Positions 1 to 64,000 of a stretch of DNA of 64,000 bases are shown here, in pieces (the first letter of the stretch is position 1; each line of letters opens with the position of its first letter). A program made the position numbers and the translations under genes. The stretch comes from Terramyces sp. JEL0728 (taxonomy: Eukaryota; Chytridiomycota; Chytridiomycetes; Rhizophydiales; Terramycetaceae). Where the stretch lies: positions 1 to 64,000 of the forward strand of contig JADIIU010000006.1 of the NCBI GenBank assembly GCA_027603945.1, written 5' to 3'. The notes under the pieces were generated by a model. That model did not search any database, was not told the origin of the DNA, and saw nothing but the letters and a program-made list of their open reading frames with translations.

Positions 1-1096
1 TAATTAATGGTATATCGTGATCCTTGTCTATTGTAAAGTTCATTCTCTGATTTAATGAATCATAGTATTTCTTTAGCAAAAATGCTGCGCGCTTTTGGTC
101 TTTTTTCAACATCTGCTCAAATTCAATCAGATTTCCTAGATGCTGCTCCAAATAATACTGTGGCATCTGTACAAGCTCCCCTTCAATTTGTACAAGCGAG
201 GTTAGTTGACTATTCTTCAGTTTGATTTTTTCGTGCCTTTCAATGACAGCTGCAACTTGGACGATATTACAATTCTCTTTATCGTCTACAATATCAATCA
301 AATCATGATGAAAATCACTGTCAAAATAATCGGGCGACTCTTGTTTCGGCATATATATGTTTTCCCTTTGCCGGGTATCCCGATATTCTGATTTATGACT
401 AATACTGCCCCCATGCGATTCAAGGGTTGATTTGGTTGGTTTTATTGTAGTATAGTCAACCTTTGTGGTCATTGAATTCATTTGATCAAACGCGAATTCA
501 TAATTGTCCAGATCATCCATAAAGTAACCATCGTCACTGTAATCCATTTTGGGCTCTTGTTGATACTGGAAATCTCTTTCGCTGGATGTTGGTGCTGCGA
601 CAGGCTGGTCTATGTTTTCGCTTGCAATACCATCGAGTAATTGTATGTATTCTTTTGGAGATATTGACCAGTCGCCCAGATATGTGCCAGACTGAATAAT
701 AAACATTCGCCTGTAGTGCCCTTGGACAAGAATCTTTCCTCTGGACAGCACATTCAGTCCAATATCATTCATTTCCAGTGCTTGGATTTGTACAATCCCA
801 TTGCTGAGTGTCAACAACAGCTGCTTCTTGAATGTTTTATGGTTTGGATCCAAAAAAGACTCTTTTTGATTTTGCACAGAAATTCCAATTTCCTTGATAT
901 CAATAATATCAAATAGCTGTTGGTTTATAATGTCAGCCTTGTCAATTATTTCCGAAAGGTCAGTGTGGAGAATTTGATTTGTGAGATCAGCAGTACAGTC
1001 GCTAATCCATTGCTGATGGATTATTTGATACTTTTCATTTGATAGAGAAAGGTTGAGATTATTTAATTCCAACTCTATTTCAGCTTCAGATTTCAT
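1..1096 (-). CDS. RMI1: RMI1-like OB-fold protein (partial, 3' end off window)
   Basis: An uninterrupted reading frame runs on the minus strand from an ATG at 1096 to the window edge (365 codons). Residues about 20-130 resemble the N-terminal helical part plus OB-fold of RMI1, the subunit that stabilises the RecQ helicase-Top3 dissolvasome: a QQWISDC segment, then LTLSNGIVQIQALEMNDI followed by a GKILVQG strand, which match the family pattern LQLTDGIVQIQGMEY. An acidic, low-complexity stretch follows, then a helical, charged C-terminus that leaves the window. TDRD3 shares this fold, so an RMI1/TDRD3-type protein is the safe reading. The start lies 42 nt downstream of the uridine kinase stop, same strand. 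No intron is visible in the part present. Confidence 0.7.
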   Translation of the reverse strand, partial: MKSEAEIELELNNLNLSLSNEKYQIIHQQWISDCTADLTNQILHTDLSEIIDKADIINQQLFDIIDIKEIGISVQNQKESFLDPNHKTFKKQLLLTLSNGIVQIQALEMNDIGLNVLSRGKILVQGHYRRMFIIQSGTYLGDWSISPKEYIQLLDGIASENIDQPVAAPTSSERDFQYQQEPKMDYSDDGYFMDDLDNYEFAFDQMNSMTTKVDYTTIKPTKSTLESHGGSISHKSEYRDTRQRENIYMPKQESPDYFDSDFHHDLIDIVDDKENCNIVQVAAVIERHEKIKLKNSQLTSLVQIEGELVQMPQYYLEQHLGNLIEFEQMLKKDQKRAAFLLKKYYDSLNQRMNFTIDKDHDIPLI

Positions 1097-1138
1097 GAGA
1101 TCTGGACAAATTATTTTCCAACAAGATAAACTGAAATT

Positions 1139-1842
1139 CTACTTTTTATTCAAGATATCATTAATGTGCTCCTTTATCAAATCCAAAGCAACTTCATTAT
1201 CCTCGCCTGCAATTAAAATCAATTACCTCTTGGAATAACTACATCCGCATATTTCTTGCTTGGCAATACAAACTCTTCAAAACTTGGCTTGATAAATTTC
1301 ATGTACTTGTTGATGATTTGGTCTACAGGCTCGCTGCTCCTTTCAATCAACTTGGAAACTCTTGAATCGCTATCCAAATCAACGAATAATTTTAAATCAA
1401 ACAGATCGCGGATTTGCTTGTGGTAAAGAATCAACGATCCCGACACTATGCAAACGTTAGGCTGGATAATATCATGGCCAATACGCTTCTTTGTTTTGAA
1501 ATCATAGACTGGGATTGAAGTTGCGTTTCCATTGCTGATGGATTCCAAGGTCGACAATAATAATGGATAATCTAATGCTTCAGGATGGTCAAAATTGTAT
1601 TCGTTTTGCTTTACCAACTCAAGCTGGGTCTTGTCCAGCTCTTTGTAGAATGATTCAAGGTAGACGATGCTAATTGGAAGTGTCTGAGCAAGTGCTTCGC
1701 TGATTTGTTTCTTTCCCGCAGCAGGTCCGCCAGCAATTGCAATTAGAAATGGTTTATTTTGAGTTGGAGATGGAGACATTTGCATTGATGGATTGAATGA
1801 AAGTCTCTTTTTATCTGGTTTTGGCGAAATGCAGCAATCCAT
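1139..1842 (-). CDS. uridine kinase-like protein, P-loop and lid altered
   Basis: Two exons, complement(1139..1206, 1227..1842), about 227 aa. The intron is gtaattgattttaattgcag (1207..1226, 20 nt); removing it replaces a premature stop with the family ending PRGEDNEVALDLIKEHI. Fold and order follow uridine/cytidine kinases: P-loop strand, SFYK substrate motif, NFDHPEALD, RDLFDLKLFVD, KPSFEEFVLPSKKYADVVIPRG. Three key places differ. The Walker A reads GGPAAGKK, with Lys where Ser/Thr binds Mg-ATP. The catalytic Asp before SFYK is Glu (YLESFYK). The lid that normally carries the RD..RGRD arginines is shortened to IERSSEPVDQII. It may be catalytically weak or a pseudoenzyme. An earlier in-frame ATG at 1887 and a later one near 1785 are alternative starts. 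Confidence 0.8.
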
Positions 1843-1887
1843 AAAAAAGAAAAGGAAAACAGGTGGCGTAATGTTACACTGTGGCAT

Positions 1888-2267
1888 TCAAGACTATTGT
1901 ATCGGTAAAGCTAGTTAACAATAGCTGCTTCAATTTCTAAAAAGTGGTGCTGAATAAGAGAGATACCAAATAATAGAATTGTGCAAGATTCGTGGCATAT
2001 CGTCAACTCATCTCTAGCAATGAAATAAGCTATTATACCATTGCCTGAGATTAAACACCTTGCAGTGTGATCTAATTGTGAGTTGAACACAGAGCTTCCT
2101 TATTAGCCAGACGGAAACAAAGCACATTCGGTATTAGTCAAGACTTTACGTGACGACTAAAGAAACCCTATACCGTATTGCGGTATAGTATTATTAATGC
2201 AGATCTAGTTTAAATGCACGGACCACATTCCGCGGATGGATCACACTGATAAAAATATTTTCCCATT
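1888..2267. other. intergenic, divergent promoters
   Basis: 380 nt between two divergently transcribed genes. I see no coding signal. It holds the CCG-N5-CGG palindrome listed separately and an 8-bp palindrome tccgcgga at 2229..2236, about 32 nt before the next ATG. Confidence 0.6.
2168..2188. promoter_or_regulatory. perfect inverted repeat with CCG-N5-CGG core
   Basis: The arms ctataccg and cggtatag are perfect reverse complements around a tattg spacer, about 80 nt upstream of the SPRY gene start. The core CCG-N5-CGG has the everted-triplet geometry bound by dimeric fungal Zn2Cys6 regulators. That role is inferred; only the symmetry is seen. Confidence 0.35.
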
Positions 2268-3776
2268 ATGAAAGGACTGTTCTACCGAGATTACATCCAT
2301 GACAGCAAGTATTCCGTTCAAAATCAATTGCAAACTGCTGATGATGTTGTGTTAGGTCCGATCAGCGTTGTAGGATACCAAAATTCCAAATTCACACTTT
2401 TAAATATCCTAAAGTTTGCGTTTTACGATTATGTAGTAGATTACGATACGCATTATTTTTACAATAACTGTACAAGTGTTTACTCTAGTACTCAGACCAT
2501 CACTTTTATTGATTTACCATTCAAGGATTTTTTAGCAATCGACGGGGATTTGGATGCAAGCTTCACATACAAGCATGAGGGACGTCTTTCTATCAGCGGA
2601 TTAACCGGCACTTTTGATGGCAGTGTCTTTGGAAAGTCAGATCTGGGATTGTTCACCGGCAAGTTCATGTTCAACAATATTTCCTTGGACATCCAAGCGG
2701 ACAATTCAACCTCGATATTTGCTAATGAATTCACAAACCTCACCTATAACGTCCCTTTTTCAGTAAACAGTGCAACGCTGCATATTGCCAATTTGATACC
2801 AATGATAGCAAATCTTAGCGGCTCAGTCAATTTCACTGGTGTCAGCCAATATTTTTCCAACAATTGTCTGCTTAATTCCACTAATCCAATACTGTTACTC
2901 CCATCCAACTTAACAGTCATCTTCTTTGTGATATTCGCAATAATAATTATTTTCCTCAATATCCTAATCTGTAGAATTAAAACGTTTGATCAAGATATAG
3001 AGTCGCTCAGACCAAGAAACTACACTCATCCAGATACCGTAGCAGACAACTTTCTCACAACGTATATGGTAGACTTGGAATCTACTGCCCGTGCTGTCAA
3101 GCAATACACTCGTGTACCTGCGTCAATGGAAAAAAGCCAATTCAAACACACAATGCTAATGCCAAGGATATTCCCTGATTTCCCTTTTCAAAAGGAACCT
3201 ATTGTCGAAATAAGTGAAATGTACAGAGTCGGACGGCAAATTGTATCCTTCAATACAGTGCAAGAATGTTCAATCCAGTGCAGCTCAATATTGAAACCGC
3301 GTGTATTCAAGGACAAAGCTCCACAGCCGCCTCCTAGTTTTGAACTTACCAGTGACAGTTTGTCTGCATATTTTGAAGTTGCACTTGTTAAAAGGAATGC
3401 AAGTGCAAGAATAGGTTTTGGATTCGCTACTTGTCCTTATCCTTCATTCAGACTTCCCGGCCATGATTCACTCTCCATTGCATACCATTCTTCGCTGGGA
3501 CGAGTGTATGTGAATTCCAGGGAAGGAGGAAGAGCTTGTGGGTTTCCAATGAAGGAAGGCGATACTGCAGGTATTGGATATAGGATAATTACACCTCCTC
3601 AAGAGTCGGTCCTTTCGCACTTGGTATTTTATTTTACGTATAATGGGGTTCGAATTGGAGACGAATTTAGTGTCTATGGTTTCAATCCTTACAAATTGTA
3701 CCCCACCATTGGTGCGGAAGGCGTCTGTACTGTCGAAGTCTATTTTGGTGACTTGAATACCATGTTTCTCGAATAA
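2268..3776 (+). CDS. single-pass membrane protein with cytosolic SPRY domain
   Basis: Intronless, 502 aa. The N-terminal 210 residues carry several N-glycosylation sequons (NCTS, NNIS, NLTY, NLSG, NFTG), so they are probably lumenal or extracellular. A single hydrophobic segment follows at about residues 214-237. The remaining 265 residues end in a SPRY domain (residues about 365-500: YFEVAL, RIGFGFA, GDTAGIGY, FTYNGV, LYPTIGA). Fungal Ssh4/Ear1 adaptors, which recruit the ubiquitin ligase Rsp5 to vacuolar cargo, share the TM-then-SPRY layout but have a short lumenal tail. This protein has a long one and no clear PPxY motif (PQPPPSF is the nearest). No cleavable signal peptide is obvious. Orientation and adaptor role are inferred. 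Confidence 0.75.
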   Translation: MKGLFYRDYIHDSKYSVQNQLQTADDVVLGPISVVGYQNSKFTLLNILKFAFYDYVVDYDTHYFYNNCTSVYSSTQTITFIDLPFKDFLAIDGDLDASFTYKHEGRLSISGLTGTFDGSVFGKSDLGLFTGKFMFNNISLDIQADNSTSIFANEFTNLTYNVPFSVNSATLHIANLIPMIANLSGSVNFTGVSQYFSNNCLLNSTNPILLLPSNLTVIFFVIFAIIIIFLNILICRIKTFDQDIESLRPRNYTHPDTVADNFLTTYMVDLESTARAVKQYTRVPASMEKSQFKHTMLMPRIFPDFPFQKEPIVEISEMYRVGRQIVSFNTVQECSIQCSSILKPRVFKDKAPQPPPSFELTSDSLSAYFEVALVKRNASARIGFGFATCPYPSFRLPGHDSLSIAYHSSLGRVYVNSREGGRACGFPMKEGDTAGIGYRIITPPQESVLSHLVFYFTYNGVRIGDEFSVYGFNPYKLYPTIGAEGVCTVEVYFGDLNTMFLE

Positions 3777-3805
3777 ATTCGTCAAATTGAAAAACTTTTT
3801 TCAAA

Positions 3806-4933
3806 ATGATTGCTATAGTTGGTGCTGGTCCTTCTGGATTAGCACAAGCAATCTCACTCGTGTTATTTGCATCGATACCTCCAGCTTCAATTCATGTTTA
3901 CGAACAGCGTCCCTCTTACACCAGAACCACGTTTGTACTGCTCAGTGAGCCAACAGTCGTTCGATTACAATCAATGGGAGCAAGACAAATACTATTACGC
4001 AACCAAACACTTGGAAATTGTAGAGACTTGTACTTGATGGATGATAATATGGACAAAATCACCTACTCTCACGATCCCATACCATTAAACCCTCCGTACA
4101 CCCCAGTTTCTGTTGATGATTTGATTTGCGCTCAGCTGAATGGAATTGGCTATGTATCAGTTGCACTGCAAGATTTGGAGAATGCATTGAGGGAGCGGGC
4201 AATTCAGCTAGGAATCTCAATAGAAAACAAAAAAGTCGAGCGACTAGTTTCAAATGGGTTGTACTACTCTATCGAAACAAAGAGTGTATTGGACTACGAC
4301 TTGATTATTGTTGCAGAAGGAGCAAAACGCAGCTTGATATCCAGAGATTTACAGTTTAGCAGTAAATTATTATCACATCGTGATTTATTTGTGCGAGTTC
4401 ACATTTCACCCATCGGACCCGTCGTTGCTATTGGTAAGAAAGGAGGAAAGAAACTTGTCTATGGCGATACAGCGCAAGATCGAGACGCACTAGTGTTTCT
4501 ACAGTATCCACAAGACAACCTAAACGAGCAAAATACAGGTACAGAGCACTTTTTCTCTCAAGAATATAACAACACTCCAAATGCAATCCAGGAATACGCC
4601 ATTGAGGCTACCAAGGAACTTTTACGGCAGTTACCTATCACCCCAACCCCCAAAATTACTTCTGTCGCTCCCGAGGCTTTTATAGTTCAAGAAAAGGTAC
4701 TTTCGCGAGCTATGGTCCAGAATGTAGCTGTCGTTGGAGATGCATTTAGGCAGGGTCATTTCTTTTCTGGCTTGGGAACAAACTTGGCACTTGTCGCTGA
4801 TTGCGATTTGGTTATTTCGCTGGTTCATGGAATGATATTGGGCGATCCCATGTGTGCGGAACAGTTCAATGATGGGATGTTGGAAATTGCTGAAATGTTG
4901 GTGAATACTGATCTCAACACTTGGTTTGCATAG
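3806..4933 (+). CDS. FAD-dependent monooxygenase-like oxidoreductase
   Basis: Intronless, 375 aa. The N-terminus MIAIVGAGPSGLAQAISL is a dinucleotide-binding Rossmann motif (GxGxxG) that holds FAD. The C-terminal half has the second FAD motif VVGDAFRQGHFFSGLGTNLAL, typical of group A aromatic hydroxylases and related flavoproteins. The middle segment DYDLIIVAEGAKRSL is the usual DG-type FAD/NAD(P)H motif in variant form (AEGA instead of ADG). The substrate cannot be read from the sequence. It starts 29 nt after the SPRY gene on the same strand. Confidence 0.8.
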   Translation: MIAIVGAGPSGLAQAISLVLFASIPPASIHVYEQRPSYTRTTFVLLSEPTVVRLQSMGARQILLRNQTLGNCRDLYLMDDNMDKITYSHDPIPLNPPYTPVSVDDLICAQLNGIGYVSVALQDLENALRERAIQLGISIENKKVERLVSNGLYYSIETKSVLDYDLIIVAEGAKRSLISRDLQFSSKLLSHRDLFVRVHISPIGPVVAIGKKGGKKLVYGDTAQDRDALVFLQYPQDNLNEQNTGTEHFFSQEYNNTPNAIQEYAIEATKELLRQLPITPTPKITSVAPEAFIVQEKVLSRAMVQNVAVVGDAFRQGHFFSGLGTNLALVADCDLVISLVHGMILGDPMCAEQFNDGMLEIAEMLVNTDLNTWFA

Positions 4934-5054
4934 ATTATCAAGCACTAGAAATAAAATCATCAAATTAAACTCTGTTATAGATGAAATGCCATGAACCATT
5001 AAGACTGCAAGCACAAACTCCACCTCATAAGACTCGCAATGGTTATATTAAATA

Positions 5055-6119
5055 CTATTCATCATCAATCAACTCCATATCAATCAGCTGCTGCTTTACA
5101 TCCTCATTATCTGTATAAAAAAGAAAATACCTGGATCAATCAACAATGCGTTTTGCAGACACTTGGCACCTTCATCAAACGCTTCAATGGCCCTATCATC
5201 ATCATCCACCTCAAGCGAACTTTTAAGCAGCCACGCCTGCGCCAACTAGGATTAGCAACACTTACCAATTGATAGTCTGTCGCCTTTTCTGGGTTATCTA
5301 AAAGCTTGATGCTCTTTTTCACATTTGCTAGCGCTCTCTTTAAATCTGGTTCAAGAGTGTGTGATTCGATGGAAGCCAGGTGAAACAGACAAGTGCCGGT
5401 TACTCTGTTATGTTGATGATGAGTGAATTTCAATGTTGTTTTTAATGTATTGATGACAACGGAAGAGACTTATTAACAAGCGAGTACCTAATCTATGTGA
5501 TTTTTGCAATAGTGCGTGCTCCAAGAAAGCACTGGAAACAGCAAGAGTAAAAGTCGGGGAATCGTTCAGCGCCAATGCTTGTTTGAAAGCGCATTTCGCG
5601 CGATGTACGTTTTCAGCTTCAATCTCATCTTGCTCTTCTCCCTCCTCTTTAAACCTCGTACGAGCTATTTGTAGGTATACTTTCCCAAGCAAAAACCAAC
5701 CCTCGTGGTTCTTTGAATTGTCTTTACTTGATTTTAAATACTTTTCCAATTCATGCTCAGCTTGATGAAACCAATCGCTCACATGCAAAAACAACCCCTG
5801 AATCAACAATATTTACCATGTCGTAGAGACAGTTTGCGTATACCAAATCGTTAATTTCCAATCGTTCAAATTCGTCTACAGCCATTTCAAACAACTTTTG
5901 AACGATGGACGAATGAGTTTGCTTATCAATGTCTTGTTCTGCCAAGGTATGTTTTTCCAGCTCTTCCTTTGCTGCATAATAAATATCGTGGGGAGACATT
6001 TTCGATCCGTCTTGGTTTGTTAAATGGATATCGATTTCACCAACAGCGCATCCTTTGCAATCAGCATCCTCGCATCCCTGCGCATGCTCGACTGTTTTCT
6101 GTTTCTTTTTCACTTGCAT
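5055..6119 (-). CDS. ETT1: ETT1-like TPR protein (enhancer of translation termination)
   Basis: Five exons, complement(5055..5110, 5131..5245, 5266..5468, 5488..5797, 5817..6119), 328 aa. Introns are 19-20 nt: gtaaatattgttgattcag, gtactcgcttgttaataag, gtaagtgttgctaatcctag and gtattttcttttttatacag. Each joins two frames into one helical repeat protein. Features are a Cys-rich start (CEDADCKGC), a central TPR-like region (WFLLGKVYLQIA, AKCAFKQALAL, AIEAFDEGAKCL) and an acidic tail. The layout matches fungal Ett1, a nuclear protein affecting stop-codon readthrough. Identification rests on overall pattern, so the family name is less certain than the gene model. The start codon is 25 nt from the divergent neighbour's ATG. 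Confidence 0.65.
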
Positions 6120-6144
6120 TGCGAAAATTTTTTTCAGAGTCAAA

Positions 6145-6847
6145 ATGACTGAAACTGGAGTTGTAAATGTTTTCAAATATACTGGGACTGCAGGCATATT
6201 GGGTGCGGTTTCAGGCGGAATATATGGTGCTCTGAGGGACGCACCGATTCGAACAACTTCATTTTACATGTTTACGAATTGGACTCTGGTTACACTCCCA
6301 TTCTTTGCAATTAGAGAAACGACACTGTAATTACTGCTAAAATAGTCGCTATTTTCATTCGGAAAATCAGAACGCAGACAGACCAAATATCGCCACTAGA
6401 GATAGGGATGAATTACTGGCTTCAACAATTTCTGGCAGTATCTGTGGAAGCGCTATTGGATACTTGTGGAGACGATCTCCAGCAATTATACCAGGTGCAA
6501 TTATTTATTCTTTAGTGGCCGCTTCTGGCCAATCGGTATTTATAGGGATTAGAAACTGGAGAATTAATATCGCTTTACAGAGGGAAAAACAGCCATTGGA
6601 ACCAATAACGGATCCATTTAGTAAATACAAAGGCGGAGTGTTTATTAACACTGGAGAAATTGAACCAACGGAATTTGATCCTGCACGAAAAGTATTTTCA
6701 TTTGTACAGCTACTGTTTCCAGAATCGCTTTCTTTTTTGAGATATGCAGTTGATTTAGATTATAGGAAAAAGTTGAATTTCAAGATTGAAGTACTGTCGC
6801 AGCAGATTGAAGATTTGAACGGCGAGATTAAACAAAAATCAGTTTGA
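6145..6847 (+). CDS. Tim17/Tim22-like multi-pass membrane protein
   Basis: Two exons, 6145..6326 and 6346..6847, 227 aa. The intron gtaattactgctaaaatag is 19 nt; its removal joins RETTL to RYFHSENQ and brings the downstream GSICGSAIGYLWRR segment into frame. Three or four hydrophobic stretches with Gly/Ala/Ser-rich packing (GTAGILGAVSGGIYGALRDAP; ASTISGSICGSAIGYLW; GAIIYSLVAASGQSVF) recall the Tim17/22/23 fold of mitochondrial inner-membrane proteins. A charged C-terminal tail ends in a short coiled coil (LSQQIEDLNGEIKQ). The exact family member is not recognised. It shares a 25-nt divergent spacer with ETT1. Confidence 0.65.
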
Positions 6848-6897
6848 ATTGGCTGCAACATCATCCTCGCCAAATAAAGTTACATGGAAACATTATA

Positions 6898-8584
<1,687 letters not shown>

Positions 8585-8612
8585 CGAGATGCTTTTGGGA
8601 AAATTGAAAAAA

Positions 8613-9249
8613 ATGTCGAATGCAATCAAGACAAACAACTTTCTCACACTTGGCGAATACTACAAATCAAAATCGATATTGAAAAGCAAATCTCCTTTAT
8701 TATCAAAGATCTCGATTTTCAGAGGCGATATTACCAACCTTAAAGTCGATGCTATAGTTAACGCCGCCAATAAGGATTTATTAGGCGGAGGAGGAGGTAC
8801 AATACACTAACACAGTCGATGGAGCGATCCACAGAAAAGCTGGAAAGAAATTGCTGCAAGAATGTAGAAATTTGGGAGGTTGCCAAACCGGAGAAGCCAA
8901 AATAACTCAAGGGTACAACCTTCCAGCCAAATTCGTAATACATACTGTCGGCCCTATAGGCGAAAAGGAACAAGATCTGGCGAATTGCTACTGGAATTCA
9001 CTCGAGATCGCAATGCAAAACGATTGCAAGCATATTGTTTTTCCTTGTATATCAACCGGTGTTTATGGCTACCCTAATGAGCCAGCTGCTCATGTCGCAC
9101 TAGGCACATGCAACAAATGGCTGCAAACAAATCCAGACAAGGTACTTTTTTTCCTTATTTAGATTGACTTGGTTGTTTTCTGTACATTCTTGGAGATTGA
9201 CTTTACGATATACAAAGATATTATCTCTGCCTACTTTTCTAATGAATAA
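8613..9249 (+). CDS. macro-domain (ADP-ribose binding/hydrolase) protein
   Basis: Three exons, 8613..8796, 8816..9141 and 9163..9249, 198 aa. The introns are gtacaatacactaacacag (19 nt) and a 21-nt one. The first splits the ADP-ribose loop: splicing restores [27 protein letters not shown]. Other hallmarks are [22 protein letters not shown] and [12 protein letters not shown]. The third exon adds the last strand and helix ([20 protein letters not shown]). Overall it resembles MACROD-type enzymes that remove mono-ADP-ribose from proteins. Length is close to a bare macro domain with a short N-terminal helix. Confidence 0.93.
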
Positions 9250-9305
9250 TTTCTTTAATTTGGCTGCCCATTTAACACGCGTTACGCTACAAAAGCACAA
9301 TAGGT

Positions 9306-10200
9306 TTATTGAGCACTATTAAAACTAACATGAATATTCGTGTGAGAGAATCGGTCAATCAAATCTTCATATTGCTTCAATTGCTGTTCCATATTGACTT
9401 TACTACAATTAACAACACCTACCGAGCAATTTTAGGAACAGTATCAACGGTCAACGACAATCTTTGATAATCGTTATTCAATTGCTCCCAGTTATCCCTT
9501 AGTCCTTTCAAAATACGTTCACGCTCTTCGTCTGGCAGTACAAGGATTCCTTGTTCTTCAAGTGCAGATTGCTGTTGCTCTTTTTGTTGCTGTGCAAGCG
9601 AATTTGCTAGTTTCAAATCTGCTTCCTTGATTTCTAGAACGCGCTTCTTTATATATTCCGGCGTGCGTCCGTAGTCCTTTTTAGTCAAGAAAGTAGTTGT
9701 TTCCTTTTTAGTGTTCTTTGCCACTACATTAGTTAAAGGTACTGGAGTTGATGTTATCAAGCGCGTTTTGAGCTATAAAATTCTTTGTACATGGTTTGAT
9801 TTCAGCAGATACTTTGGCAGGAACTGGAGCCTTTCTTGTAGCTCTGTCCTTTTCTCCTTTTTCAACTATATTAATTACTATTACCTTCTTTTTTTGGCAC
9901 TCCTTGGCGTTTTTTCAAGAAATTAGAAGGTGCTGGCAAAGGAACTTTGACAGGTCCCATAGATGCAGCCTTTTTAGTAACAGCAACATGCTCCTTTTTC
10001 GCTTGATCAGAGTATTGAGACTTGTAGCGTTTTTCCTTTGGAGGAGGAATATAAACCTCGGGAATTAGAGCGTAAACTGACTCTGAAAATGGGTCTGCTG
10101 GAACCGGAATGGAAGAGCGAGGGTCGTGCTGTTTCTTTTCCAGCTGTGCTTTTAATGCAGTTTTTGTACTGAATTGGATCTTTGGTTTTACTGCAGCCAT
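9306..10200 (-). CDS. ENKUR: enkurin, axonemal doublet inner protein
   Basis: Four exons, complement(9306..9402, 9423..9772, 9813..9865, 9885..10200), 271 aa. N-terminal half: EVYIPPPKEKRYKSQ, then NFLKKRQGVPKKE. C-terminal enkurin domain: YGRTPEYIKKRVLEIKEADL, then LPDEERERILKGLRDNWEQL and a final helix RKVNMEQQLKQYEDLIDRF. Enkurin is a calmodulin-binding protein inside ciliary doublet microtubules, so it marks a flagellated cell. Introns are gtaatagtaattaatatag (19 nt), a 40-nt one at 9773..9812, and gtaggtgttgttaattgtag (20 nt). The 40-nt intron is the only clear exception to the ultra-short rule; within that gap no GT-AG pair of 18-24 nt gives the right phase. Confidence 0.92.
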
Positions 10201-10512
10201 TTCAAATTGATGAAAAAGATTCTCGTTACGTCACTTTCAAAGCAACTCTAGATACTTTATATCTAGTAAATTTGCATTCTTGATTGAACGGCCCGACAAT
10301 TGATTTGAAACATCAGCAGTACGCGAATTTCAATCTTGTTCCATTACACCTCGGACAATGCTTCCGAATAGAATCTGTACTATTGATTCACAAGCTGACA
10401 TTTAACCGGTGGGTCCAATGAAAGAACGAATCCATGATCAATTGGAATCACATGACACCCGCCGTAAATTTGCCTAAAACACAAAGCCTTTTTAATTATT
10501 CAGCACCTCATA
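10201..10512. other. intergenic, divergent promoters
   Basis: 312 nt between the divergent enkurin and acyltransferase genes. No coding or RNA signal seen. Confidence 0.5.
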
Positions 10513-11609
10513 ATGGCACAGGACGCTTTATACTATATCAAAGCAGTAGCATTTACATGGATCTTGCTTGGTTGTTCATTCGCAATCAACCTAATCCAAT
10601 TCCCAGGTTTATTTTTACTCCTTGTATCTCGCACTTTATACAGGACATTTATGCGGTTTACTCAGCGTTTGTTTGGATCGCTCCTGATTGTTTTAACGTT
10701 TGTGTTTGCACCATTGGAAATTAATTTAACCGGATGTCATAACCATCTTAAACAAACTTCGTTTGTTCCAATCATGGCGAATCACCAGGTACCTGTTGCT
10801 AATGTAGATTTATACTGATTGGTGGTATGTCTGGCTATTCAGCTGGTTCAGAGAATCTCATGGCGAACTAAAGATTATTCTCAAAGAGAGTCTAAAGAAT
10901 GTTCCGATTCTAGGGTGGGGCATGCAAGTACTTTCTATTAACGCAGTGTTTCGAATTCATCTTTTTCGCACGCAAATGGCCTGTCGATTCAAAGCGGCTG
11001 CAAAAGACTCTGTCCAATGCAACGAACGACAACAACCCTATGTGGCTACTGGTATTCCCTGAAGGAACAGTAATCACAGAGGACACACAGGAAAAGAGTA
11101 GGGCTTTTGCGAAAAAGAATGATGTCACGGAAGACCCAAAGCACGTTCTATTGCCAAAGAGCACTGGATTGTACCATATACTGCGCCAAATGTCAAAGAA
11201 CTCTGATTATCTGTATGATTTCACAATAGGATATTCAGGGCTAGCAGAGAACCAATGTCCTTACAATGAATACCCGCCAGCTAAAGTCTTCTTTGAACAC
11301 CAAGGCCCAAAGGCAATCCACATTCACGTTGACCGATTCAAAATCGCTGACATACCGGGAATGCCTAGTTTTTCATATGATGTAAATGAATCCACCCCTA
11401 AAGAATTTGAACTGTGGTTGCGCAAGCGATTCATGGAAAAAGACGAGTTGATGAAAGGTTTCTACAAGAATGGCTGTTTCCCAACTACGTCAGTCGATGG
11501 AACTGGTTTGAAACAATCGCTGCACTTGAACCCAGCGAACCAAGATTGGATTTCAATCACTGGTTTAGTAATGACATCTGTAATGTCATTTGGTTGGCTG
11601 TTCCTTTAA
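10513..11609 (+). CDS. membrane-bound lysophospholipid acyltransferase (LCLAT1/AGPAT5-like)
   Basis: Three exons, 10513..10788, 10808..10927 and 10947..11609, 352 aa. Both introns are 19 nt (gtacctgttgctaatgtag; gtactttctattaacgcag). The first lies inside catalytic motif I: splicing gives NHQIYTDWWYVW, the NHxxxxD box. Motif III is LLVFPEGTVI. Two hydrophobic segments at the N-terminus (about 10-35 and 45-70) and one at the C-terminus (VMTSVMSFGWLFL) anchor it in the ER or mitochondrial membrane. The arrangement, with a basic tail before the last segment, fits the LCLAT1/AGPAT3-5 branch that transfers acyl chains to lysophospholipids. Exact substrate is inferred. Confidence 0.88.
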
Positions 11610-11642
11610 CAAAGTTATATTTATGAATTTTATTACATTAAT

Positions 11643-11996
11643 TTAAACCATAAAGCTCTCACCGCATCCACACATCTCCTTGACATTTGGATTCTTGAAT
11701 GTGAACTGGCTCGATAAGGTATCCTTTTGAAAATCCATTTCGCTGCCAATTAATGAAAACAAGGCTTTTGAATCTACGACGACAGTAACCCCGTCCTGCT
11801 CCACTTTTTCGTCAAACTTGTTAATCTGATCGACATACTCCATTGAATACGATAATCCTGAACATCCCTTTTTCTTTGTTCCAATTTTTAGATATTTTGA
11901 ATCTTTTTCCAGTTGCTTCAAGCGGTCCACTGCTGATTGGGTTAGTGTGAGGACTGCTTTGCGTTTCGTTGCAAATTGTCTTGTCAATTTAAGCAT
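11643..11996 (-). CDS. ISCA1: iron-sulfur cluster assembly protein ISCA1/Isa-type
   Basis: Intronless, 117 aa. An N-terminal basic stretch (MLKLTRQFATKRKAVL) looks like a mitochondrial targeting peptide. The A-type carrier fold follows: LTQSAVDRLKQL, then the first cysteine in KKGCSGLSYSMEY and the paired cysteines in MCGCGESF at the extreme C-terminus. These three Cys bind iron or the nascent cluster. It matures mitochondrial [4Fe-4S] proteins. It is convergent with the acyltransferase, 33 nt away. Confidence 0.95.
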   Translation of the reverse strand: MLKLTRQFATKRKAVLTLTQSAVDRLKQLEKDSKYLKIGTKKKGCSGLSYSMEYVDQINKFDEKVEQDGVTVVVDSKALFSLIGSEMDFQKDTLSSQFTFKNPNVKEMCGCGESFMV

Positions 11997-12075
11997 CGGA
12001 GAAATAGCAAGGATTTTTTTATTTATTCAATCAGACCACCCAGTCAAGTGATTCTGAATCAGTTTCACATATCTA

Positions 12076-12163
12076 TTAAAATAACCCATATTATCAATTC
12101 TTAAAATAGCCCGTATTATCAACTCTTAAAATAACCCGTATTATTAATTCGTATTATCAATTC
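12076..12163. repeat. three 25-bp tandem repeats, AT-rich
   Basis: The unit ttaaaataacccatattatc plus caattc-type end recurs at 12076, 12101 and 12126 with one or two changes per copy, followed by a truncated half-unit to about 12163. It sits in the promoter region between ISCA1 and the CxxC-repeat gene. Confidence 0.75.
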
Positions 12164-12351
12164 GTATTGAATATCCGCATGCCTATGAAATTATCCTGGG
12201 TATTGCAAAGTATCCAGGCTCTTCCCATCTAAACATGAAATTAACAGACGGAAATACTCGACCGCTGGTTTTCCACAATTTATTCATATAACACGCTTGA
12301 AGATCATGTGCAAATTTATCAAATCTAAATTTCACCAGAAAACTGCAAATT

Positions 12352-13416
12352 ATGAGCACATCGCTGGAGGAATACAAACAGCTGGCGGATATCGATAGCA
12401 GAGGTGCATGTCCTCGTTGCGATGGTATTAATATTTAACAAAAGGTATGGGATTCGTGCACGCATCGGTCGAGAAGCACGACAGAGCTGCCAATTTGCGC
12501 TGCAAAAAATGTATGGATTGTAAAGTTTGCGAGGCATCAGGAGTGACAGTTGGAGTATTTAAATGCAAGCGATGTTCAGGTACTCTTGCTTAATATCAGC
12601 AAAAGGATTCTACCACAAACCAAATGCCCCTCAACCACACAGTATATCCGAGTTTTTACGTTGTTTCGATTGTGAAAAGTGCCAGGATTGTTTGGGAGAG
12701 TGTGTACTGGACAAAAAGAGAATTGAAGAGTTAAGGAAATTCGCCTTGTCTGCCAAAACGAATGCCAAGATTATACAAAAAGGAAATCAAGGGCCATTGA
12801 TTAAATTGACCAAGGATCACAATACTTCTTTAGCACCAGGTTATCAAGAACTAATTGCAGGACTGTTGATTATGCCACCAGCTATACCCGATTCTGCGCC
12901 GTTTATTAACGGAGATAACCCACCACTGCCATTTATAGATCCATCAAATTTACATCCGCACATCATGGGGATATTAGGATTACCGATTCAAGGACAAGTA
13001 TTACAGATTGTAAAGAGCATGACACATACGCCGGCACCCAGAAAGAAACTAATGGAGGGACTGTTTGACGATGAGGAGGAACAGCTTGCTAATCCAGCCG
13101 AAAAGAAAGGAGCTTGTCCAAAATGCAATGGCGCTGGATTTAAACACGAATCGTCAATGAAACATAAAGGAAAAGCAGCAGACAAGTGTAAACATTGTAA
13201 CACATGCAAAGGTTAATCTCTCTAACATTAGGATGCAGTGGTACCGGTAAAGTGGTTGGAAAGAAAGCCTGCAGCAATTGCTATATGCGCGGGTTCGTTC
13301 ACACCTCAGTTGATAGAACTCACGATGCTCCAGAGGACTTTAGATGTTTCTTTTGCAAAGACTGTGGAATATGTGGTGGTATTGGTTTGGAACCAATTGG
13401 AAATAGTGAAGAATAA
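12352..13416 (+). CDS. CxxC-repeat zinc-binding protein of unknown function
   Basis: Four exons, 12352..12424, 12445..12579, 12600..13211 and 13232..13416, 334 aa. All three introns are 20 nt (gtattaatatttaacaaaag; gtactcttgcttaatatcag; gttaatctctctaacattag, an unusual GTTAAT donor). Splicing reveals a repeated CxxCxGxGF-type knuckle: CPRCDGMGFVHASVEKHDRA, CKRCSAKGFYHKP, CPKCNGAGFKHES, CSNCYMRGFVHTSVD. Each is followed by a paired CxxCxxC element (CKKCMDCKVC, CDCEKCQDC-like, CKHCNTCKGC, CFFCKDCGICGG). The fingers resemble the DnaJ central zinc domain, but no J domain is present. A Pro-rich linker with MPPAIPDSAPF separates the two pairs. Function unknown. Confidence 0.8.
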
Positions 13417-13522
13417 ATGCATTGGCACCAATCCATTGTTTTACGTCCTATTAACCCCATTGTTTTAAGTATTGTTTGATATCTGCTTAGGGAAAACGCA
13501 CTATGTCATTCTTTCACCAACA

Positions 13523-14986
13523 ATGTCAACGTATATGCTAGAGAGTCAGTACTATGCAAAGTCGTGCTCAGCAGCACCGGATATAATGTACGCATTCACA
13601 GTCTCTGATTTATCGGCATCATCGTCAAACGAAACTTGGGCACCAATGTATGAAATGGTGATACAAGAATACCCATACGGATCTTGCGGGTATAATATAG
13701 TTCTATCTAAAAACTGTTGCTATCAGTCATTAGATACAGTGTTTTCCCAGGGCTATAATAGCGCGCTACCAACGATAATCGACGACAATATATACGATGC
13801 AATGCCAGATTCGGTCAACAATATCCCGTATTGCGCTCTGGAAGCAACAGCCGCAGATTCGTTATTTGGATATACCCATATATTTATAAATTCAAATGGA
13901 AGATGTGTGGCGAATCAATTTGTATGTACCAGCAGTAAACTGGCAATATTCGAGGCTGGGAGTAATTGCCAAGGAAACAATTTTACTTTGCCAATTACTA
14001 AAACCAAAAGTGTGTCTGTGGATAATGATTTATTGGCATCTAACACAGTGTGGTTGCTCAAAACCGGAGTAGCTCAGCAAGCGTTTTCATGGGTTGCTTA
14101 TACACCATCGAGATATCTAATCACTAATACGGGAATGTTTGGAGCGTACAGTTTTATGACTTATGGGTTTTGTCTCGTATTAACACTGTACCTAGTGCTG
14201 GAGAGCACATTGGCAATACTAAAATTCCCAAAATTATTACAGCCCCGACTCACTTTATTCAGCTCAATCAACTGGACGCTGTTTATTATATTCAAATTCA
14301 TATTTGTTTCGTATCCATTTCCAGATATAATGCTGATGGCATTTGAATCAGAGTTTATGTCTGCAACGCTAAATTTTGCAACTTTTGCAGCGATATTCAA
14401 TCCATTCAACATGCTCTCAGTTATGCTCGGACTGAAAAGACGGCTAAAAATCCCTGCTATTCTGTTCATCATCACTATTCATGTAATTCTTGCTGGAAGT
14501 AATTATTTCTATTATTTCAGACAGTTTCCTAACGATTGGACGCTATTAGTAGCAAACTGGGGGCAGTTGTTTATTATCTATGTGCTATTTTTGTTTATAT
14601 GGAATCTGTTCCCCCAAATATTTATTGCAATCAAGATACTCTTCCCATCCAAATCTGTTGATTTCCGGTCACAAATGCAGCAACTTCATCAAGTCGATCC
14701 GCACTTTTTTCGTTATGTACTGTTGGACGTATTAGTATTTATCGTATACGCCATTTTGTATTATGTCATGAACCTGACGGAAATGTTATTGAATGACTAT
14801 ATCTATCAAGCAATGTACTGCTATCAAGATTTACTATTCCTCAGTCATAATTTGATTTCCATCCAAGTTGCCCAGATTGTAAAGAAGGCATTTACGAACA
14901 AAGGGACAGCCGGCGAATCAATGACTAGGCAATTGGGAGACGAGGACGAAATTGAGGATGAAATGTCGATAGAGAAGCAGCAATAA
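13523..14986 (+). CDS. 7TM protein with Cys-rich ectodomain, tandem copy 1
   Basis: Intronless, 487 aa from the ATG that matches the conserved start of all three copies (LESQYYAKSCSAAPDIMY); the frame is open back to 13472. Residues 1-210 form an ectodomain with conserved cysteines (SCS..PDIMY; GSCGYNIVLSKNCCYQSL; IPYCALEA; SNGRCVANQFVC). Seven hydrophobic segments follow: GAYSFMTYGFCLVL, LTLFSSINWTLFII, NFATFAAIFNPFN, VILAGSNYFYYF, LFIIYVLFLFIWNL, VLLDVLVFIVYAILYY, SHNLISIQVAQIV. An acidic cytosolic tail ends it. The topology suits a sensory receptor, but it matches no GPCR class I recognise. No obvious signal peptide unless an upstream mini-exon exists (a GT..AG pair at about 13465-13486 could be one). 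Confidence 0.75.
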   Translation: MSTYMLESQYYAKSCSAAPDIMYAFTVSDLSASSSNETWAPMYEMVIQEYPYGSCGYNIVLSKNCCYQSLDTVFSQGYNSALPTIIDDNIYDAMPDSVNNIPYCALEATAADSLFGYTHIFINSNGRCVANQFVCTSSKLAIFEAGSNCQGNNFTLPITKTKSVSVDNDLLASNTVWLLKTGVAQQAFSWVAYTPSRYLITNTGMFGAYSFMTYGFCLVLTLYLVLESTLAILKFPKLLQPRLTLFSSINWTLFIIFKFIFVSYPFPDIMLMAFESEFMSATLNFATFAAIFNPFNMLSVMLGLKRRLKIPAILFIITIHVILAGSNYFYYFRQFPNDWTLLVANWGQLFIIYVLFLFIWNLFPQIFIAIKILFPSKSVDFRSQMQQLHQVDPHFFRYVLLDVLVFIVYAILYYVMNLTEMLLNDYIYQAMYCYQDLLFLSHNLISIQVAQIVKKAFTNKGTAGESMTRQLGDEDEIEDEMSIEKQQ

Positions 14987-15250
14987 ATATTTCATATGGC
15001 AATCGTTATGGATTTCCAGATTATTCCATCAATCTTTACATCCAGCATAATAGTCATTGTTGTCATTGTTTTTTCACTGAGGTGCTTCACAATAGTGCGG
15101 CTAGCGTCTAATTGTAACCAAATACATCCGCCAGTGAAATTGCATTGGCGTTTACATGCGATGCGACAAAGAAAGTTGGTAGATTACGTAAGATCATTTT
15201 ATCTACATTGCAGAGAAATTCGCTGTACATTGTTTCACTTTTTAGATAAC

Positions 15251-16702
15251 ATGAATTTGTTGGAGAGCCAGTACTACGCAAAATCTTGTTCTACAGCGCC
15301 AGATATCATGTATGGATTCACAGTGGCAGATGTATATAACCCTGCACCGAATGACACCTTAGCACCAATGTTTGACATGGTGACACAGGACTATGCTTTT
15401 GGCGTCTGCGGATACGATCTAGCATTATCAGCAGAATGCTGCTACCAGTCACTGAACTTGCAATTATCATTTGGATACAACAGCGCGATTCATTCGCTGG
15501 TAGATGATAATATTTACAAATCAATGCAAATTACAGCGAGAAATATTCCTTATTGCGCATTGGAGGCTATAGATACCGAGTCCTTGTTTGGGTATACTCA
15601 TATTTTTGTAAACGCAAACAGTAAATGCATCGCAAACCAGTATATATGCACGGGTAGCAGCTTTACAGTTTTTGAAGCTGACAGCAATTGCCAAGGGGAG
15701 AACTACACTATACCCATTTCTCCCGTCAAACAGAAATCAAACAGCGTCCCTCTTTTACCATCAAACTACATATGGCTTCTAAAGCACCACATTACGGATC
15801 GTACTTTTTCATGGGTTGCGTTTACTCCTTCAAAGTTGCTGTCTACGAATTCGGGCATGCTTGGCGCTTACAGTTTCATGGTCTACGGGTCAAGTCTAGT
15901 CATATCGCTGTATCTTGTACTTCAAAGCAGCATATCATTCAAGAGATTCCCAAAACGATTTCACTCTCAACTAACATTGTTCAGCTCCGTAAATTGGGTA
16001 CTGTACATTATTCTAAAATTTATCTACGTCGTGTATGCATTTCCGGATGTATATACGATGGGAATACAATCTGAAATCATGGCAATCTGTCAGAATTTTG
16101 CGACACTATCTGCAATGTTTAATCCTTACAATATGATGGTTATTGTGCTGGACTTGCAGGTTTGGACAAAGTATTGTATCGTTGCCTTTTGCATAGTGAT
16201 GCATGTGATATTGGCAGGGAGCAACTACCTCTACTATTTCGAGAATTTTCCTAATGACTGGTACGTACCTTTTGAAAACTGGTCGCAGCTCTTTATATTC
16301 TATGTATTCTTTTTGTTTCTATGGAATCTACTGCCTCAATCACTTTTAGCAGTCAAAATTCTGTTTCCATCCAATCTAGGCGACATTCGGTTAAAGATCC
16401 AAGAACTGCACCAAGTAGACCCAAATTTCTTTAGGTTTGTCATAGTAGATATCATCATATTCATCTTGTATTTTATATTATACTACATTATGAATTTCAC
16501 TGAAACACTTGGGAGCGACAATGTCTTCCAGGCCATGTACTGCTACCAGGATTTTTTGTTTCTCAGTCACAACCTAATCTCGATCCAAGTGGCAAAAGTA
16601 GTGAAGCATGCATATTCCAAGAAAGCTACAACCGGTGAATCGCTCACAAGGCAATGGACCGCAGATCTTGAAACTGTCGACCTGGATCACGAAAAGCAAT
16701 AA
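15251..16702 (+). CDS. 7TM protein with Cys-rich ectodomain, tandem copy 2
   Basis: Intronless, 483 aa from the conserved start MNLLESQYYAKSC. The frame is open 85 codons further up to an ATG at 14996, only 9 nt after copy 1 ends; that extension has a hydrophobic run (SSIIVIVVIVFSL) and could act as a signal anchor or be untranslated. Shared landmarks with copies 1 and 3: PDIMYGFTVADV, GVCGYDLALSAECCYQSL, RNIPYCALEAIDTESLFGY, LTLFSSVNWVLYII, MHVILAGSNYLYYF, QAMYCYQDFLFLSHNLISI. The tail carries KKATTGESLTRQW, closely like copy 1's GTAGESMTRQL, so copies 1 and 2 look like the closest pair. Confidence 0.75.
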   Translation: MNLLESQYYAKSCSTAPDIMYGFTVADVYNPAPNDTLAPMFDMVTQDYAFGVCGYDLALSAECCYQSLNLQLSFGYNSAIHSLVDDNIYKSMQITARNIPYCALEAIDTESLFGYTHIFVNANSKCIANQYICTGSSFTVFEADSNCQGENYTIPISPVKQKSNSVPLLPSNYIWLLKHHITDRTFSWVAFTPSKLLSTNSGMLGAYSFMVYGSSLVISLYLVLQSSISFKRFPKRFHSQLTLFSSVNWVLYIILKFIYVVYAFPDVYTMGIQSEIMAICQNFATLSAMFNPYNMMVIVLDLQVWTKYCIVAFCIVMHVILAGSNYLYYFENFPNDWYVPFENWSQLFIFYVFFLFLWNLLPQSLLAVKILFPSNLGDIRLKIQELHQVDPNFFRFVIVDIIIFILYFILYYIMNFTETLGSDNVFQAMYCYQDFLFLSHNLISIQVAKVVKHAYSKKATTGESLTRQWTADLETVDLDHEKQ

Positions 16703-16833
16703 CTGGAAACACTCAGACTTTGATTGGAATCAATAACCGCGAATAATAAAGCGCATCTATACCCTATTAACCTCACATTTGTTTGATTGCAGTCTATTTT
16801 CTTTGCGTCACCTTTTTATCGGAAATTATTTGT

Positions 16834-18243
16834 ATGACAGATACATACATACTAGAAAGTCAGTATTACAAATCATCATGCGCTGGACCACCAGATATTA
16901 TGTATTCATTCTACGTATCAGATTTATATATATCAAACGCGAACGAAACATGGGCACCAATGTACAAAATGGTTGTACAAGAGTATTTCGTCGGGACTTG
17001 TGGATATGATGTAGTATTATCAGCAAACTGCTGTTATCAATCGTTAGATTTAATTTCGTCAGAGGGTTTCTCGAGCGGAATGCCGATAGTCGTTGGAAAG
17101 ACCATTTTTGAATCAATGCCATTATCATCACGCAACACACCCTACTGCACATTGGAAGCAACAACGCCAACATCGCTGTATGGATACAAGAACATATTTG
17201 TGAGGTCAAGTGGGAAGTGTGTCGCTGGGAAATATATATGCAAGCAGAATGCTCTGTCTATATTCGAGGACAACAGCGATTGCGCGGGAAACAATTTAAC
17301 AGTAGGCGTATACAATTACAAAACTGCTACAATTGACAACCCACTGTTTCCTTCCAATCGTGTCTGGCTAATGTCAAATAACTTGGCTTACCAGACATTT
17401 TCCTGGATCGCTTACTCCCCGTCTATATATTTACAACTAACCGGGGGGATGCTAGGCGCGTATAGTTTTATGGCTTACGGAGCCAGCGTTGCAATCTCGT
17501 CCTATTTGGTACTGGAAAGCTCAATTAATTGCACAAAAAACAAATCCAATACCCATGTTTATGTAACTCTATTCAGTTCAATCAACTGGCTGCTGTATAT
17601 AATATTCAAATTTTCATATTTGACTACTAGTTTTAAATCTATTTATGCGCAAGCAATACAGATGGAATTCACCCAAATATTTCAAAATTTTGCTACATTT
17701 TCCGCTGTCTACAGTCCATATAAAATGCTTACTACAGTGCTGGAGATTGACAGCAAGACGAAAAATATGATATTGGGATTCTTGATTGTTTTTCACTTGA
17801 TATTTGCAGGTGGAAACTATATTTACTATTTAACTCAAGTGCCGAACCACTTTGAAGTGCAGTTTGGGTACTCGATTAAACTGTTTGTAGTCTATGTCAT
17901 CTTTCTATTTATTTGGAATATCTTGCCGCAGGTTTACATTTCAGGAAAGTTTATGTTTCAGAAAAAACACATCAAACTGACCTCAAAATTACAACAAATC
18001 CACCATCTTGATCCGAGGTTTTTTTACTATGTAATTCTGGATATAGTGATTTTTGTGGTATACGTTGCTCTGTACTATTTCATGAATTTCACCGAAGTTC
18101 TGCAGAATGACTATGTATACCAGTCAATGTTTGGATACCAGGATTTGCTATTTTTGTCGCATAATCTAATATCAATTCAGGTTGCCAAATTTGTAAAGAT
18201 TGCCTTTACAAAAGGAATGAGTAGAAAAGAAATAAACGAGTAA
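16834..18243 (+). CDS. 7TM protein with Cys-rich ectodomain, tandem copy 3
   Basis: Intronless, 469 aa from MTDTYILESQYYKSSC. The open frame extends upstream to 16783 as IAVYFLCVTFLSEIIC, a convincing hydrophobic signal-peptide-like stretch, but without an ATG, so a short upstream exon may supply the start. Ectodomain landmarks are kept (PDIMYSFYVSDL, GTCGYDVVLSANCCYQSL, NTPYCTLEATTPTSLYGY, GKCVAGKYIC). It has diverged most from the other two in TM3-TM4 (FATFSAVYSPYK; HLIFAGGNYIYYL) and its tail is short and basic (GMSRKEINE), lacking the GES-TRQ motif. It ends 60 nt before the convergent CUL4 stop. Confidence 0.75.
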   Translation: MTDTYILESQYYKSSCAGPPDIMYSFYVSDLYISNANETWAPMYKMVVQEYFVGTCGYDVVLSANCCYQSLDLISSEGFSSGMPIVVGKTIFESMPLSSRNTPYCTLEATTPTSLYGYKNIFVRSSGKCVAGKYICKQNALSIFEDNSDCAGNNLTVGVYNYKTATIDNPLFPSNRVWLMSNNLAYQTFSWIAYSPSIYLQLTGGMLGAYSFMAYGASVAISSYLVLESSINCTKNKSNTHVYVTLFSSINWLLYIIFKFSYLTTSFKSIYAQAIQMEFTQIFQNFATFSAVYSPYKMLTTVLEIDSKTKNMILGFLIVFHLIFAGGNYIYYLTQVPNHFEVQFGYSIKLFVVYVIFLFIWNILPQVYISGKFMFQKKHIKLTSKLQQIHHLDPRFFYYVILDIVIFVVYVALYYFMNFTEVLQNDYVYQSMFGYQDLLFLSHNLISIQVAKFVKIAFTKGMSRKEINE

Positions 18244-18303
18244 TGTATTATTGAACTTGCCGAGTAAAAACGTATGAAAGTACCCGTTAAAAAACCTTGT
18301 TAT

Positions 18304-20615
18304 TCAAGCCAAGTAAAAATAGACACCGGCATCATTAGGATCTCTTTCCATATAATCCCTTTCAATCAAACTTTCGATCCGCTTTTTGAGGTCGGCAGTT
18401 TCAACAGGAAACTTTAATATTTCAAACAATTCAGTGACGAGAGACTTGAAGCTGCACTTTTTCTTGCCCTTCATAATACGTACAATTGCAGCATCGACTT
18501 GCCATTGGCGATCTTCAAACAGCTGTTCAGTTGTCTTTTGGTTTTCTTGTTCGGTTTCTTGGGCTTGAATAGTGTTAATAACTACTCTGTGTTTCGGATG
18601 TGAAAAGTCTGGGTTGATGCTCCATTGATCAGTCAAAGCTACATCCTTGGTATGCGGATGTTTCTTGAGGAGTTTGATTTTTGCAACTGAAATAGATTGG
18701 AGCGACCTGAATAATTCTTCCTTTGGTAAAGCATTTTGTTCATCAGGGATCAGCAGTGACAGGATTTCGCTGGTAGTGAGTTGAATGTATTTGTTAAACA
18801 ATAAAAGGATGACTGCTTGGTATAGAGATACAATTAAATCCTTGTTTCCGTTCGGGTGGAGATAATGCAATACACAGTGGCCTAACGACATTGGCCACGC
18901 CAGCCGTCTTCCTTTGTACTTGCTAGTGTAGAAGTCATTAAAGACTTTTTGGTCTGTAGCAAACTGTTCGGGAATATTGATAAGGTGGATGGGATAAGTA
19001 GGCCAATAGCTAAAAGTCAATACATGAACATGAAGCTCCATGTCGGATAACCTGCTTGCATACTTGGAGTTCAAGAATGACTTCATTAAATCGGTAGATA
19101 AATCTACATCTTTAAACATCCCTTCCAACTTCTGAGTGAACCCCGCTCCGCATTCTAAATTACGTAAAACTTACCGCTCTTGAGTTTTACAAGCATACTC
19201 TTTTCCGAATCAACGCTCGCACTTTTTCCCAGCAACAATCTCTTTGCCAGATGCTTGCCGTAGAATGCTTCAAATACATCCTTTCCTTGAATCAATCTAA
19301 ATAGAGATAAACATTGATTGAGCTTCTTTTCAACCTCTTCCTCAGTAATTTTACCAGTTTTCAATAGTTTGTCAATGAAAGAAGCAACTAATTCCGCAGG
19401 TTTCATTTTTCTCTTATTGATAAAAGTGCTAAAGGATTCTTTTGAAGCTAGAGCAAAGGCAGTGCTGTCGTCAAAACCGCTAACAATGATAGTATTGATT
19501 TTCTCTTGGAAATCAAGCAAAGTTTGAATCATCTCAGCATCCCTGGTAGTGTCTTGCGCAATTGGGTCTCCAATTTTCTAGGATTAATATAAAATACCTG
19601 AATGTAATCAGCAAAATGGCTCTTCAAGTATTCCAGATTCTTTGTTTCTTCAAATAACGAATAAACGCAATGTAAATCTTCGTAGCAATCGTTTTCAACA
19701 AAGTATTCGAATGAATATGCCAAAATAGTGGATTTGTGAGCATCAATCATGACGGTTTGAAGTGTAGAAATAATGGATTTCTTTGTTGCAGGATTCAAAA
19801 ACCCTTCATCGCCACAAGTATCAGATTCTTGTTTAATCCTTCCCAGGACTACTTTGAGATATTGAGAGACTAATCTTCCGTCCTTCTTTTCAACAATTTC
19901 ATTAATATGGTTTCTGGATTCCTTTTCATAGTAGTTTACTGTTTCTTTAATAAAGATGGATTCAAAGATGGAATAGTAAACCTGCAATTCCATAAACATC
20001 TCTGAAAGCGGCTTCAATAGCGAATTTACTTTGCCGCCATTTCTTTGAATGTTGATTTCGGTAATCATCGCTCCAACCAATGCATCCTTAATGTACATAT
20101 CGCCCAGCACATATTCCTTAAACAATAGCAACCCTGTATCATAAATTGATTTCTTGTCTTTGGAATGCAAGACAAAAGTGCGATCCAAGTACAAAAAGAC
20201 GGATTTCAAGACATTCTAGATTAGATCAAGGTACTATTTGACTAGTGTAATCCTTCCAGTAATTATTAAAGACTTGAAGAACATTATCTTTCATTTCCTG
20301 CCTTAATTGGGCTGCTAATTTCCGTGTGTGTATTTCCATCATATTTCTCAATTTAGAGTATAAATCCTGCTGTTCCTTTAAATGGCAGTAGTTCTCACAG
20401 GCTTGATAGTAAATTTCAAGCGGCAAATTCTCTTGGTTCAGCTGAATTTGAGTGATTGCCTCTTGTAAAGTTTTCCAAGTAAGTTCCAGGTAATTGTCTG
20501 GGGTTTTCGGTTTAACTTTGAATGGCTTGATTGTTAATTTGTGCTTGAGCATCTGACGTTTTGAGGCTGTTTGATCTAGTCCACTATTTGGTCGTTTGGA
20601 TTTCAAAGAGTTCAT
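18304..20615 (-). CDS. CUL4: cullin-4
   Basis: Four exons, complement(18304..19154, 19175..19577, 19598..20215, 20235..20615), 750 aa. Introns of 19, 20 and 20 nt (gtaccttgatctaatctag; gtattttatattaatcctag; gtaagttttacgtaatttag) restore the cullin frame. The N-terminus KLTIKPFKVKPKTPDNYLELTW is the CUL4 signature rather than CUL1 or CUL3. Next come FLYLDRTFVL, QTLLDFQEKINTII, FEAFYGKHLAKRLLLGKSA, and the C-terminal winged helix with the NEDD8 site (VRIMKGKKKCSFKSLV), ending GVYFYLA. It scaffolds CRL4 ubiquitin ligases that pair DDB1-DCAF receptors with an RBX1-bound E2. Confidence 0.95.
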
Positions 20616-20888
20616 TCAGATTGTGGAAAAACGAGAAACTTTTTGTTTAGAGGACTATGAAGCGTAGTTTAAGGAATTGCCAGCTGTCTGGTTTAAACTC
20701 TCACGATCAATGCAACTATCACGAATCAAGGAGTACGTGTAGCCCTAGAACCGCATGGAATTAAAGGAAATCGTGGATCGCACACACCGTTCCGCAATCA
20801 CTAAGAGTATATAACTGTTCAGTAATACTTGCGATATGGTCACAAAAGTTACAATGTGGCTTTAATGCTTCCATATTAAACTTGCCAA

Positions 20889-21382
20889 ATGATTGCATTC
20901 AAATCAGCAGTAATAATTACTAACCGCAGCATGGGATTGCAGCAGGGGTTGCAATAGTCAGCGTAATGCAACTAGGATACTTTCAAATCCGAGTGTCGAA
21001 AGCAAGAGAACAAGCAAAAATCCCTTACCCCTACAGTACATTTATTCTAATTAGTGTATGCGACAAAGGAAGAAGCAGAGAATGACCATTCAAAGCATAT
21101 TTTTAATTGCACCCAGAGAGCACACCTTCAAACCTTGGAAATATATCCAGGGGTTATGGTAATGTAATTTAGCTTTAAAGAAGGTATGCTGTTACTGCGA
21201 TTGAATTGCCTCTTATTGCCGCTCTTTCTGGTGCTGTTTATGTTGCTGGTAGGGCAGCATACCACAAGGGATATGTAACCGGCGACCCAATGAAAAGGAA
21301 AGATGGCGAATTTGGCCATTTAGGCTCATTGGCATTGTTTATCGGATCATTGTACGTTGCTGGCAAATGGATTCTGCAATAA
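20889..21382 (+). CDS. MGST3: microsomal glutathione S-transferase 3 (MAPEG)
   Basis: Four short exons, 20889..20909, 20930..21035, 21055..21163 and 21184..21382, 144 aa. Introns are gtaataattactaaccgcag, gtacatttattctaattag and gtaatttagctttaaagaag (20, 19, 20 nt). No single reading frame covers the gene, which is why it is easily missed. Spliced, it reads as a complete MAPEG protein: SKAREQAKIPYPYMYATKE, then the signature FNCTQRAHLQTLEIYP, then GRAAYHKGYVTGDPMKR and FGHLGSLALFIGSLYVA. Four membrane helices are expected. The family conjugates glutathione to, or reduces, lipid hydroperoxides in the ER membrane. The first exon is only 21 nt. It is convergent with the sugar transporter, 50 nt away. 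Confidence 0.92.
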
Positions 21383-21432
21383 AACCTCATACTCTTTCAA
21401 ATACCAATTTATTTTATTCTGTCAAGTCTATC

Positions 21433-22926
21433 TTACTTTTTACTGGCAGTTGTATTTTCAACATCCTTCTTTGCGAATTCAATTGAAGCTGGAACACACC
21501 CACGAGGATCTTCAAAGATTTGTTCAATTTCTTCCAAGGTTCTTCCCTTGGTTTCAGGAAAGTACTTTTGATAGGTCAGCGCGGCAATAATATCAACTAC
21601 AACATAGAAGCCAAAGAATCTCCAAGCCAACTTGTTTGCCCCGTTGGACAAGATATAGTTTTGGATGTACGCGACAGCATTGACGAGCAATTGTTCAAAC
21701 GCCATGCCAGTCGCACGAGCATTGTAGCTAAGGATTTCAACACAGTACAGAGATTGGAGGGGAGTGTAGCAGAAAGAGTAGCCGATAGAAAAGGCTTGAA
21801 TGAACAAGAACGCAACAATGCCCCATATTGCTGACTGAGTAGCATCGTAGATTCCGCAAAACAGAGTTAACCCAGCCATACAAGCAGCAGTGGCAATCGC
21901 ACCAGCAGTGAACAATGTTCGTCTATTCCTAGAGTCGCCCTGTCCAGCGCCTGCAAACCCAGCAACACAGCCAATGATTTGAGTAATCACATTAAACAGC
22001 AAAGTCTGGAAAGTATTGTCCTTGTCCACACCCAAATACGGCAAGATTTGTTGAATATAGTATCCAGAAACATAATTGCCAGCATATTGAGTAAAGAAGG
22101 CTACAAGGAACAATAAGAGCATTTGATATCTGAGTGTAGAAGTGGTGAACAGTCCAAAGTAAGTAGTAACAGTGTTTTCGTTTTCCTTTTGCATTTCTTC
22201 AAACGCTTGGATCTGCTCATCAATAATAGGGTCGGTAGCATCACCATCTGCATGGTACTTTATAAAGAATTGGCGTGCTTCTTCAACTCTTCCTTTGGAC
22301 ATTAACCAGCGCGGCGATTCTGGGATAATGAAGCATCCTAGCAGGACAACTCCAGAAAAGACACACTGTACAAAGAGTGGGACTTGCCACGATGCATCAG
22401 AGATGGAATTTGCAAATGCAAAGGTAATAACAGCAGCCGGGATAGAACCAACACTCCATCCTGTGTTGTAAGCAGCACCAGCCCTTCCTCTAAAACTTGG
22501 GTGTGCAATTTCAACTACATAAGTTGGTGCAGCAGTAGTGACAAATACAACGCCAAACCCAATCAAGAACCGCCCAATTTGAAGCATTGTGAGATCCTTT
22601 GGTAAGATTTCCAAGACTGCACCAGCGATAATGATTGTAGACCCCAATGCCATAGTACGGACACGTCCAAACGCATTTGCGATTGGCCCAACAAAGAAAG
22701 TGCCAGTGACCGACCCTAATTGCAGCAAGCCAATAAACCAGGCGAAAAAGTTTGGGTCCGTGTCGACAGAGATATCCCCAAACACCTTCTTGAAAGGTTT
22801 CATTACCACTATTGAGCTCATTAGGGACAGATCGTATCCATTGATTGCCGAATTCAAGAAAGCAATGAAGCATGCGAAATATAAAGAGACGAATCCCTTG
22901 TTCCAAGTATCCAATTGTCTGGCCAT
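21433..22926 (-). CDS. MFS sugar transporter (hexose/lactose permease type)
   Basis: Intronless, 497 aa, about 12 membrane helices. Sugar-porter signatures are present: NGYDLSLMSSIV near the N-terminus, GRFLIGFGVVF, IPESPRWLMSKGRVEEA at the end of helix 6, and the C-terminal YFPETKGRTLEEIEQIF. It imports hexoses or disaccharides by proton symport across the plasma membrane; the sugar is not readable. A TATAAATAG box lies 27 nt upstream of the ATG (22953..22961, minus strand), unlike the housekeeping genes around it, which suggests regulated expression. Confidence 0.93.
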   Translation of the reverse strand: MARQLDTWNKGFVSLYFACFIAFLNSAINGYDLSLMSSIVVMKPFKKVFGDISVDTDPNFFAWFIGLLQLGSVTGTFFVGPIANAFGRVRTMALGSTIIIAGAVLEILPKDLTMLQIGRFLIGFGVVFVTTAAPTYVVEIAHPSFRGRAGAAYNTGWSVGSIPAAVITFAFANSISDASWQVPLFVQCVFSGVVLLGCFIIPESPRWLMSKGRVEEARQFFIKYHADGDATDPIIDEQIQAFEEMQKENENTVTTYFGLFTTSTLRYQMLLLFLVAFFTQYAGNYVSGYYIQQILPYLGVDKDNTFQTLLFNVITQIIGCVAGFAGAGQGDSRNRRTLFTAGAIATAACMAGLTLFCGIYDATQSAIWGIVAFLFIQAFSIGYSFCYTPLQSLYCVEILSYNARATGMAFEQLLVNAVAYIQNYILSNGANKLAWRFFGFYVVVDIIAALTYQKYFPETKGRTLEEIEQIFEDPRGCVPASIEFAKKDVENTTASKK

Positions 22927-22952
22927 CTTTGGTTTCCACCAATAACCAAGCT

Positions 22953-22961
22953 CTATTTATA
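22953..22961 (-). promoter_or_regulatory. TATA box of the sugar transporter
   Basis: TATAAATAG on the minus strand, 27 nt before the start codon. Confidence 0.5.
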
Positions 22962-23146
22962 TTCCTGCCAATCTATTGTGTCACGTACTAATCCTGATAA
23001 GTGGGCCGCCAGATTATTCGCCAATTGTTCTGATTCGTACCTATAGAAAGGGCAGCCCAGTGGTACGTTTAGCTGTCCGCCATTCGGAGATCTGGGTATC
23101 TAGCAGAGTATCGATCGCATTAAATCCTGTTTTTGTTTTCCTTTAG

Positions 23147-23690
23147 ATTCCATATCCAGTTGTGCAACTGATGCCAACCATCATGTGAGAAAAAGAGCTG
23201 CTCATGACCCAAAAACAAATCAGCTTAATTTGGTAATCAGAGATTTCTGAGCGTTAATGGCGGCCTTGATGAATACAATGAATTAATTAATGCCATTGAC
23301 ACTCAGACTCTCACTAGATATTCTCTCGTCAAAGATTTCCTACTTTCTCATTCGTGTAAAGATTAGGCAAATCTCGATCAATGCATTCTAGCAGTCAGAT
23401 GGCTTATAAATGTGTACTCTCAGCAACCAGCTGTACCTGAAGATTCAATTTATGCGAGCGAGATCCAAATATACTTTGGAAACACAGTTGGCGACCACAA
23501 TTACCAGTCCTTGTCTGGTTCGCAAAGCACTATTTGTACAGTTATTCGCTCTAGTACCACCACTCGCTGGAATCGAGTATTCAACAAAGTACACCGTTTT
23601 CCACTCTAGAGAAACAGAATTAAAAGATCTTTTATTTTCAATTTGCGATTGGAAATGACTAAGTATTATTCTTCGTAATCAGCTTCAGTT
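23147..23690 (+). other. possible spliced gene of unknown function
   Basis: No long ORF, but coding-like pieces appear on the plus strand: NGGLDEYNELINAID at about 23258-23302, continuing to LVKDFLLSHS, then (after a putative 36-nt intron starting near 23357) VRWLINVYSQQPAVPEDSIY to about 23607. A 21-nt GT..AG pair could join this to RNRIKRSFIFNLRLE and a stop near 23688, slightly overlapping the convergent PARP-finger gene. Upstream, PYPVVQLMPTI may be an earlier exon. I do not recognise the product, and the intron lengths here fit the window's pattern less well than elsewhere. Confidence 0.3.
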
Positions 23691-24158
23691 TTAACTTTTC
23701 TAGGACGAGATTCCCTTGGAGCAGGTTTTTCCTTTTTGGAAACTTTCGCACCCTTAGTAGCAGCTTTCAAAGTCTTGGCATCCTCCTTTGCCTTCTTTTT
23801 AGCCTCCTTTTCAGCTTCCTTGGCTGTTTTTTCATCTTCCTTCTTCTTTTCAGTTGCTTTGGCTTCAGCTTCCGCTCCTTCTACTTTAGTTTTAACAGTT
23901 TCTTGATCTTCAGGCTTCAAAGCATCGAAACCCTCCAAGCTATCGGTTGAGCCGACATGTTGGAGAACGGTTGGAGTTACGCAATCCCTAGATATCAAAT
24001 ATGGCAAACCAGTGTTTCCAAGTCCAACTTTCATGTCCCATAATTTCGACTTGAGTGCCGAAACGAAGTGCACCTGATGGGATTAGCTTATCGGCACAAG
24101 ATTTCCCAGCTTTGCACTTTGCTCTTGCTGAGGTTGCGTATTCGATTTTGTAAGGCAT
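23666..24158 (-). CDS. PARP-type zinc finger protein
   Basis: Two exons, complement(23666..23987, 24010..24158), 156 aa, joined by a 22-nt intron (23988..24009). The first 55 residues form a PARP-type finger: YATSARAKCKAGKSC, then LIPSGALRFGTQ, and the HW-x-C ligand pair WKHWDCVTP, completed only by splicing. The linker LEGFDALKPEDQETV is the common sequence after this finger. The remainder is a Lys/Glu/Ala-rich helix (residues about 85-125) and a basic tail with SRPRKVK. No PARP catalytic domain is present. It probably binds nicked or broken DNA in the nucleus. Confidence 0.88.
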
Positions 24159-24323
24159 TTAGGAAAGCTTGTTCAGGTTTTTCAGAAATTTTGATTGGTA
24201 CCGCATGACCTCTGGATGACAAGTGATTATGCGATAACAACCTCAGACAAACGAGAATAGTGTAAAGAACTTTGCGAGACCAGATATCCTCTTTGCCATT
24301 GCGGTCGATTTTCCTTTTTTTCA

Positions 24324-24761
24324 ATGTTTGATGTGCATATGAGAATAGTAGAGCACAACAGCAGGGATTATGAGGAGGAGGTACGATTACGATCAAGGTT
24401 GTTGCGGGAACCATTAGGATTGCACTTTACAAAGGAAGAGTTAGATCAGGAGTCCAGCCAGCTTCATGTATGTGCGTTCATCATCGATAGATTGGTAGGC
24501 TGCATAGTAATGATACCGGCAGAAAACTATTTAAAGATGCGCCAAGTAGCCGTGGATGATAGTCACCAAGGACTTGGCATTGGGCGATTGATGGTGCAAT
24601 ATTGCGAAAAATACGGAAAAGACAATGGCTATCATGCTATCAAACTGCATGCTAGAGAAACTGCGGTCAAGTTTTATACAAACATGGATTACACTGTGGA
24701 AGGAGATCGGTTTCTCGAAGTTGGAATTCCCCACTTTGCAATAACTAAAGTCTTGAAATAA
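24324..24761 (+). CDS. GNAT-family N-acetyltransferase
   Basis: Intronless, 145 aa (or 140 from the second ATG at 24339). The acetyl-CoA binding motif A is complete: MRQVAVDDSHQGLGIGRLMVQYCEKYG (Q/RxxGxG as QGLGIG). Motif B follows with ARETAVKFYTNMDYTVEGDRF. It resembles small uncharacterised acetyltransferases such as those next to YjcF; substrate unknown. Divergent from the PARP-finger gene, start codons 165 nt apart. Confidence 0.88.
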   Translation: MFDVHMRIVEHNSRDYEEEVRLRSRLLREPLGLHFTKEELDQESSQLHVCAFIIDRLVGCIVMIPAENYLKMRQVAVDDSHQGLGIGRLMVQYCEKYGKDNGYHAIKLHARETAVKFYTNMDYTVEGDRFLEVGIPHFAITKVLK

Positions 24762-24841
24762 AATGTAATGTTGCTTCCTCCTTGCGTTGACATTATATAC
24801 TTTCATTGTTCACGTCATTTAATTTTGACACGAAAAACAGA

Positions 24842-26981
24842 ATGGCAGCACTCACATATGCGCATGCCGGTGTCTTACCAAACAGACCGCACGATTACTT
24901 GTACGGTACATTCAATTAATCCAGATAGTACTTATACAGTCGCAGGATTGTCTGACCATTTAAAAGCCATGAATAAATCACAAGCGCAACAAGTGATTAT
25001 CCATCCAACTTTTAATAATATGTTTTCAGCACTAAGACACTATCCGCCAATGCGATATCAACTGAAAATTAATCCGTTTCCCAAAGGGTACGGAGAGGAC
25101 AGAAGTCAAGTTGTAGAGCCAACAAACGTAGCTGGACAAAACAGATTCAAATACTTTAGAAGGCCAGTTATGCCCTATTTACCCATATTTGGAGGACAGA
25201 TTATTTATTCTAAACAAAAAACCGTTGCGCATGCTGGCCCTAGTTTGCCTGAACCAATTCAAAAATCAAAAACAGTCGGCACACAAACTAAATATCGGTA
25301 ATTTTTGTTAATTCAGCGAATCTCAAGCTCAAACCGATCCTTATTCGCCAGATTACATCTTCAAGCCAAATGAACCGCCGCCAGAACTATTAGCACTGTC
25401 CTCTTTAAGCCATGGAAATGGATTACCAACAGGGGTTGCAGAATTGGAAATGATTGAACGAGCAAGAGTAAAAAGAATTTGGGAGGCCCAATTACCAGTT
25501 GCAGTTGATCAAGAATCATTCGAACGACGTTTGAAAATGATGGAGGAAATGGAACTGAAAGAATGGCAAGAAAGAGAAAACGAAATTAAAAAGTTGCAAG
25601 ACGAGAGACTGGAAATATTGACTCAAGTTGTGCGAAAGAGAGAAATGGAAAATGATTTGGAAAATGATAAACGTATTGAACGAATCTGGCAAAGAAAGAT
25701 GCAAGAGCGGGATGCTTATTTTGAAAGAATCAACAAGAAGCGAATCAAGAGTAAATATAACTAACCAAGGTCTTCGAAAACTCCAAGAACAAAGAAACAG
25801 AGTTGATCAGAAACTTGAAAAGAGAGATATCATCAATGAGTATGGAAACTTTGGATCAAAAGTGTATGCCCCAAAAGCCAGAGATGGTGTTTTCAAAGAC
25901 AAGGCTTCTACAACACTGCAAATCCGTCTGACAGAAATGGATACTCTCTCGGGACTCATTGAATTGGAAGCAACTCTGCCAAAATCAGTCCTTGAGCCTC
26001 AAATTGAACGAATTGAGACTAAAGAAAGATCGGTTGACGCTAGAAGAGTAATATTTGCTAATGACAGGAACAGCAGTTGAAAGAACAGCTGGAGAACATG
26101 GCAATTAAATTGCAGGAGAGAAAGACAAGGGATCTAATGGACAAGGAGCCTTTGAAATATGCCATCAGGATAGAAAAACCTCCGCCAAGACCGCCAACTC
26201 CATCAATTACTTTCCCGTAATTCATATTAATATAGAACTGAAGAAGAAGAGGAGATGGAAATCGCAGCCCATTTATTACAAAAAGTAATAAACGGCAGAT
26301 TTGTACAAACGCAAATGTATGAATCAAAACAACGGCAACTAAACTTGATTAACGAGTTACGACAGAAACACACATCAGAGATACCTAAATCTACTCAGCC
26401 AGATCCGGCAGACAACAGATTTGAATCCACAATCCAAGCTGAATACATTGGGAAAACTCTCGATTTCTTGACCAAAGAATTAGTGAGAAAGAGAGAGCAA
26501 ATTAGACATCAAGCAATGGTGAAACTAGCTTCTAGAACAAGACTAATTCGTGAAGTTGAAGAATCTGGTAAACGACAACTAGAGTTGCTGGAAAGATCAC
26601 TTGAAACTGAAATTTACAATCAAATTACCAAAGTCAATCAAGATACTATCGATTCTTACTTGCAAGATATTGTAACTAGCAGTATCCAGGATACTAGTAC
26701 GATGCATGCACTTGAGCAAATTAAAATATTTGCTAACCAACCAGTACTTCAAACAGAAATGGTTGTTCAAGATCTGATGACGACATTCTTGATTCCGTAT
26801 ATCGAAAAGACAATTCTCAGAGACAAAAGTAAGTGTTTATTAATTATCAGTTGAATATGAACAGAGCAAAGATCTCATGGCGGCACATGCAAGTATTTGG
26901 TCGAATTTGGAGAGTGTTGAGGGCAAAGTGCCAAGGAATGAATCGCCGGCTGTAGAGGAAGAAAGCGAAGCGGAAATATAA
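24842..26981 (+). CDS. CFAP91: CFAP91 (MAATS1/AAT-1), axonemal radial spoke adaptor
   Basis: Seven exons, 24842..24905, 24925..25297, 25317..25750, 25770..26047, 26068..26216, 26236..26828 and 26851..26981, 673 aa. Introns are 19,19,19,20,19,22 nt (for example gtacattcaattaatccag, gtaatttttgttaattcag). Joined, the protein has the CFAP91 signatures RPHDYLYDSTYTV, KYFRRPVMPYLPIF, VGTQTKYRESQAQTDPYSPDY and LPTGVAELEMIERARVKRIWE, followed by a long charged coiled coil and an acidic tail. CFAP91 anchors radial spoke 2/3 and the calmodulin-spoke complex in motile cilia. Animal CFAP91 is about 100 residues longer. Confidence 0.94.
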
Positions 26982-27296
26982 TAATTGTACAGATAAATAT
27001 TGTTTGGAGTGTTATTTCGTGTTTCCGTTTGATTGTGTACCATATTCACATGTCCATCAATCATGCCCATCGGCGCAACCACAGCATCACTGCCAGCCAT
27101 AAAGTCTGCAAGTCCAGCATAGAACTGGTTCTTGTATTTTTCCAGCATCTTTTAAAATCCAGAACTAAACAATAGTGCTGTTGACTCGCTTTACTTCTAC
27201 TTTGTCCGACAGTGAATAGAGTATGTAAAATATTGATAGCGTCCATAATGAGATTGTAATAAAAAGACAAGATTTGAACATGAAGCAAGATGTCAT
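26840..27296 (-). CDS. hypothetical single-pass membrane protein
   Basis: Tentative two-exon gene, complement(26840..27148, 27171..27296), about 144 aa, with a 22-nt intron at 27149..27170. The N-terminus MTSCFMFKSCLFITISLW followed by TLSIFYILYSL is a membrane anchor or signal peptide. The following region (LEKYKNQFYAGLADFM, DGHVNMVHNQTETRNN) is hydrophilic with an N-glycosylation sequon. As modelled, its last 140 nt lie antisense to the final exon of CFAP91, so the true 3' end may be earlier through another intron. Not a recognised family. Confidence 0.35.
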
Positions 27297-27350
27297 TTCG
27301 AAATTTTGGCAAAATTCCAAAAGTATCACATGTTTGAATATTTATTGAAA

Positions 27351-29126
27351 TCATGCACAGTCTGATGGGAGTTTGAAACCATTCTTGTATCCCTTGGCAA
27401 CAGAGTCAGTACCTAATCCACGTTTAGCAAACGCTTTCCAAATCAGGCACTTGTTCTTTCCACCATAGCGAGCCTTGTCGGCAGCGATAATGGCATCTCT
27501 GGCACTGACGAATGTTGGGTTACAAGGTTGCAAAGTCAATCCACCAATGAAAAGTTGGAACGCCATGATGTTTCCTTTTTGTTGTTTTGGGTCATAGTAG
27601 TTTGGAGAGAATCCGTATTGGTCGACAAAGTTCCAGTACATTTCCCAGAGCATTGTAGCCCAGACAGTACCAATGGCGTGGACAGATGATTCTCCTTTGA
27701 CATTGTTGTAGGTCAATGGGTTGACTTTCATGTCGGTAGTGTAAACGTATTGGCGAACACCATTTGGCTGGTTCATGGCCCAGTCGCCTAATGCTGAAGT
27801 AGCAGTGTTTCTGTTTTCCCCTTCCTTTCTGGTCAAGTAGTTGGCGGTAGTATCAGACCATCCTTCGCCCATCCCACCAGATTCAGTAGTTTCCAAACAG
27901 TTTCCTTGTCTTGAGCCGCCAGTTAAACGGTTAGAGATACCGTGAGTATATTCATGCAATGGAATACTGTTTTCCAACGAACCGTCGCGTTTAGGAGTAG
28001 TCATGTCCCACAAGTACATGTTCATTTCAGGACGTTGGCCGTCTGGTGGGGTTGCAAAGTTAGCGTTATCGGTTCCGTCTGCCTGATTGTTGACAATCAC
28101 AGAGTCACCTTCTTCACCACCTCGTCCAAAGTTTGAAGTTTGGAAATTTCCTGCCTGCTCAGTAAATCCATAGAGGTAAGAAATATCATGGAGAGTGTTG
28201 GAGATGTAAAAGTTGTTGACGATCGCAGCTTGCTTGTTTGCGTCGGTAGTTGGGTCAGCAGTTGCATCCCAGTTGGTATTGAAAGCAAGTGAGTCCCCAC
28301 CATCGGCTTTCAAGTCTCCGATCATTGATTCAACATTGTTACCTTGAGTGTTGGTGAATGAATCAGATGCAGACTTGTGCCAGCCATTTGGAGAAGCAGT
28401 CTTGTCAGCAGGATCAGCTACTACTTCAAATCCTTGCGATGGGTTTGTTTTTGGGAGTTTGACTACTTGATAGGTTGCATGCTTGTAATAATCGACGGTT
28501 TGGACAATTTGGCCAGTTTGAGCATCAACCGTGACTTGATACCATTTGGACTTTGTCGAATCTTTGAGTTGGAATTGGTGGGCATAAACGAGCTTACCAG
28601 ATGGGACTTGAACATAAACTTTGGCAGCAGGGAAAGAGTCTCTTGGCACTCCATACTGCTTGACAGCAATTTGAACAGCCTCTTCAAGAGTGACCTTGGC
28701 TTGAGCAGCAGCAACATCGAGTGGAGCAAATTGATTGGCATTGGAGAAAGAAGAAGAGAATGCCAACACTTGGCCATCTTTTACATGGACATTGGCGTTG
28801 TGGTTGTCAACTTTAACACCGCTGATCTTGCGAATAGCATACAAATGGTCAACTCCAGCATCATCACGGTAAGCTTGTTGGATCTCCAATTCATCACTGG
28901 TCAAGCCAAGCTGTTTTTCCAAATATTCGGTACCAATCTTTACTGCTTCTTCATGGCTTGGAGAAGTCAAAGAGGAAGCCAGATCAAAGACCTTTGAGGT
29001 TGTTTCTGGGTACCAGAATGGAAGGTCGACACCGTTGCGTTTGACGTATTGCATTTCGTGGGTTTCTTTCATTGGAGCAGCTTGGACGAGGCCAGATACA
29101 ATTAGAGCGTTCAAGAATGATTTCAT
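27351..29126 (-). CDS. fungalysin, secreted M36 metallopeptidase
   Basis: Intronless, 591 aa prepro-enzyme. A signal peptide (MKSFLNALIVSGLVQAAP) is followed by an FTP propeptide (about 40-215, with DGVDHLYAIRKISGVKV-like and KVYVQVPSGKLVYAHQF segments), then the catalytic domain. The gluzincin site is LHEYTHGISNRL (HExxH) with the third ligand Glu in GMGEGWSDT. C-terminal motif LQPCNPTFVSARDAIIAAD is typical of M36. These enzymes degrade elastin, keratin or host proteins outside the cell and are expanded in animal-associated chytrids; here only one copy is visible. A TATA element lies 36 nt upstream. GC content and codon use look slightly higher than the neighbours. Confidence 0.97.
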   Translation of the reverse strand: MKSFLNALIVSGLVQAAPMKETHEMQYVKRNGVDLPFWYPETTSKVFDLASSLTSPSHEEAVKIGTEYLEKQLGLTSDELEIQQAYRDDAGVDHLYAIRKISGVKVDNHNANVHVKDGQVLAFSSSFSNANQFAPLDVAAAQAKVTLEEAVQIAVKQYGVPRDSFPAAKVYVQVPSGKLVYAHQFQLKDSTKSKWYQVTVDAQTGQIVQTVDYYKHATYQVVKLPKTNPSQGFEVVADPADKTASPNGWHKSASDSFTNTQGNNVESMIGDLKADGGDSLAFNTNWDATADPTTDANKQAAIVNNFYISNTLHDISYLYGFTEQAGNFQTSNFGRGGEEGDSVIVNNQADGTDNANFATPPDGQRPEMNMYLWDMTTPKRDGSLENSIPLHEYTHGISNRLTGGSRQGNCLETTESGGMGEGWSDTTANYLTRKEGENRNTATSALGDWAMNQPNGVRQYVYTTDMKVNPLTYNNVKGESSVHAIGTVWATMLWEMYWNFVDQYGFSPNYYDPKQQKGNIMAFQLFIGGLTLQPCNPTFVSARDAIIAADKARYGGKNKCLIWKAFAKRGLGTDSVAKGYKNGFKLPSDCA

Positions 29127-29520
29127 CTTTCTACTTGGTTGGCAATATCATTTCTTTGGGGATTTTATACTTTTCGAGCATTTGGTTGGTGACCGCACAC
29201 AAGTTTAAATCGTGTGTGGTCTGTGCCCAATCACTATTGCCTGTTTTCACGAAGCAGTTAGAGGCAGGGAAAGCCCGCCAGCAGTTGAACTAACCAGTTT
29301 TTAATCGCGGTTTCCTTGCAATTTCCTTCGCCTTCTAATCGAATTATCACGACAAGGCATTTGTGTTTTACGACCTGACAAGCATGATCGTGCAACTAAA
29401 AAATCGAGCACAATTGACCGCACAACCGCACTTTTCAGCTGCTATTCTATCCAACTGATATTGATATGGTACTCGTCGATACCACCTAATGTTGTTGACT
29501 TCTTTCAAGATTCCAATACA
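29127..29520. other. intergenic region
   Basis: 394 nt upstream of fungalysin. It holds a TATAAAAT element at 29162..29169 (minus strand). No further gene supported, though a short open stretch continues past the small ORF at 29521. Confidence 0.4.
29162..29169 (-). promoter_or_regulatory. TATA element of fungalysin
   Basis: TATAAAAT on the minus strand, 36 nt before the fungalysin start codon. Confidence 0.45.
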
Positions 29521-29736
29521 CTACAACGAGACAATATCTAAAGTCAACAGCCAATGTCTGCTGAGCCTGCGACTAAACACAGTATGATATCCGTGGAGAT
29601 CAATGTCGTTACACAAGAATGTCACGCCGCCGTTTGATAGCGGTAATACTAGTTCTTTGTCAAAGAAATCGATTGGGACAACTACAAACGAATTGGTAGC
29701 ACTATCCAGCTTGATCAGTGTAACGCCAACTCTCAT
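29521..29736 (-). CDS. small hypothetical protein
   Basis: 71 codons from MRVGVTLIKLDSA to LTLDIVSL, beginning 34 nt after the preceding gene on the same strand. Composition is protein-like (FVVVPIDFFDKELVLPLSNG; GVTFLCNDIDLHGYH). A GT..AG pair of 20 nt inside the C-terminal part could give an alternative ending. Not recognised; could be a short gene or an exon of something larger. Confidence 0.35.
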   Translation of the reverse strand: MRVGVTLIKLDSATNSFVVVPIDFFDKELVLPLSNGGVTFLCNDIDLHGYHTVFSRRLSRHWLLTLDIVSL

Positions 29737-29769
29737 GTTGATCAAAAAAGCACATAATGCAGATTTCTA

Positions 29770-31125
29770 TCATTTATTTACATCAAAGTTCTTGCGCTTC
29801 AAACAAAGCTCAACTAAACCATCAATCCCATACTCCACACCAATGCTGTACAAGATTTTAAATACACGCATATCCTGGCGGTTGTCAAACTGGAACTTCT
29901 GAAAGAAAAAGCCCTTGTTTTGAACAAGTTTGTTGAAAATGAGTTGCTGTAGCAATATGCTACTGTGATACCTGTACTTGCTTGCATACTGGTTGTAATG
30001 ATGGTATTTTTGTACAAGAAGCTGAATGATTTCGCTTGGATGCAAATCCTGGTATTCGTTGTATGAATATGTCTTTGTTTCCAGTTGTACTTTTTTCTTG
30101 AACATTCGGATTTCATTATTGATCATGTAGAGGATCTGAGCAATTATTTCCGGTTCATCTGGATCGAAAAGGGCATAGGCTTTTTGGTATCTATTGTTTT
30201 CAATGTGTTTTTTCACAATTTCTAATTTTGTTTTTGGATCATCAGAGTGGTAATCTTGGTAATAGCTGGTCTTTACTAGGTATGGTTGGATATGCTGGCT
30301 GTAACCAATTCCAGCGAGCTGATTTAGCGACTTGTGGTCGTTTTCTCTGGATAGCATCTTTGCGTACTCAACAAACAGTATTCTACTTTTATGTTTCTGT
30401 GTGAATTTGCTGAATACTCGAGTAGCATGGTCAATCCCGTACTTTTGATAAACTGCTTTCAAGAATTCTGCTTGACTGTACGGTGTCTGCAAAAGGGATT
30501 CAACTACATCCGAATAATTGTAAAACTCCAACAAATTCGTAAAGAATTGGGAATCATATTGCAGCTTTTCTGTCTGGTATCTTTTAATTATTTCCACTGG
30601 TAACAGAGTGGGTTTCGCAGTATGATATTGTCTGCTAACATATTTTTTTGACACATGCTGAAGATATATAGATTCTGCTGGTTGCTCCTGTTTGTTTGGA
30701 TCTGCTTTATTTGTTCGTCGATCATTAAATCTATGCGATTGCAGTGAAATTAAAATTAAATCCGCCAGCACTTTCTTTTTCTGGGTATTGGTCAATATAT
30801 GGAAATAATCAAATGGAGTATCCATCCTTGCGATAATCTCTAAGCATTCATGTGGTAGGTGACTTTCTTTGATGACTTGATTTAGAGTCCTGATCAAGTC
30901 GCTTTTATTTTCCCTATGCCTCAAAGTGCTGTAACATCTAGAGTGAATACTGGTTTTCACGTTGATATTCCTAAAATAATACTGCTTGAATGGATGCACA
31001 ATTATTTCTTGTTCTTTGATTATTTTTATAGAGTTGCGTTTGGAATGGAGATTGTAAGAAGCTAGGAATTCATTGAATATGAGTAAACCCAGACAAATGG
31101 GAATTGCTGGTATTTTTTTCTGCAT
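29770..31125 (-). CDS. hypothetical helical protein, possibly mitochondrial
   Basis: Intronless, 451 aa, basic and almost entirely helical. The N-terminus MQKKIPAIPICLGLLIFNEF is hydrophobic, followed by a Ser/Arg-rich stretch (SIHSRCYSTLRH) that could be a mitochondrial presequence. Irregular pairs of helices (QFFTNLLEFYNYSDVVESLL, EFLKAVYQKYGIDHATRVF, RILFVEYAKMLSRENDHKSL) are suggestive of degenerate PPR or mitochondrial RNA-processing repeats, but no canonical repeat can be defined. Function unknown. Confidence 0.6.
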   Translation of the reverse strand: MQKKIPAIPICLGLLIFNEFLASYNLHSKRNSIKIIKEQEIIVHPFKQYYFRNINVKTSIHSRCYSTLRHRENKSDLIRTLNQVIKESHLPHECLEIIARMDTPFDYFHILTNTQKKKVLADLILISLQSHRFNDRRTNKADPNKQEQPAESIYLQHVSKKYVSRQYHTAKPTLLPVEIIKRYQTEKLQYDSQFFTNLLEFYNYSDVVESLLQTPYSQAEFLKAVYQKYGIDHATRVFSKFTQKHKSRILFVEYAKMLSRENDHKSLNQLAGIGYSQHIQPYLVKTSYYQDYHSDDPKTKLEIVKKHIENNRYQKAYALFDPDEPEIIAQILYMINNEIRMFKKKVQLETKTYSYNEYQDLHPSEIIQLLVQKYHHYNQYASKYRYHSSILLQQLIFNKLVQNKGFFFQKFQFDNRQDMRVFKILYSIGVEYGIDGLVELCLKRKNFDVNK

Positions 31126-31220
31126 GATTTGAATTGGAAAAAAATTAATTCCCAGCAGGAATTGGATACGCTTTTATTTCATATAGATGATAACGGCTGA
31201 TTAGTTTTGTGAATGTGGCT

Positions 31221-31424
31221 CTATCCTGTTAATCTCGAGTTTTTGTTGCCCAAAGTCACACATTGCAGCTGATCTTGGAATTGGTTTGAACAGCCTTGAA
31301 GAAATAGTAATTTGAGTGTGTTGCTTAGTGATTTTCTTGCTGGACGAACGGTGCCAGTTTTGGTAAGAAACGCCAAAACATCAGTCTCTGCCACTTGTTG
31401 AAATCGCAATCCAAGGAGCCGCAT
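31221..31424 (-). CDS. small hypothetical protein
   Basis: 67 codons, MRLLGLRFQQVAETDVL to GNKNSRLTG, located in the spacer between two larger genes. It is basic with an amphipathic start, which could be a mitochondrial targeting helix (a resemblance to short NCBP2-AS2-like proteins is only suggestive). No other frame here is open. Confidence 0.35.
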   Translation of the reverse strand: MRLLGLRFQQVAETDVLAFLTKTGTVRPARKSLSNTLKLLFLQGCSNQFQDQLQCVTLGNKNSRLTG

Positions 31425-31479
31425 TAAGGTATAGCTGTCAATTAGTTGAAATGCATGAAGTCATAACTTTTACGCGTTC

Positions 31480-34309
31480 ATGAGCAGCAGCTTGGCAGGA
31501 ATTCCTAAATTCGACTCAAAACCAGCACAGGATTTTGACGACTTTGATGATATACTATCGCTTTCAAGTGACTCTGATAAACGTAAGTCGCATTAATGAT
31601 AGTCTCAAAGAAATCTTCTATTAAATCGAAAAAGAGCGTGAATGAAACCAAACTGTCTAATGTTGCGCTGGATAAGTCTAATTTCTCGTTGGCAGTCAAT
31701 ACCAAACCTACTTTAATGGATTCAATAAAGGAAAAGAAAGGTGTCAAATCAGTTCTGGATTCTTTAATGGGCGATGGCATTAAAAAGGAAGCGGAAACTA
31801 CCAAGCCGGGTGATGATTTTGGAACGTCGCTATTTCAAGAAGCTTCAAATAGAAGAAGACCCCCGCCGCCAAAGAAGGAAGAGGGTACAGACGATGAAAT
31901 GCTGGATATACTGGGATTTGGCAATGAAAAGCCAAACACAAAATCTAATTTGTTTGGTTCTAAAAGCGAAAGTAGCGGGGAAAAGAAAGACGCCTTGAGT
32001 AATTCAAAAGCCGATATTAGCGGCCACCAAAAAAAGGCTTCCAACGACATATTGGATAGTTCAAAGTCAAACACCCGTGGGCACCAAAAAAAGGCTTCCA
32101 ATGACATATTTACTAATTCAGATATGTTTGGGCCAAAGCCAGCTAATAGTATATTTGCAAACACAAAAGAAGAATCACTATTTGCTTCAAAACCAGCAGA
32201 CAGCTTATTCAAGCCTGCAGATAATATATTCAATGCAAAGCAAGAAAGCTTTAATTCTAAAAAACCGGAAAGACCAAAATCAGATAAATCAGTTCCGGGA
32301 AAACAAGATAAAGAGTAACTGTTTCTAATTCAGCGATGATATCCCATCATTCTTGCAAGAAGCATCTTCAAGAAGGAGAGGTAGAGGTTCAATAATGACA
32401 AATGACACAAATTCCAACTCACTTGCTTCGCAGCCATCAAAAATTACTGCTGATAGTATCAACTGTAAGTTTACACTAATATTAGTTTTGGACTATATAA
32501 AAGCAGATAAAACTACCAAGGATTTAGTTCCTGATGCTACTGTTACTTCAAAGTCTGATCCACCAAAATTAGGAATATTGGATATTTTGGACAAACAGTT
32601 ACCACTTAAACCAGACAAGAAAATAAAACTGCACAAAAACTCTGATTCCTCGTCAATCGCCATGTTAAGCGATACTGACGAAGCAAGCTCTCCTCTTGCA
32701 GCTTCGTTCAAAACAAACTCTAAAAAGTCATCAATGAAATCGAAATCGTCGTTTGTTAAAGAGTCGAAAGATAATGGATTGGTAAATGAGCTGGAAACAA
32801 AGTTGAAAATAGCTTTGAATGACTTGGAAAATCTAAAGAATGACTTGAAAGAAGAGAAACTGAAATTGCAGGAAAAGGAAACCAAATCAAAAAAAGAAAT
32901 GCTTGATTTGGAACATACTCTCAAATTCGAAAATGAACAAGAAACAGCGGCTCTGAAAAAAGAGAGAGACGATGCGCTGCACAAAGTAGAATCTGTTGGA
33001 AAGGAATACGAACAAAAATTGCAGGTTCAAGAAGCATTACACAAACAGAGACTAGAGGAATATGCTGCAAACATTGCAAAGAGCGATAAATTAAACCATC
33101 TAGTCGGAAAGGTAGAAACAACCAACGAGCAGATGGCCCAGCTGCAATCAAAGTTCAATCATACATACGAAGAGAATCTAAAAGCTAGACAAGAATCAAT
33201 ACTACAAAAGGAATCCCTACTGGCAAACCTTCAACAGCAATTACAAAAAGAATCCCAAGAATTGGAAAAGGAAAGACAAAAAGCTGGAATATTGCTTGAA
33301 AAATTGGAAACTAATATCAAAGAATCCAATGAAAGGTTGGAACAAGAACGTATAAATTCCCAAAAAGAAAAAACTAGTCTACAATCAGGAATGGTTGAAT
33401 TTGAACAAACAAGAGACTCGATTCTGTTTTCTCTTAATCAGGAGAAAGCCTCTTTTGAGAATGAAAGACACCAATGGGATCAAGATAGAAAGAAACTCTT
33501 GCACAAGATAAACCAAGATCGTAAAGAAATTTCTATTCAAAAAGCCCAGCTGTCTTCCCAAGAACGAAGACAAACCCAACTTTTCGAACAACAATCGCAG
33601 CAACTGAAATCCAATCAGAATCAATTCCAAGCCGAATATAATATTTTTGAACAAGATAGATTGGATTTATCAAACAAAACGATCGAACTGAACAAGCAGG
33701 CGTTGATTTTCAATACAGAAAAGCTCAAACTCGAGAATAAAGAAAAGGAAGTGGTGGTGGCAATGCAGGTACTCGAAGAAGAGAAACAGGGAATCGTAAA
33801 GAAACTTGATTTAATAAGCAAGAATAGAGATTATGCAGGTACATATTGGGTAATGCTAGTTGCTGAAAAACAGAATAATTTGCAAGTCTTGCGTAATATT
33901 GAAATGAAAAAGAAAGAAATCGAGGAACAGAGATACATGTACCAGTCTGACTTGGAACAATACAAACAAAAACGGAAAGAGTACTTTAACGACCGTATCA
34001 ATTGGAGCAGGAAGCAATCGTACAAACCACGGTACAGCGTACGATCAGGCGAAATAAACCCGGCACATGCTTTGCGAGATCCAGAGACAGTCAAAGAGGT
34101 GTGGGCAGACAAACCAATCGATGATATACAAAAAGACTTTAAAATTGCGCGACAGATTAATAATTGGACAAAGGAGGAGCAAGATCTAGCGGCAGAATTG
34201 GAGCTTAAAGTGGATTCGTTCTTGATGCAACACGAAAGAGTAAGTTGTATTAAAATAGGAATCAAGGAATAATCAGAGAGTGAATTTGTATAAAACTGCT
34301 CAGCGTTGA
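31480..34309 (+). CDS. FBF1-like coiled-coil protein (transition fibre)
   Basis: Five exons, 31480..31582, 31603..32314, 32334..32464, 32486..34239 and 34259..34309, 916 aa. Introns: gtaagtcgcattaatgatag (20), gtaactgtttctaattcag (19), a 21-nt one that is in frame without a stop, and gtaagttgtattaaaatag (19). The first 330 residues are disordered with paired acidic motifs (AQDFDDFDDILSLSSD; DDEMLDILGFGNEK) and the recurring FLQEASxRRR element (SLFQEASNRRRPPPPKK; SFLQEASSRRRGRGS). Residues about 400-830 form a continuous coiled coil. This layout matches FBF1, which links transition fibres to the ciliary membrane. Family assignment is by architecture and short motifs. A diverged repeat (GHQKKASNDI) occurs twice near residue 185. 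Confidence 0.6.
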
Positions 34310-34387
34310 ATAAATGTCTTTTACAGTGCAGTTTTCGTATTCATTTCAACGAGATCATTCAAAATTGTAGTTTATATTTTAATAAAT

Positions 34388-35388
34388 TTAATAGCGAGAG
34401 CCATAGCCAGCATCTTCACGGTGGCTCATTGAAGCCATGGCGGAATCACTCAAGAGCGGGTCTTTAATATCCCAAGTATTCATTTTGCACCCGACAGCAA
34501 ATTCCAAATCTTCTTTTGTGATAGTGTCCCAGAATTTATATACCATCATGACAGCCAGCAGGGTCAAAATTACCGAAAAGAACATTCCATCCAGGTAGTG
34601 CTTTGCCATTTCACACAAATTTGAAGAGAACTGGAATGCCAATATTTGTGCGAGGACAAAGAATACTGCTGCAACAGAAATATCAACTACTGTTAACAAT
34701 AATTACCAAGTGGCCATCGATCATCCAAAGTAGTGAATACAAGAAAAACTTGGGCTACGAAATAAATAAATGCAAATCCGGAACAAAAGATAAAGTACAA
34801 GGTCCATACTGCACTTGGGCTTGCAGAAGAGAATCCTGCAATATTCTGAAAAGTGGCAATATCAATAAACAACGATCCGCCAAATACAATCAAAGTAGAG
34901 ATCCTGATCAGCTACAATTAATAAAGTATTACCCAAAGGGAGAGAGCAGTTCCATCTTCGATAAACTGGAAAGGGACGAAAGCGTTCATAAACAAGGTCC
35001 AAAAAGTAGCCAAGATCAACGAAGTGTGAACCGCAGCAGCATAAGGGTACGCCGAAGAAGATAAAGGAATAATCCCAGAGACAGTGATAAATTCTGCAAT
35101 TATAGTTGCGGCGTACATGTAAAAGAACATTACGATTTCTTTCCTCCCTACTGCAGTGTATTTAAATTTGATGTGTGAAATCATGATAGTGGTCATAACT
35201 AGTGCTACTACATGTATAACTAGGGTTGCCGGTTCGAAAATTAAAACCCCTCCAATTTGTATATTTCTGGAATAGCATGAAGGTTCTCTTCCATTTCCTA
35301 CCAACGGACATAGTGTTATTCCGATTTGATTGCAGAAATAATCGAAAGAACCAAATGAGAGTGACACTGGTGCGGGAGTTACTGACAT
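34388..35388 (-). CDS. CHS7: chitin synthase export chaperone CHS7
   Basis: Three exons, complement(34388..34686, 34707..34911, 34933..35388), 319 aa. Introns are 21 and 20 nt. Hallmarks: FGSFDYFCNQIGITLCPLVG, PSCYSRNIQIGGVLIFEP, SHIKFKYTAVGRKEIVMFFY, PYAAAVHTSLILATFWTLFMN and FQFIEDGTALSLWLIR, the last completed by splicing. Seven membrane helices. CHS7 is the ER chaperone needed for export of chitin synthase III, so it marks a fungus with a chitin wall. The second intron has tandem acceptors (cagtag); the downstream one gives RWPLVDISVAAV, matching the family length. Confidence 0.95.
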
Positions 35389-35812
35389 TTTTAGAAAGAT
35401 TTTTTGTTTTGAATTTCACCACGATCGGCGGTGTGTTTGAGCCTCCCTTTTGACTGAACGAAAAATGAGGCTGAATAAGAAATAAGACTAGAGATCAATT
35501 GGCTATAAAATTATAGCCCAGTAAATTCAAACGAATATTGCAGTAGCATACTACTATGTTTTGTGTTTATTTTTGGGGTGGAGTTGAACCATTGTTTATT
35601 CCACTGTTCCATAATAAACAGAGTAATCAAAAATACTCGCCAGATAATGATTGATCAGTCCGAAATGGTTACACCAGTGACCCAAATTTTGGCTGTTTCA
35701 GAATACTAGAATGAACTGTCGTTTGGTACTAGTTTGACCGAAATAAGTTTCCATACTCTAAATCTATTTATTTGAAAATACCATTAGACACGAGCAGACA
35801 TGAATTTTTTTC
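35389..35812. other. intergenic, divergent promoters
   Basis: 424 nt between divergent CHS7 and SLX1. It contains a perfect 18-bp palindrome ggctataaaattatagcc at 35501..35518, 113 nt upstream of the CHS7 start. No coding signal seen. Confidence 0.5.
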
Positions 35813-36718
35813 ATGTTGGAATCTTCAAAACCTATATTTTACGCGTGCTACTTGCTGATATCCCAAGCACCGTCAAAAAAGAATGTAGTGTACGTCGGAT
35901 CAACACCAAACCCAATCCGCCGACTACGACAGCACAACGGAGAAATAGTTGGTGGTGCGAAAAAGACAATGAAAAGCAGACCTTGGAACATGGCTATTGT
36001 AGTCTATGGCTTCACTTCGAAATTCGCTGCCCTGCAGTTTGAATGGGCATGGCAGAATCCACATAAATCAAGGCATTTCAAAGATAAAGTATTTGCTGGA
36101 AAGCAGAGCGAACGATTTCTACCATCAAAACTGAAAGCACTGTATTTATTATTGACTTTGGATCATTTTCAGCGATGGCCATTAAACTTGCATTTTACCA
36201 TGGATTCAATATGCACCAAATTCACTAATCTGGGAGCAGTTTCAAAACATGTCAAGATTTCCGTTGGATCACTGCAGACATTGGAATATAACGAGGACGC
36301 ACTTGAACAGCACATTCGCTATGAATCTACTACCTGCCAGATGTGTAATGAAAATGTAGATATTGAGTGTGGAGAATGGCTGACTTGCAGCGACTCTCGC
36401 TGTCCAATGATTTCACACCTGTTTTGTTTATCAAATAGATTCTTGGAAAAAGAAAAGCAACTTACCGGAAATGAGATGTTGATTCCGCTCAACGGTGTTT
36501 GTCCAATCTGCCAAATTGATCTAAAATGGGGCTCGTTGATCAAATCAATGAAGACGAGATTAGCTAGCCAGAAAATAATTTCTGGCAGGGCTGGTGATGG
36601 TTTAAAATGTATGCCCAAAGGAAACTGTAAATTGATTGTACTCGATGATAGCGCGACAGAAGATCTGGGGGGAGTATCCAAATCACTGAGCACACTAAGC
36701 TTGGAAGCAATCCAATAA
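35813..36718 (+). CDS. SLX1: structure-specific endonuclease subunit SLX1
   Basis: Intronless, 301 aa. N-terminal GIY-YIG nuclease domain: FYACYLLISQAP, VVYVGSTPNPIRRLRQHNGE (Arg and His of the active site), then RPWNMAIVVYGFTSKFAALQFEWAWQNP with the catalytic Glu. C-terminal SLX1-type RING/PHD finger: CQMCNENV, EWLTCSDSRCPMISHLFC, NGVCPICQIDLKWGSLI. With SLX4 it cuts Holliday junctions and flaps in the nucleus. Domain order and size match the family. An RMI1-like dissolvasome subunit lies elsewhere in this window, but nothing links the two loci. Confidence 0.95.
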   Translation: MLESSKPIFYACYLLISQAPSKKNVVYVGSTPNPIRRLRQHNGEIVGGAKKTMKSRPWNMAIVVYGFTSKFAALQFEWAWQNPHKSRHFKDKVFAGKQSERFLPSKLKALYLLLTLDHFQRWPLNLHFTMDSICTKFTNLGAVSKHVKISVGSLQTLEYNEDALEQHIRYESTTCQMCNENVDIECGEWLTCSDSRCPMISHLFCLSNRFLEKEKQLTGNEMLIPLNGVCPICQIDLKWGSLIKSMKTRLASQKIISGRAGDGLKCMPKGNCKLIVLDDSATEDLGGVSKSLSTLSLEAIQ

Positions 36719-36761
36719 ACTGTGTATTTAAAGCCTAAATAGGTTCCAGTGAGCTTTATTT

Positions 36762-39406
36762 CTACAAATGCAATCGAAGCAAGTTATCGCTACCAGCAGT
36801 TACAAACAGCTTGTACTTTTTCTTTTGCTTATCACTTGTCACAATCCTAGCATTAATAGCGAGTACCATTTGCAACCCACCACTTCAGTTTTGCCAATCT
36901 CCTTGTCGAGAAACTCGAATTTGCCAACATCCTCCATCGCATCGGTATCTCTTTGTTCTAATTTACCACTATGCACTTTCCATATAGAACAACCAGTAAA
37001 ACTCTCTTGCTCTTTGATTACGTTTCCATTTTGATCCATCAATGTTCCAGAATATACAAATGTGCCCTGAGGACTAAAATGTCCTTCAAGTCTTGCATCT
37101 TGTCTGTTGATTCTTGGACTGTACTTTTTAACTAGCGTTTCAGTTGTCAAGTCGAATAGTCGCAGTTGATGGTCAGATGAAATGAGAATAAAGTTATCAA
37201 ACAGCGGATGAGATTCCATATGGAATACTGGGCATTTTCTACATCAATAATCAATTACGTCAATTTAACGTCATCCAGTGGTATTGTATGTAGGAGTTGT
37301 AAGGTGCGGAGCTTGTAAATGCGTAAAGAGTAGGACAATGAAACTACTAATTTTTGTTGTAGTGGATCACTCGGTGCTCCACAGAATACGAATGCAGTTA
37401 TTGGCTCATTGGCATGAACCCCGCTCCTATTTGATCTATCTGAATGTATATTCCATATTTTCAAGCTTTGATCGCCAGAACAAGATATTGCCCTTTGGTT
37501 AACATTGAGTACCTAGTATCGTCACCAGGAATGTAGCCAATTTGGTTGATTATTCTCGTATGGTGCTTTTTCCACCATCTAACTACATTTCCTTCCTTCC
37601 AATTCCATAATTTTACATCAAACTCCATATCTGCACTTACCATCAATTCGTCGAAACTTGGATGGAAATTTAAACAAACTATAGGCTTTACTGTATTATT
37701 TTGGAGAGTGTTTAGGATAGTGTTTTTACCAACATCCCAAACTATTATATTTTTATCCGTTCCTGCTGTTGCTGCTATTATTTGGCCTGCATCACCAACT
37801 GTTTTTACATCCATTACTCTTATCGGTGTAGGAGATGGACCACACGCTTTCGCAATTGCAAAACTTGTATTTTCTTGCTCGTAGCTCAATGGCGGCATTT
37901 GATCCATTCCAAACTTTGATTTTTTTGACATATCCGTACTTAGAGATAGTTTTTGTGAGGGGGCTGTTTCTTGTATTTGTTTCCTTGGAGTAGGGTAGTA
38001 TGTTGGCTCTTCTGGCTCATATTTCACTACTTTTTCCTGTTTAACTATTGTCGAAATCAAGGCTAGTTTGCTGCTATTCACAAAAACTTTTCTTAAAGGT
38101 GTGCAATTGCAATCGCCATTGAAATATTTGGCTAGTGCATATGCAAATAATGGCGGAGAAGCTGATGTTGGATTGGTAACCAGCGATATCGAATCCCAGA
38201 ACTTTTGAATTTCCTTTTCCCAGTTGAATCTTTTATAAATATTATTCTCACTGGGAGATTCTGATAACAAATTATTTAATAAATGGTAATCTATGATTAA
38301 TATGGATTACCCGATGTGAACCAATCTGCTCTTACTCCTCCTTTCTTTTGTTCCTTTTGGACCAGTGGCCAAATTACCATCTTTAATGTACGATCTGCGA
38401 TTTGCACTTGGTCTATTGAATTCAAATACAACAACAAATATTTGCCAAGCACATAAATGAGATCTTCAAATGACGGGATTAATTGGGGATTGTCCAGACT
38501 TGCCATTACTTTCTGGACTAATACTACTCCTTTTCCAAAATCGTTTTTACGTATATAGTATTCCATTTTTAATTTGTTTGAAACTTTATCTGGAATTTGC
38601 GCTTCTATCCGATAATTTTCTGCTGTTTGTTCCATATTACTATCCAATAAATACTTGTAGATTGATATTTTATCAATAGCTTGGTTTGTACTTGAATCGA
38701 GTATCTTTTCAATTTTATTGGAGATTGAAGGTGTTTTATGTCTTGGAGGCTGTTTTCTCCTGGTTCCTGTTGGTGGGGTAGGAGTAAGTTCTACTTGGCG
38801 AGGGGGCGAGCTGTATCGTTCATTCATATGGGTTGGTTCTAATGCTGGAAGCGGTTCGCTGTACCATGGCGGTCTTTCCTTTTTCTTTGGTTTCTCTTCA
38901 ATTTCTTGCTTGTAAGTTTCAGCAGCAGTTGCAATCTCTGATAAATTGCTGGTTTGAATCGCTGTTAAATTGCTGGGTTTACTCTCCTGAACTGTCAGTG
39001 AATTCAACGATTCGTGCGAGGATGATTTTACATTGCTGTTCTTTTTAATTAAATCTTTAATCATATCTATATTTTGCTCTTTGTTATCCCACCATCCACT
39101 CCTCCTTTTCCTTGAGGTTGATTTTGAACCTTGGACAATTGGTTTAACAGGAGTTTCAAACACTATCGAGTTTGATTTCTTTATTGTCGGCAGAGGTTCG
39201 TAATTCTGAGTAGGTTTACGTTCAACCTCAATTTTGTATGTTATTGGTGATTTCATTGTTTTAATTGGAGGCAAGATTGACATTGAACGCGTAAAAGTTT
39301 TGCGAAATTCAAAACTACTGGCATCTTGCGAATTGTGAAGAGTACCATCTAGATCCTCCTGGTATGATTTGAACAATACCGGAAATGAGGTTGCTGCGAA
39401 ATACAT
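36762..39406 (-). CDS. large WD40-repeat protein, 5' exon uncertain
   Basis: At least five exons, complement(36762..36846, 36867..37238, 37259..37492, 37513..38290, 38311..39406+), about 854 aa from the first in-frame ATG. All four introns are 20 nt (for example gtaatccatattaatcatag, gtactcaatgttaaccaaag). The frame stays open upstream of that ATG (LPPHLVGKLQLDAFLYYM) back to an AG at 39461, so a short first exon is missing from my model. The middle third is disordered and basic; residues about 290-440 are helical (a LisH-like KISIYKYLLDSNMEQTAENY). The C-terminal 330 residues form a WD40 propeller: ATAGTDKNIIVWDV, VSADMEFDVKLWNW, ISCSGDQSLKIWNI, VTAGSDNLLRLHL. Family not recognised. Confidence 0.75.
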
Positions 39407-39574
39407 GTAATACAAAAATGCATCAAGTTGTAATTTACCCACCAGATGAGGAGGCAGAGCCTATCAAAGGATTTTTATTCAACGCGGGGTAATTGTGGTT
39501 ATCACAATTGCAGAGTAAAACAATATGGATGACGTACATCTTCCTAAAATAAGAAAAACAAACAGTAGCACACT

Positions 39575-40403
39575 ATGCTCATCCAAATAGTGTCAAATAC
39601 ATTCCTTGCTGCAGCATTGCTAAGCTGCATTTTACTGCTAGGATACATATTCAATTACAAGTTGCAGAAACGATCTTATGCGCGATTGATCATAGCGATC
39701 TTGTGTTTAAATATCGCTGCAATACTACACAGATTGGCTATAGATCAGATAGGCGATCCGGCAGGCTTAGTACATGTAATACACGATGTGTTTTTGATAA
39801 CTATTGGACATTTTTGCGCAACTGGAATTTCTTTGATTAATATCCAGACACTGACTATATTCAAAGTACTGGATGAAAGAATTACGAGACGCAAGTTGAC
39901 GGCATTATACGTTTATTTTGGAGCTTTATGTGTACTGGCCGTAATTATCCATAACCTACAAAACGATATTGGAGTTTTGAAGTTTTCGTTTCAGGTACTG
40001 GTGGCGATAGATATTCTCTCTATTATAATATTTGATAACTTTATGGGGATTTATATTACAATCCTTTTGATGGGCAAGATCAAGCATGCGGTACAAACTC
40101 AAAGAGAAATGACACTTTTACTGCTGGGAAACTTTCTGGCAGTCTTGAATAGTTGGGTAGGGTACATTATATTCATGTATGTCGTTGTATACCCTTCTGA
40201 AGACGGTAGCTCTTGCTAATGTAGATCGGGTAACAAACAGCTGGTTCTTTTTGCAATTTGCTATGGTTACGAACCAAACTGTGATGGTGGTTTTGCTATT
40301 TTTCAAATTTAAGACCTTGGCACTTCTAAGAGTGCCGAAAAAGAAAGTTGCAATTCCGGATGTTTCGTTACCGGACACAAAGGTCAACCCGCTTTCATAT
40401 TAA
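39575..40403 (+). CDS. 7TM protein of unknown family, paralogue pair copy A
   Basis: Two exons, 39575..40205 and 40225..40403, 269 aa. The 19-nt intron gtagctcttgctaatgtag joins PSED to DRVTNSWFFLQFAMVTN. Seven hydrophobic segments are visible, with short loops: LAAALLSCILLLGYIF, LIIAILCLNIAAIL, VFLITIGHFCATGISL, LTALYVYFGALCVLAVII, LVAIDILSIIIFDNFMG, LLGNFLAVLNSWVGYI, TVMVVLLFFKFKTLALL. Highly conserved with its neighbour are INIQTLTIFKVLDERI and IFDNFMGIYITI. A receptor or transporter role is possible but not shown. Confidence 0.75.
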
Positions 40404-40642
40404 ACCATGCCCGTCTTAAAACTTGTAAAGGCGGATTCACATGTACTTTATTGTCCTTATAAATACAAGATTTTCTGAGAATTCCTTAATCTGTCTTTGT
40501 TTGGCACATTTGAAATCTCTCATTGAAATTGGGTGATTCAGATGCCTTGGTTTCCATGTGTCAAATGTAGATCGATTATTCCGCGATTCTATTAAAAATC
40601 CCGCAGAGACAATGTCTGACGTTTCACCAACTTTACTTTGCA

Positions 40643-41459
40643 ATGATAATAGACAGTATATCCGACATGTCAATTAGCATAACATTAGTGTCCAGCATTG
40701 CTCTCATTTCCTATATATTTCACTCAAAGTTGCATCAGAAAAGATATGCGCGTCTTTTGGTGTTTGTCCTCATTTTTAATATTCTTGGATTAATACACCG
40801 CTTGATACTCAACCAATTGCCGGATATTCCAGGATTCTCTCATGATGTGAACGATGTATTTCTTATTATCTGTGGACACATTAGCGGATCAGCTATATCG
40901 CTTATTAACATTCAAACTCTGACTATTTTCAAGGTTTTGGATGACAGGATATCAGCATTCAAAATAGCAGGACTGTACATATTTTTCATAACTGTTCTAG
41001 TTTTGGATATTATCTTGCACAACGCTCAGAACGCGATTGAAGCTCTTAGATCCCCATTTGTGGTTTTGGTTGGCATCGATGTCTTTTCTGTAACAATATT
41101 TGACAACTTTATGGGGATTTACATCACAATCATCCTACACGCGAGGATAAAATCCGCGGGTAAAAACAAGAACAACATACGGAGATTGCTGTTTGGAAAT
41201 ATCTGTGCAGTAGTAAACAGTTGGACGGCGATTAGCCTTTTTGCGTACATGGCGTTTTATCCATTCTCGGATTGTAATTATGGCTAATATAGACAAGGAA
41301 AACAACTACGTGTTTTTCATACAATATGCGCTTCTATGCAATCATGCGGTAATTATGATATTGATGTTCCTCAACTTCAAAACATTGGCATTGCTCAAAG
41401 TGCCACCAAAAAAAGCACAGTCCAAAGTGCTGCAAGAGAGTAGCAGGACAAGGGTGTAG
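40643..41459 (+). CDS. 7TM protein of unknown family, paralogue pair copy B
   Basis: Two exons, 40643..41273 and 41293..41459, 265 aa. The first exon is exactly 631 nt, the same as in copy A, and the 19-nt intron gtaattatggctaatatag sits at the same codon and phase (FSD|YKENNYVFFIQYALL). Shared motifs: QKRYARLL, INIQTLTIFKVLDDRI, IFDNFMGIYITI, FKTLALLKVP. The C-terminal tails differ. The pair is a recent tandem duplication, 240 nt apart, unrelated by visible motifs to the three larger 7TM genes at 13.5-18.2 kb. Confidence 0.75.
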
Positions 41460-41627
41460 TTGGTTCAAATGGTCTTGCGATATACAGATAATACGTTAAA
41501 TATAATGCACATTTAAGCGATTTTTGATTTGCTCAATGCCATTTCAGATTGATCAGAATTTCTACTCTAAAATATGCTGTCCTTAGTTCCTAGAATAGTT
41601 TACATTCAATTGAAGTTAAATAGGTAT

Positions 41628-42803
<1,176 letters not shown>

Positions 42804-43170
42804 TTTTCTCTAAAAAATATTTCGGAGCCGTGCAAACAGACATAGAGATGTGGCTTGAAGTGTTGGATGACACAGAGATTGGGAATATCTCTGTCTGCGA
42901 ATACCAATGTTCTTCAACGCAAAGGCTGTCTGGCCATTTAAAGGCCCAGTCTCTGATAGAGGCCTTCATGTATCGATTCTATGGGATGATTTCAAAGAAT
43001 GCATCCACTCAAACATTCCTGCAAAGTCCTACACCTGTGCACCAACCAAAGTCTCAAGGAATAATACCAGATGCTCTCAACCATTGTGAAACCCAAAAAA
43101 ATAGGGAACACGATGAAACGTTACGGCATGGCTCAAACCTATAAGTTGCGAAAAAGCGATTTTTTCCCTG
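42804..43170. other. intergenic, divergent promoters
   Basis: 367 nt between DAHP synthase and the Hv1-like gene. A plus-strand frame is open across most of it (from an ATG at 42849, MWLEVLDDTEIGN to 43144) but has no recognisable motif and sits in the promoter region; I do not call it a gene. Confidence 0.4.
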
Positions 43171-43893
43171 ATGAAAGTAAATTCTGAAAAGTACCATATC
43201 GAGAGTATTAGAACACACGCCGCTGTCGTAATATTAGTAGCAATAGATTTAATAGTGTGTCGTAGGATAATTATTAACCCTAGAAATATCTCTAATGGGA
43301 GTGCTGTTTGATTTCGCTACGCCATATGTTGGGACGGAATTTACTACCGCAATCAATACATTATCAACATCTATGCCTTACTGGACTAGCTTCAGAACCG
43401 CACTCTTTTGGATTTCAGCTTCTTTGCGGATCATTTTTACTCTAGAAACACTTTCAAGATTATTTTTCACAGAAACTGCACTGGTGCTATCCAGCCCGTT
43501 CCATATATTCGATGCGATCGTTGTGATTGTTTGTCTGGTATTGAAATTTACTCTCTCTGCACAAAACACTTTGATTTGCAACTTTCTAATCGCTTTCCGC
43601 TTGGCCAGGGTTTGGATTATTCTAGATTACATGTTTGATCAAGCTGAAGGACAAGCACAAGAAAAGCAAATTGCCGTTGAACGTCATTGCCAAGAATTAC
43701 TAAGGAATTCTGAAATTCAAAATACAAAATTGGCCAAAAAGTTGGAAAATACTCAGTCCAAATTGAATATTATGATGGGGTAACTATTATTAATTCTAGC
43801 GAAACTCAATTGGATTTTGACGATATGGCAAGTACCACAAATGTAAAAGGAAGGGGCGAAGATAGATTCTCCAAGCTAAGCTTTTTTGAATAG
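43171..43893 (+). CDS. Hv1-like voltage-sensor protein (voltage-gated proton channel family)
   Basis: Three exons, 43171..43261, 43284..43779 and 43800..43893, 226 aa. Introns are 22 and 20 nt (second gtaactattattaattctag). Four-helix voltage-sensor domain: S1 THAAVVILVAIDLIVCQISL keeps the Asp that forms the proton selectivity filter; S2 FWISASLRIIFTLETLSRLFF; S3 FHIFDAIVVIVCLVLKF; S4 CNFLIAFRLARVWIILDYMF. A coiled coil (about 155-200) follows, as in dimeric Hv1. Compared with the family S4 pattern RLWRxxR, this one has RLARVWI, so the third gating Arg and the Trp are missing; the second S3 Asp is Lys. It may conduct protons with altered gating or act as a sensor only. Confidence 0.75.
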
Positions 43894-43955
43894 ATATTTA
43901 TACTTTAATTTCATATCCAGAGTGTCTATCAATAATAGTAAACACAAAACCTCTA

Positions 43956-44937
43956 TTAAATAAAACTTCCAGTTTCAAGATAATGCAAAGTGGAAAAGGC
44001 AATTTCAACAGAAATGAGAATGATAATTGCCCATTCAAGTTTCAAACTATGCTGCTCGTGCAAATGGTTTCGGATAACTTCTGCAATCTCGTTCGCGTAA
44101 TCAAGCTTCTTGTTCATGATCGCGATTCTTGGTCTGACATCCAAGTTGCGACTGATTGATTCAAAACAGTTTTCCATTTGAGTGCTACCCCAGCAAAAAT
44201 CTGGTAAATCTAGTAAATCAGAGTTTAGATTGACCAGCGATCGAAGGTGGAATAGCTCACCCAAGTTTTTCAACATTTTTGCTCTATTCACCGGTAATTT
44301 CTTTCCTGCTAGCAAAATGGCAGGAATATGCTTGTTTTTAGACAAGTGATCTTCCAGCATTATTTCCAAGGAAGCGAGCTTGACCGAACGGGAAATACCA
44401 GCTGAATACGCAAATTTTTGCTGGTCAATTTGAAAATCGTTTCCTAGGAATAGCAAGTCATTTTCCATCCGACCATGGCTACATTAAAGATATTTACTTG
44501 TCCGGATCTAGATTATAATTGAAAACTTCATATTCTTTTGGGTACGAGTTGATTTCTACACTTTTTACTTGCTGCAATAATTCACTAGTTTCCTGTTCAC
44601 TTGCACCCCAAATTACCAGTGTGCCATTACTAAATACAAATGCTTCTGAATCTGAGTGTAATTGCAGGTGATATACGCCGTCTGCCATGTACGGAAACAG
44701 CGAATAGTTTTGCTTGAGTAGTTTGTACAATCTGCCGCAGTCATAGTATTCCGCAGTTGAATATCCGACTGCTTTCTTTGCCTCTAATGGTACGATATTA
44801 TGCTTGATGTCTCTAACGCTTTTTACTCTTTTCGTAGTCATGCATCTTGCATTCACTGCAGCAGGGAAAGTAATTCTAAAATTCATCCTGGGCAGCATTT
44901 GAATTTGACGTTTGAAAAAGTTCATTTTGGCGGACAA
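43956..44937 (-). CDS. RMND1: RMND1/Rmd1-family (DUF155) mitochondrial protein
   Basis: Two exons, complement(43956..44478, 44498..44937), 320 aa, joined by the 19-nt intron gtaaatatctttaatgtag. The basic start (MNFFKRQIQMLPRMNFRI) is a likely mitochondrial presequence. The DUF155 core runs from AEYYDCGRLYKLLKQNY through ADGVYHLQ, EAFVFSNGTLVIWGASEQE, then NLDPDNHGRMENDLLFLG (completed by splicing), KFAYSAGISRSVKLASLE and the closing helix plus one membrane segment (EWAIIILISVEIAFSTL). Human RMND1 and yeast Rmd1/Mrx10 relatives support mitochondrial translation or its membrane attachment. Confidence 0.9.
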
Positions 44938-44971
44938 AAAAAATTGAAATTCTGAAACGATTTTATTTACC

Positions 44972-45766
44972 TTAGGCAGTACTGTGCACTCCTTCCTTCT
45001 TTAACAACGCATCGATTTGATGATCATTATACGGTTTAAACACAACTTTTCCATTCTCCATTGAAATTGTTGCAAATTCCACTACGGTTAAAGCCAATTA
45101 CATTTTTCATTAGTCAGTGAAGTTCCGTCCATTGTTTTTGCCAAGATTTTAATTGCCAATGATTTCGCTTCATCAAGTGTGCAATCTTCCTTGTAATCAG
45201 TTTTCAACATTGAAGATCCGTTCGATGAATTTGATCCGACGCAAGTTGCTTTCCATCCTGAATAATTGCCAGATGGATCAGAGTGATAGAGTTGGAAGCC
45301 ATGAGTTTCGTCCCATCCTGCAAATAAAAATGATACACCATACGGTCTCATACCACCATATTGGGTGTAACCCTGTTTCAAATTACATAAATCTTGAACC
45401 AGAATTTCCACTGGGATCGGTTCATCGTATCTAAACAAATATCTCTGGGCTTCCAAGCGAGTGTAGTTGATTAGGGAATTTGCATCGCTGGTTAATCCAG
45501 CAACAGCGCAGCAGATGGTTCTACTATAAGCATTAATTACTCGTTGAGTTTGTAAATCTTTTCTCTTGATACATTTTCTAGTAATTTGCTGGTTGTTTTC
45601 TTTTCTGCTGCCAACACAATTCCATCCTTGGCCATTATGCCGATTGCCATGCCGGCATGAGAGATTGCTTCCATCGCATATTCCACTTGATATAGTCGCC
45701 CTGGAGTTAGGTTGGACTACCTTCTGGGGAGAATATTGTGGTTTGTGAGTCGTATCTTCTTGACAT
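44972..45766 (-). CDS. PSMA4: 20S proteasome alpha-3 subunit (PSMA4/Pre9)
   Basis: Four exons, complement(44972..45081, 45102..45520, 45541..45700, 45721..45766), 244 aa. Introns gtagtccaacctaactccag, gtaattaatgcttatagtag and gtaattggctttaaccgtag are 20 nt each. The spliced start [20 protein letters not shown] and [12 protein letters not shown] are the alpha-subunit signature of this member. Then [74 protein letters not shown] and a basic C-terminus. It forms part of the outer ring of the 20S core. Intron 2 has tandem acceptors (tagtag); the second restores the reading frame. Confidence 0.97.
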
Positions 45767-46060
45767 TGTAGAAAAAATACCAGGGTTTGAATTTTTGAAG
45801 TTGATACACGTGACTCGTTGGATTCATATTTGTGGTTTAGATTGGCCAAATTGCAACTGCACGGCAATTAGATTTATTTATTGGTCTTATTGCAGCGATT
45901 TGGGAATCCAGAGTGCTCACTGTTGGGCAAATACCAGCTCATCAGGAAGATATTTTATTATCTCGGCGTATCCAATCAATCTCCAATGCAGCTCGAAAGA
46001 AACCACGAAATTACTCTGGAAACCTCACCTATAATTGGATAGGTAAATATTTTCCAAAAA

Positions 46061-48227
46061 ATGAAGGGAACAAAAGAAATGCAAAAACAGCGGGAGACGC
46101 TCCCAATATTTCCATTCAAACAGGACTTGATTGCAGCAATACGAGAATACCAGATCCTGGTAGTAGTCGGAGACACAGGTTCGGGAAAAACAACGCAGCT
46201 ACCACAGTATATTCTAGAAGGAATCCCAAATGCAGTAGTAGCAGTAACACAGCCAAGACGAATTGCAGCTATATCGGCAGCTTACAGAGTCGCTGAGGAA
46301 ACCGGAACAAAAATCGGTGATCTGGTCGGCTACTCTATCCGTTTTGAAAAAGTAGCTTCAAAAAATACAAAATTGCAGTTCCTTACGGATGGTACTCTGC
46401 TAAGAACATGTACAACAGATCCATTGATATCTCAGTTTAACTGTATAATGCTGGATGAATCACACGAACGAAGCTTGGATACCGATGTGCTTTTTGGACT
46501 GCTAAAACGAGCATGCAAACAACGACCAGAGCTTAAAGTAGTCATCATGTCAGCTACATTGGATATAGATAAATTCCAAGATTTCTTTGACGCACCAGTG
46601 TTTTCAGTTCCAGGAAGAATGTTTGAAGTCGATGTGCTTTGGCAAAAAACAATTAAATTCCAGACATTAAAGACAACGTTTGTGCAGAGATGTGTTGAAA
46701 CTGTAATGCATATTCACAAGACCGAAGAGCCTGGAGATGTGTTGGTGTTCCTGACTGGACAGCAGGAGATTGAACGGTGTGCAAAGAATATTATGGAATT
46801 AGAGAGGGAATTAAATTATAATCTAGTTAGACATAGGGTAATATTTATTAATTCAGGATTCTGTGCGAGATATGGCCGTATATCCCATCTACTCATCTCT
46901 AGAAACCCTGCAGCAAAAGGCAATCTTTGAAAAGACGCCTAAAGGAGTTCGTAAAGTGGTATTAGCAACTAATATTGCTCAAACGTCGGTGACTGTGCCG
47001 GGTATTAGGTATGTTGTAGATTGTGGATTTGTAAAACAGAAAATGTATGACCACAAAACACATATGGATGCGCTGCTTGTAGTTCCGATTTCTCAAGCAG
47101 CGGCAACGCAAAGAGCTGGTCGTGCTGGCCGTACCGAGAATGGTAAAGTGTATCGACTGTACTGCAAAGAAGCTTTCCAAGAAATGAGTCCGACAACAGT
47201 CCCTGAAATCCAGAGAAGCTCTCTGCTTGGCACAATTCTATATTTGCTCAAAATTGGAATCAAGGATGTACAGAATTTTGATTTTATCGATGCTCCAGAT
47301 TCTGAATTGGTCGACACTGGTCTGAAACAACTGTACTACCTTGGTGCTGTTGACAAGGAAAAGAAATTAACACGGCTGGGCAAGATGATGTCTGATTTCC
47401 CTGTTTCTCCTTTCCTATCCAGATGCTTAATATCCAGCAGTATGGATTTTCGGTGCAGCGACGAAATGTGTACAATAGTTGCACTACTCTCAGTAGAAGA
47501 CTTTTATATTCAGCCGAGATCTGAAAAAGATCAAGTATTAGCAGAAGAAAAACACCAAGAATTCCATGATTCGTCTGGCGATCATATTACATTCTTGAAT
47601 ATCTATAATGCATGGAGAGATGGCAGATACACTCAGGAATGGTGCCGAGATCATTTCTTTCACTATCGCGCACTAAACGTAGCCAAGAATATCAGATCGC
47701 AGTTAATTTCGGCAATGACTCTGCATAAACTTGAAATCCATTCATTAACGCACAAACAAAGGATACCACCATCTTGCCGTCAACCTATTCTCAAATCATT
47801 ATGTACAGGGTTTTACATGAATACAGTAAAGAAGCAGAAAGGCAAGACTATTTTTTACCCGTACATTTCGTCACTCGAAGGCCAATCTACCCTACTCTTC
47901 CTCTCACCACAATCATCACTGACCAAAATCGACCAAGATCGCCTAGATTGGGTTATTTTCAATGATGTACAGTTCGTTACTCGACCCAATATGCGTATCA
48001 CATCCAGAATTGATTTTGAGATGGTTAAAGTACTGTTTGGTCGGGTTGATATTAAGCATCACCAGATGGAGGAGGAGTTTCAGATTACTAGGGAAGTTAT
48101 TGATCCGATGCGCAATGAAGAACATGAACGGAATAGTGCTGCAGGGCCTGTTGATGTAGCTGAACTCAAGCGTAAGGGTGCAAGAGAGCGATTTCTGGAA
48201 CGCAAGAAGCAAAAAGATCAAAAATAA
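46061..48227 (+). CDS. DEAH-box RNA helicase (DHX40/DHX35-like)
   Basis: Two exons, 46061..46837 and 46857..48227, 715 aa; the intron gtaatatttattaattcag is 19 nt and joins YNLVRHR to DSVRDMAVYPIYSSL. Motif I VVVGDTGSGKTTQLPQYI, Ia TQPRRIAA, II MLDESHERSLDTD, III VIMSATLD, V ATNIAQTSVTVPGIRYVVD, VI AATQRAGRAGRTENG. A winged helix, HA2 ratchet and OB-fold (ARFYMNTVKKQKG-like: LCTGFYMNTVKKQKGKT) follow. Motif II reads DESH rather than DEAH. No long N-terminal extension, so it fits DHX35 or DHX40 better than Prp2/16/22/43. It probably remodels spliceosomal or other RNPs. Confidence 0.9.
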
Positions 48228-48293
48228 ATATATACTAGTACCCTTCAATATACTAGTACTCTTATTACCGAATCCATAAATATATTAGCGCCG

Positions 48294-48677
48294 TTAGTAC
48301 TCTTCGTCATCCGAATCCACAATTCTATTATTATTAACAAACAAATCATCATCAACCACAGTCTCCTCTTCCAAAAACTCTTTCGGAAACACTCTCAGCT
48401 TTTTCAAGTTTTTTAAATCGTCCTTGAACAGTACATGCACTATATCCCCATCAATCTTTCCATTCGAATTGAGTTCAATGATAACGAATCCGTTTAGTTT
48501 TACGAATACTTTGTTTATGAATTGTTGAGGGAGTTGGACTAGTAATGCTGATGTGTCTGGGAGGATGCAGTCGAATAGTTGGTTGCCTCTGATTGTGGTT
48601 ATTTTCGCTATTTGTTGGGTATCAGTCGGCACTGGGTTTTCTACAATCAATTTATCAGCTGTTTTTCTCTTTCCCAT
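48294..48677 (-). CDS. EIF1AD: EIF1AD (eIF1A-domain protein)
   Basis: Intronless, 127 aa from MGKRKTADKLIVENPVP (the frame is open 24 codons further upstream). An S1/eIF1A OB-fold follows: QQIAKITTIRGNQLFDCI, SALLVQLPQQFINKVFVKLNGFVIIE, GKIDGDIVHVLFKDDLKNL. The tail is acidic (ETVVDDDLFVNNNRIVDSDDEEY), typical of EIF1AD rather than eIF1A itself. The family is nuclear and linked to ribosome biogenesis and stress response. Confidence 0.85.
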   Translation of the reverse strand: MGKRKTADKLIVENPVPTDTQQIAKITTIRGNQLFDCILPDTSALLVQLPQQFINKVFVKLNGFVIIELNSNGKIDGDIVHVLFKDDLKNLKKLRVFPKEFLEEETVVDDDLFVNNNRIVDSDDEEY

Positions 48678-48849
48678 AATTTTTTTTTCAAACTTGAATT
48701 TATTGGAATTTATTGAGAATTGGTTTGGTTGTATTATTTGGTTATTCATATCAGTATTATTAATAGGATTACGTAACTTTGATCGTTTGAAACTGTCAAC
48801 CAGTACCCTTGAACTGCATGCAAAAGAAATTCTAAAATAGAAACTTTAC

Positions 48850-49065
48850 ATGTTTTGTCAAATACTGCTTGTTAGTCTATCTCTCTGCTCGCCAACCATA
48901 CAGTCCTCCGCTAAAAGAGTCGAATGCCAGTGCATACAAGAGTACATTGATTGCATGAGCGTATGCGAGGCAGAGTGCGGGATTAAAGTACGGTGTGGGG
49001 TATGCATGAGTGCCTGTAAACGTAATGCACAAGTGTGCGATACACAGTGTATTTCTATAGAATAA
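48850..49065 (+). CDS. small secreted cysteine-rich protein
   Basis: 71 codons. MFCQILLVSLSLCSPTIQSSA is a signal peptide. The mature part of about 50 residues holds ten cysteines: ECQCIQEYIDC, CEAEC, RCGVCMSACKRN, VCDTQC. The CxxxC and CxC spacing suggests a disulphide-stapled helical hairpin. No homologue recognised; size and cysteine content resemble secreted effectors of host-associated fungi, but a wall or structural role is equally possible. It starts 173 nt from the divergent EIF1AD gene. Confidence 0.65.
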   Translation: MFCQILLVSLSLCSPTIQSSAKRVECQCIQEYIDCMSVCEAECGIKVRCGVCMSACKRNAQVCDTQCISIE

Positions 49066-49081
49066 AGTAAATTATTGGGGA

Positions 49082-49837
49082 TTAATTAAATATATTATAA
49101 ATATAGTCTTTCCGCTCCGTTTCATTCATACCATTCCATTTAAAATATTCAACAACCTCTAATCGATAGAATTGTTTCACAATCGTTAATTTCAGTCTCG
49201 TCTTCATGTTTGGCACAAGCAAGTCGTCGATTTGCACATAATGGCTCGGCCCTTGAATTTCAACGGCTTTATCAAGCAAAGGAACGTAATAATCAAAAGT
49301 GTACATTGTCTTCTTACATTTGAACTGGCTTTTGACTGGTATTTCTAGCTGTTTTAAATAGTAGTCAATGTTTCTTTCTAAAAACGATTTCCTATGGACA
49401 AATCCATCTTTTTCTACATGTTGTTTGCTTATTGTCAAGTCTTTTTTATAAACAAGGGAATAAATGTACACCTGATGCCAAGTCCGCAAATCATTAATAC
49501 GTCCGTAATTTAATTCAAATTCCATTGGTTTAAAGTGGATTGCAGACAAGTACATCAAGTATCCTTGAATCTGCATATCTGTTGTTGGTTTAAATTCAAT
49601 GTCTACAGGAAAAAGCGTTGCTAGTTGGTAATAAGATAATAGTGAATGTCTGTCCAATTCATTTTGCTTGTAAAAATTGGAGAGTTGATTTAATTGCTTT
49701 GCGGTTGTTTTTCTAGTTGATAGGATTGTATTTATAGTCGGTGTAAAATTGTACTTGTTTATTGTATTTGATTTTAATAATATATTTGTGGTATTGCAGA
49801 GTAATTTTTGTACTGTATCATTGATTTTCATTTGCAA
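49082..49837 (-). CDS. RAP-domain protein, probably mitochondrial RNA-binding
   Basis: Intronless, 251 aa. The C-terminal 70 residues are a RAP domain: TFDYYVPLLDKAVEIQGPSHY followed by TRLKLTIVKQFYRLEVVEYFKWN, the restriction-endonuclease-like fold found in FASTK and OPR/RAP mitochondrial proteins. The upstream part is helical with no clear repeat. It probably handles mitochondrial RNA processing or stability. Confidence 0.8.
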   Translation of the reverse strand: MQMKINDTVQKLLCNTTNILLKSNTINKYNFTPTINTILSTRKTTAKQLNQLSNFYKQNELDRHSLLSYYQLATLFPVDIEFKPTTDMQIQGYLMYLSAIHFKPMEFELNYGRINDLRTWHQVYIYSLVYKKDLTISKQHVEKDGFVHRKSFLERNIDYYLKQLEIPVKSQFKCKKTMYTFDYYVPLLDKAVEIQGPSHYVQIDDLLVPNMKTRLKLTIVKQFYRLEVVEYFKWNGMNETERKDYIYNIFN

Positions 49838-50254
49838 ACTTTTTGGACTTGGTTTTTAGCCACATCCAAGCCACCGTGCTATAAATCTTTTTTTCTTTTT
49901 CTTGAATCTCCAAAATCTCCAAAATCTGCATTTGTCTAGTGTTTAATTGGTAATTGCGCAGTAGAAATATGCAGGTTTGCTGCACCATGGCTGTAAATTG
50001 CAGTACTGAATTATCACATGATGAATAGATCTAATCCAGCTCACTTGGAGTGTTGAAAAATACGCAGTGACACGAAAATAGATTTAAACTGATGATAATA
50101 TTTTAGTTTGCTTGAATGAATGCCAATAAATGAATACCAATGAGATTTACTGGATGAGTATCATTTAGTTGCTGTGTGTTACTGCCATCATTCAGTTTGG
50201 TCAATGAGCAAGAATTTATTCTCCAAATAAACTTGTCCGAAATCTAAATCTGAA
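49838..50254. other. intergenic, divergent promoters
   Basis: 417 nt, very AT-rich, between the RAP gene and the next divergent gene. Short imperfect duplications occur (tccaaaatctccaaaatc near 49910; gaatgaatgccaataaatgaataccaatga near 50114). No coding or RNA signal. Confidence 0.5.
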
Positions 50255-51405
50255 ATGGAATTAAAATCATTTATACTTTCAAAAGAATCACAGCCTCAAT
50301 TCAAACAATTCACTCAAGCAATCGATAATTACAGACAGTTCCTCACTGATTTAAAACATTCGTTTCTCTTGAGCCAAAATACACAAGAAACAAAACTATT
50401 CTTTACACTCGAGCTCTACAAGACAATCAAAATTCATAAATCTGATTTTGATTTGGTAATTGATTTATTGTACTTGTTTTACCATGAAAATCAGAATATT
50501 TTAAAAGGGATCTCATGTATAATTGCGTTATTCGGCGTTGATAATCTCGAATTGACTATGGATTACGGTAATCACTGTCTAATCTAGTGTACAAGGATAA
50601 CCATATTTGTATTTACTTTCTTTCATGTATTTTAAAGAGCATTGAAATTGAAGAGAAGCACTATGATTCAATTAATCAATGTTTGGAGTTCTTGTTTGCT
50701 AAAATACAAGATACACCTGGGTTTTTGTATTCTTCAATCAGCCAAAAAACAACTGTATCACTGCTGGTTCTATTCCAATCAATCGACTATTCAAGGATAG
50801 AAAGGCTGGTTTTATCACACTTGCTGAGCACTCAATCCAACACGCTTTATATTTTCATTTCGAATTTACTTTTAGAATTATGTAAAATCAGCGACTATTC
50901 AGCAGTATTACAACGATTGAAAAATGAATTGAAAACAACAAGATTTGATTTGATTATCCGGCCGCAATTTAATCCATTAAAGTACAAGCAACTAGGAACC
51001 AAAATACTATCTACCGAAATCAAGTACTTTAATTCAATGTACACACAAATTCAACACTGCGATCAAGAACTTGATTTGAATGATTTGAAACTGCTTGTCC
51101 AAGGATGTTTGATTTTAAACCAAAAGTTTTCAACAACAGAATACAACAGAGTAATCAATGCAATCATCAACTACCTCACCAGAAACAACATCAAAGATAC
51201 GGAGATATATAATATGCTACCGACTAGATGGAAGATCCAGTATATGGAAACAAGAGAGTTGGATGATTTGATGGAGTGCGGTGGGATTGAATTGTATTTG
51301 GGGTGCGAGTATGTTATTCGGATGGCAAAGAAGCGTGTTATTGTGCAGTTGAAGGATAAGAGCAAGATTATTGATTTTATCAACAATAAGCCTTTACATA
51401 ATTAA
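50255..51405 (+). CDS. hypothetical helical protein
   Basis: Two exons, 50255..50567 and 50588..51405, 376 aa; the intron gtaatcactgtctaatctag is 20 nt and joins LELTMDY to VYKDNHICIYFLSCIL. The protein looks like an all-helical HEAT/ARM-type solenoid (LFFTLELYKTIKIHKSDFDL, INQCLEFLFAKIQDTPGFL, LLVLFQSIDYSRIERLVL, IFISNLLLELCKISDYSAV). No catalytic motif. Not recognised. Confidence 0.65.
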
Positions 51406-51576
51406 TAAAATCGAGTACCTGCCGAAAGACTGGTTGAGAGTAATTGTTTGTACAACACGAGCCAGTTTCAAATAGTAGAAGAGTACAGCCATATCTCCAC
51501 GTTGCAAATTGCAATTATAGCCACCACGAAAGCCACTACATTATAAAAAAGACACTTTCCAGCAACAGCAAAAAAC

Positions 51577-52203
51577 ATGATTGTAATCATCGGCGCTACT
51601 GGACGGATCGGCTCAAGAATCCTGGAGAAACTCTTACCAAACAATAAAGTAACTGCAATAGCACGTAAAGATATCGAGCCACATCCAAACCTAACAACAA
51701 AACCCTTCAAAGATCTAGACACTGTGCTCAATGACGCTACAACAGTCATTTCCTGTCTAGGACACACACCATCGCCAGGAATGCTGTTCGATCCATTGTT
51801 TGTAACAGAGATAAACAAGCAGATTGGGAACCATAAAAACAAGTTTAGGTTTATCCAGTTAAACAGTGGAGGTGTCGACAACCCGCTTGGAAATGACTCT
51901 CGACCATTTACAGACAAGCTGATTATCGGTAGTATACGTTGGTTGACACCGTTCAATGATAGCAGACAATCAGCAGAGTACATTAGTACACTGAAAGATA
52001 AAGAATGGTGCTGCGTAAGACCAGTTAATTTTGTTGATGGTACGGGCGAGTATGAAGTGTTTGAAAATGCGAGCAAATCGGTGTTTGCTGGTGCTGCTGC
52101 AAAAATGGATAGTATTGCTGATTTCATGAGCAAATTGGCTACTGATGAGCAGTTGTGGGGTCAATGGAAAAACAAGATGCCGATGTTGTATGACAAGCAA
52201 TAA
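51577..52203 (+). CDS. atypical SDR / NAD(P)-binding protein
   Basis: Intronless, 208 aa. MIVIIGATGRIGSRILEKLL is an NAD(P)-binding GxxGxxG motif. Further Rossmann elements: VTAIARKDI, DATTVISCLGHTP, FRFIQLNSGGVDNP and CCVRPVNFVDGTGEY. It resembles NAD(P)H-binding (NmrA-like/HSCARG-type) proteins that act as redox sensors or reductases. The catalytic Tyr-Lys pair of classical SDRs is not evident. Confidence 0.8.
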   Translation: MIVIIGATGRIGSRILEKLLPNNKVTAIARKDIEPHPNLTTKPFKDLDTVLNDATTVISCLGHTPSPGMLFDPLFVTEINKQIGNHKNKFRFIQLNSGGVDNPLGNDSRPFTDKLIIGSIRWLTPFNDSRQSAEYISTLKDKEWCCVRPVNFVDGTGEYEVFENASKSVFAGAAAKMDSIADFMSKLATDEQLWGQWKNKMPMLYDKQ

Positions 52204-52270
52204 AAGATTTATGGTAGCACTCGAGTTGAGAGTAATGTATATTAAAGATTATATTATAGATAATCATGTG

Positions 52271-54031
52271 TTACTCTGCCTCAAGCTCATCGACTTCTTC
52301 ATTCTCTTTCGGTTCTTCCTTTGTTTGTTCTGCAGGTTCTCTCTTTGTTTCTACTTTGTCATCTTGTTAATCAATATTACCTTCTGGATACTGGCGAGGT
52401 GCTTCATATCTAGGATGGTAAGCAGATATTGGAGGGAGCCTTCTTTCCTTTTCATTGGATTTGTCTGATGGTGTTGGGCTTTTGTATTCGTTAAAGTATT
52501 GGATTGGAGGCAAGTTATTTGTTTCAGTTGGATGTGCATGACCATTTGTAGGAGGTGGTGCTCCTGGGTGGTGTGGAGGGAATAGATTAGGAGAACGAAG
52601 CTGGCTAGAAGAATGGGATGGTGGCGGCGGAGGGTAATAGCTGTAATACGGCTCGGGATAGTAGTAAGGATATGGCGGTCTGGAATAAGGATCATAGTAC
52701 GGTCTTTCATATCTGGGATATGCCGGTCTATCTCTGTAATCATAATTCGGTTTGTAATCGCCGTATGGTGGTTTTGAGACTGGGTAAGGCGGCCTTTCCC
52801 TTGGGTCCGTGTATGGAGGTCGTTCTCTTGGATCAGAATAAGAATATGGACGATCTCTGTCATACGGTGGTCTCTCGTAAGGAGCGCTTGGATCATGATA
52901 TGGCGGTCTAACAGGATCTGCATACGGTGGTCTAACAGGATCTGCATACGGCGGTCTAACAGGATCTGTATAGGGTCTGATTGAGTCAGAATATGGCGGC
53001 CTTGCTGAATCAGTATACGGTGGTCTAGCAGGATCTGTATAGGGTGGTCTGACAGGATCTGTATACGGTGGTCTGTCGTATGGTCTCTCCAATGGCGGTC
53101 GGTCGGCAAATAGTGCTCGCTCATAAGGAGGATATTGCCGCTCCGTTGGCCTTTCAGGATAAAAGTTCTTTGCAGGCTTAGGCTCATCATACATTTTAGA
53201 GTCGTTGGTTGAAGGTTCATTAATCTACAATCAATAATAATTACAGATTCATTTTCAGATTCAGTATCTTTACTCTCATAATTAATATCATAGTTTTGCG
53301 TTCTGAGTCTCTTTTTTGGTGGAGGATCACTGGCAACCTCCTTAAACTTTGTTTTCACAGCACGCGATCGTACTTCCTTTCGTATTCTGATCTTGAGACC
53401 TTGCTCGGCAAATGTTTTTGATAATGGCGTTGATTCTGATATTAAGAGTTGCTATACCTTCCATCCCTGGGAATTTTTTGGCTGGATAAACGTCTATGTT
53501 AGATCAGAATTACTAAAGGAATCTGAAATGATCGAGGTGCAGTAGAGTACTTGACTATCAACTATTTTATACATGGAAAACTACATGAAAAACATTGTAC
53601 TTTTAGCCGGTATGCTCCCTCCATTCTCACCGACAAATCAGGAAAAATGAAATACGAACCATCTCTTCCTTCAGTATCCTTCAAGTTGTAGATTGAGGAA
53701 ACAATAGAGCCAGTTGTAGAACGAGTCTTCCCATCTCGCAGCAGGTGTATTTCTTTCTCAGAGTCCAAACCAAGTATCGAGGCATACATAAAGTAGTACG
53801 GAGCTTTTCCATTTCTAGAGTTAAACCCTTGCTTACCCATCGCTTTCCACGCCTTCCATTTGCTATTGCGTTAGTGAGAACCATACTATGATAGGAGGAG
53901 GGTCAACTGGTCTTCTGTCCACTTTGTTACCATTTGGGTTACCTTTTTCGCCAAATCCACACATCCTCGAGTGTTTGGGTTGCTGTCGCAATGTCAACTT
54001 GTATTGCCTGTTGTAAAATACGGTATTACAT
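52271..54031 (-). CDS. velvet-domain regulator (VelB/VosA-like), 9 exons
   Basis: Complement(52271..52362, 52381..53224, 53245..53435, 53458..53493, 53514..53580, 53601..53814, 53837..53862, 53887..54007, 54030..54031 and possibly more upstream), about 530 aa. Eight introns of 18-24 nt; two exons are only 26 and 36 nt. Spliced, the velvet domain is complete: YKLTLRQQPKHSRMCGFGEK, VDRRPVDPPPI, SIVSSIYNLKDTEGRDGSYF, FPDLSVRMEGAYRLKFSMYK, DSFNVYPAKKFPGMEESTPL, SKTFAEQGLKIRIRKEVRSR. Velvet proteins bind DNA as dimers and couple sporulation to secondary metabolism. The C-terminal half is disordered with RPPYxDPx repeats and an acidic tail. The start is uncertain: an AUG forms across the first junction, but the frame stays open upstream (LLPEKLKPEII). 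Confidence 0.92.
52891..53078 (-). repeat. 24-bp coding repeats (RPPYxDPx)
   Basis: About seven degenerate copies of a 24-bp unit inside the velvet gene encode RPPYTDPA, RPPYTDSA, RPPYADPV and similar. The three RPPYADPV/RPPYHDP copies are nearly identical at DNA level, so the array is still evolving by slippage. Confidence 0.7.
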
Positions 54032-54124
54032 TATAATTTCTGGTTTTAATTTTTCAGGGAGGAGTCTTTCGGTTGCCAGTTCTCCAGAAAATGTTTACGC
54101 CACAGTTATCATCCCAACAATTTG

Positions 54125-54577
54125 AATTGCATCAAATAGCATTTCGTTAGGGCTGGAGCCGATTTCAAGTTGGAAATAATTCACATTGGGGAGAGGCGTG
54201 GCCCACAGTACCTCTCTTAAAGCTCAGTATTCACTACCCGGTCAATATTGGGTGAGGTGCCGGCCCAAAATAAAGGAGGGCTTGTAACCCTTGTATGATG
54301 AAAATAAGGATTTTTGACACCAGCAAGCTGGCAACGCCAAATTACAGGAGGCGAGCGACTCTCTACCTTGCGCAAGACACTGCCGAATCTGGTTGAGGCA
54401 GAGTATGGATGTTCCAATCAGATTTTGGCAACATCCATGGCTGTTCACAATCGTTTCATTTCCATTGCATTTCCTTCATGGAAATTACTCATACAGGATA
54501 TGCCCCAACCGTGGATACTCGCAAACTATAAAAATTAGGGATTATATAGCATTACCATAGGTTGGATATTACCAATA
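54125..54577. other. non-coding spacer, locally GC-rich
   Basis: About 450 nt between the velvet gene and the kinase. The part 54150-54420 is richer in G and C than other spacers and has short stems (for example cgcc..aggcg near 54334-54352; ggctggagcc at 54151-54160). I see no protein and no recognisable tRNA, U-RNA, SRP RNA or RNase P signature. Confidence 0.35.
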
Positions 54578-56350
54578 ATGCCTAAAAAATACAATGGAAC
54601 AACTAACGACTTGCTGTCATTGTCAGAAACAGTTGAGAAACCAAAACCAAAACTCAATATATCAAAATCATTCGGATTTGATTACAAGTAGGAAATTGCT
54701 GATGTAGATTACCATTCAAAACCCAAGAAATGCATTCGAGTCATTCAATTCAGAAATCACTAAAATCCGCGCCAATGAACAATAGTATGGGTGCGACCCT
54801 ATTCACCATAGCAGATGATTCCGTAGAAAACCAAGACGTACTGGCGGATATGGTATCGGAGTTGGCCCTCAACAAGGAAAAGAAACAGGTAACATCGACT
54901 AGCACTTTGGCTTCTTACAGCGCAACATCTTTAACAACAGACCAAAGGTATATTAAAGGCGCAACAAAGTCAACCACCAATTTGGGCGACTTTAGCAAAT
55001 CATCCAAAGTACTAAGAGATATCAAACAGCAGCAAAATGCTGAAGCCGGCTCTGGCACCAAGAAATTACTAAAAAGTGCAAAAAGCACAGTATCTGCAGT
55101 TGCTCTCAATTTGCAATCGAAAATATCGTGGAAAGGGACTAGCTCCACCACTCTAACGTCCCAAGATATCGGAAGTGCTGACGTAGTCAGCCGCTCCGCA
55201 AACACGTATCCAATAGATAGCACTGAGAGGATATTTAGAGATAGAACTTGCTCAATACAGTTACCAGCATCGGGACCAATCCAGCAATTCGAAGCAAACC
55301 CGATAAATTCCAGGATGCTTGCGCACAAACGGAATTTATCGGCACAAGAATTTAGAAAGTATCAGCCAAAAGCAATCGCTTATAAACTAGAAGATTATAC
55401 AATTATAAGGAAAATCGGCTCCGGTGGATTTGCACAAGTATATCTCGTCAAACTCAAAGTTGCTTCCGGCGGTTATTACGCGCTGAAGGCAATTACCAAA
55501 AAATCAATCAAAGAGTTGGATTTGCGAACCCAATTGGTTAATGAAAGAGCAATACATTTACCAATCAAACACAACTTTATTGTAGAACTAGTACAAATTT
55601 TCCAAACTCCAGCTCATGTTTTCTTTGTTTTGGAGTACGCTGCATGTGGGGATTTATTCAAAGCGCTGCACCAAGTAAAGGTATGGAATATTTAACGAGA
55701 AATTCTCTGAAAATGATGCAAGGTTTTATGTATGCGAGCTTTGTACAGTACTCGAATACCTTCACTCCAATCACGTTGTATACAGAGATATTAAACCTGA
55801 AAATATATTGCTTGACGCAAGTGGACATATTAAAGTCGCTGATTTTGGGTTGGCTAAGCATCTTGAAAAGAAAACCAATTCTTTATGTGGAACTCCAGAC
55901 TATGTCGCTCCTGAAATTCTTTTGGAGCAATTTTACTCATTCCAGCCGGATTGGTGGGGAGTTGGAGTCTTGGCATTTGAATTGATTGTTGGCAAAACCC
56001 CATTTTATTCCACGTCTATTCAAGGGACATACAAGAATATCATGGCAGGAAAGATTCCATGGACAAAAGACATTTCTCCGCCTGTTAGGTCGGTAATTTC
56101 AAAGTTATTAGAACCCGACATGTCGTTCAGATTGTGCTGTCGACAAGGAATCACGGAATTGGAGGGCCAAGAGTGGTTCAAAGATGTGTCGTGGATGGTG
56201 GTAAAGAATAGAGGGTTGAAGCCGCCGTTTATTCCCAGCATCGCAAAGCCGGAAGCTTACGAGGAGATGATGAAAGATACTGCTCATGATTCCAGAAAGA
56301 TTTTCGATGAAGAACACCAAACCAAAATGGCAGACATTGCATTCGAGTAA
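54578..56350 (+). CDS. AGC-family Ser/Thr protein kinase (PKA-like catalytic domain)
   Basis: Three exons, 54578..54687, 54708..55680 and 55700..56350, 577 aa. Introns gtaggaaattgctgatgtag (20) and gtatggaatatttaacgag (19). The second falls between the glycine-loop lobe and the catalytic loop. The N-terminal 265 residues are Ser/Thr-rich and disordered. Kinase: KIGSGGFAQVYLVKL, YALKAITKK, FFVLEYAACGDLF, VVYRDIKPENILLDASG, ADFGLAKHLEKKTNSLCGTP, DYVAPEILL, YSFQPDWWGVGVLAFELIVG. YRDIKPEN and the activation loop are AGC type. The C-terminal tail is short and lacks an FxxF motif, so it is not a canonical PKA or PKC. Confidence 0.9.
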
Positions 56351-56709
56351 TAAAGCGGCTAATATTATGTTTAATACTTGTTTAGCATTTCTTTTGGTCA
56401 TATTTTCCTTTGCAAGTGGTCACTCTTACGTTTTCAAACACACTAGCCAAAGATGACAATTGATTACATCAATCACAAATAAATTTGCATCCGCACTATC
56501 TGATTATAAATTGGCAAGGATAATGAATGACAATTGATTTCCTATTCGCAAAAATATGATTTCCCTCTCTTGTTTGTGCTTATTTTCCCAGATCAGCGAC
56601 TTCTTTTCGAGCTGGCTCATTTGACGTGTTTCAGAAAAATTATCAATTATACCATCATAAATTCAAGGGGCTATAAATATTCATCTATAGAACAAAGTAT
56701 AGTATCAAA
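56351..56709. other. intergenic promoter region
   Basis: 359 nt upstream of the Asn/Gln-rich secreted protein gene. It holds a TATAAATA element at 56672..56679. No coding signal. Confidence 0.5.
56672..56679 (+). promoter_or_regulatory. TATA box of the Asn/Gln-rich secreted protein gene
   Basis: TATAAATA, 30 nt before the start codon. Confidence 0.5.
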
Positions 56710-57669
56710 ATGAAATTTACCTTTGCCTTTCTGGTCTTTATCAACAGTGTACTTTGTCAAGCTGCAGCTTCCAATGCCACTTTTCCTGCTGCTGCTGGAT
56801 CCAACGCAGCTAATAGTACCCGAGTAGTATCTAATCAGGGATCAGCAAACCGAACAGGAACTGCCAAGTCGAAATCCGGTTCCAACCAGAACAACGCTAA
56901 CAAGAACAGAAACAATGCCAATAAAGCAAACAATGGGAATAATAATGCGGCCACTAAAAAGCAAGTTCAAACTGTGAATGCTAAAATCGATTTGCTGATC
57001 ACCCAAGTCGACCAGTTGAACAAGAAAGTCGGCAAATTGCAAAAGGCAGTCAACAATGCCAACAATGCCAACAAACAAGCAAACAAGAAACAAGCAAACA
57101 AAAATGGTCAAAATAAGAATGCCAACAAGAGCAAAGCCAAGCAAAATAAAGCAAACAAATCCAAAGCGAATCAAAACAACGCGAACAATGGTGCTCGTAA
57201 CCAAACTGCCAACGCGAATGGCAGTAATTCTACTCAAAGCAACAACTCTGGTAACAACGCTGGTAACAACTCCAACAATTCTGGTAACAACTCCAACAAC
57301 TCTGGCAATGGTTCAAACTCAAACTCTGGTAACAACTCCAACAGTGGAAATAACTGCCAAAACAATGGTCAAGGGAACAACTGTTCTCAAGCAAACGGAA
57401 ACTCTCAACAAGGATCAACCCAACAAGGATCAAACCAACAAGGATCAAACCAACAAGGATCAAACCAGCAAGGATCAAACCAACAAGGATCAAACCAACA
57501 AGGATCAAACCAACAAGGATCAAACCAACAAGGTGGCAATAACTGCCAAACCAATGGACAATCTGCCTCATGTGGTCAAAATGGAAACTCCCAACAAAAC
57601 TCAGGTCAAGGAAATATCAGCTCTGGAGCTTCTGCAATTGTTCCTGATCCAAATACCATTGGGAACTAA
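56710..57669 (+). CDS. secreted Asn/Gln/Ser-rich low-complexity protein
   Basis: Intronless, 319 aa. Signal peptide MKFTFAFLVFINSVLCQA. A short coiled coil (residues about 93-120, KIDLLITQVDQLNKKVGKLQ) sits between two low-complexity halves. The first is rich in Asn, Lys and Ala (NANKQANKKQANKNGQNKN); the second in Asn, Ser, Gly, Gln with GNNS repeats and a perfect GSNQQ array. Four cysteines occur as two NNCQ/NxC pairs flanking the array. There is no GPI signal. The composition suits a sticky extracellular or wall-surface protein; Asn/Gln-rich arrays can also aggregate. No family recognised. Confidence 0.8.
   Translation: MKFTFAFLVFINSVLCQAAASNATFPAAAGSNAANSTRVVSNQGSANRTGTAKSKSGSNQNNANKNRNNANKANNGNNNAATKKQVQTVNAKIDLLITQVDQLNKKVGKLQKAVNNANNANKQANKKQANKNGQNKNANKSKAKQNKANKSKANQNNANNGARNQTANANGSNSTQSNNSGNNAGNNSNNSGNNSNNSGNGSNSNSGNNSNSGNNCQNNGQGNNCSQANGNSQQGSTQQGSNQQGSNQQGSNQQGSNQQGSNQQGSNQQGSNQQGGNNCQTNGQSASCGQNGNSQQNSGQGNISSGASAIVPDPNTIGN
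57409..57528 (+). repeat. eight 15-bp tandem repeats coding QGSNQ
   Basis: Eight copies of caaggatcaaaccaa with only single-base differences (acc for aac in copy 1; cag for caa in copy 4). The near-identity points to recent expansion by slippage. Confidence 0.9.
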
Positions 57670-57773
57670 ACGTTCTTTCTAAAATTCTGGAAATTTCACC
57701 CCGAAAGAATAAAATTGTATGTACTGTAAACATTTATTACTTTGGGTTTGTGTCATTGAATAATCTACACATT

Positions 57774-60268
57774 CTATCCACTGAATCTTCTACTATGCGT
57801 TTCATCTATATCAGAATCGAGTACCGTTGAGTGTAGGTTAGCAGAGTACGTCTGTTCTTGCAAGCGCCGTTCTGGCGACCATCCTTTTGATGAAAGTGGT
57901 TTCTATTGTTATCAAAAACTTACCTTTTTGGTCACCTTTGGTGCTGGTGCAGCTTCTTCTTGTTCAGCTTCGTTTGGCTTCTTTTGTCCAGGTTTTTTGG
58001 GGTCAGCTTTAGCTGCTGGAGGTGCAGCACCTTTCTTTTGATCTTTACCAACCGCAGCCTGGTGTTAATCCAACTTACTGGGGGTGCAGCGCCAGCTTTT
58101 CCAGGTGGACCGCCAGGCTTCTTTTGCGTATCAACAGTTGTTTTTGTCACTAATTTCAATACTATTTACATTCAAATGTTTCTAATTCTTCTTGAGGATC
58201 TTCTGGACTAAAGAACACATTTGATTGTCGCTGAAATTAAGGCAATCTTACTGTTAACGGCAGTCCCGTTTGTTTTCTCATTTCTTCTGAAATATCTACC
58301 ACTCTTAAAGCTAGAGACATTAGTATTTCATTGCTAAATTAGTTCTAATTACCAAATGACCACACGCAGTTCTGAGCGAATAGAGCTGTCGTCATAGCAG
58401 CTTTCGTTTACCAATTCGTTCAATTCACAGATGCATAAGGTTCTCTGGTCTTCATTTTCAATGTTCACAATGTACTTTGTTATTGACTATTTACTTCATA
58501 TAGTTGGGATACAGACCCGCCCCAAGCCGATTTGACTCCAAGCATGCCATACACCTTATCTTTTAGTGCAAGTATGGATTGATACGTTTCTAAATTATAC
58601 TTTAAATTGAGGTGCTTGTTCAAATCCTCGAATCTTATTGCCACAGTGTTCTTGAATGGCTTGTGAGGTCGCATTTGGGCCGATTGGACCCTTTGCATGA
58701 GCAGCTTGACAGTTTCTTTGCCGACCGTTTCAGCGCTTACTGTTATTAATCAATTACCATCGCTTGTGCAGCAGTTTTTCAATATCATTTCGCTTCTTTA
58801 CCAAAAAGTCCTTTTCGTAAGCGACTCCTTTCAAGGTAACTATGATTTCCTGTGATTCTTTTGATGTCGGGGAAGTAGTTAGCTTCCACATTTCGGTAAA
58901 GACGCCATTTCTGCTTGACTTGAACACAATTGGGAAATCAAAAGCTGTTCCAGGTAGAATTACTCCTTTAATGTAACTGAAAAAGAATGTTTGGTTTCCA
59001 GAGTGAGCATGTATAGTCTTAAATAAAGAGGAGAGTACCTTTAATGGATTATCCCTTTTTACAGGAGCCCATTCAAAGTGGACGGAATATGTTCCTCTGT
59101 TATGAACAGTTAATATCGACGTTGATATGCGGTTCAATTCCACTTCAAAGAACAATCGTTTAGATGAAATTTCCAAATGCATTCCTGGTTTCAAAGCGTT
59201 TTCTGGTTCTACAGCCGGCACCACATCTTCAATTGAAGAATTAAGAGTTTTTTCACTAATGTCAATTAAATCCCACCTCGCTGCCTTGTCCAGACGCTCA
59301 AGGAATGCTTTGGTAAGGCTCATTTCCAATTTGCTCAGATTTTGTCCAACAGCTTCGACATACTCGCCAGTATGCTATTATTAACACCAATTACTCGATA
59401 GAATGGATCTATTACTTTCATTACTTGTCCAAGCTCCTTCTTTTTAATGTCGTGGTAGTTTGGAGAGGTGGGTTTTTTATCCAGCCTTTATGAAATAATA
59501 GTTACTTTGAATTCTTGGACATTAGTCGTTCGATTCTTTGGATTAGTGATATGGTTACTGTCTTGGCCCTCCTGAAGGCAATTGAAACGATAATCCAAGT
59601 AAATCATTTCCAATTTTAATTCCTTCTTTCCAAAAATCAATCTTTTGATCTTCTAGTACTCTTAATGCTTCTTCAATCAATCTTTTTTCTTCTACCACCT
59701 GTCTATATTCGCAAAGCCGCGACATTAGCAAATCTTCTGGTTTCTTGTTAGGTATAGCAAACCTTTCCGGATTTTAACGAGATATGCTGTTCCATTTTAC
59801 TCCAGTCGCTGCAGTGTCGTTCCCAGTTCTTTAACGCATGTTCTTCTCTTATTTCACGATATCTTTGGAAAACATGAAGCTTTTCCAGCCATTCCTTGCG
59901 TTCCTGGGTTTCCCTGTCTTGTGTTTCTTTAATTTCTGGAGCAATTTGCCGAACTGGCTCTTCTGGAATCGGGACTGTTTCCTCTTCCTCTGATTCAGTT
60001 TCTTCTTTATTGTAGAGCTTGTTGAATTCTTGATAATCTTCCAGGTCTCCCAAGATATTGTAGTTTGACACTTTTGTCTTTTTGGTCTTTTGCTTTGGTT
60101 ATATTTAAAGTACTATTGATTTTTGGTAAACGCTCAGTGGAATTACTCTTGACAGCATTTCACCTTGATTACATTTTGTTTACCCGAGTCTGGCGATAGC
60201 GCTTTCGCAACCAAGATTTTAATTGGCTCCTTGTTTTTTGGCAATTCAGGTTCTGTATTTGTAATCAT
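57774..60268 (-). CDS. MYCBPAP: MYCBP-associated protein homologue (MYCBPAP), 15 exons
   Basis: Complement(57774..57902, 57924..58058, 58079..58149, 58170..58230, 58252..58333, 58353..58474, 58495..58735, 58758..59017, 59039..59374, 59395..59485, 59506..59535, 59559..59743, 59763..60092, 60114..60163, 60184..60268), 735 aa. All 14 introns are 19-23 nt. Spliced segments follow the MYCBPAP family: NYNILGDLEDYQEF, KPEDLLMSRLCEYR, FWKEGIKIGNDLLGLSFQLP, DPFYRHTGEYVEAVG, then an MSP/ASH-like Ig domain (LTVHNRGTYSVHFEWAPV, SYIKGVILPGTAFDFPIVF, GVFTEMWKLTTSP) and a Lys/Pro/Ala-rich tail. Members are central-apparatus or sperm-flagellum proteins. The start at 60268 is the best ATG; more exons upstream are possible. 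Confidence 0.88.
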
Positions 60269-60687
60269 TTGAATCCTAATGCAGGGATAACGCGTGAAAG
60301 TCAAATTCAACTCTTTCAAACCCAAGACAAATTCATTAGATTGAAGTGTATAATCATACACAATGCATTTTGCAAATATACTAACGAAACAAATATTCTG
60401 TTACGTTCACAGAATGCGATATGGGAGGGCTTAAAGCCATCCGCCTACTATTTTATCAGGAGATACTTTTATTTCCTGCTACATTTCAACCCCATTGATT
60501 ATTCACAAAATTGCCAGAGAGGAATCTCAAGATCAGGTCTGAAAGTACAGCAGTTCTTTGGCAGAGTTTAATATCCAAACTTATGGTTCTACGAACGTGA
60601 GGTTTGATTGACTTTGCTGTTTCATTGATTTAGAACGGGCTCACCACGTCTTTCAGTTACCTATCTGCTCTGCTTAATTTTTCTTGC
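60269..60687. other. intergenic, divergent promoters
   Basis: 419 nt between MYCBPAP and the GPI-type secreted protein gene. No supported coding or RNA feature. Confidence 0.4.
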
Positions 60688-61320
60688 ATGATAAATATAA
60701 AGTCTCTTTTACTTTCAATAGTATTAGCGCAGACTACTATACTCACTTCCGATTGTCAATCGGCAATTCAAACCCAAAACCAAAATTTACAGTCTTGTGG
60801 TGGCAATGTACTAGCTAACATTGACGCTTCTACAGTTGCAACATCACTGGGTAACTTTTGTTCAGGAAATTGTCGGTCGTCCTTTATAGATTCAATGAAC
60901 AATGTTGCCAAAGTATGCGGCGATCAAATTGTGTATCCACCATTCTCAGCAACTCAGCTTGCAGCACAGAGCAGTTTGGTTTACGATTTTTCCTGTATTA
61001 AGACCGATGACGGAAAGAATTATTGTTTGGCCCAGCAAATTAGTGATATGGCTGCATTGCTCCCCGGCAACACCATAAAGAATTTGAACCAGGTAAACCC
61101 CGGTACATTCTTCAGCAACACTACATTGATTTGTACATCCTGCACAAAGAAGCAATTGTCGTTATTGAACTTGGCGAGTTTGCCTGATCAACTATCCAGC
61201 CAGTTGAGCAACGTCATCAGCTCAATATCAACTATGTGCAACTTCAACATCCCCAAAGGCGATTCATTTGCTGCCAAGCCTGCGCTGCTATTAGGAATTG
61301 CATTGTTGTTTCTTATTTAA
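60688..61320 (+). CDS. secreted Cys-containing protein with probable GPI anchor
   Basis: Intronless, 210 aa. Signal peptide MINIKSLLLSIVLAQTTIL. The mature region has paired cysteines (SDCQSAI, SCGGNVL, FCSGNCRSSF, VCGDQI, SCIKTDDGKNYC, ICTSCTKKQ, MCNFNIP), an arrangement seen in fungal secreted helical domains of unknown function. The C-terminus AAKPALLLGIALLFLI is hydrophobic and ends the protein, consistent with GPI attachment after the preceding small residues (DSFAAK). It probably sits on the cell surface. Confidence 0.8.
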   Translation: MINIKSLLLSIVLAQTTILTSDCQSAIQTQNQNLQSCGGNVLANIDASTVATSLGNFCSGNCRSSFIDSMNNVAKVCGDQIVYPPFSATQLAAQSSLVYDFSCIKTDDGKNYCLAQQISDMAALLPGNTIKNLNQVNPGTFFSNTTLICTSCTKKQLSLLNLASLPDQLSSQLSNVISSISTMCNFNIPKGDSFAAKPALLLGIALLFLI

Positions 61321-61383
61321 TAAATTGCATCATTGCAACATGTTTTGACTGATCCATCCATGGGCCTCTGAAACAATTGGGCT

Positions 61384-62766
61384 TTGATAGGTGCCAATAT
61401 TAATAAAAAACCATTGATATACTTTATGAGCAATCTCTATCAATACCAAAATACCTCACTCGTGGACTTATCCGTCAACCCAAGATCCAACGAGAGGAGA
61501 TATTCAGTCCCAAAACCAGAAGAGCTGCCCAAATCAAATACAACAGATTTGACTATAGTATTGATTCAAGTGTTTATGGCTGAAGCATCAAGAGGGATTA
61601 TTTTACCAACACTTTCGCCGTATATTCAGTCAACAGGAGCCAAATCCCCAGAATTAATCCTCGGGTTGGCAGTATCTGCTTTCTCTGTTGGCAGGCTACT
61701 CAGTGCGTATCCATTTGGGTACTTGGCAGATAAAACAGGTTCATCGAGACTTGCACTTCAAATTGCAACTGTGATTGCAATTATTTCAAATATCATTTTC
61801 GCATTTTCTGGTTTATTAAACTCAAACTATGCCCCATACGCAATCGTCATTTCACGGTTCTTTGTAGGGTTTGGATCTGGTACACTTGGTGTTTCCAGGG
61901 CATTTATGGCAAAAATATCCAGTGCTGCGGAAAGAACGCAATATATCACTTGGAACACGCTTGCGCAATATGCTGGATTCTCGTTAACACCAATCTTGGC
62001 AGAAGGGATTTCACGACTCACTCCACATGCCGACTCGATGACGAAATTGGGATTTATACCCGGATTAACCATAGCTGGACTCTCAATCATCATGTTTCTG
62101 TTGCTATGTACTATGCGGCAAGCCGATGCAGAAAATGCAATCTACGATAAACTTGAAAATGAAAAAGATGTGGAAATGCAAACAGAACAGAAACAAGAAA
62201 CGCAAAAACTAAAGTACGGGTTTATCCTATACTTTATCCTCAACTTTTCTTTGCGCGGAGTGTTGGGGGTTGCAGAAACGTTTGGTGGTACTGAATTCCA
62301 ATCTTACTTTCCCAATGATCCCAACAAAGTCGACAGATCGAGCGAATTCTTCTTTTACTTGGGCCTGGGAGGAATATTCTTTTATTTCGTTATTCCGTCG
62401 CTCGCCAAACTCTTGACTGACTTTTATACCCTTGTACTCGGTATTATATCTTTGGCAGCCGGATCTTTCCTGCTCCTGCCACTTTGTGGAAACAATTTTT
62501 CAATCTTTGTAAATGCAATGGTGCTGATTTGGTCCTTTGGATCACCTATCACCCAAACACTAACGATTTCTACCTATTCGCAAATGATGGGGAGTAAACC
62601 GCAAGGTACAGCAATGGGATGGCTCACTATTGCTGGCAGCTTGGGAAGAATTATATTCCCGATCTTGTGTGGAGTAAATTTAACAGTTGGATCTATCGTA
62701 AATATCGTTACATGCATTCTGTCACTGCTACTGGTAGTTTTATTCAGATTAGTCTACTTTAGATAG
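61384..62766 (+). CDS. MFS transporter, MFSD8/CLN7-like
   Basis: Intronless, 460 aa from the first ATG (a second at 61426 is a good alternative, MSNLYQYQNTSLVDL). About 12 membrane helices. GLAVSAFSVGRLLSAYPFGYLADK is the MFS motif A region; SRFFVGFGSGTLGVSRAFMAK and ERTQYITWNTLAQYAGFSLTP match the endolysosomal MFSD8-type branch. A charged central loop (QKQETQKLKYG) separates the halves. Localisation to a vacuole or lysosome membrane is inferred; substrate unknown. Confidence 0.85.
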   Translation: MIGANINKKPLIYFMSNLYQYQNTSLVDLSVNPRSNERRYSVPKPEELPKSNTTDLTIVLIQVFMAEASRGIILPTLSPYIQSTGAKSPELILGLAVSAFSVGRLLSAYPFGYLADKTGSSRLALQIATVIAIISNIIFAFSGLLNSNYAPYAIVISRFFVGFGSGTLGVSRAFMAKISSAAERTQYITWNTLAQYAGFSLTPILAEGISRLTPHADSMTKLGFIPGLTIAGLSIIMFLLLCTMRQADAENAIYDKLENEKDVEMQTEQKQETQKLKYGFILYFILNFSLRGVLGVAETFGGTEFQSYFPNDPNKVDRSSEFFFYLGLGGIFFYFVIPSLAKLLTDFYTLVLGIISLAAGSFLLLPLCGNNFSIFVNAMVLIWSFGSPITQTLTISTYSQMMGSKPQGTAMGWLTIAGSLGRIIFPILCGVNLTVGSIVNIVTCILSLLLVVLFRLVYFR

Positions 62767-62796
62767 CATCCTGTATAGTCAACAATAAAAACATGT

Positions 62797-63615
62797 CTAC
62801 TCACATTTATTATCATAAAGGATGTCGTAATGGCCAGGTCGGAATAATAGAGACAAGCTGAGAAGAGCATTTCCTTCCATTGGCGAGATTTCATGGTAAT
62901 TGATTGATTCTGTCAGAGTTGTATCCAAGTTGCCAACTCTAATTGTAATACCGAATACATTCGCCATGGCTACTATATGGATTTGGTCCGACTCAACATA
63001 CACTAGGTTAAATCCGAGTACTTGGTTCGACACAAGCAGCAAGGAATGCTTCCAAAGTAGGATGGGCATCCAATACAAACACCTCATACATCTCGCGATC
63101 CTAAATTAACCGCAGGTACTCTTTTCAATAATGCAGCCGTTACTATCCTTAGAAAACAAACAATGGTGTCGCTTAGATACTCGGTGGTAAATATTTCCAT
63201 CAAGTCCTTGTTTGTGGTAACAGCATCGTAGAACGGATCGTAAAAATCTTCCATGATAGACAAGTCATATCCGGTTTGAGAAAGTAAATCTTTAGTTGCT
63301 ACACATTTCTCAACTAGCTTGTTTTTGATTTCTGTGGGTTGATCACGTAATAATTCGCAAAATCGGAATGCAAACGCTCTGTAAAAGCAGTTTCCATCTT
63401 TTTTAATTGTTCGCATCCTGCATCCATTTGATTTGAGATGAATTAGCTTGGAGTGGTATATTGGATCGCCATTCAAGTATTCCTTATTAAACGTCACGTA
63501 CTTGTTCAAGGGCTTCAAACCCGATAACTTCACTCACTAGTGGAGTATGTCCAATCTCCTGATCTTTAATTTGTCGTTCGTATTTCAGGATTTCTTCATC
63601 AGTCGGTCTTTCCAT
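62797..63615 (-). CDS. otubain-type deubiquitinase
   Basis: Four exons, complement(62797..63002, 63022..63100, 63120..63482, 63502..63615), 253 aa. All introns are 19 nt (gtacgtgacgtttaataag; gtacctgcggttaatttag; gtactcggatttaacctag). Peptidase C65: TIKKDGNCFYRAFAFRFCE with the catalytic Asp-Gly-Asn-Cys, ACVEPMYVESDQIHIVAMAN, and RPGHYDILYDN with the catalytic His. The second and third junctions restore LKRDREMYEVFV and CVEPMYVESD. It removes ubiquitin from proteins. Its ATG is 17 nt from the divergent neighbour's ATG, the tightest spacing in the window. Confidence 0.93.
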
Positions 63616-63632
63616 TTTTTGAAATTTAAAAA

Positions 63633-64000
63633 ATGGCAACTGAAGAACATGGAATATTTCAATTCACGGAATTCAGTGACGATCTGTTTGAAACGCAAGA
63701 AAAGAAAATTCGTCATTTTATTGATAAATCTTATATTCCTGATGAATCTGTGCATGGGAGCTTTGTTACACATCATGAGGCAACCCAAGTGCTGTTTGAC
63801 ACTAAATTTGGGCCACAGCAACTGCAGAATGCTTTAGAGTGGGCATATTACAGGAAGCAATACCGAGAATGCTTGGATATGTGCCTGAAATGGATTGAAT
63901 TGAACCAAAACTGCAAATTGGAGAAGCAATACAAAATGGGAGAGATTTATGAAATTGCATGCAGGAGCAGTTTGAAATTGAAAGATTTGGATTCCGCCCT
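63633..64000 (+). CDS. hypothetical helical (TPR-like) protein, partial
   Basis: Open from MATEEHGIFQFTEFSDDLF to the window edge (122 codons). Helical pairs (QQLQNALEWAYYRKQYRECL, MCLKWIELNQNCKLEKQYKM, GEIYEIACRSSLKLKDLDSA) look like TPR units. 3' end outside the window; family not identified. Confidence 0.65.
   Translation, partial: MATEEHGIFQFTEFSDDLFETQEKKIRHFIDKSYIPDESVHGSFVTHHEATQVLFDTKFGPQQLQNALEWAYYRKQYRECLDMCLKWIELNQNCKLEKQYKMGEIYEIACRSSLKLKDLDSA

Follow-up and report, generated by a model that had tools for sequence, protein, structure and literature searches.

Sequence evidence for a narrow set of ultra-short GT-AG introns in the genome of the chytrid fungus Terramyces sp. JEL0728

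The genes of Terramyces sp. JEL0728 (Chytridiomycota, Rhizophydiales) are interrupted by short segments that are almost certainly GT-AG spliceosomal introns, nearly all of 19 to 22 nt, with a two-spacer geometry on 13 of 13 sampled contigs. As judged from sequence, they resemble GT-AG introns of the ordinary sort taken to an extreme of length, and the earlier reading of genome-wide ultra-short GT-AG introns in a flagellated fungus is supported. The window, the whole 64,000-nucleotide stretch analyzed, is positions 1 to 64,000 of contig 6 of a 15.0-Mb genome; the finding spans 1139..63615 (both strands) and includes 33 of our own gene models, 24 of them with introns, 77 introns in all, and 75 of these of 18 to 24 nt. 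A preliminary description, which counted about 80 introns in 26 genes with all but one of 18 to 24 nt, is confirmed. The lengths are 18 nt (3 introns), 19 nt (19), 20 nt (32), 21 nt (11), 22 nt (5), 23 nt (4), and 24 nt (1), with two outliers of 17 and 26 nt. Because these models permitted introns of only 16 to 26 nt, and some are low-scoring, the test of length rests on other analyses. Taken over samples totalling 314 kb, spacing counts, spliced alignment, and gene models place nearly all introns below 30 nt, in a narrow range.

Motif spacings were counted without gene models. In the window, GTA precedes YTRAY..AG at a spacing of 19 nt 32 times and at 20 nt 28 times, against 5.4 and 6.8 under a third-order Markov null; in 190 kb of 12 other contigs the same spacings of 19, 20, and 21 nt occur 73, 98, and 45 times, and other spacings from 12 to 200 nt have roughly 18 pairs each (8 to 34). 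Across 314 kb, and free of annotation, the GTA/branch/AG pairs fill a two-by-two block of spacers, with 13 to 14 nt ahead of the branch A and 3 to 4 nt from the branch A to the AG; its cells hold 98, 89, 56, and 39 pairs versus 4.1 per far background cell, and the excess in the 314 kb is about 308 motif pairs. No dependence between the two spacers was detected (p 0.31 on raw counts). The block exceeds the far-cell control on all 13 sampled contigs, on contig 9 by only 2 pairs, in keeping with the earlier proposal that the introns are genome-wide.

The splice signals are short. The donor consensus is AG/GTAATT, in which the usual +5 G is missing and no preference for it is seen, although exon -1 G, +3 A, and +4 A are still favored. 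Donors had been described as mostly GTAA or GTAC; the first part stands (+4 A, 0.50), whereas GTAT is as common as GTAC (T, 0.23; C, 0.20). The acceptor is (C/T)AG, 3 to 4 nt past the branch A, and YTRAY or a listed near variant, from which the putative branch positions were taken, is present in 270/297 core introns, the other 27 having no listed form. The 314-kb spacer data hold no clear pyrimidine signal for U2AF in the downstream exon.

Splicing by homology alone, using relatives' proteins with GT-AG as the sole signal and a flat length range of 10 to 200 nt, gives 35 distinct introns in 5 genes, of which 30 are 19 to 23 nt. The other five, of 41 to 73 nt, are all in MYCBPAP and come from two Boothiomyces models that may be wrong themselves. 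The GT..AG ends restore the reading frame, and spliced protein alignment recovers the SRP54, PSMA4, and CFAP91 introns previously placed at 8221..8240, 45701..45720, and 24906..24924. The velvet-domain gene has the eight introns claimed for it, and MYCBPAP, credited with 14, has 16 in our model, some of them uncertain. The presence of CFAP91, MYCBPAP, and enkurin genes in the window, and the chytrid affiliation of Terramyces, bear out the assignment to a flagellated fungus. The features are as follows, with relatives' support by homology-only splicing.

24906..24924, +: CFAP91 intron 1, 19 nt (gene 24842-26981); 5/5 relatives; deposited model agrees
25298..25316, +: CFAP91 intron 2, 19 nt; 5/5 relatives; deposited model agrees
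25751..25769, +: CFAP91 intron 3, 19 nt; 5/5 relatives; deposited model instead has 97 nt (25673-25769)
26048..26067, +: CFAP91 intron 4, 20 nt; 5/5 relatives; deposited model agrees
26217..26235, +: CFAP91 intron 5, 19 nt; 5/5 relatives; deposited model agrees
26829..26850, +: CFAP91 intron 6, 22 nt; 3/5 relatives; deposited model agrees
20216..20234, -: cullin-4 intron 1, 19 nt; 4/4 relatives; deposited model instead has 58 nt (20216-20273)
19578..19597, -: cullin-4 intron 2, 20 nt; 4/4 relatives; deposited model agrees
19155..19174, -: cullin-4 intron 3, 20 nt; 4/4 relatives; deposited model agrees
8221..8240, -: SRP54 intron near the P-loop codons, 20 nt; homology-only splicing to PDB 2j37_W residues 1-441, colinear alignment
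7527..7546, -: SRP54 intron 2, 20 nt; homology-only splicing, colinear alignment
45701..45720, -: PSMA4 intron 1, 20 nt; homology-only splicing to PDB 7qve_j, colinear alignment
45521..45540, -: PSMA4 intron 2, 20 nt; homology-only splicing, colinear alignment
45082..45101, -: PSMA4 intron 3, 20 nt; homology-only splicing, colinear alignment
60164..60183, -: MYCBPAP intron 1, 20 nt (gene 57737-60268); 3/3 relatives; a single 80-nt intron (60093-60172) in the deposited model
60093..60113, -: MYCBPAP intron 2, 21 nt, uncertain; 1/3 relatives; 54 nt (60093-60146) from two Boothiomyces models
59744..59762, -: MYCBPAP intron, 19 nt; 3/3 relatives; deposited model agrees
59486..59558, -: MYCBPAP, either one 73-nt intron (2/3 relatives and deposited model) or introns of 23 nt (59536-59558) and 20 nt (59486-59505) flanking a 30-nt exon (1/3)
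59375..59394, -: MYCBPAP intron, 20 nt; 2/3 relatives, third 41 nt (59375-59415); deposited model 20 nt
59256..59276, -: MYCBPAP intron, 21 nt; 2/3 relatives; coding in deposited model, the extra residues missing from 3/3 aligned relatives
59018..59038, -: MYCBPAP intron, 21 nt; 2/3 relatives; coding in deposited model, the extra residues missing from 3/3 aligned relatives
58736..58757, -: MYCBPAP intron, 22 nt; 3/3 relatives; deposited model agrees
58475..58494, -: MYCBPAP intron, 20 nt; 3/3 relatives; deposited model agrees
58334..58352, -: MYCBPAP intron, 19 nt; 3/3 relatives; deposited model agrees
58231..58251, -: MYCBPAP intron, 21 nt; 2/3 relatives, third 69 nt; deposited model 21 nt
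58150..58169, -: MYCBPAP intron, 20 nt; 1/3 relatives, another 47 nt (58162-58208); deposited model 20 nt
58059..58078, -: MYCBPAP intron, 20 nt; 2/3 relatives; deposited model agrees
57903..57923, -: MYCBPAP intron, 21 nt; 2/3 relatives; deposited model agrees
57806..57824, -: MYCBPAP last intron, 19 nt; 1/3 relatives; absent from deposited model; restores the C-terminus it has in common with P0243
52271..53964, -: velvet-domain gene, 8 predicted introns of 18-24 nt; own model, Pfam Velvet 7.1e-35 on the spliced protein
9306..10200, -: enkurin gene, 3 predicted introns of 19, 19, and 20 nt; own model, Pfam
36762..39283, -: WD40 gene, 6 predicted introns of 20-21 nt; own model, Pfam
5055..6197, -: gene without a Pfam match, 4 predicted introns of 19-20 nt; own model

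The choice of GT-AG was itself put to a control with 9 of the 14 relatives, in which this pair has the top total score (18418) with 59 of its 66 jumps at 18 to 24 nt, and eight other dinucleotide pairs score 14775 to 16701 with 6 to 26 such jumps each. Gene finding on coding signal alone, with a flat 10- to 150-nt prior and GT[AG]..AG ends, places 45 of 153 introns at 18 to 24 nt and spreads the other 108 over all lengths; with five other dinucleotide pairs, only 1 to 6 introns fall at 18 to 24 nt. With signals added, flat-prior gene finding puts 166 of 457 introns in that range, and the remaining 291 are scattered at longer lengths, with at most 8 at any one; we read these as false predictions. 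Such gene finders, with long introns permitted, let exons jump gaps; their long predictions formed an even background, and these versions were used as tests rather than for counts. The deposited models checked for three genes contain 20 introns, of which 16 are 19 to 22 nt, and longer ones measure 58, 73, 80, and 97 nt. Users of this annotation should be aware that, for every one of these three models, alignment to relatives' proteins reduces one or more long introns to 19 or 20 nt, that the 97-nt CFAP91 intron removes a stretch found in all five aligned relatives, and that two 21-nt introns are left in the coding sequence of the MYCBPAP model.

These longer introns raise the question of a mixed population, mostly ultra-short but with a real minority of ordinary 40- to 150-nt introns, for example with another branch motif. 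The 41- to 73-nt MYCBPAP introns, the four longer deposited introns, and the 108/153 and 291/457 flat-prior predictions outside 18 to 24 nt all speak for such a minority, which we consider unlikely but far from negligible. Against it, the longer predictions are evenly spread, as false ones would be, and the deposited 58- and 97-nt introns become 19 nt in 4/4 and 5/5 relatives, respectively. Furthermore, with 3 to 4 nt from branch A to AG, the common motif shows no excess of donors at 20 to 400 nt upstream of the branch over the level at 300 to 399 nt in the 314 kb (at 40 to 59 nt, 236 observed and 237 expected).

Several components of a spliceosome are recognizable in the genome. U2 RNA (140 bits) has the GUAGUA branch-binding site, and U5 RNA matches at 86 bits. 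U2AF65 matches in pieces at 252 bits, below its family's curated cut-off of 310; U2AF35 and SF1 were also found, SF1 as two exon matches separated by 19 nt, and all three proteins look ordinary by sequence. There are also LUC7 matches and a U1C-like protein (40% identity). U1 RNA has no match in the genome's contigs even at E 10 and none by pattern search. Neither was U6 RNA found in the contigs, nor a match to the U1-70K N-terminal family in the genome. The U1 RNA and U1-70K N-terminal searches matched nothing in any control genome either and so do not show absence, and the missed U1 and U6 RNAs prove nothing because U6 must exist yet was missed. Any of three causes, sequence divergence, split genes, or gaps in the assembly, could account for the missing RNAs and the unsettled U1-70K. 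Two possible U1-70K exons have RRM matches that start before the RRM, as expected of U1-70K: C1:202902-203186 (query 80-183, 31%, E 4e-4) and C10:78185-78343 (query 87-139, 40%, E 0.003).

Rfam matches to U6 on contigs C199 and C111 (E 6e-4 and 8e-4; 27 bits) were rejected as U6, being below the gathering score of 44 and also lacking AGC after ACAGAGA; both are in a 3.1-kb stretch that is repeated (98.9% identity), and no reading frame of at least 50 codons covers them.

The U1 snRNP might be gone, or changed to the point where the donor pairs directly with U6 and U5, and the searches that found neither U1 RNA nor the U1-70K N-terminal family, together with the absent +5 G, are what such a change would leave. 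We regard it as very improbable, since U1C-like, LUC7, and two candidate U1-70K RRM matches exist, since exon -1 G, +3 A, and +4 A are favored as U1 pairing would give, and since U6, which is necessarily there, was missed as well. No compensation between exon -1 G and +5 G, which would have pointed to U1 pairing, was found (p 1.0), and the association of exon -1 G with +4 A, which has the smallest p among five tests (0.04), is not convincing.

Removal by something other than a spliceosome, as excised DNA elements or by ribosome bypass, would suit introns so hard to fit in a spliceosome, and ciliates do excise short DNA elements, but it is scarcely credible where GT-AG ends, a YTRAY branch motif, U2, U5, U2AF, and SF1 are all present and the segments are part of the assembled genome. 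That they are indels from assembly or sequencing, or frameshifts in pseudogenes, has next to no chance of being right: a 19- or 20-nt insert does break the frame as an error would, but a common donor, branch, and AG at two fixed spacings would not arise from random indels, nor would an alignment to 4/4 or 5/5 relatives that is restored exactly between GT and AG.

If the segments are spliceosomal introns, U2 snRNA would pair weakly with YTRAY, the branch A would attack the donor to leave a lariat loop of about 14 to 15 nt and a tail of 5 to 6 nt, and the AG 3 to 4 nt past the branch A would then be joined. With nearly all introns at about 19 to 22 nt, the splicing machinery must handle pieces far smaller than was thought necessary in human, where B complexes are described as needing a donor-to-branch distance of about 52 nt (PMC6692369), compared with 13 to 14 nt ahead of the branch A here. 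Branch and AG lie too close for a pyrimidine tract to fit between them, so that U2AF65 must act on the T-rich sequence that precedes the branch, on the exon, or in some other manner, and factors that overlap on the intron must bind sequentially rather than simultaneously. With so few bases fixed, length itself, as two short spacers, is probably a recognition signal, as was suggested earlier for nucleomorphs (PMC5014332). It is improbable that the whole chytrid intron set lies at the spliceosome's physical minimum, held by two independent rulers (13 to 14 and 3 to 4 nt), with U1-based donor recognition loosened or lost. A fungus that is possibly culturable brings such introns near the organisms whose splicing is known in most detail, and would open structural and biochemical study of how 20 bases accommodate U1, SF1, U2AF, and U2 and of the factor that determines each spacer.

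Among the matches listed from the open-licence literature, there was no published report of ultra-short introns in chytrids or fungi. Terramyces is free-living. Introns of 18 to 21 nt are those of the nucleomorph of Bigelowiella natans, which is likewise intron-rich with tiny introns of narrow range, but which is what remains of the nucleus of a green-algal endosymbiont, whereas the Terramyces introns are in the 15-Mb nuclear genome of a fungus. Paramecium has a stop excess in its 3n introns; in Terramyces no such excess of in-frame stops, of the kind that goes with translational surveillance, is seen (38/65 vs 138/232, Fisher p 0.89).

The nucleomorph introns, of 18 to 21 nt in a narrow range, number more than 800 in approximately 300 genes (PMC10245619). 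Paramecium and Nyctotherus are described as having tiny introns genome-wide, of around 25 bp (PMC5014332), longer than those of Terramyces. In the mikrocytids Mikrocytos and Paramikrocytos, which are parasites with a very reduced spliceosome, introns are uniform, conserved, and 16 to 17 nt long, 224 in all, and U1 RNA is not among the snRNAs given as found there (PMC10245619); Terramyces, by comparison, has about 308 excess motif pairs in 314 kb and both U2AF and SF1. A reduced parasitic or endosymbiont genome is, in the same account, true of mikrocytids and nucleomorphs but not of heterotrichs (PMC10245619). The heterotrich-type comparison is Stentor coeruleus, reported to have introns of 15 to 16 nt in 18% of genes, with the branch A at position 10 to 11, U1 and U6 RNAs found, and U2AF1, U2AF2, and SF1 retained (PMC9505925). 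As described there, it differs from Terramyces in its branch position (about 14 to 15 in the latter) and in the share of genes with introns (24/33 window models here), and it resembles Terramyces in having one or two fixed lengths, a branch A fixed in place, and a 5-nt tail after it.

Tallied at every distance with gene models avoided, GTA followed by YTRAY and AG gives 32 pairs for a 19-nt length and 28 for a 20-nt length in the window, against 5.4 and 6.8 under a Markov null. The Terramyces sp. JEL0728 genome sequence (Rhizophydiales, Chytridiomycota) comprises 15,016,339 bases in 231 contigs, the window being C6:1-64000, and 190 kb from 12 other contigs has 73, 98, and 45 pairs at 19, 20, and 21 nt, with roughly 18 pairs each (8 to 34) at the remaining lengths within 12 to 200 nt. 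When split into two spacers, the signal is confined to a small block in which the branch A follows 13 or 14 intron bases and is separated from the AG by another 3 or 4; the block's four cells hold 98, 89, 56, and 39 pairs in 314 kb, compared with 4.1 for a far cell. Both parts of the sample, 124 kb from C6 and 190 kb from elsewhere, show the block, and it exceeds the far-cell control in all 13 contigs sampled, the smallest margin being 2 pairs in 10 kb on contig C9. Dependence between the two spacers was not detected (p 0.31), and independence stands unrejected. Extrapolated to 15 Mb, the 308 excess motif pairs of this non-random 314-kb sample suggest about 15,000 introns.

Homology points to the same lengths. 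Relatives of five window genes were used for spliced protein-to-DNA alignment in which GT, AG, and a flat 10- to 200-nt length range were the sole knowledge supplied; for cullin, CFAP91, and MYCBPAP, the relatives next after Terramyces include Boothiomyces, Globomyces, and Kappamyces. Thirty of the 35 distinct introns, including alternatives at the same place, are 19 to 23 nt long (8, 14, 5, 2, and 1 at successive lengths), and the other five (41, 47, 54, 69, and 73 nt) are all in MYCBPAP and come from two Boothiomyces models. Three cullin introns are called alike from all four relatives, as are the first five CFAP91 introns from all five, and the 20-nt introns that the preliminary description had placed in SRP54 and PSMA4 were recovered, using 2j37_W (441 residues) and 7qve_j, respectively. 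A dinucleotide control covered 9 of the 14 relatives: GT-AG had the top total score (18418) and made 59 of its 66 jumps at 18 to 24 nt, and eight other dinucleotide pairs scored 14775 to 16701 and made 6 to 26 jumps in that range.

Three deposited proteins placed exactly on the window DNA imply 20 introns, 16 of them 19 to 22 nt, and ultra-short introns are thus already in public gene models. The remaining four are 58, 97, 80, and 73 nt. The 58-nt intron becomes 19 nt in 4/4 relatives and the 97-nt intron 19 nt in 5/5, regaining residues common to the relatives in both cases; the 80-nt intron resolves into a 20-nt intron (3/3) plus either a 21-nt (1/3) or a 54-nt one (2/3), and the 73-nt intron is matched by two of three relatives. 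The deposited MYCBPAP also retains two 21-nt introns as coding, adding residues absent in 3/3 relatives. We note in the same gene (59486-59558, minus strand) a possible 30-nt exon flanked by 23-nt and 20-nt introns, which is absent in two Boothiomyces models and kept in split form in the Globomyces alignment; it could be an optional micro-exon.

With introns of 16 to 26 nt permitted, gene finding gives 33 window models, low-scoring ones counted, 24 of which bear a total of 77 introns. A long intron-free model at 27351-29126 (minus strand) has, by eye, a protein start resembling that of a secreted protein and a metallopeptidase-like HEYTH motif. When longer introns are permitted, 108 of 153 calls without signals are outside 18 to 24 nt and scattered, as are 291 of 457 calls with signals outside that range; the with-signal finder places 44, 73, and 26 introns at 19, 20, and 21 nt and at most 8 at any single length above 24 nt. 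We read the scattered long calls as probably false. Longer introns were also sought as surplus pairs (3 to 4 nt from branch A to AG) at greater donor distances, with the level at 300 to 399 as the expectation, a test limited to common-motif introns and presuming few introns of 300 to 400 nt.

Motif pairs by donor distance upstream, observed and expected
15-19 bases: observed 66, expected 59
20-25 bases: observed 58, expected 71
26-39 bases: observed 161, expected 166
40-59 bases: observed 236, expected 237
60-99 bases: observed 452, expected 474
100-149 bases: observed 620, expected 592
150-199 bases: observed 598, expected 592
200-299 bases: observed 1181, expected 1184

Against a second baseline, with identical donor distances and different branch-to-AG distances, observed counts are higher (e.g., 236 versus 174); the surplus stays proportionally near-constant across 26 to 400 bases, the pattern that chance donors paired with real acceptors would give.

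Intron anatomy was taken from 297 introns of 18 to 24 nt in models scoring above 20, at a density of about two per kb of coding sequence and with a G+C of 0.31 (coding, 0.41). Exon position -1 is G (0.49) or A (0.32), and the donor continues with A at +3 (0.89), A, T, or C at +4 (0.50, 0.23, and 0.20), T or G at +5 (0.46 and 0.21), and T at +6 (0.55); GTAAGT starts 4.4% of introns. Donors usually prefer G at +5, and this preference is gone, as the annotation-free set has T 0.50 and G 0.17. The main branch motifs are TTAAT, CTAAT, TTAAC, CTAAC, and TTGAT, with 27 of the 297 introns lacking any listed form; the sequence ahead of the branch is T-rich (T 0.39 to 0.51 at +5 to +9), and the base before AG is T (0.59) or C (0.24).

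The genome has one U2 RNA gene (140 bits), which carries the canonical GUAGUA for branch binding, and a clear U5 RNA (86 bits), downstream of which are two tRNA matches of equal score (L040, the U5 region, 1874-1955 and 2303-2384). The preliminary description had raised possibly altered spliceosomal proteins; U2AF65, U2AF35, SF1, and LUC7 are present, along with a zinc finger that is U1C-like at 40% identity. The U1-70K N-terminal family has no match in the genome search. U2AF65 matches piecewise (best 252 bits, below the curated 310), and the protein from its spliced model begins arginine-rich and shows, by eye, RRMs and a stretch with W resembling the U2AF35-binding one; the model has five predicted introns of 19 to 24 nt. 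SF1 has 55% identity, with 19 nt separating its two exon matches. Two RRM matches starting ahead of the RRM of human U1-70K (C1:202902-203186, 31%, E 4e-4; C10:78185-78343, 40% over 53 residues, E 0.003) could be U1-70K exons. Genome searches also did not find U1 RNA, the SMU1 N-terminal part, or an uninterrupted U6, though U2 and U5 are clear. U6 is essential yet was missed, so the searches or the assembly can overlook real genes; some fungi have intron-bearing U6 genes, and one interrupted by 20-nt introns could evade the searches used. Contigs C199 (L005) and C111 (L006) carry copies, 98.9% identical, of a repeat at least 3.1 kb long, producing weak U6 matches. The window itself holds a DEAH-box helicase fragment (46448-48227, plus strand) whose best matches are spliceosomal helicases (6i3o "putative pre-mRNA splicing factor," 2e-133; DHX8, 3e-131), with PRP43 (9e-123) and PRP16 behind. 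A more daring and improbable reading would have U1-based donor recognition loosened or lost.

The sequence shows the intron ends, the motif, and both spacers, and core factors are present; in the proposed mechanism, the lariat loop would be about 14 to 15 nt and the tail 5 to 6 nt. The branch-to-AG gap is too small for a pyrimidine tract, and early factors can hardly sit side by side, leaving them to act sequentially or on exons. For human B complexes, the donor-to-branch distance reckoned necessary is about 52 nt, and Smu1 and RED assist when that distance is short (PMC6692369). Most Stentor introns have the branch A at position 10, with a 5-nt tail (PMC9505925), such that the 3' geometry is nearly alike in two distant lineages, whereas the loop differs; we take this to mean that length is strictly limited on the 3' side, with more latitude on the 5' side. 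Genome-wide ultra-short introns are described in PMC10245619 for the chlorarachniophyte nucleomorph (18 to 21 nt), mikrocytids (16 to 17 nt), and heterotrich ciliates (15 to 16 nt), and among the papers listed in searches of open-licence literature none reports them for chytrids or other fungi; Terramyces is thus a further and probably independent case, with its own geometry and donor.
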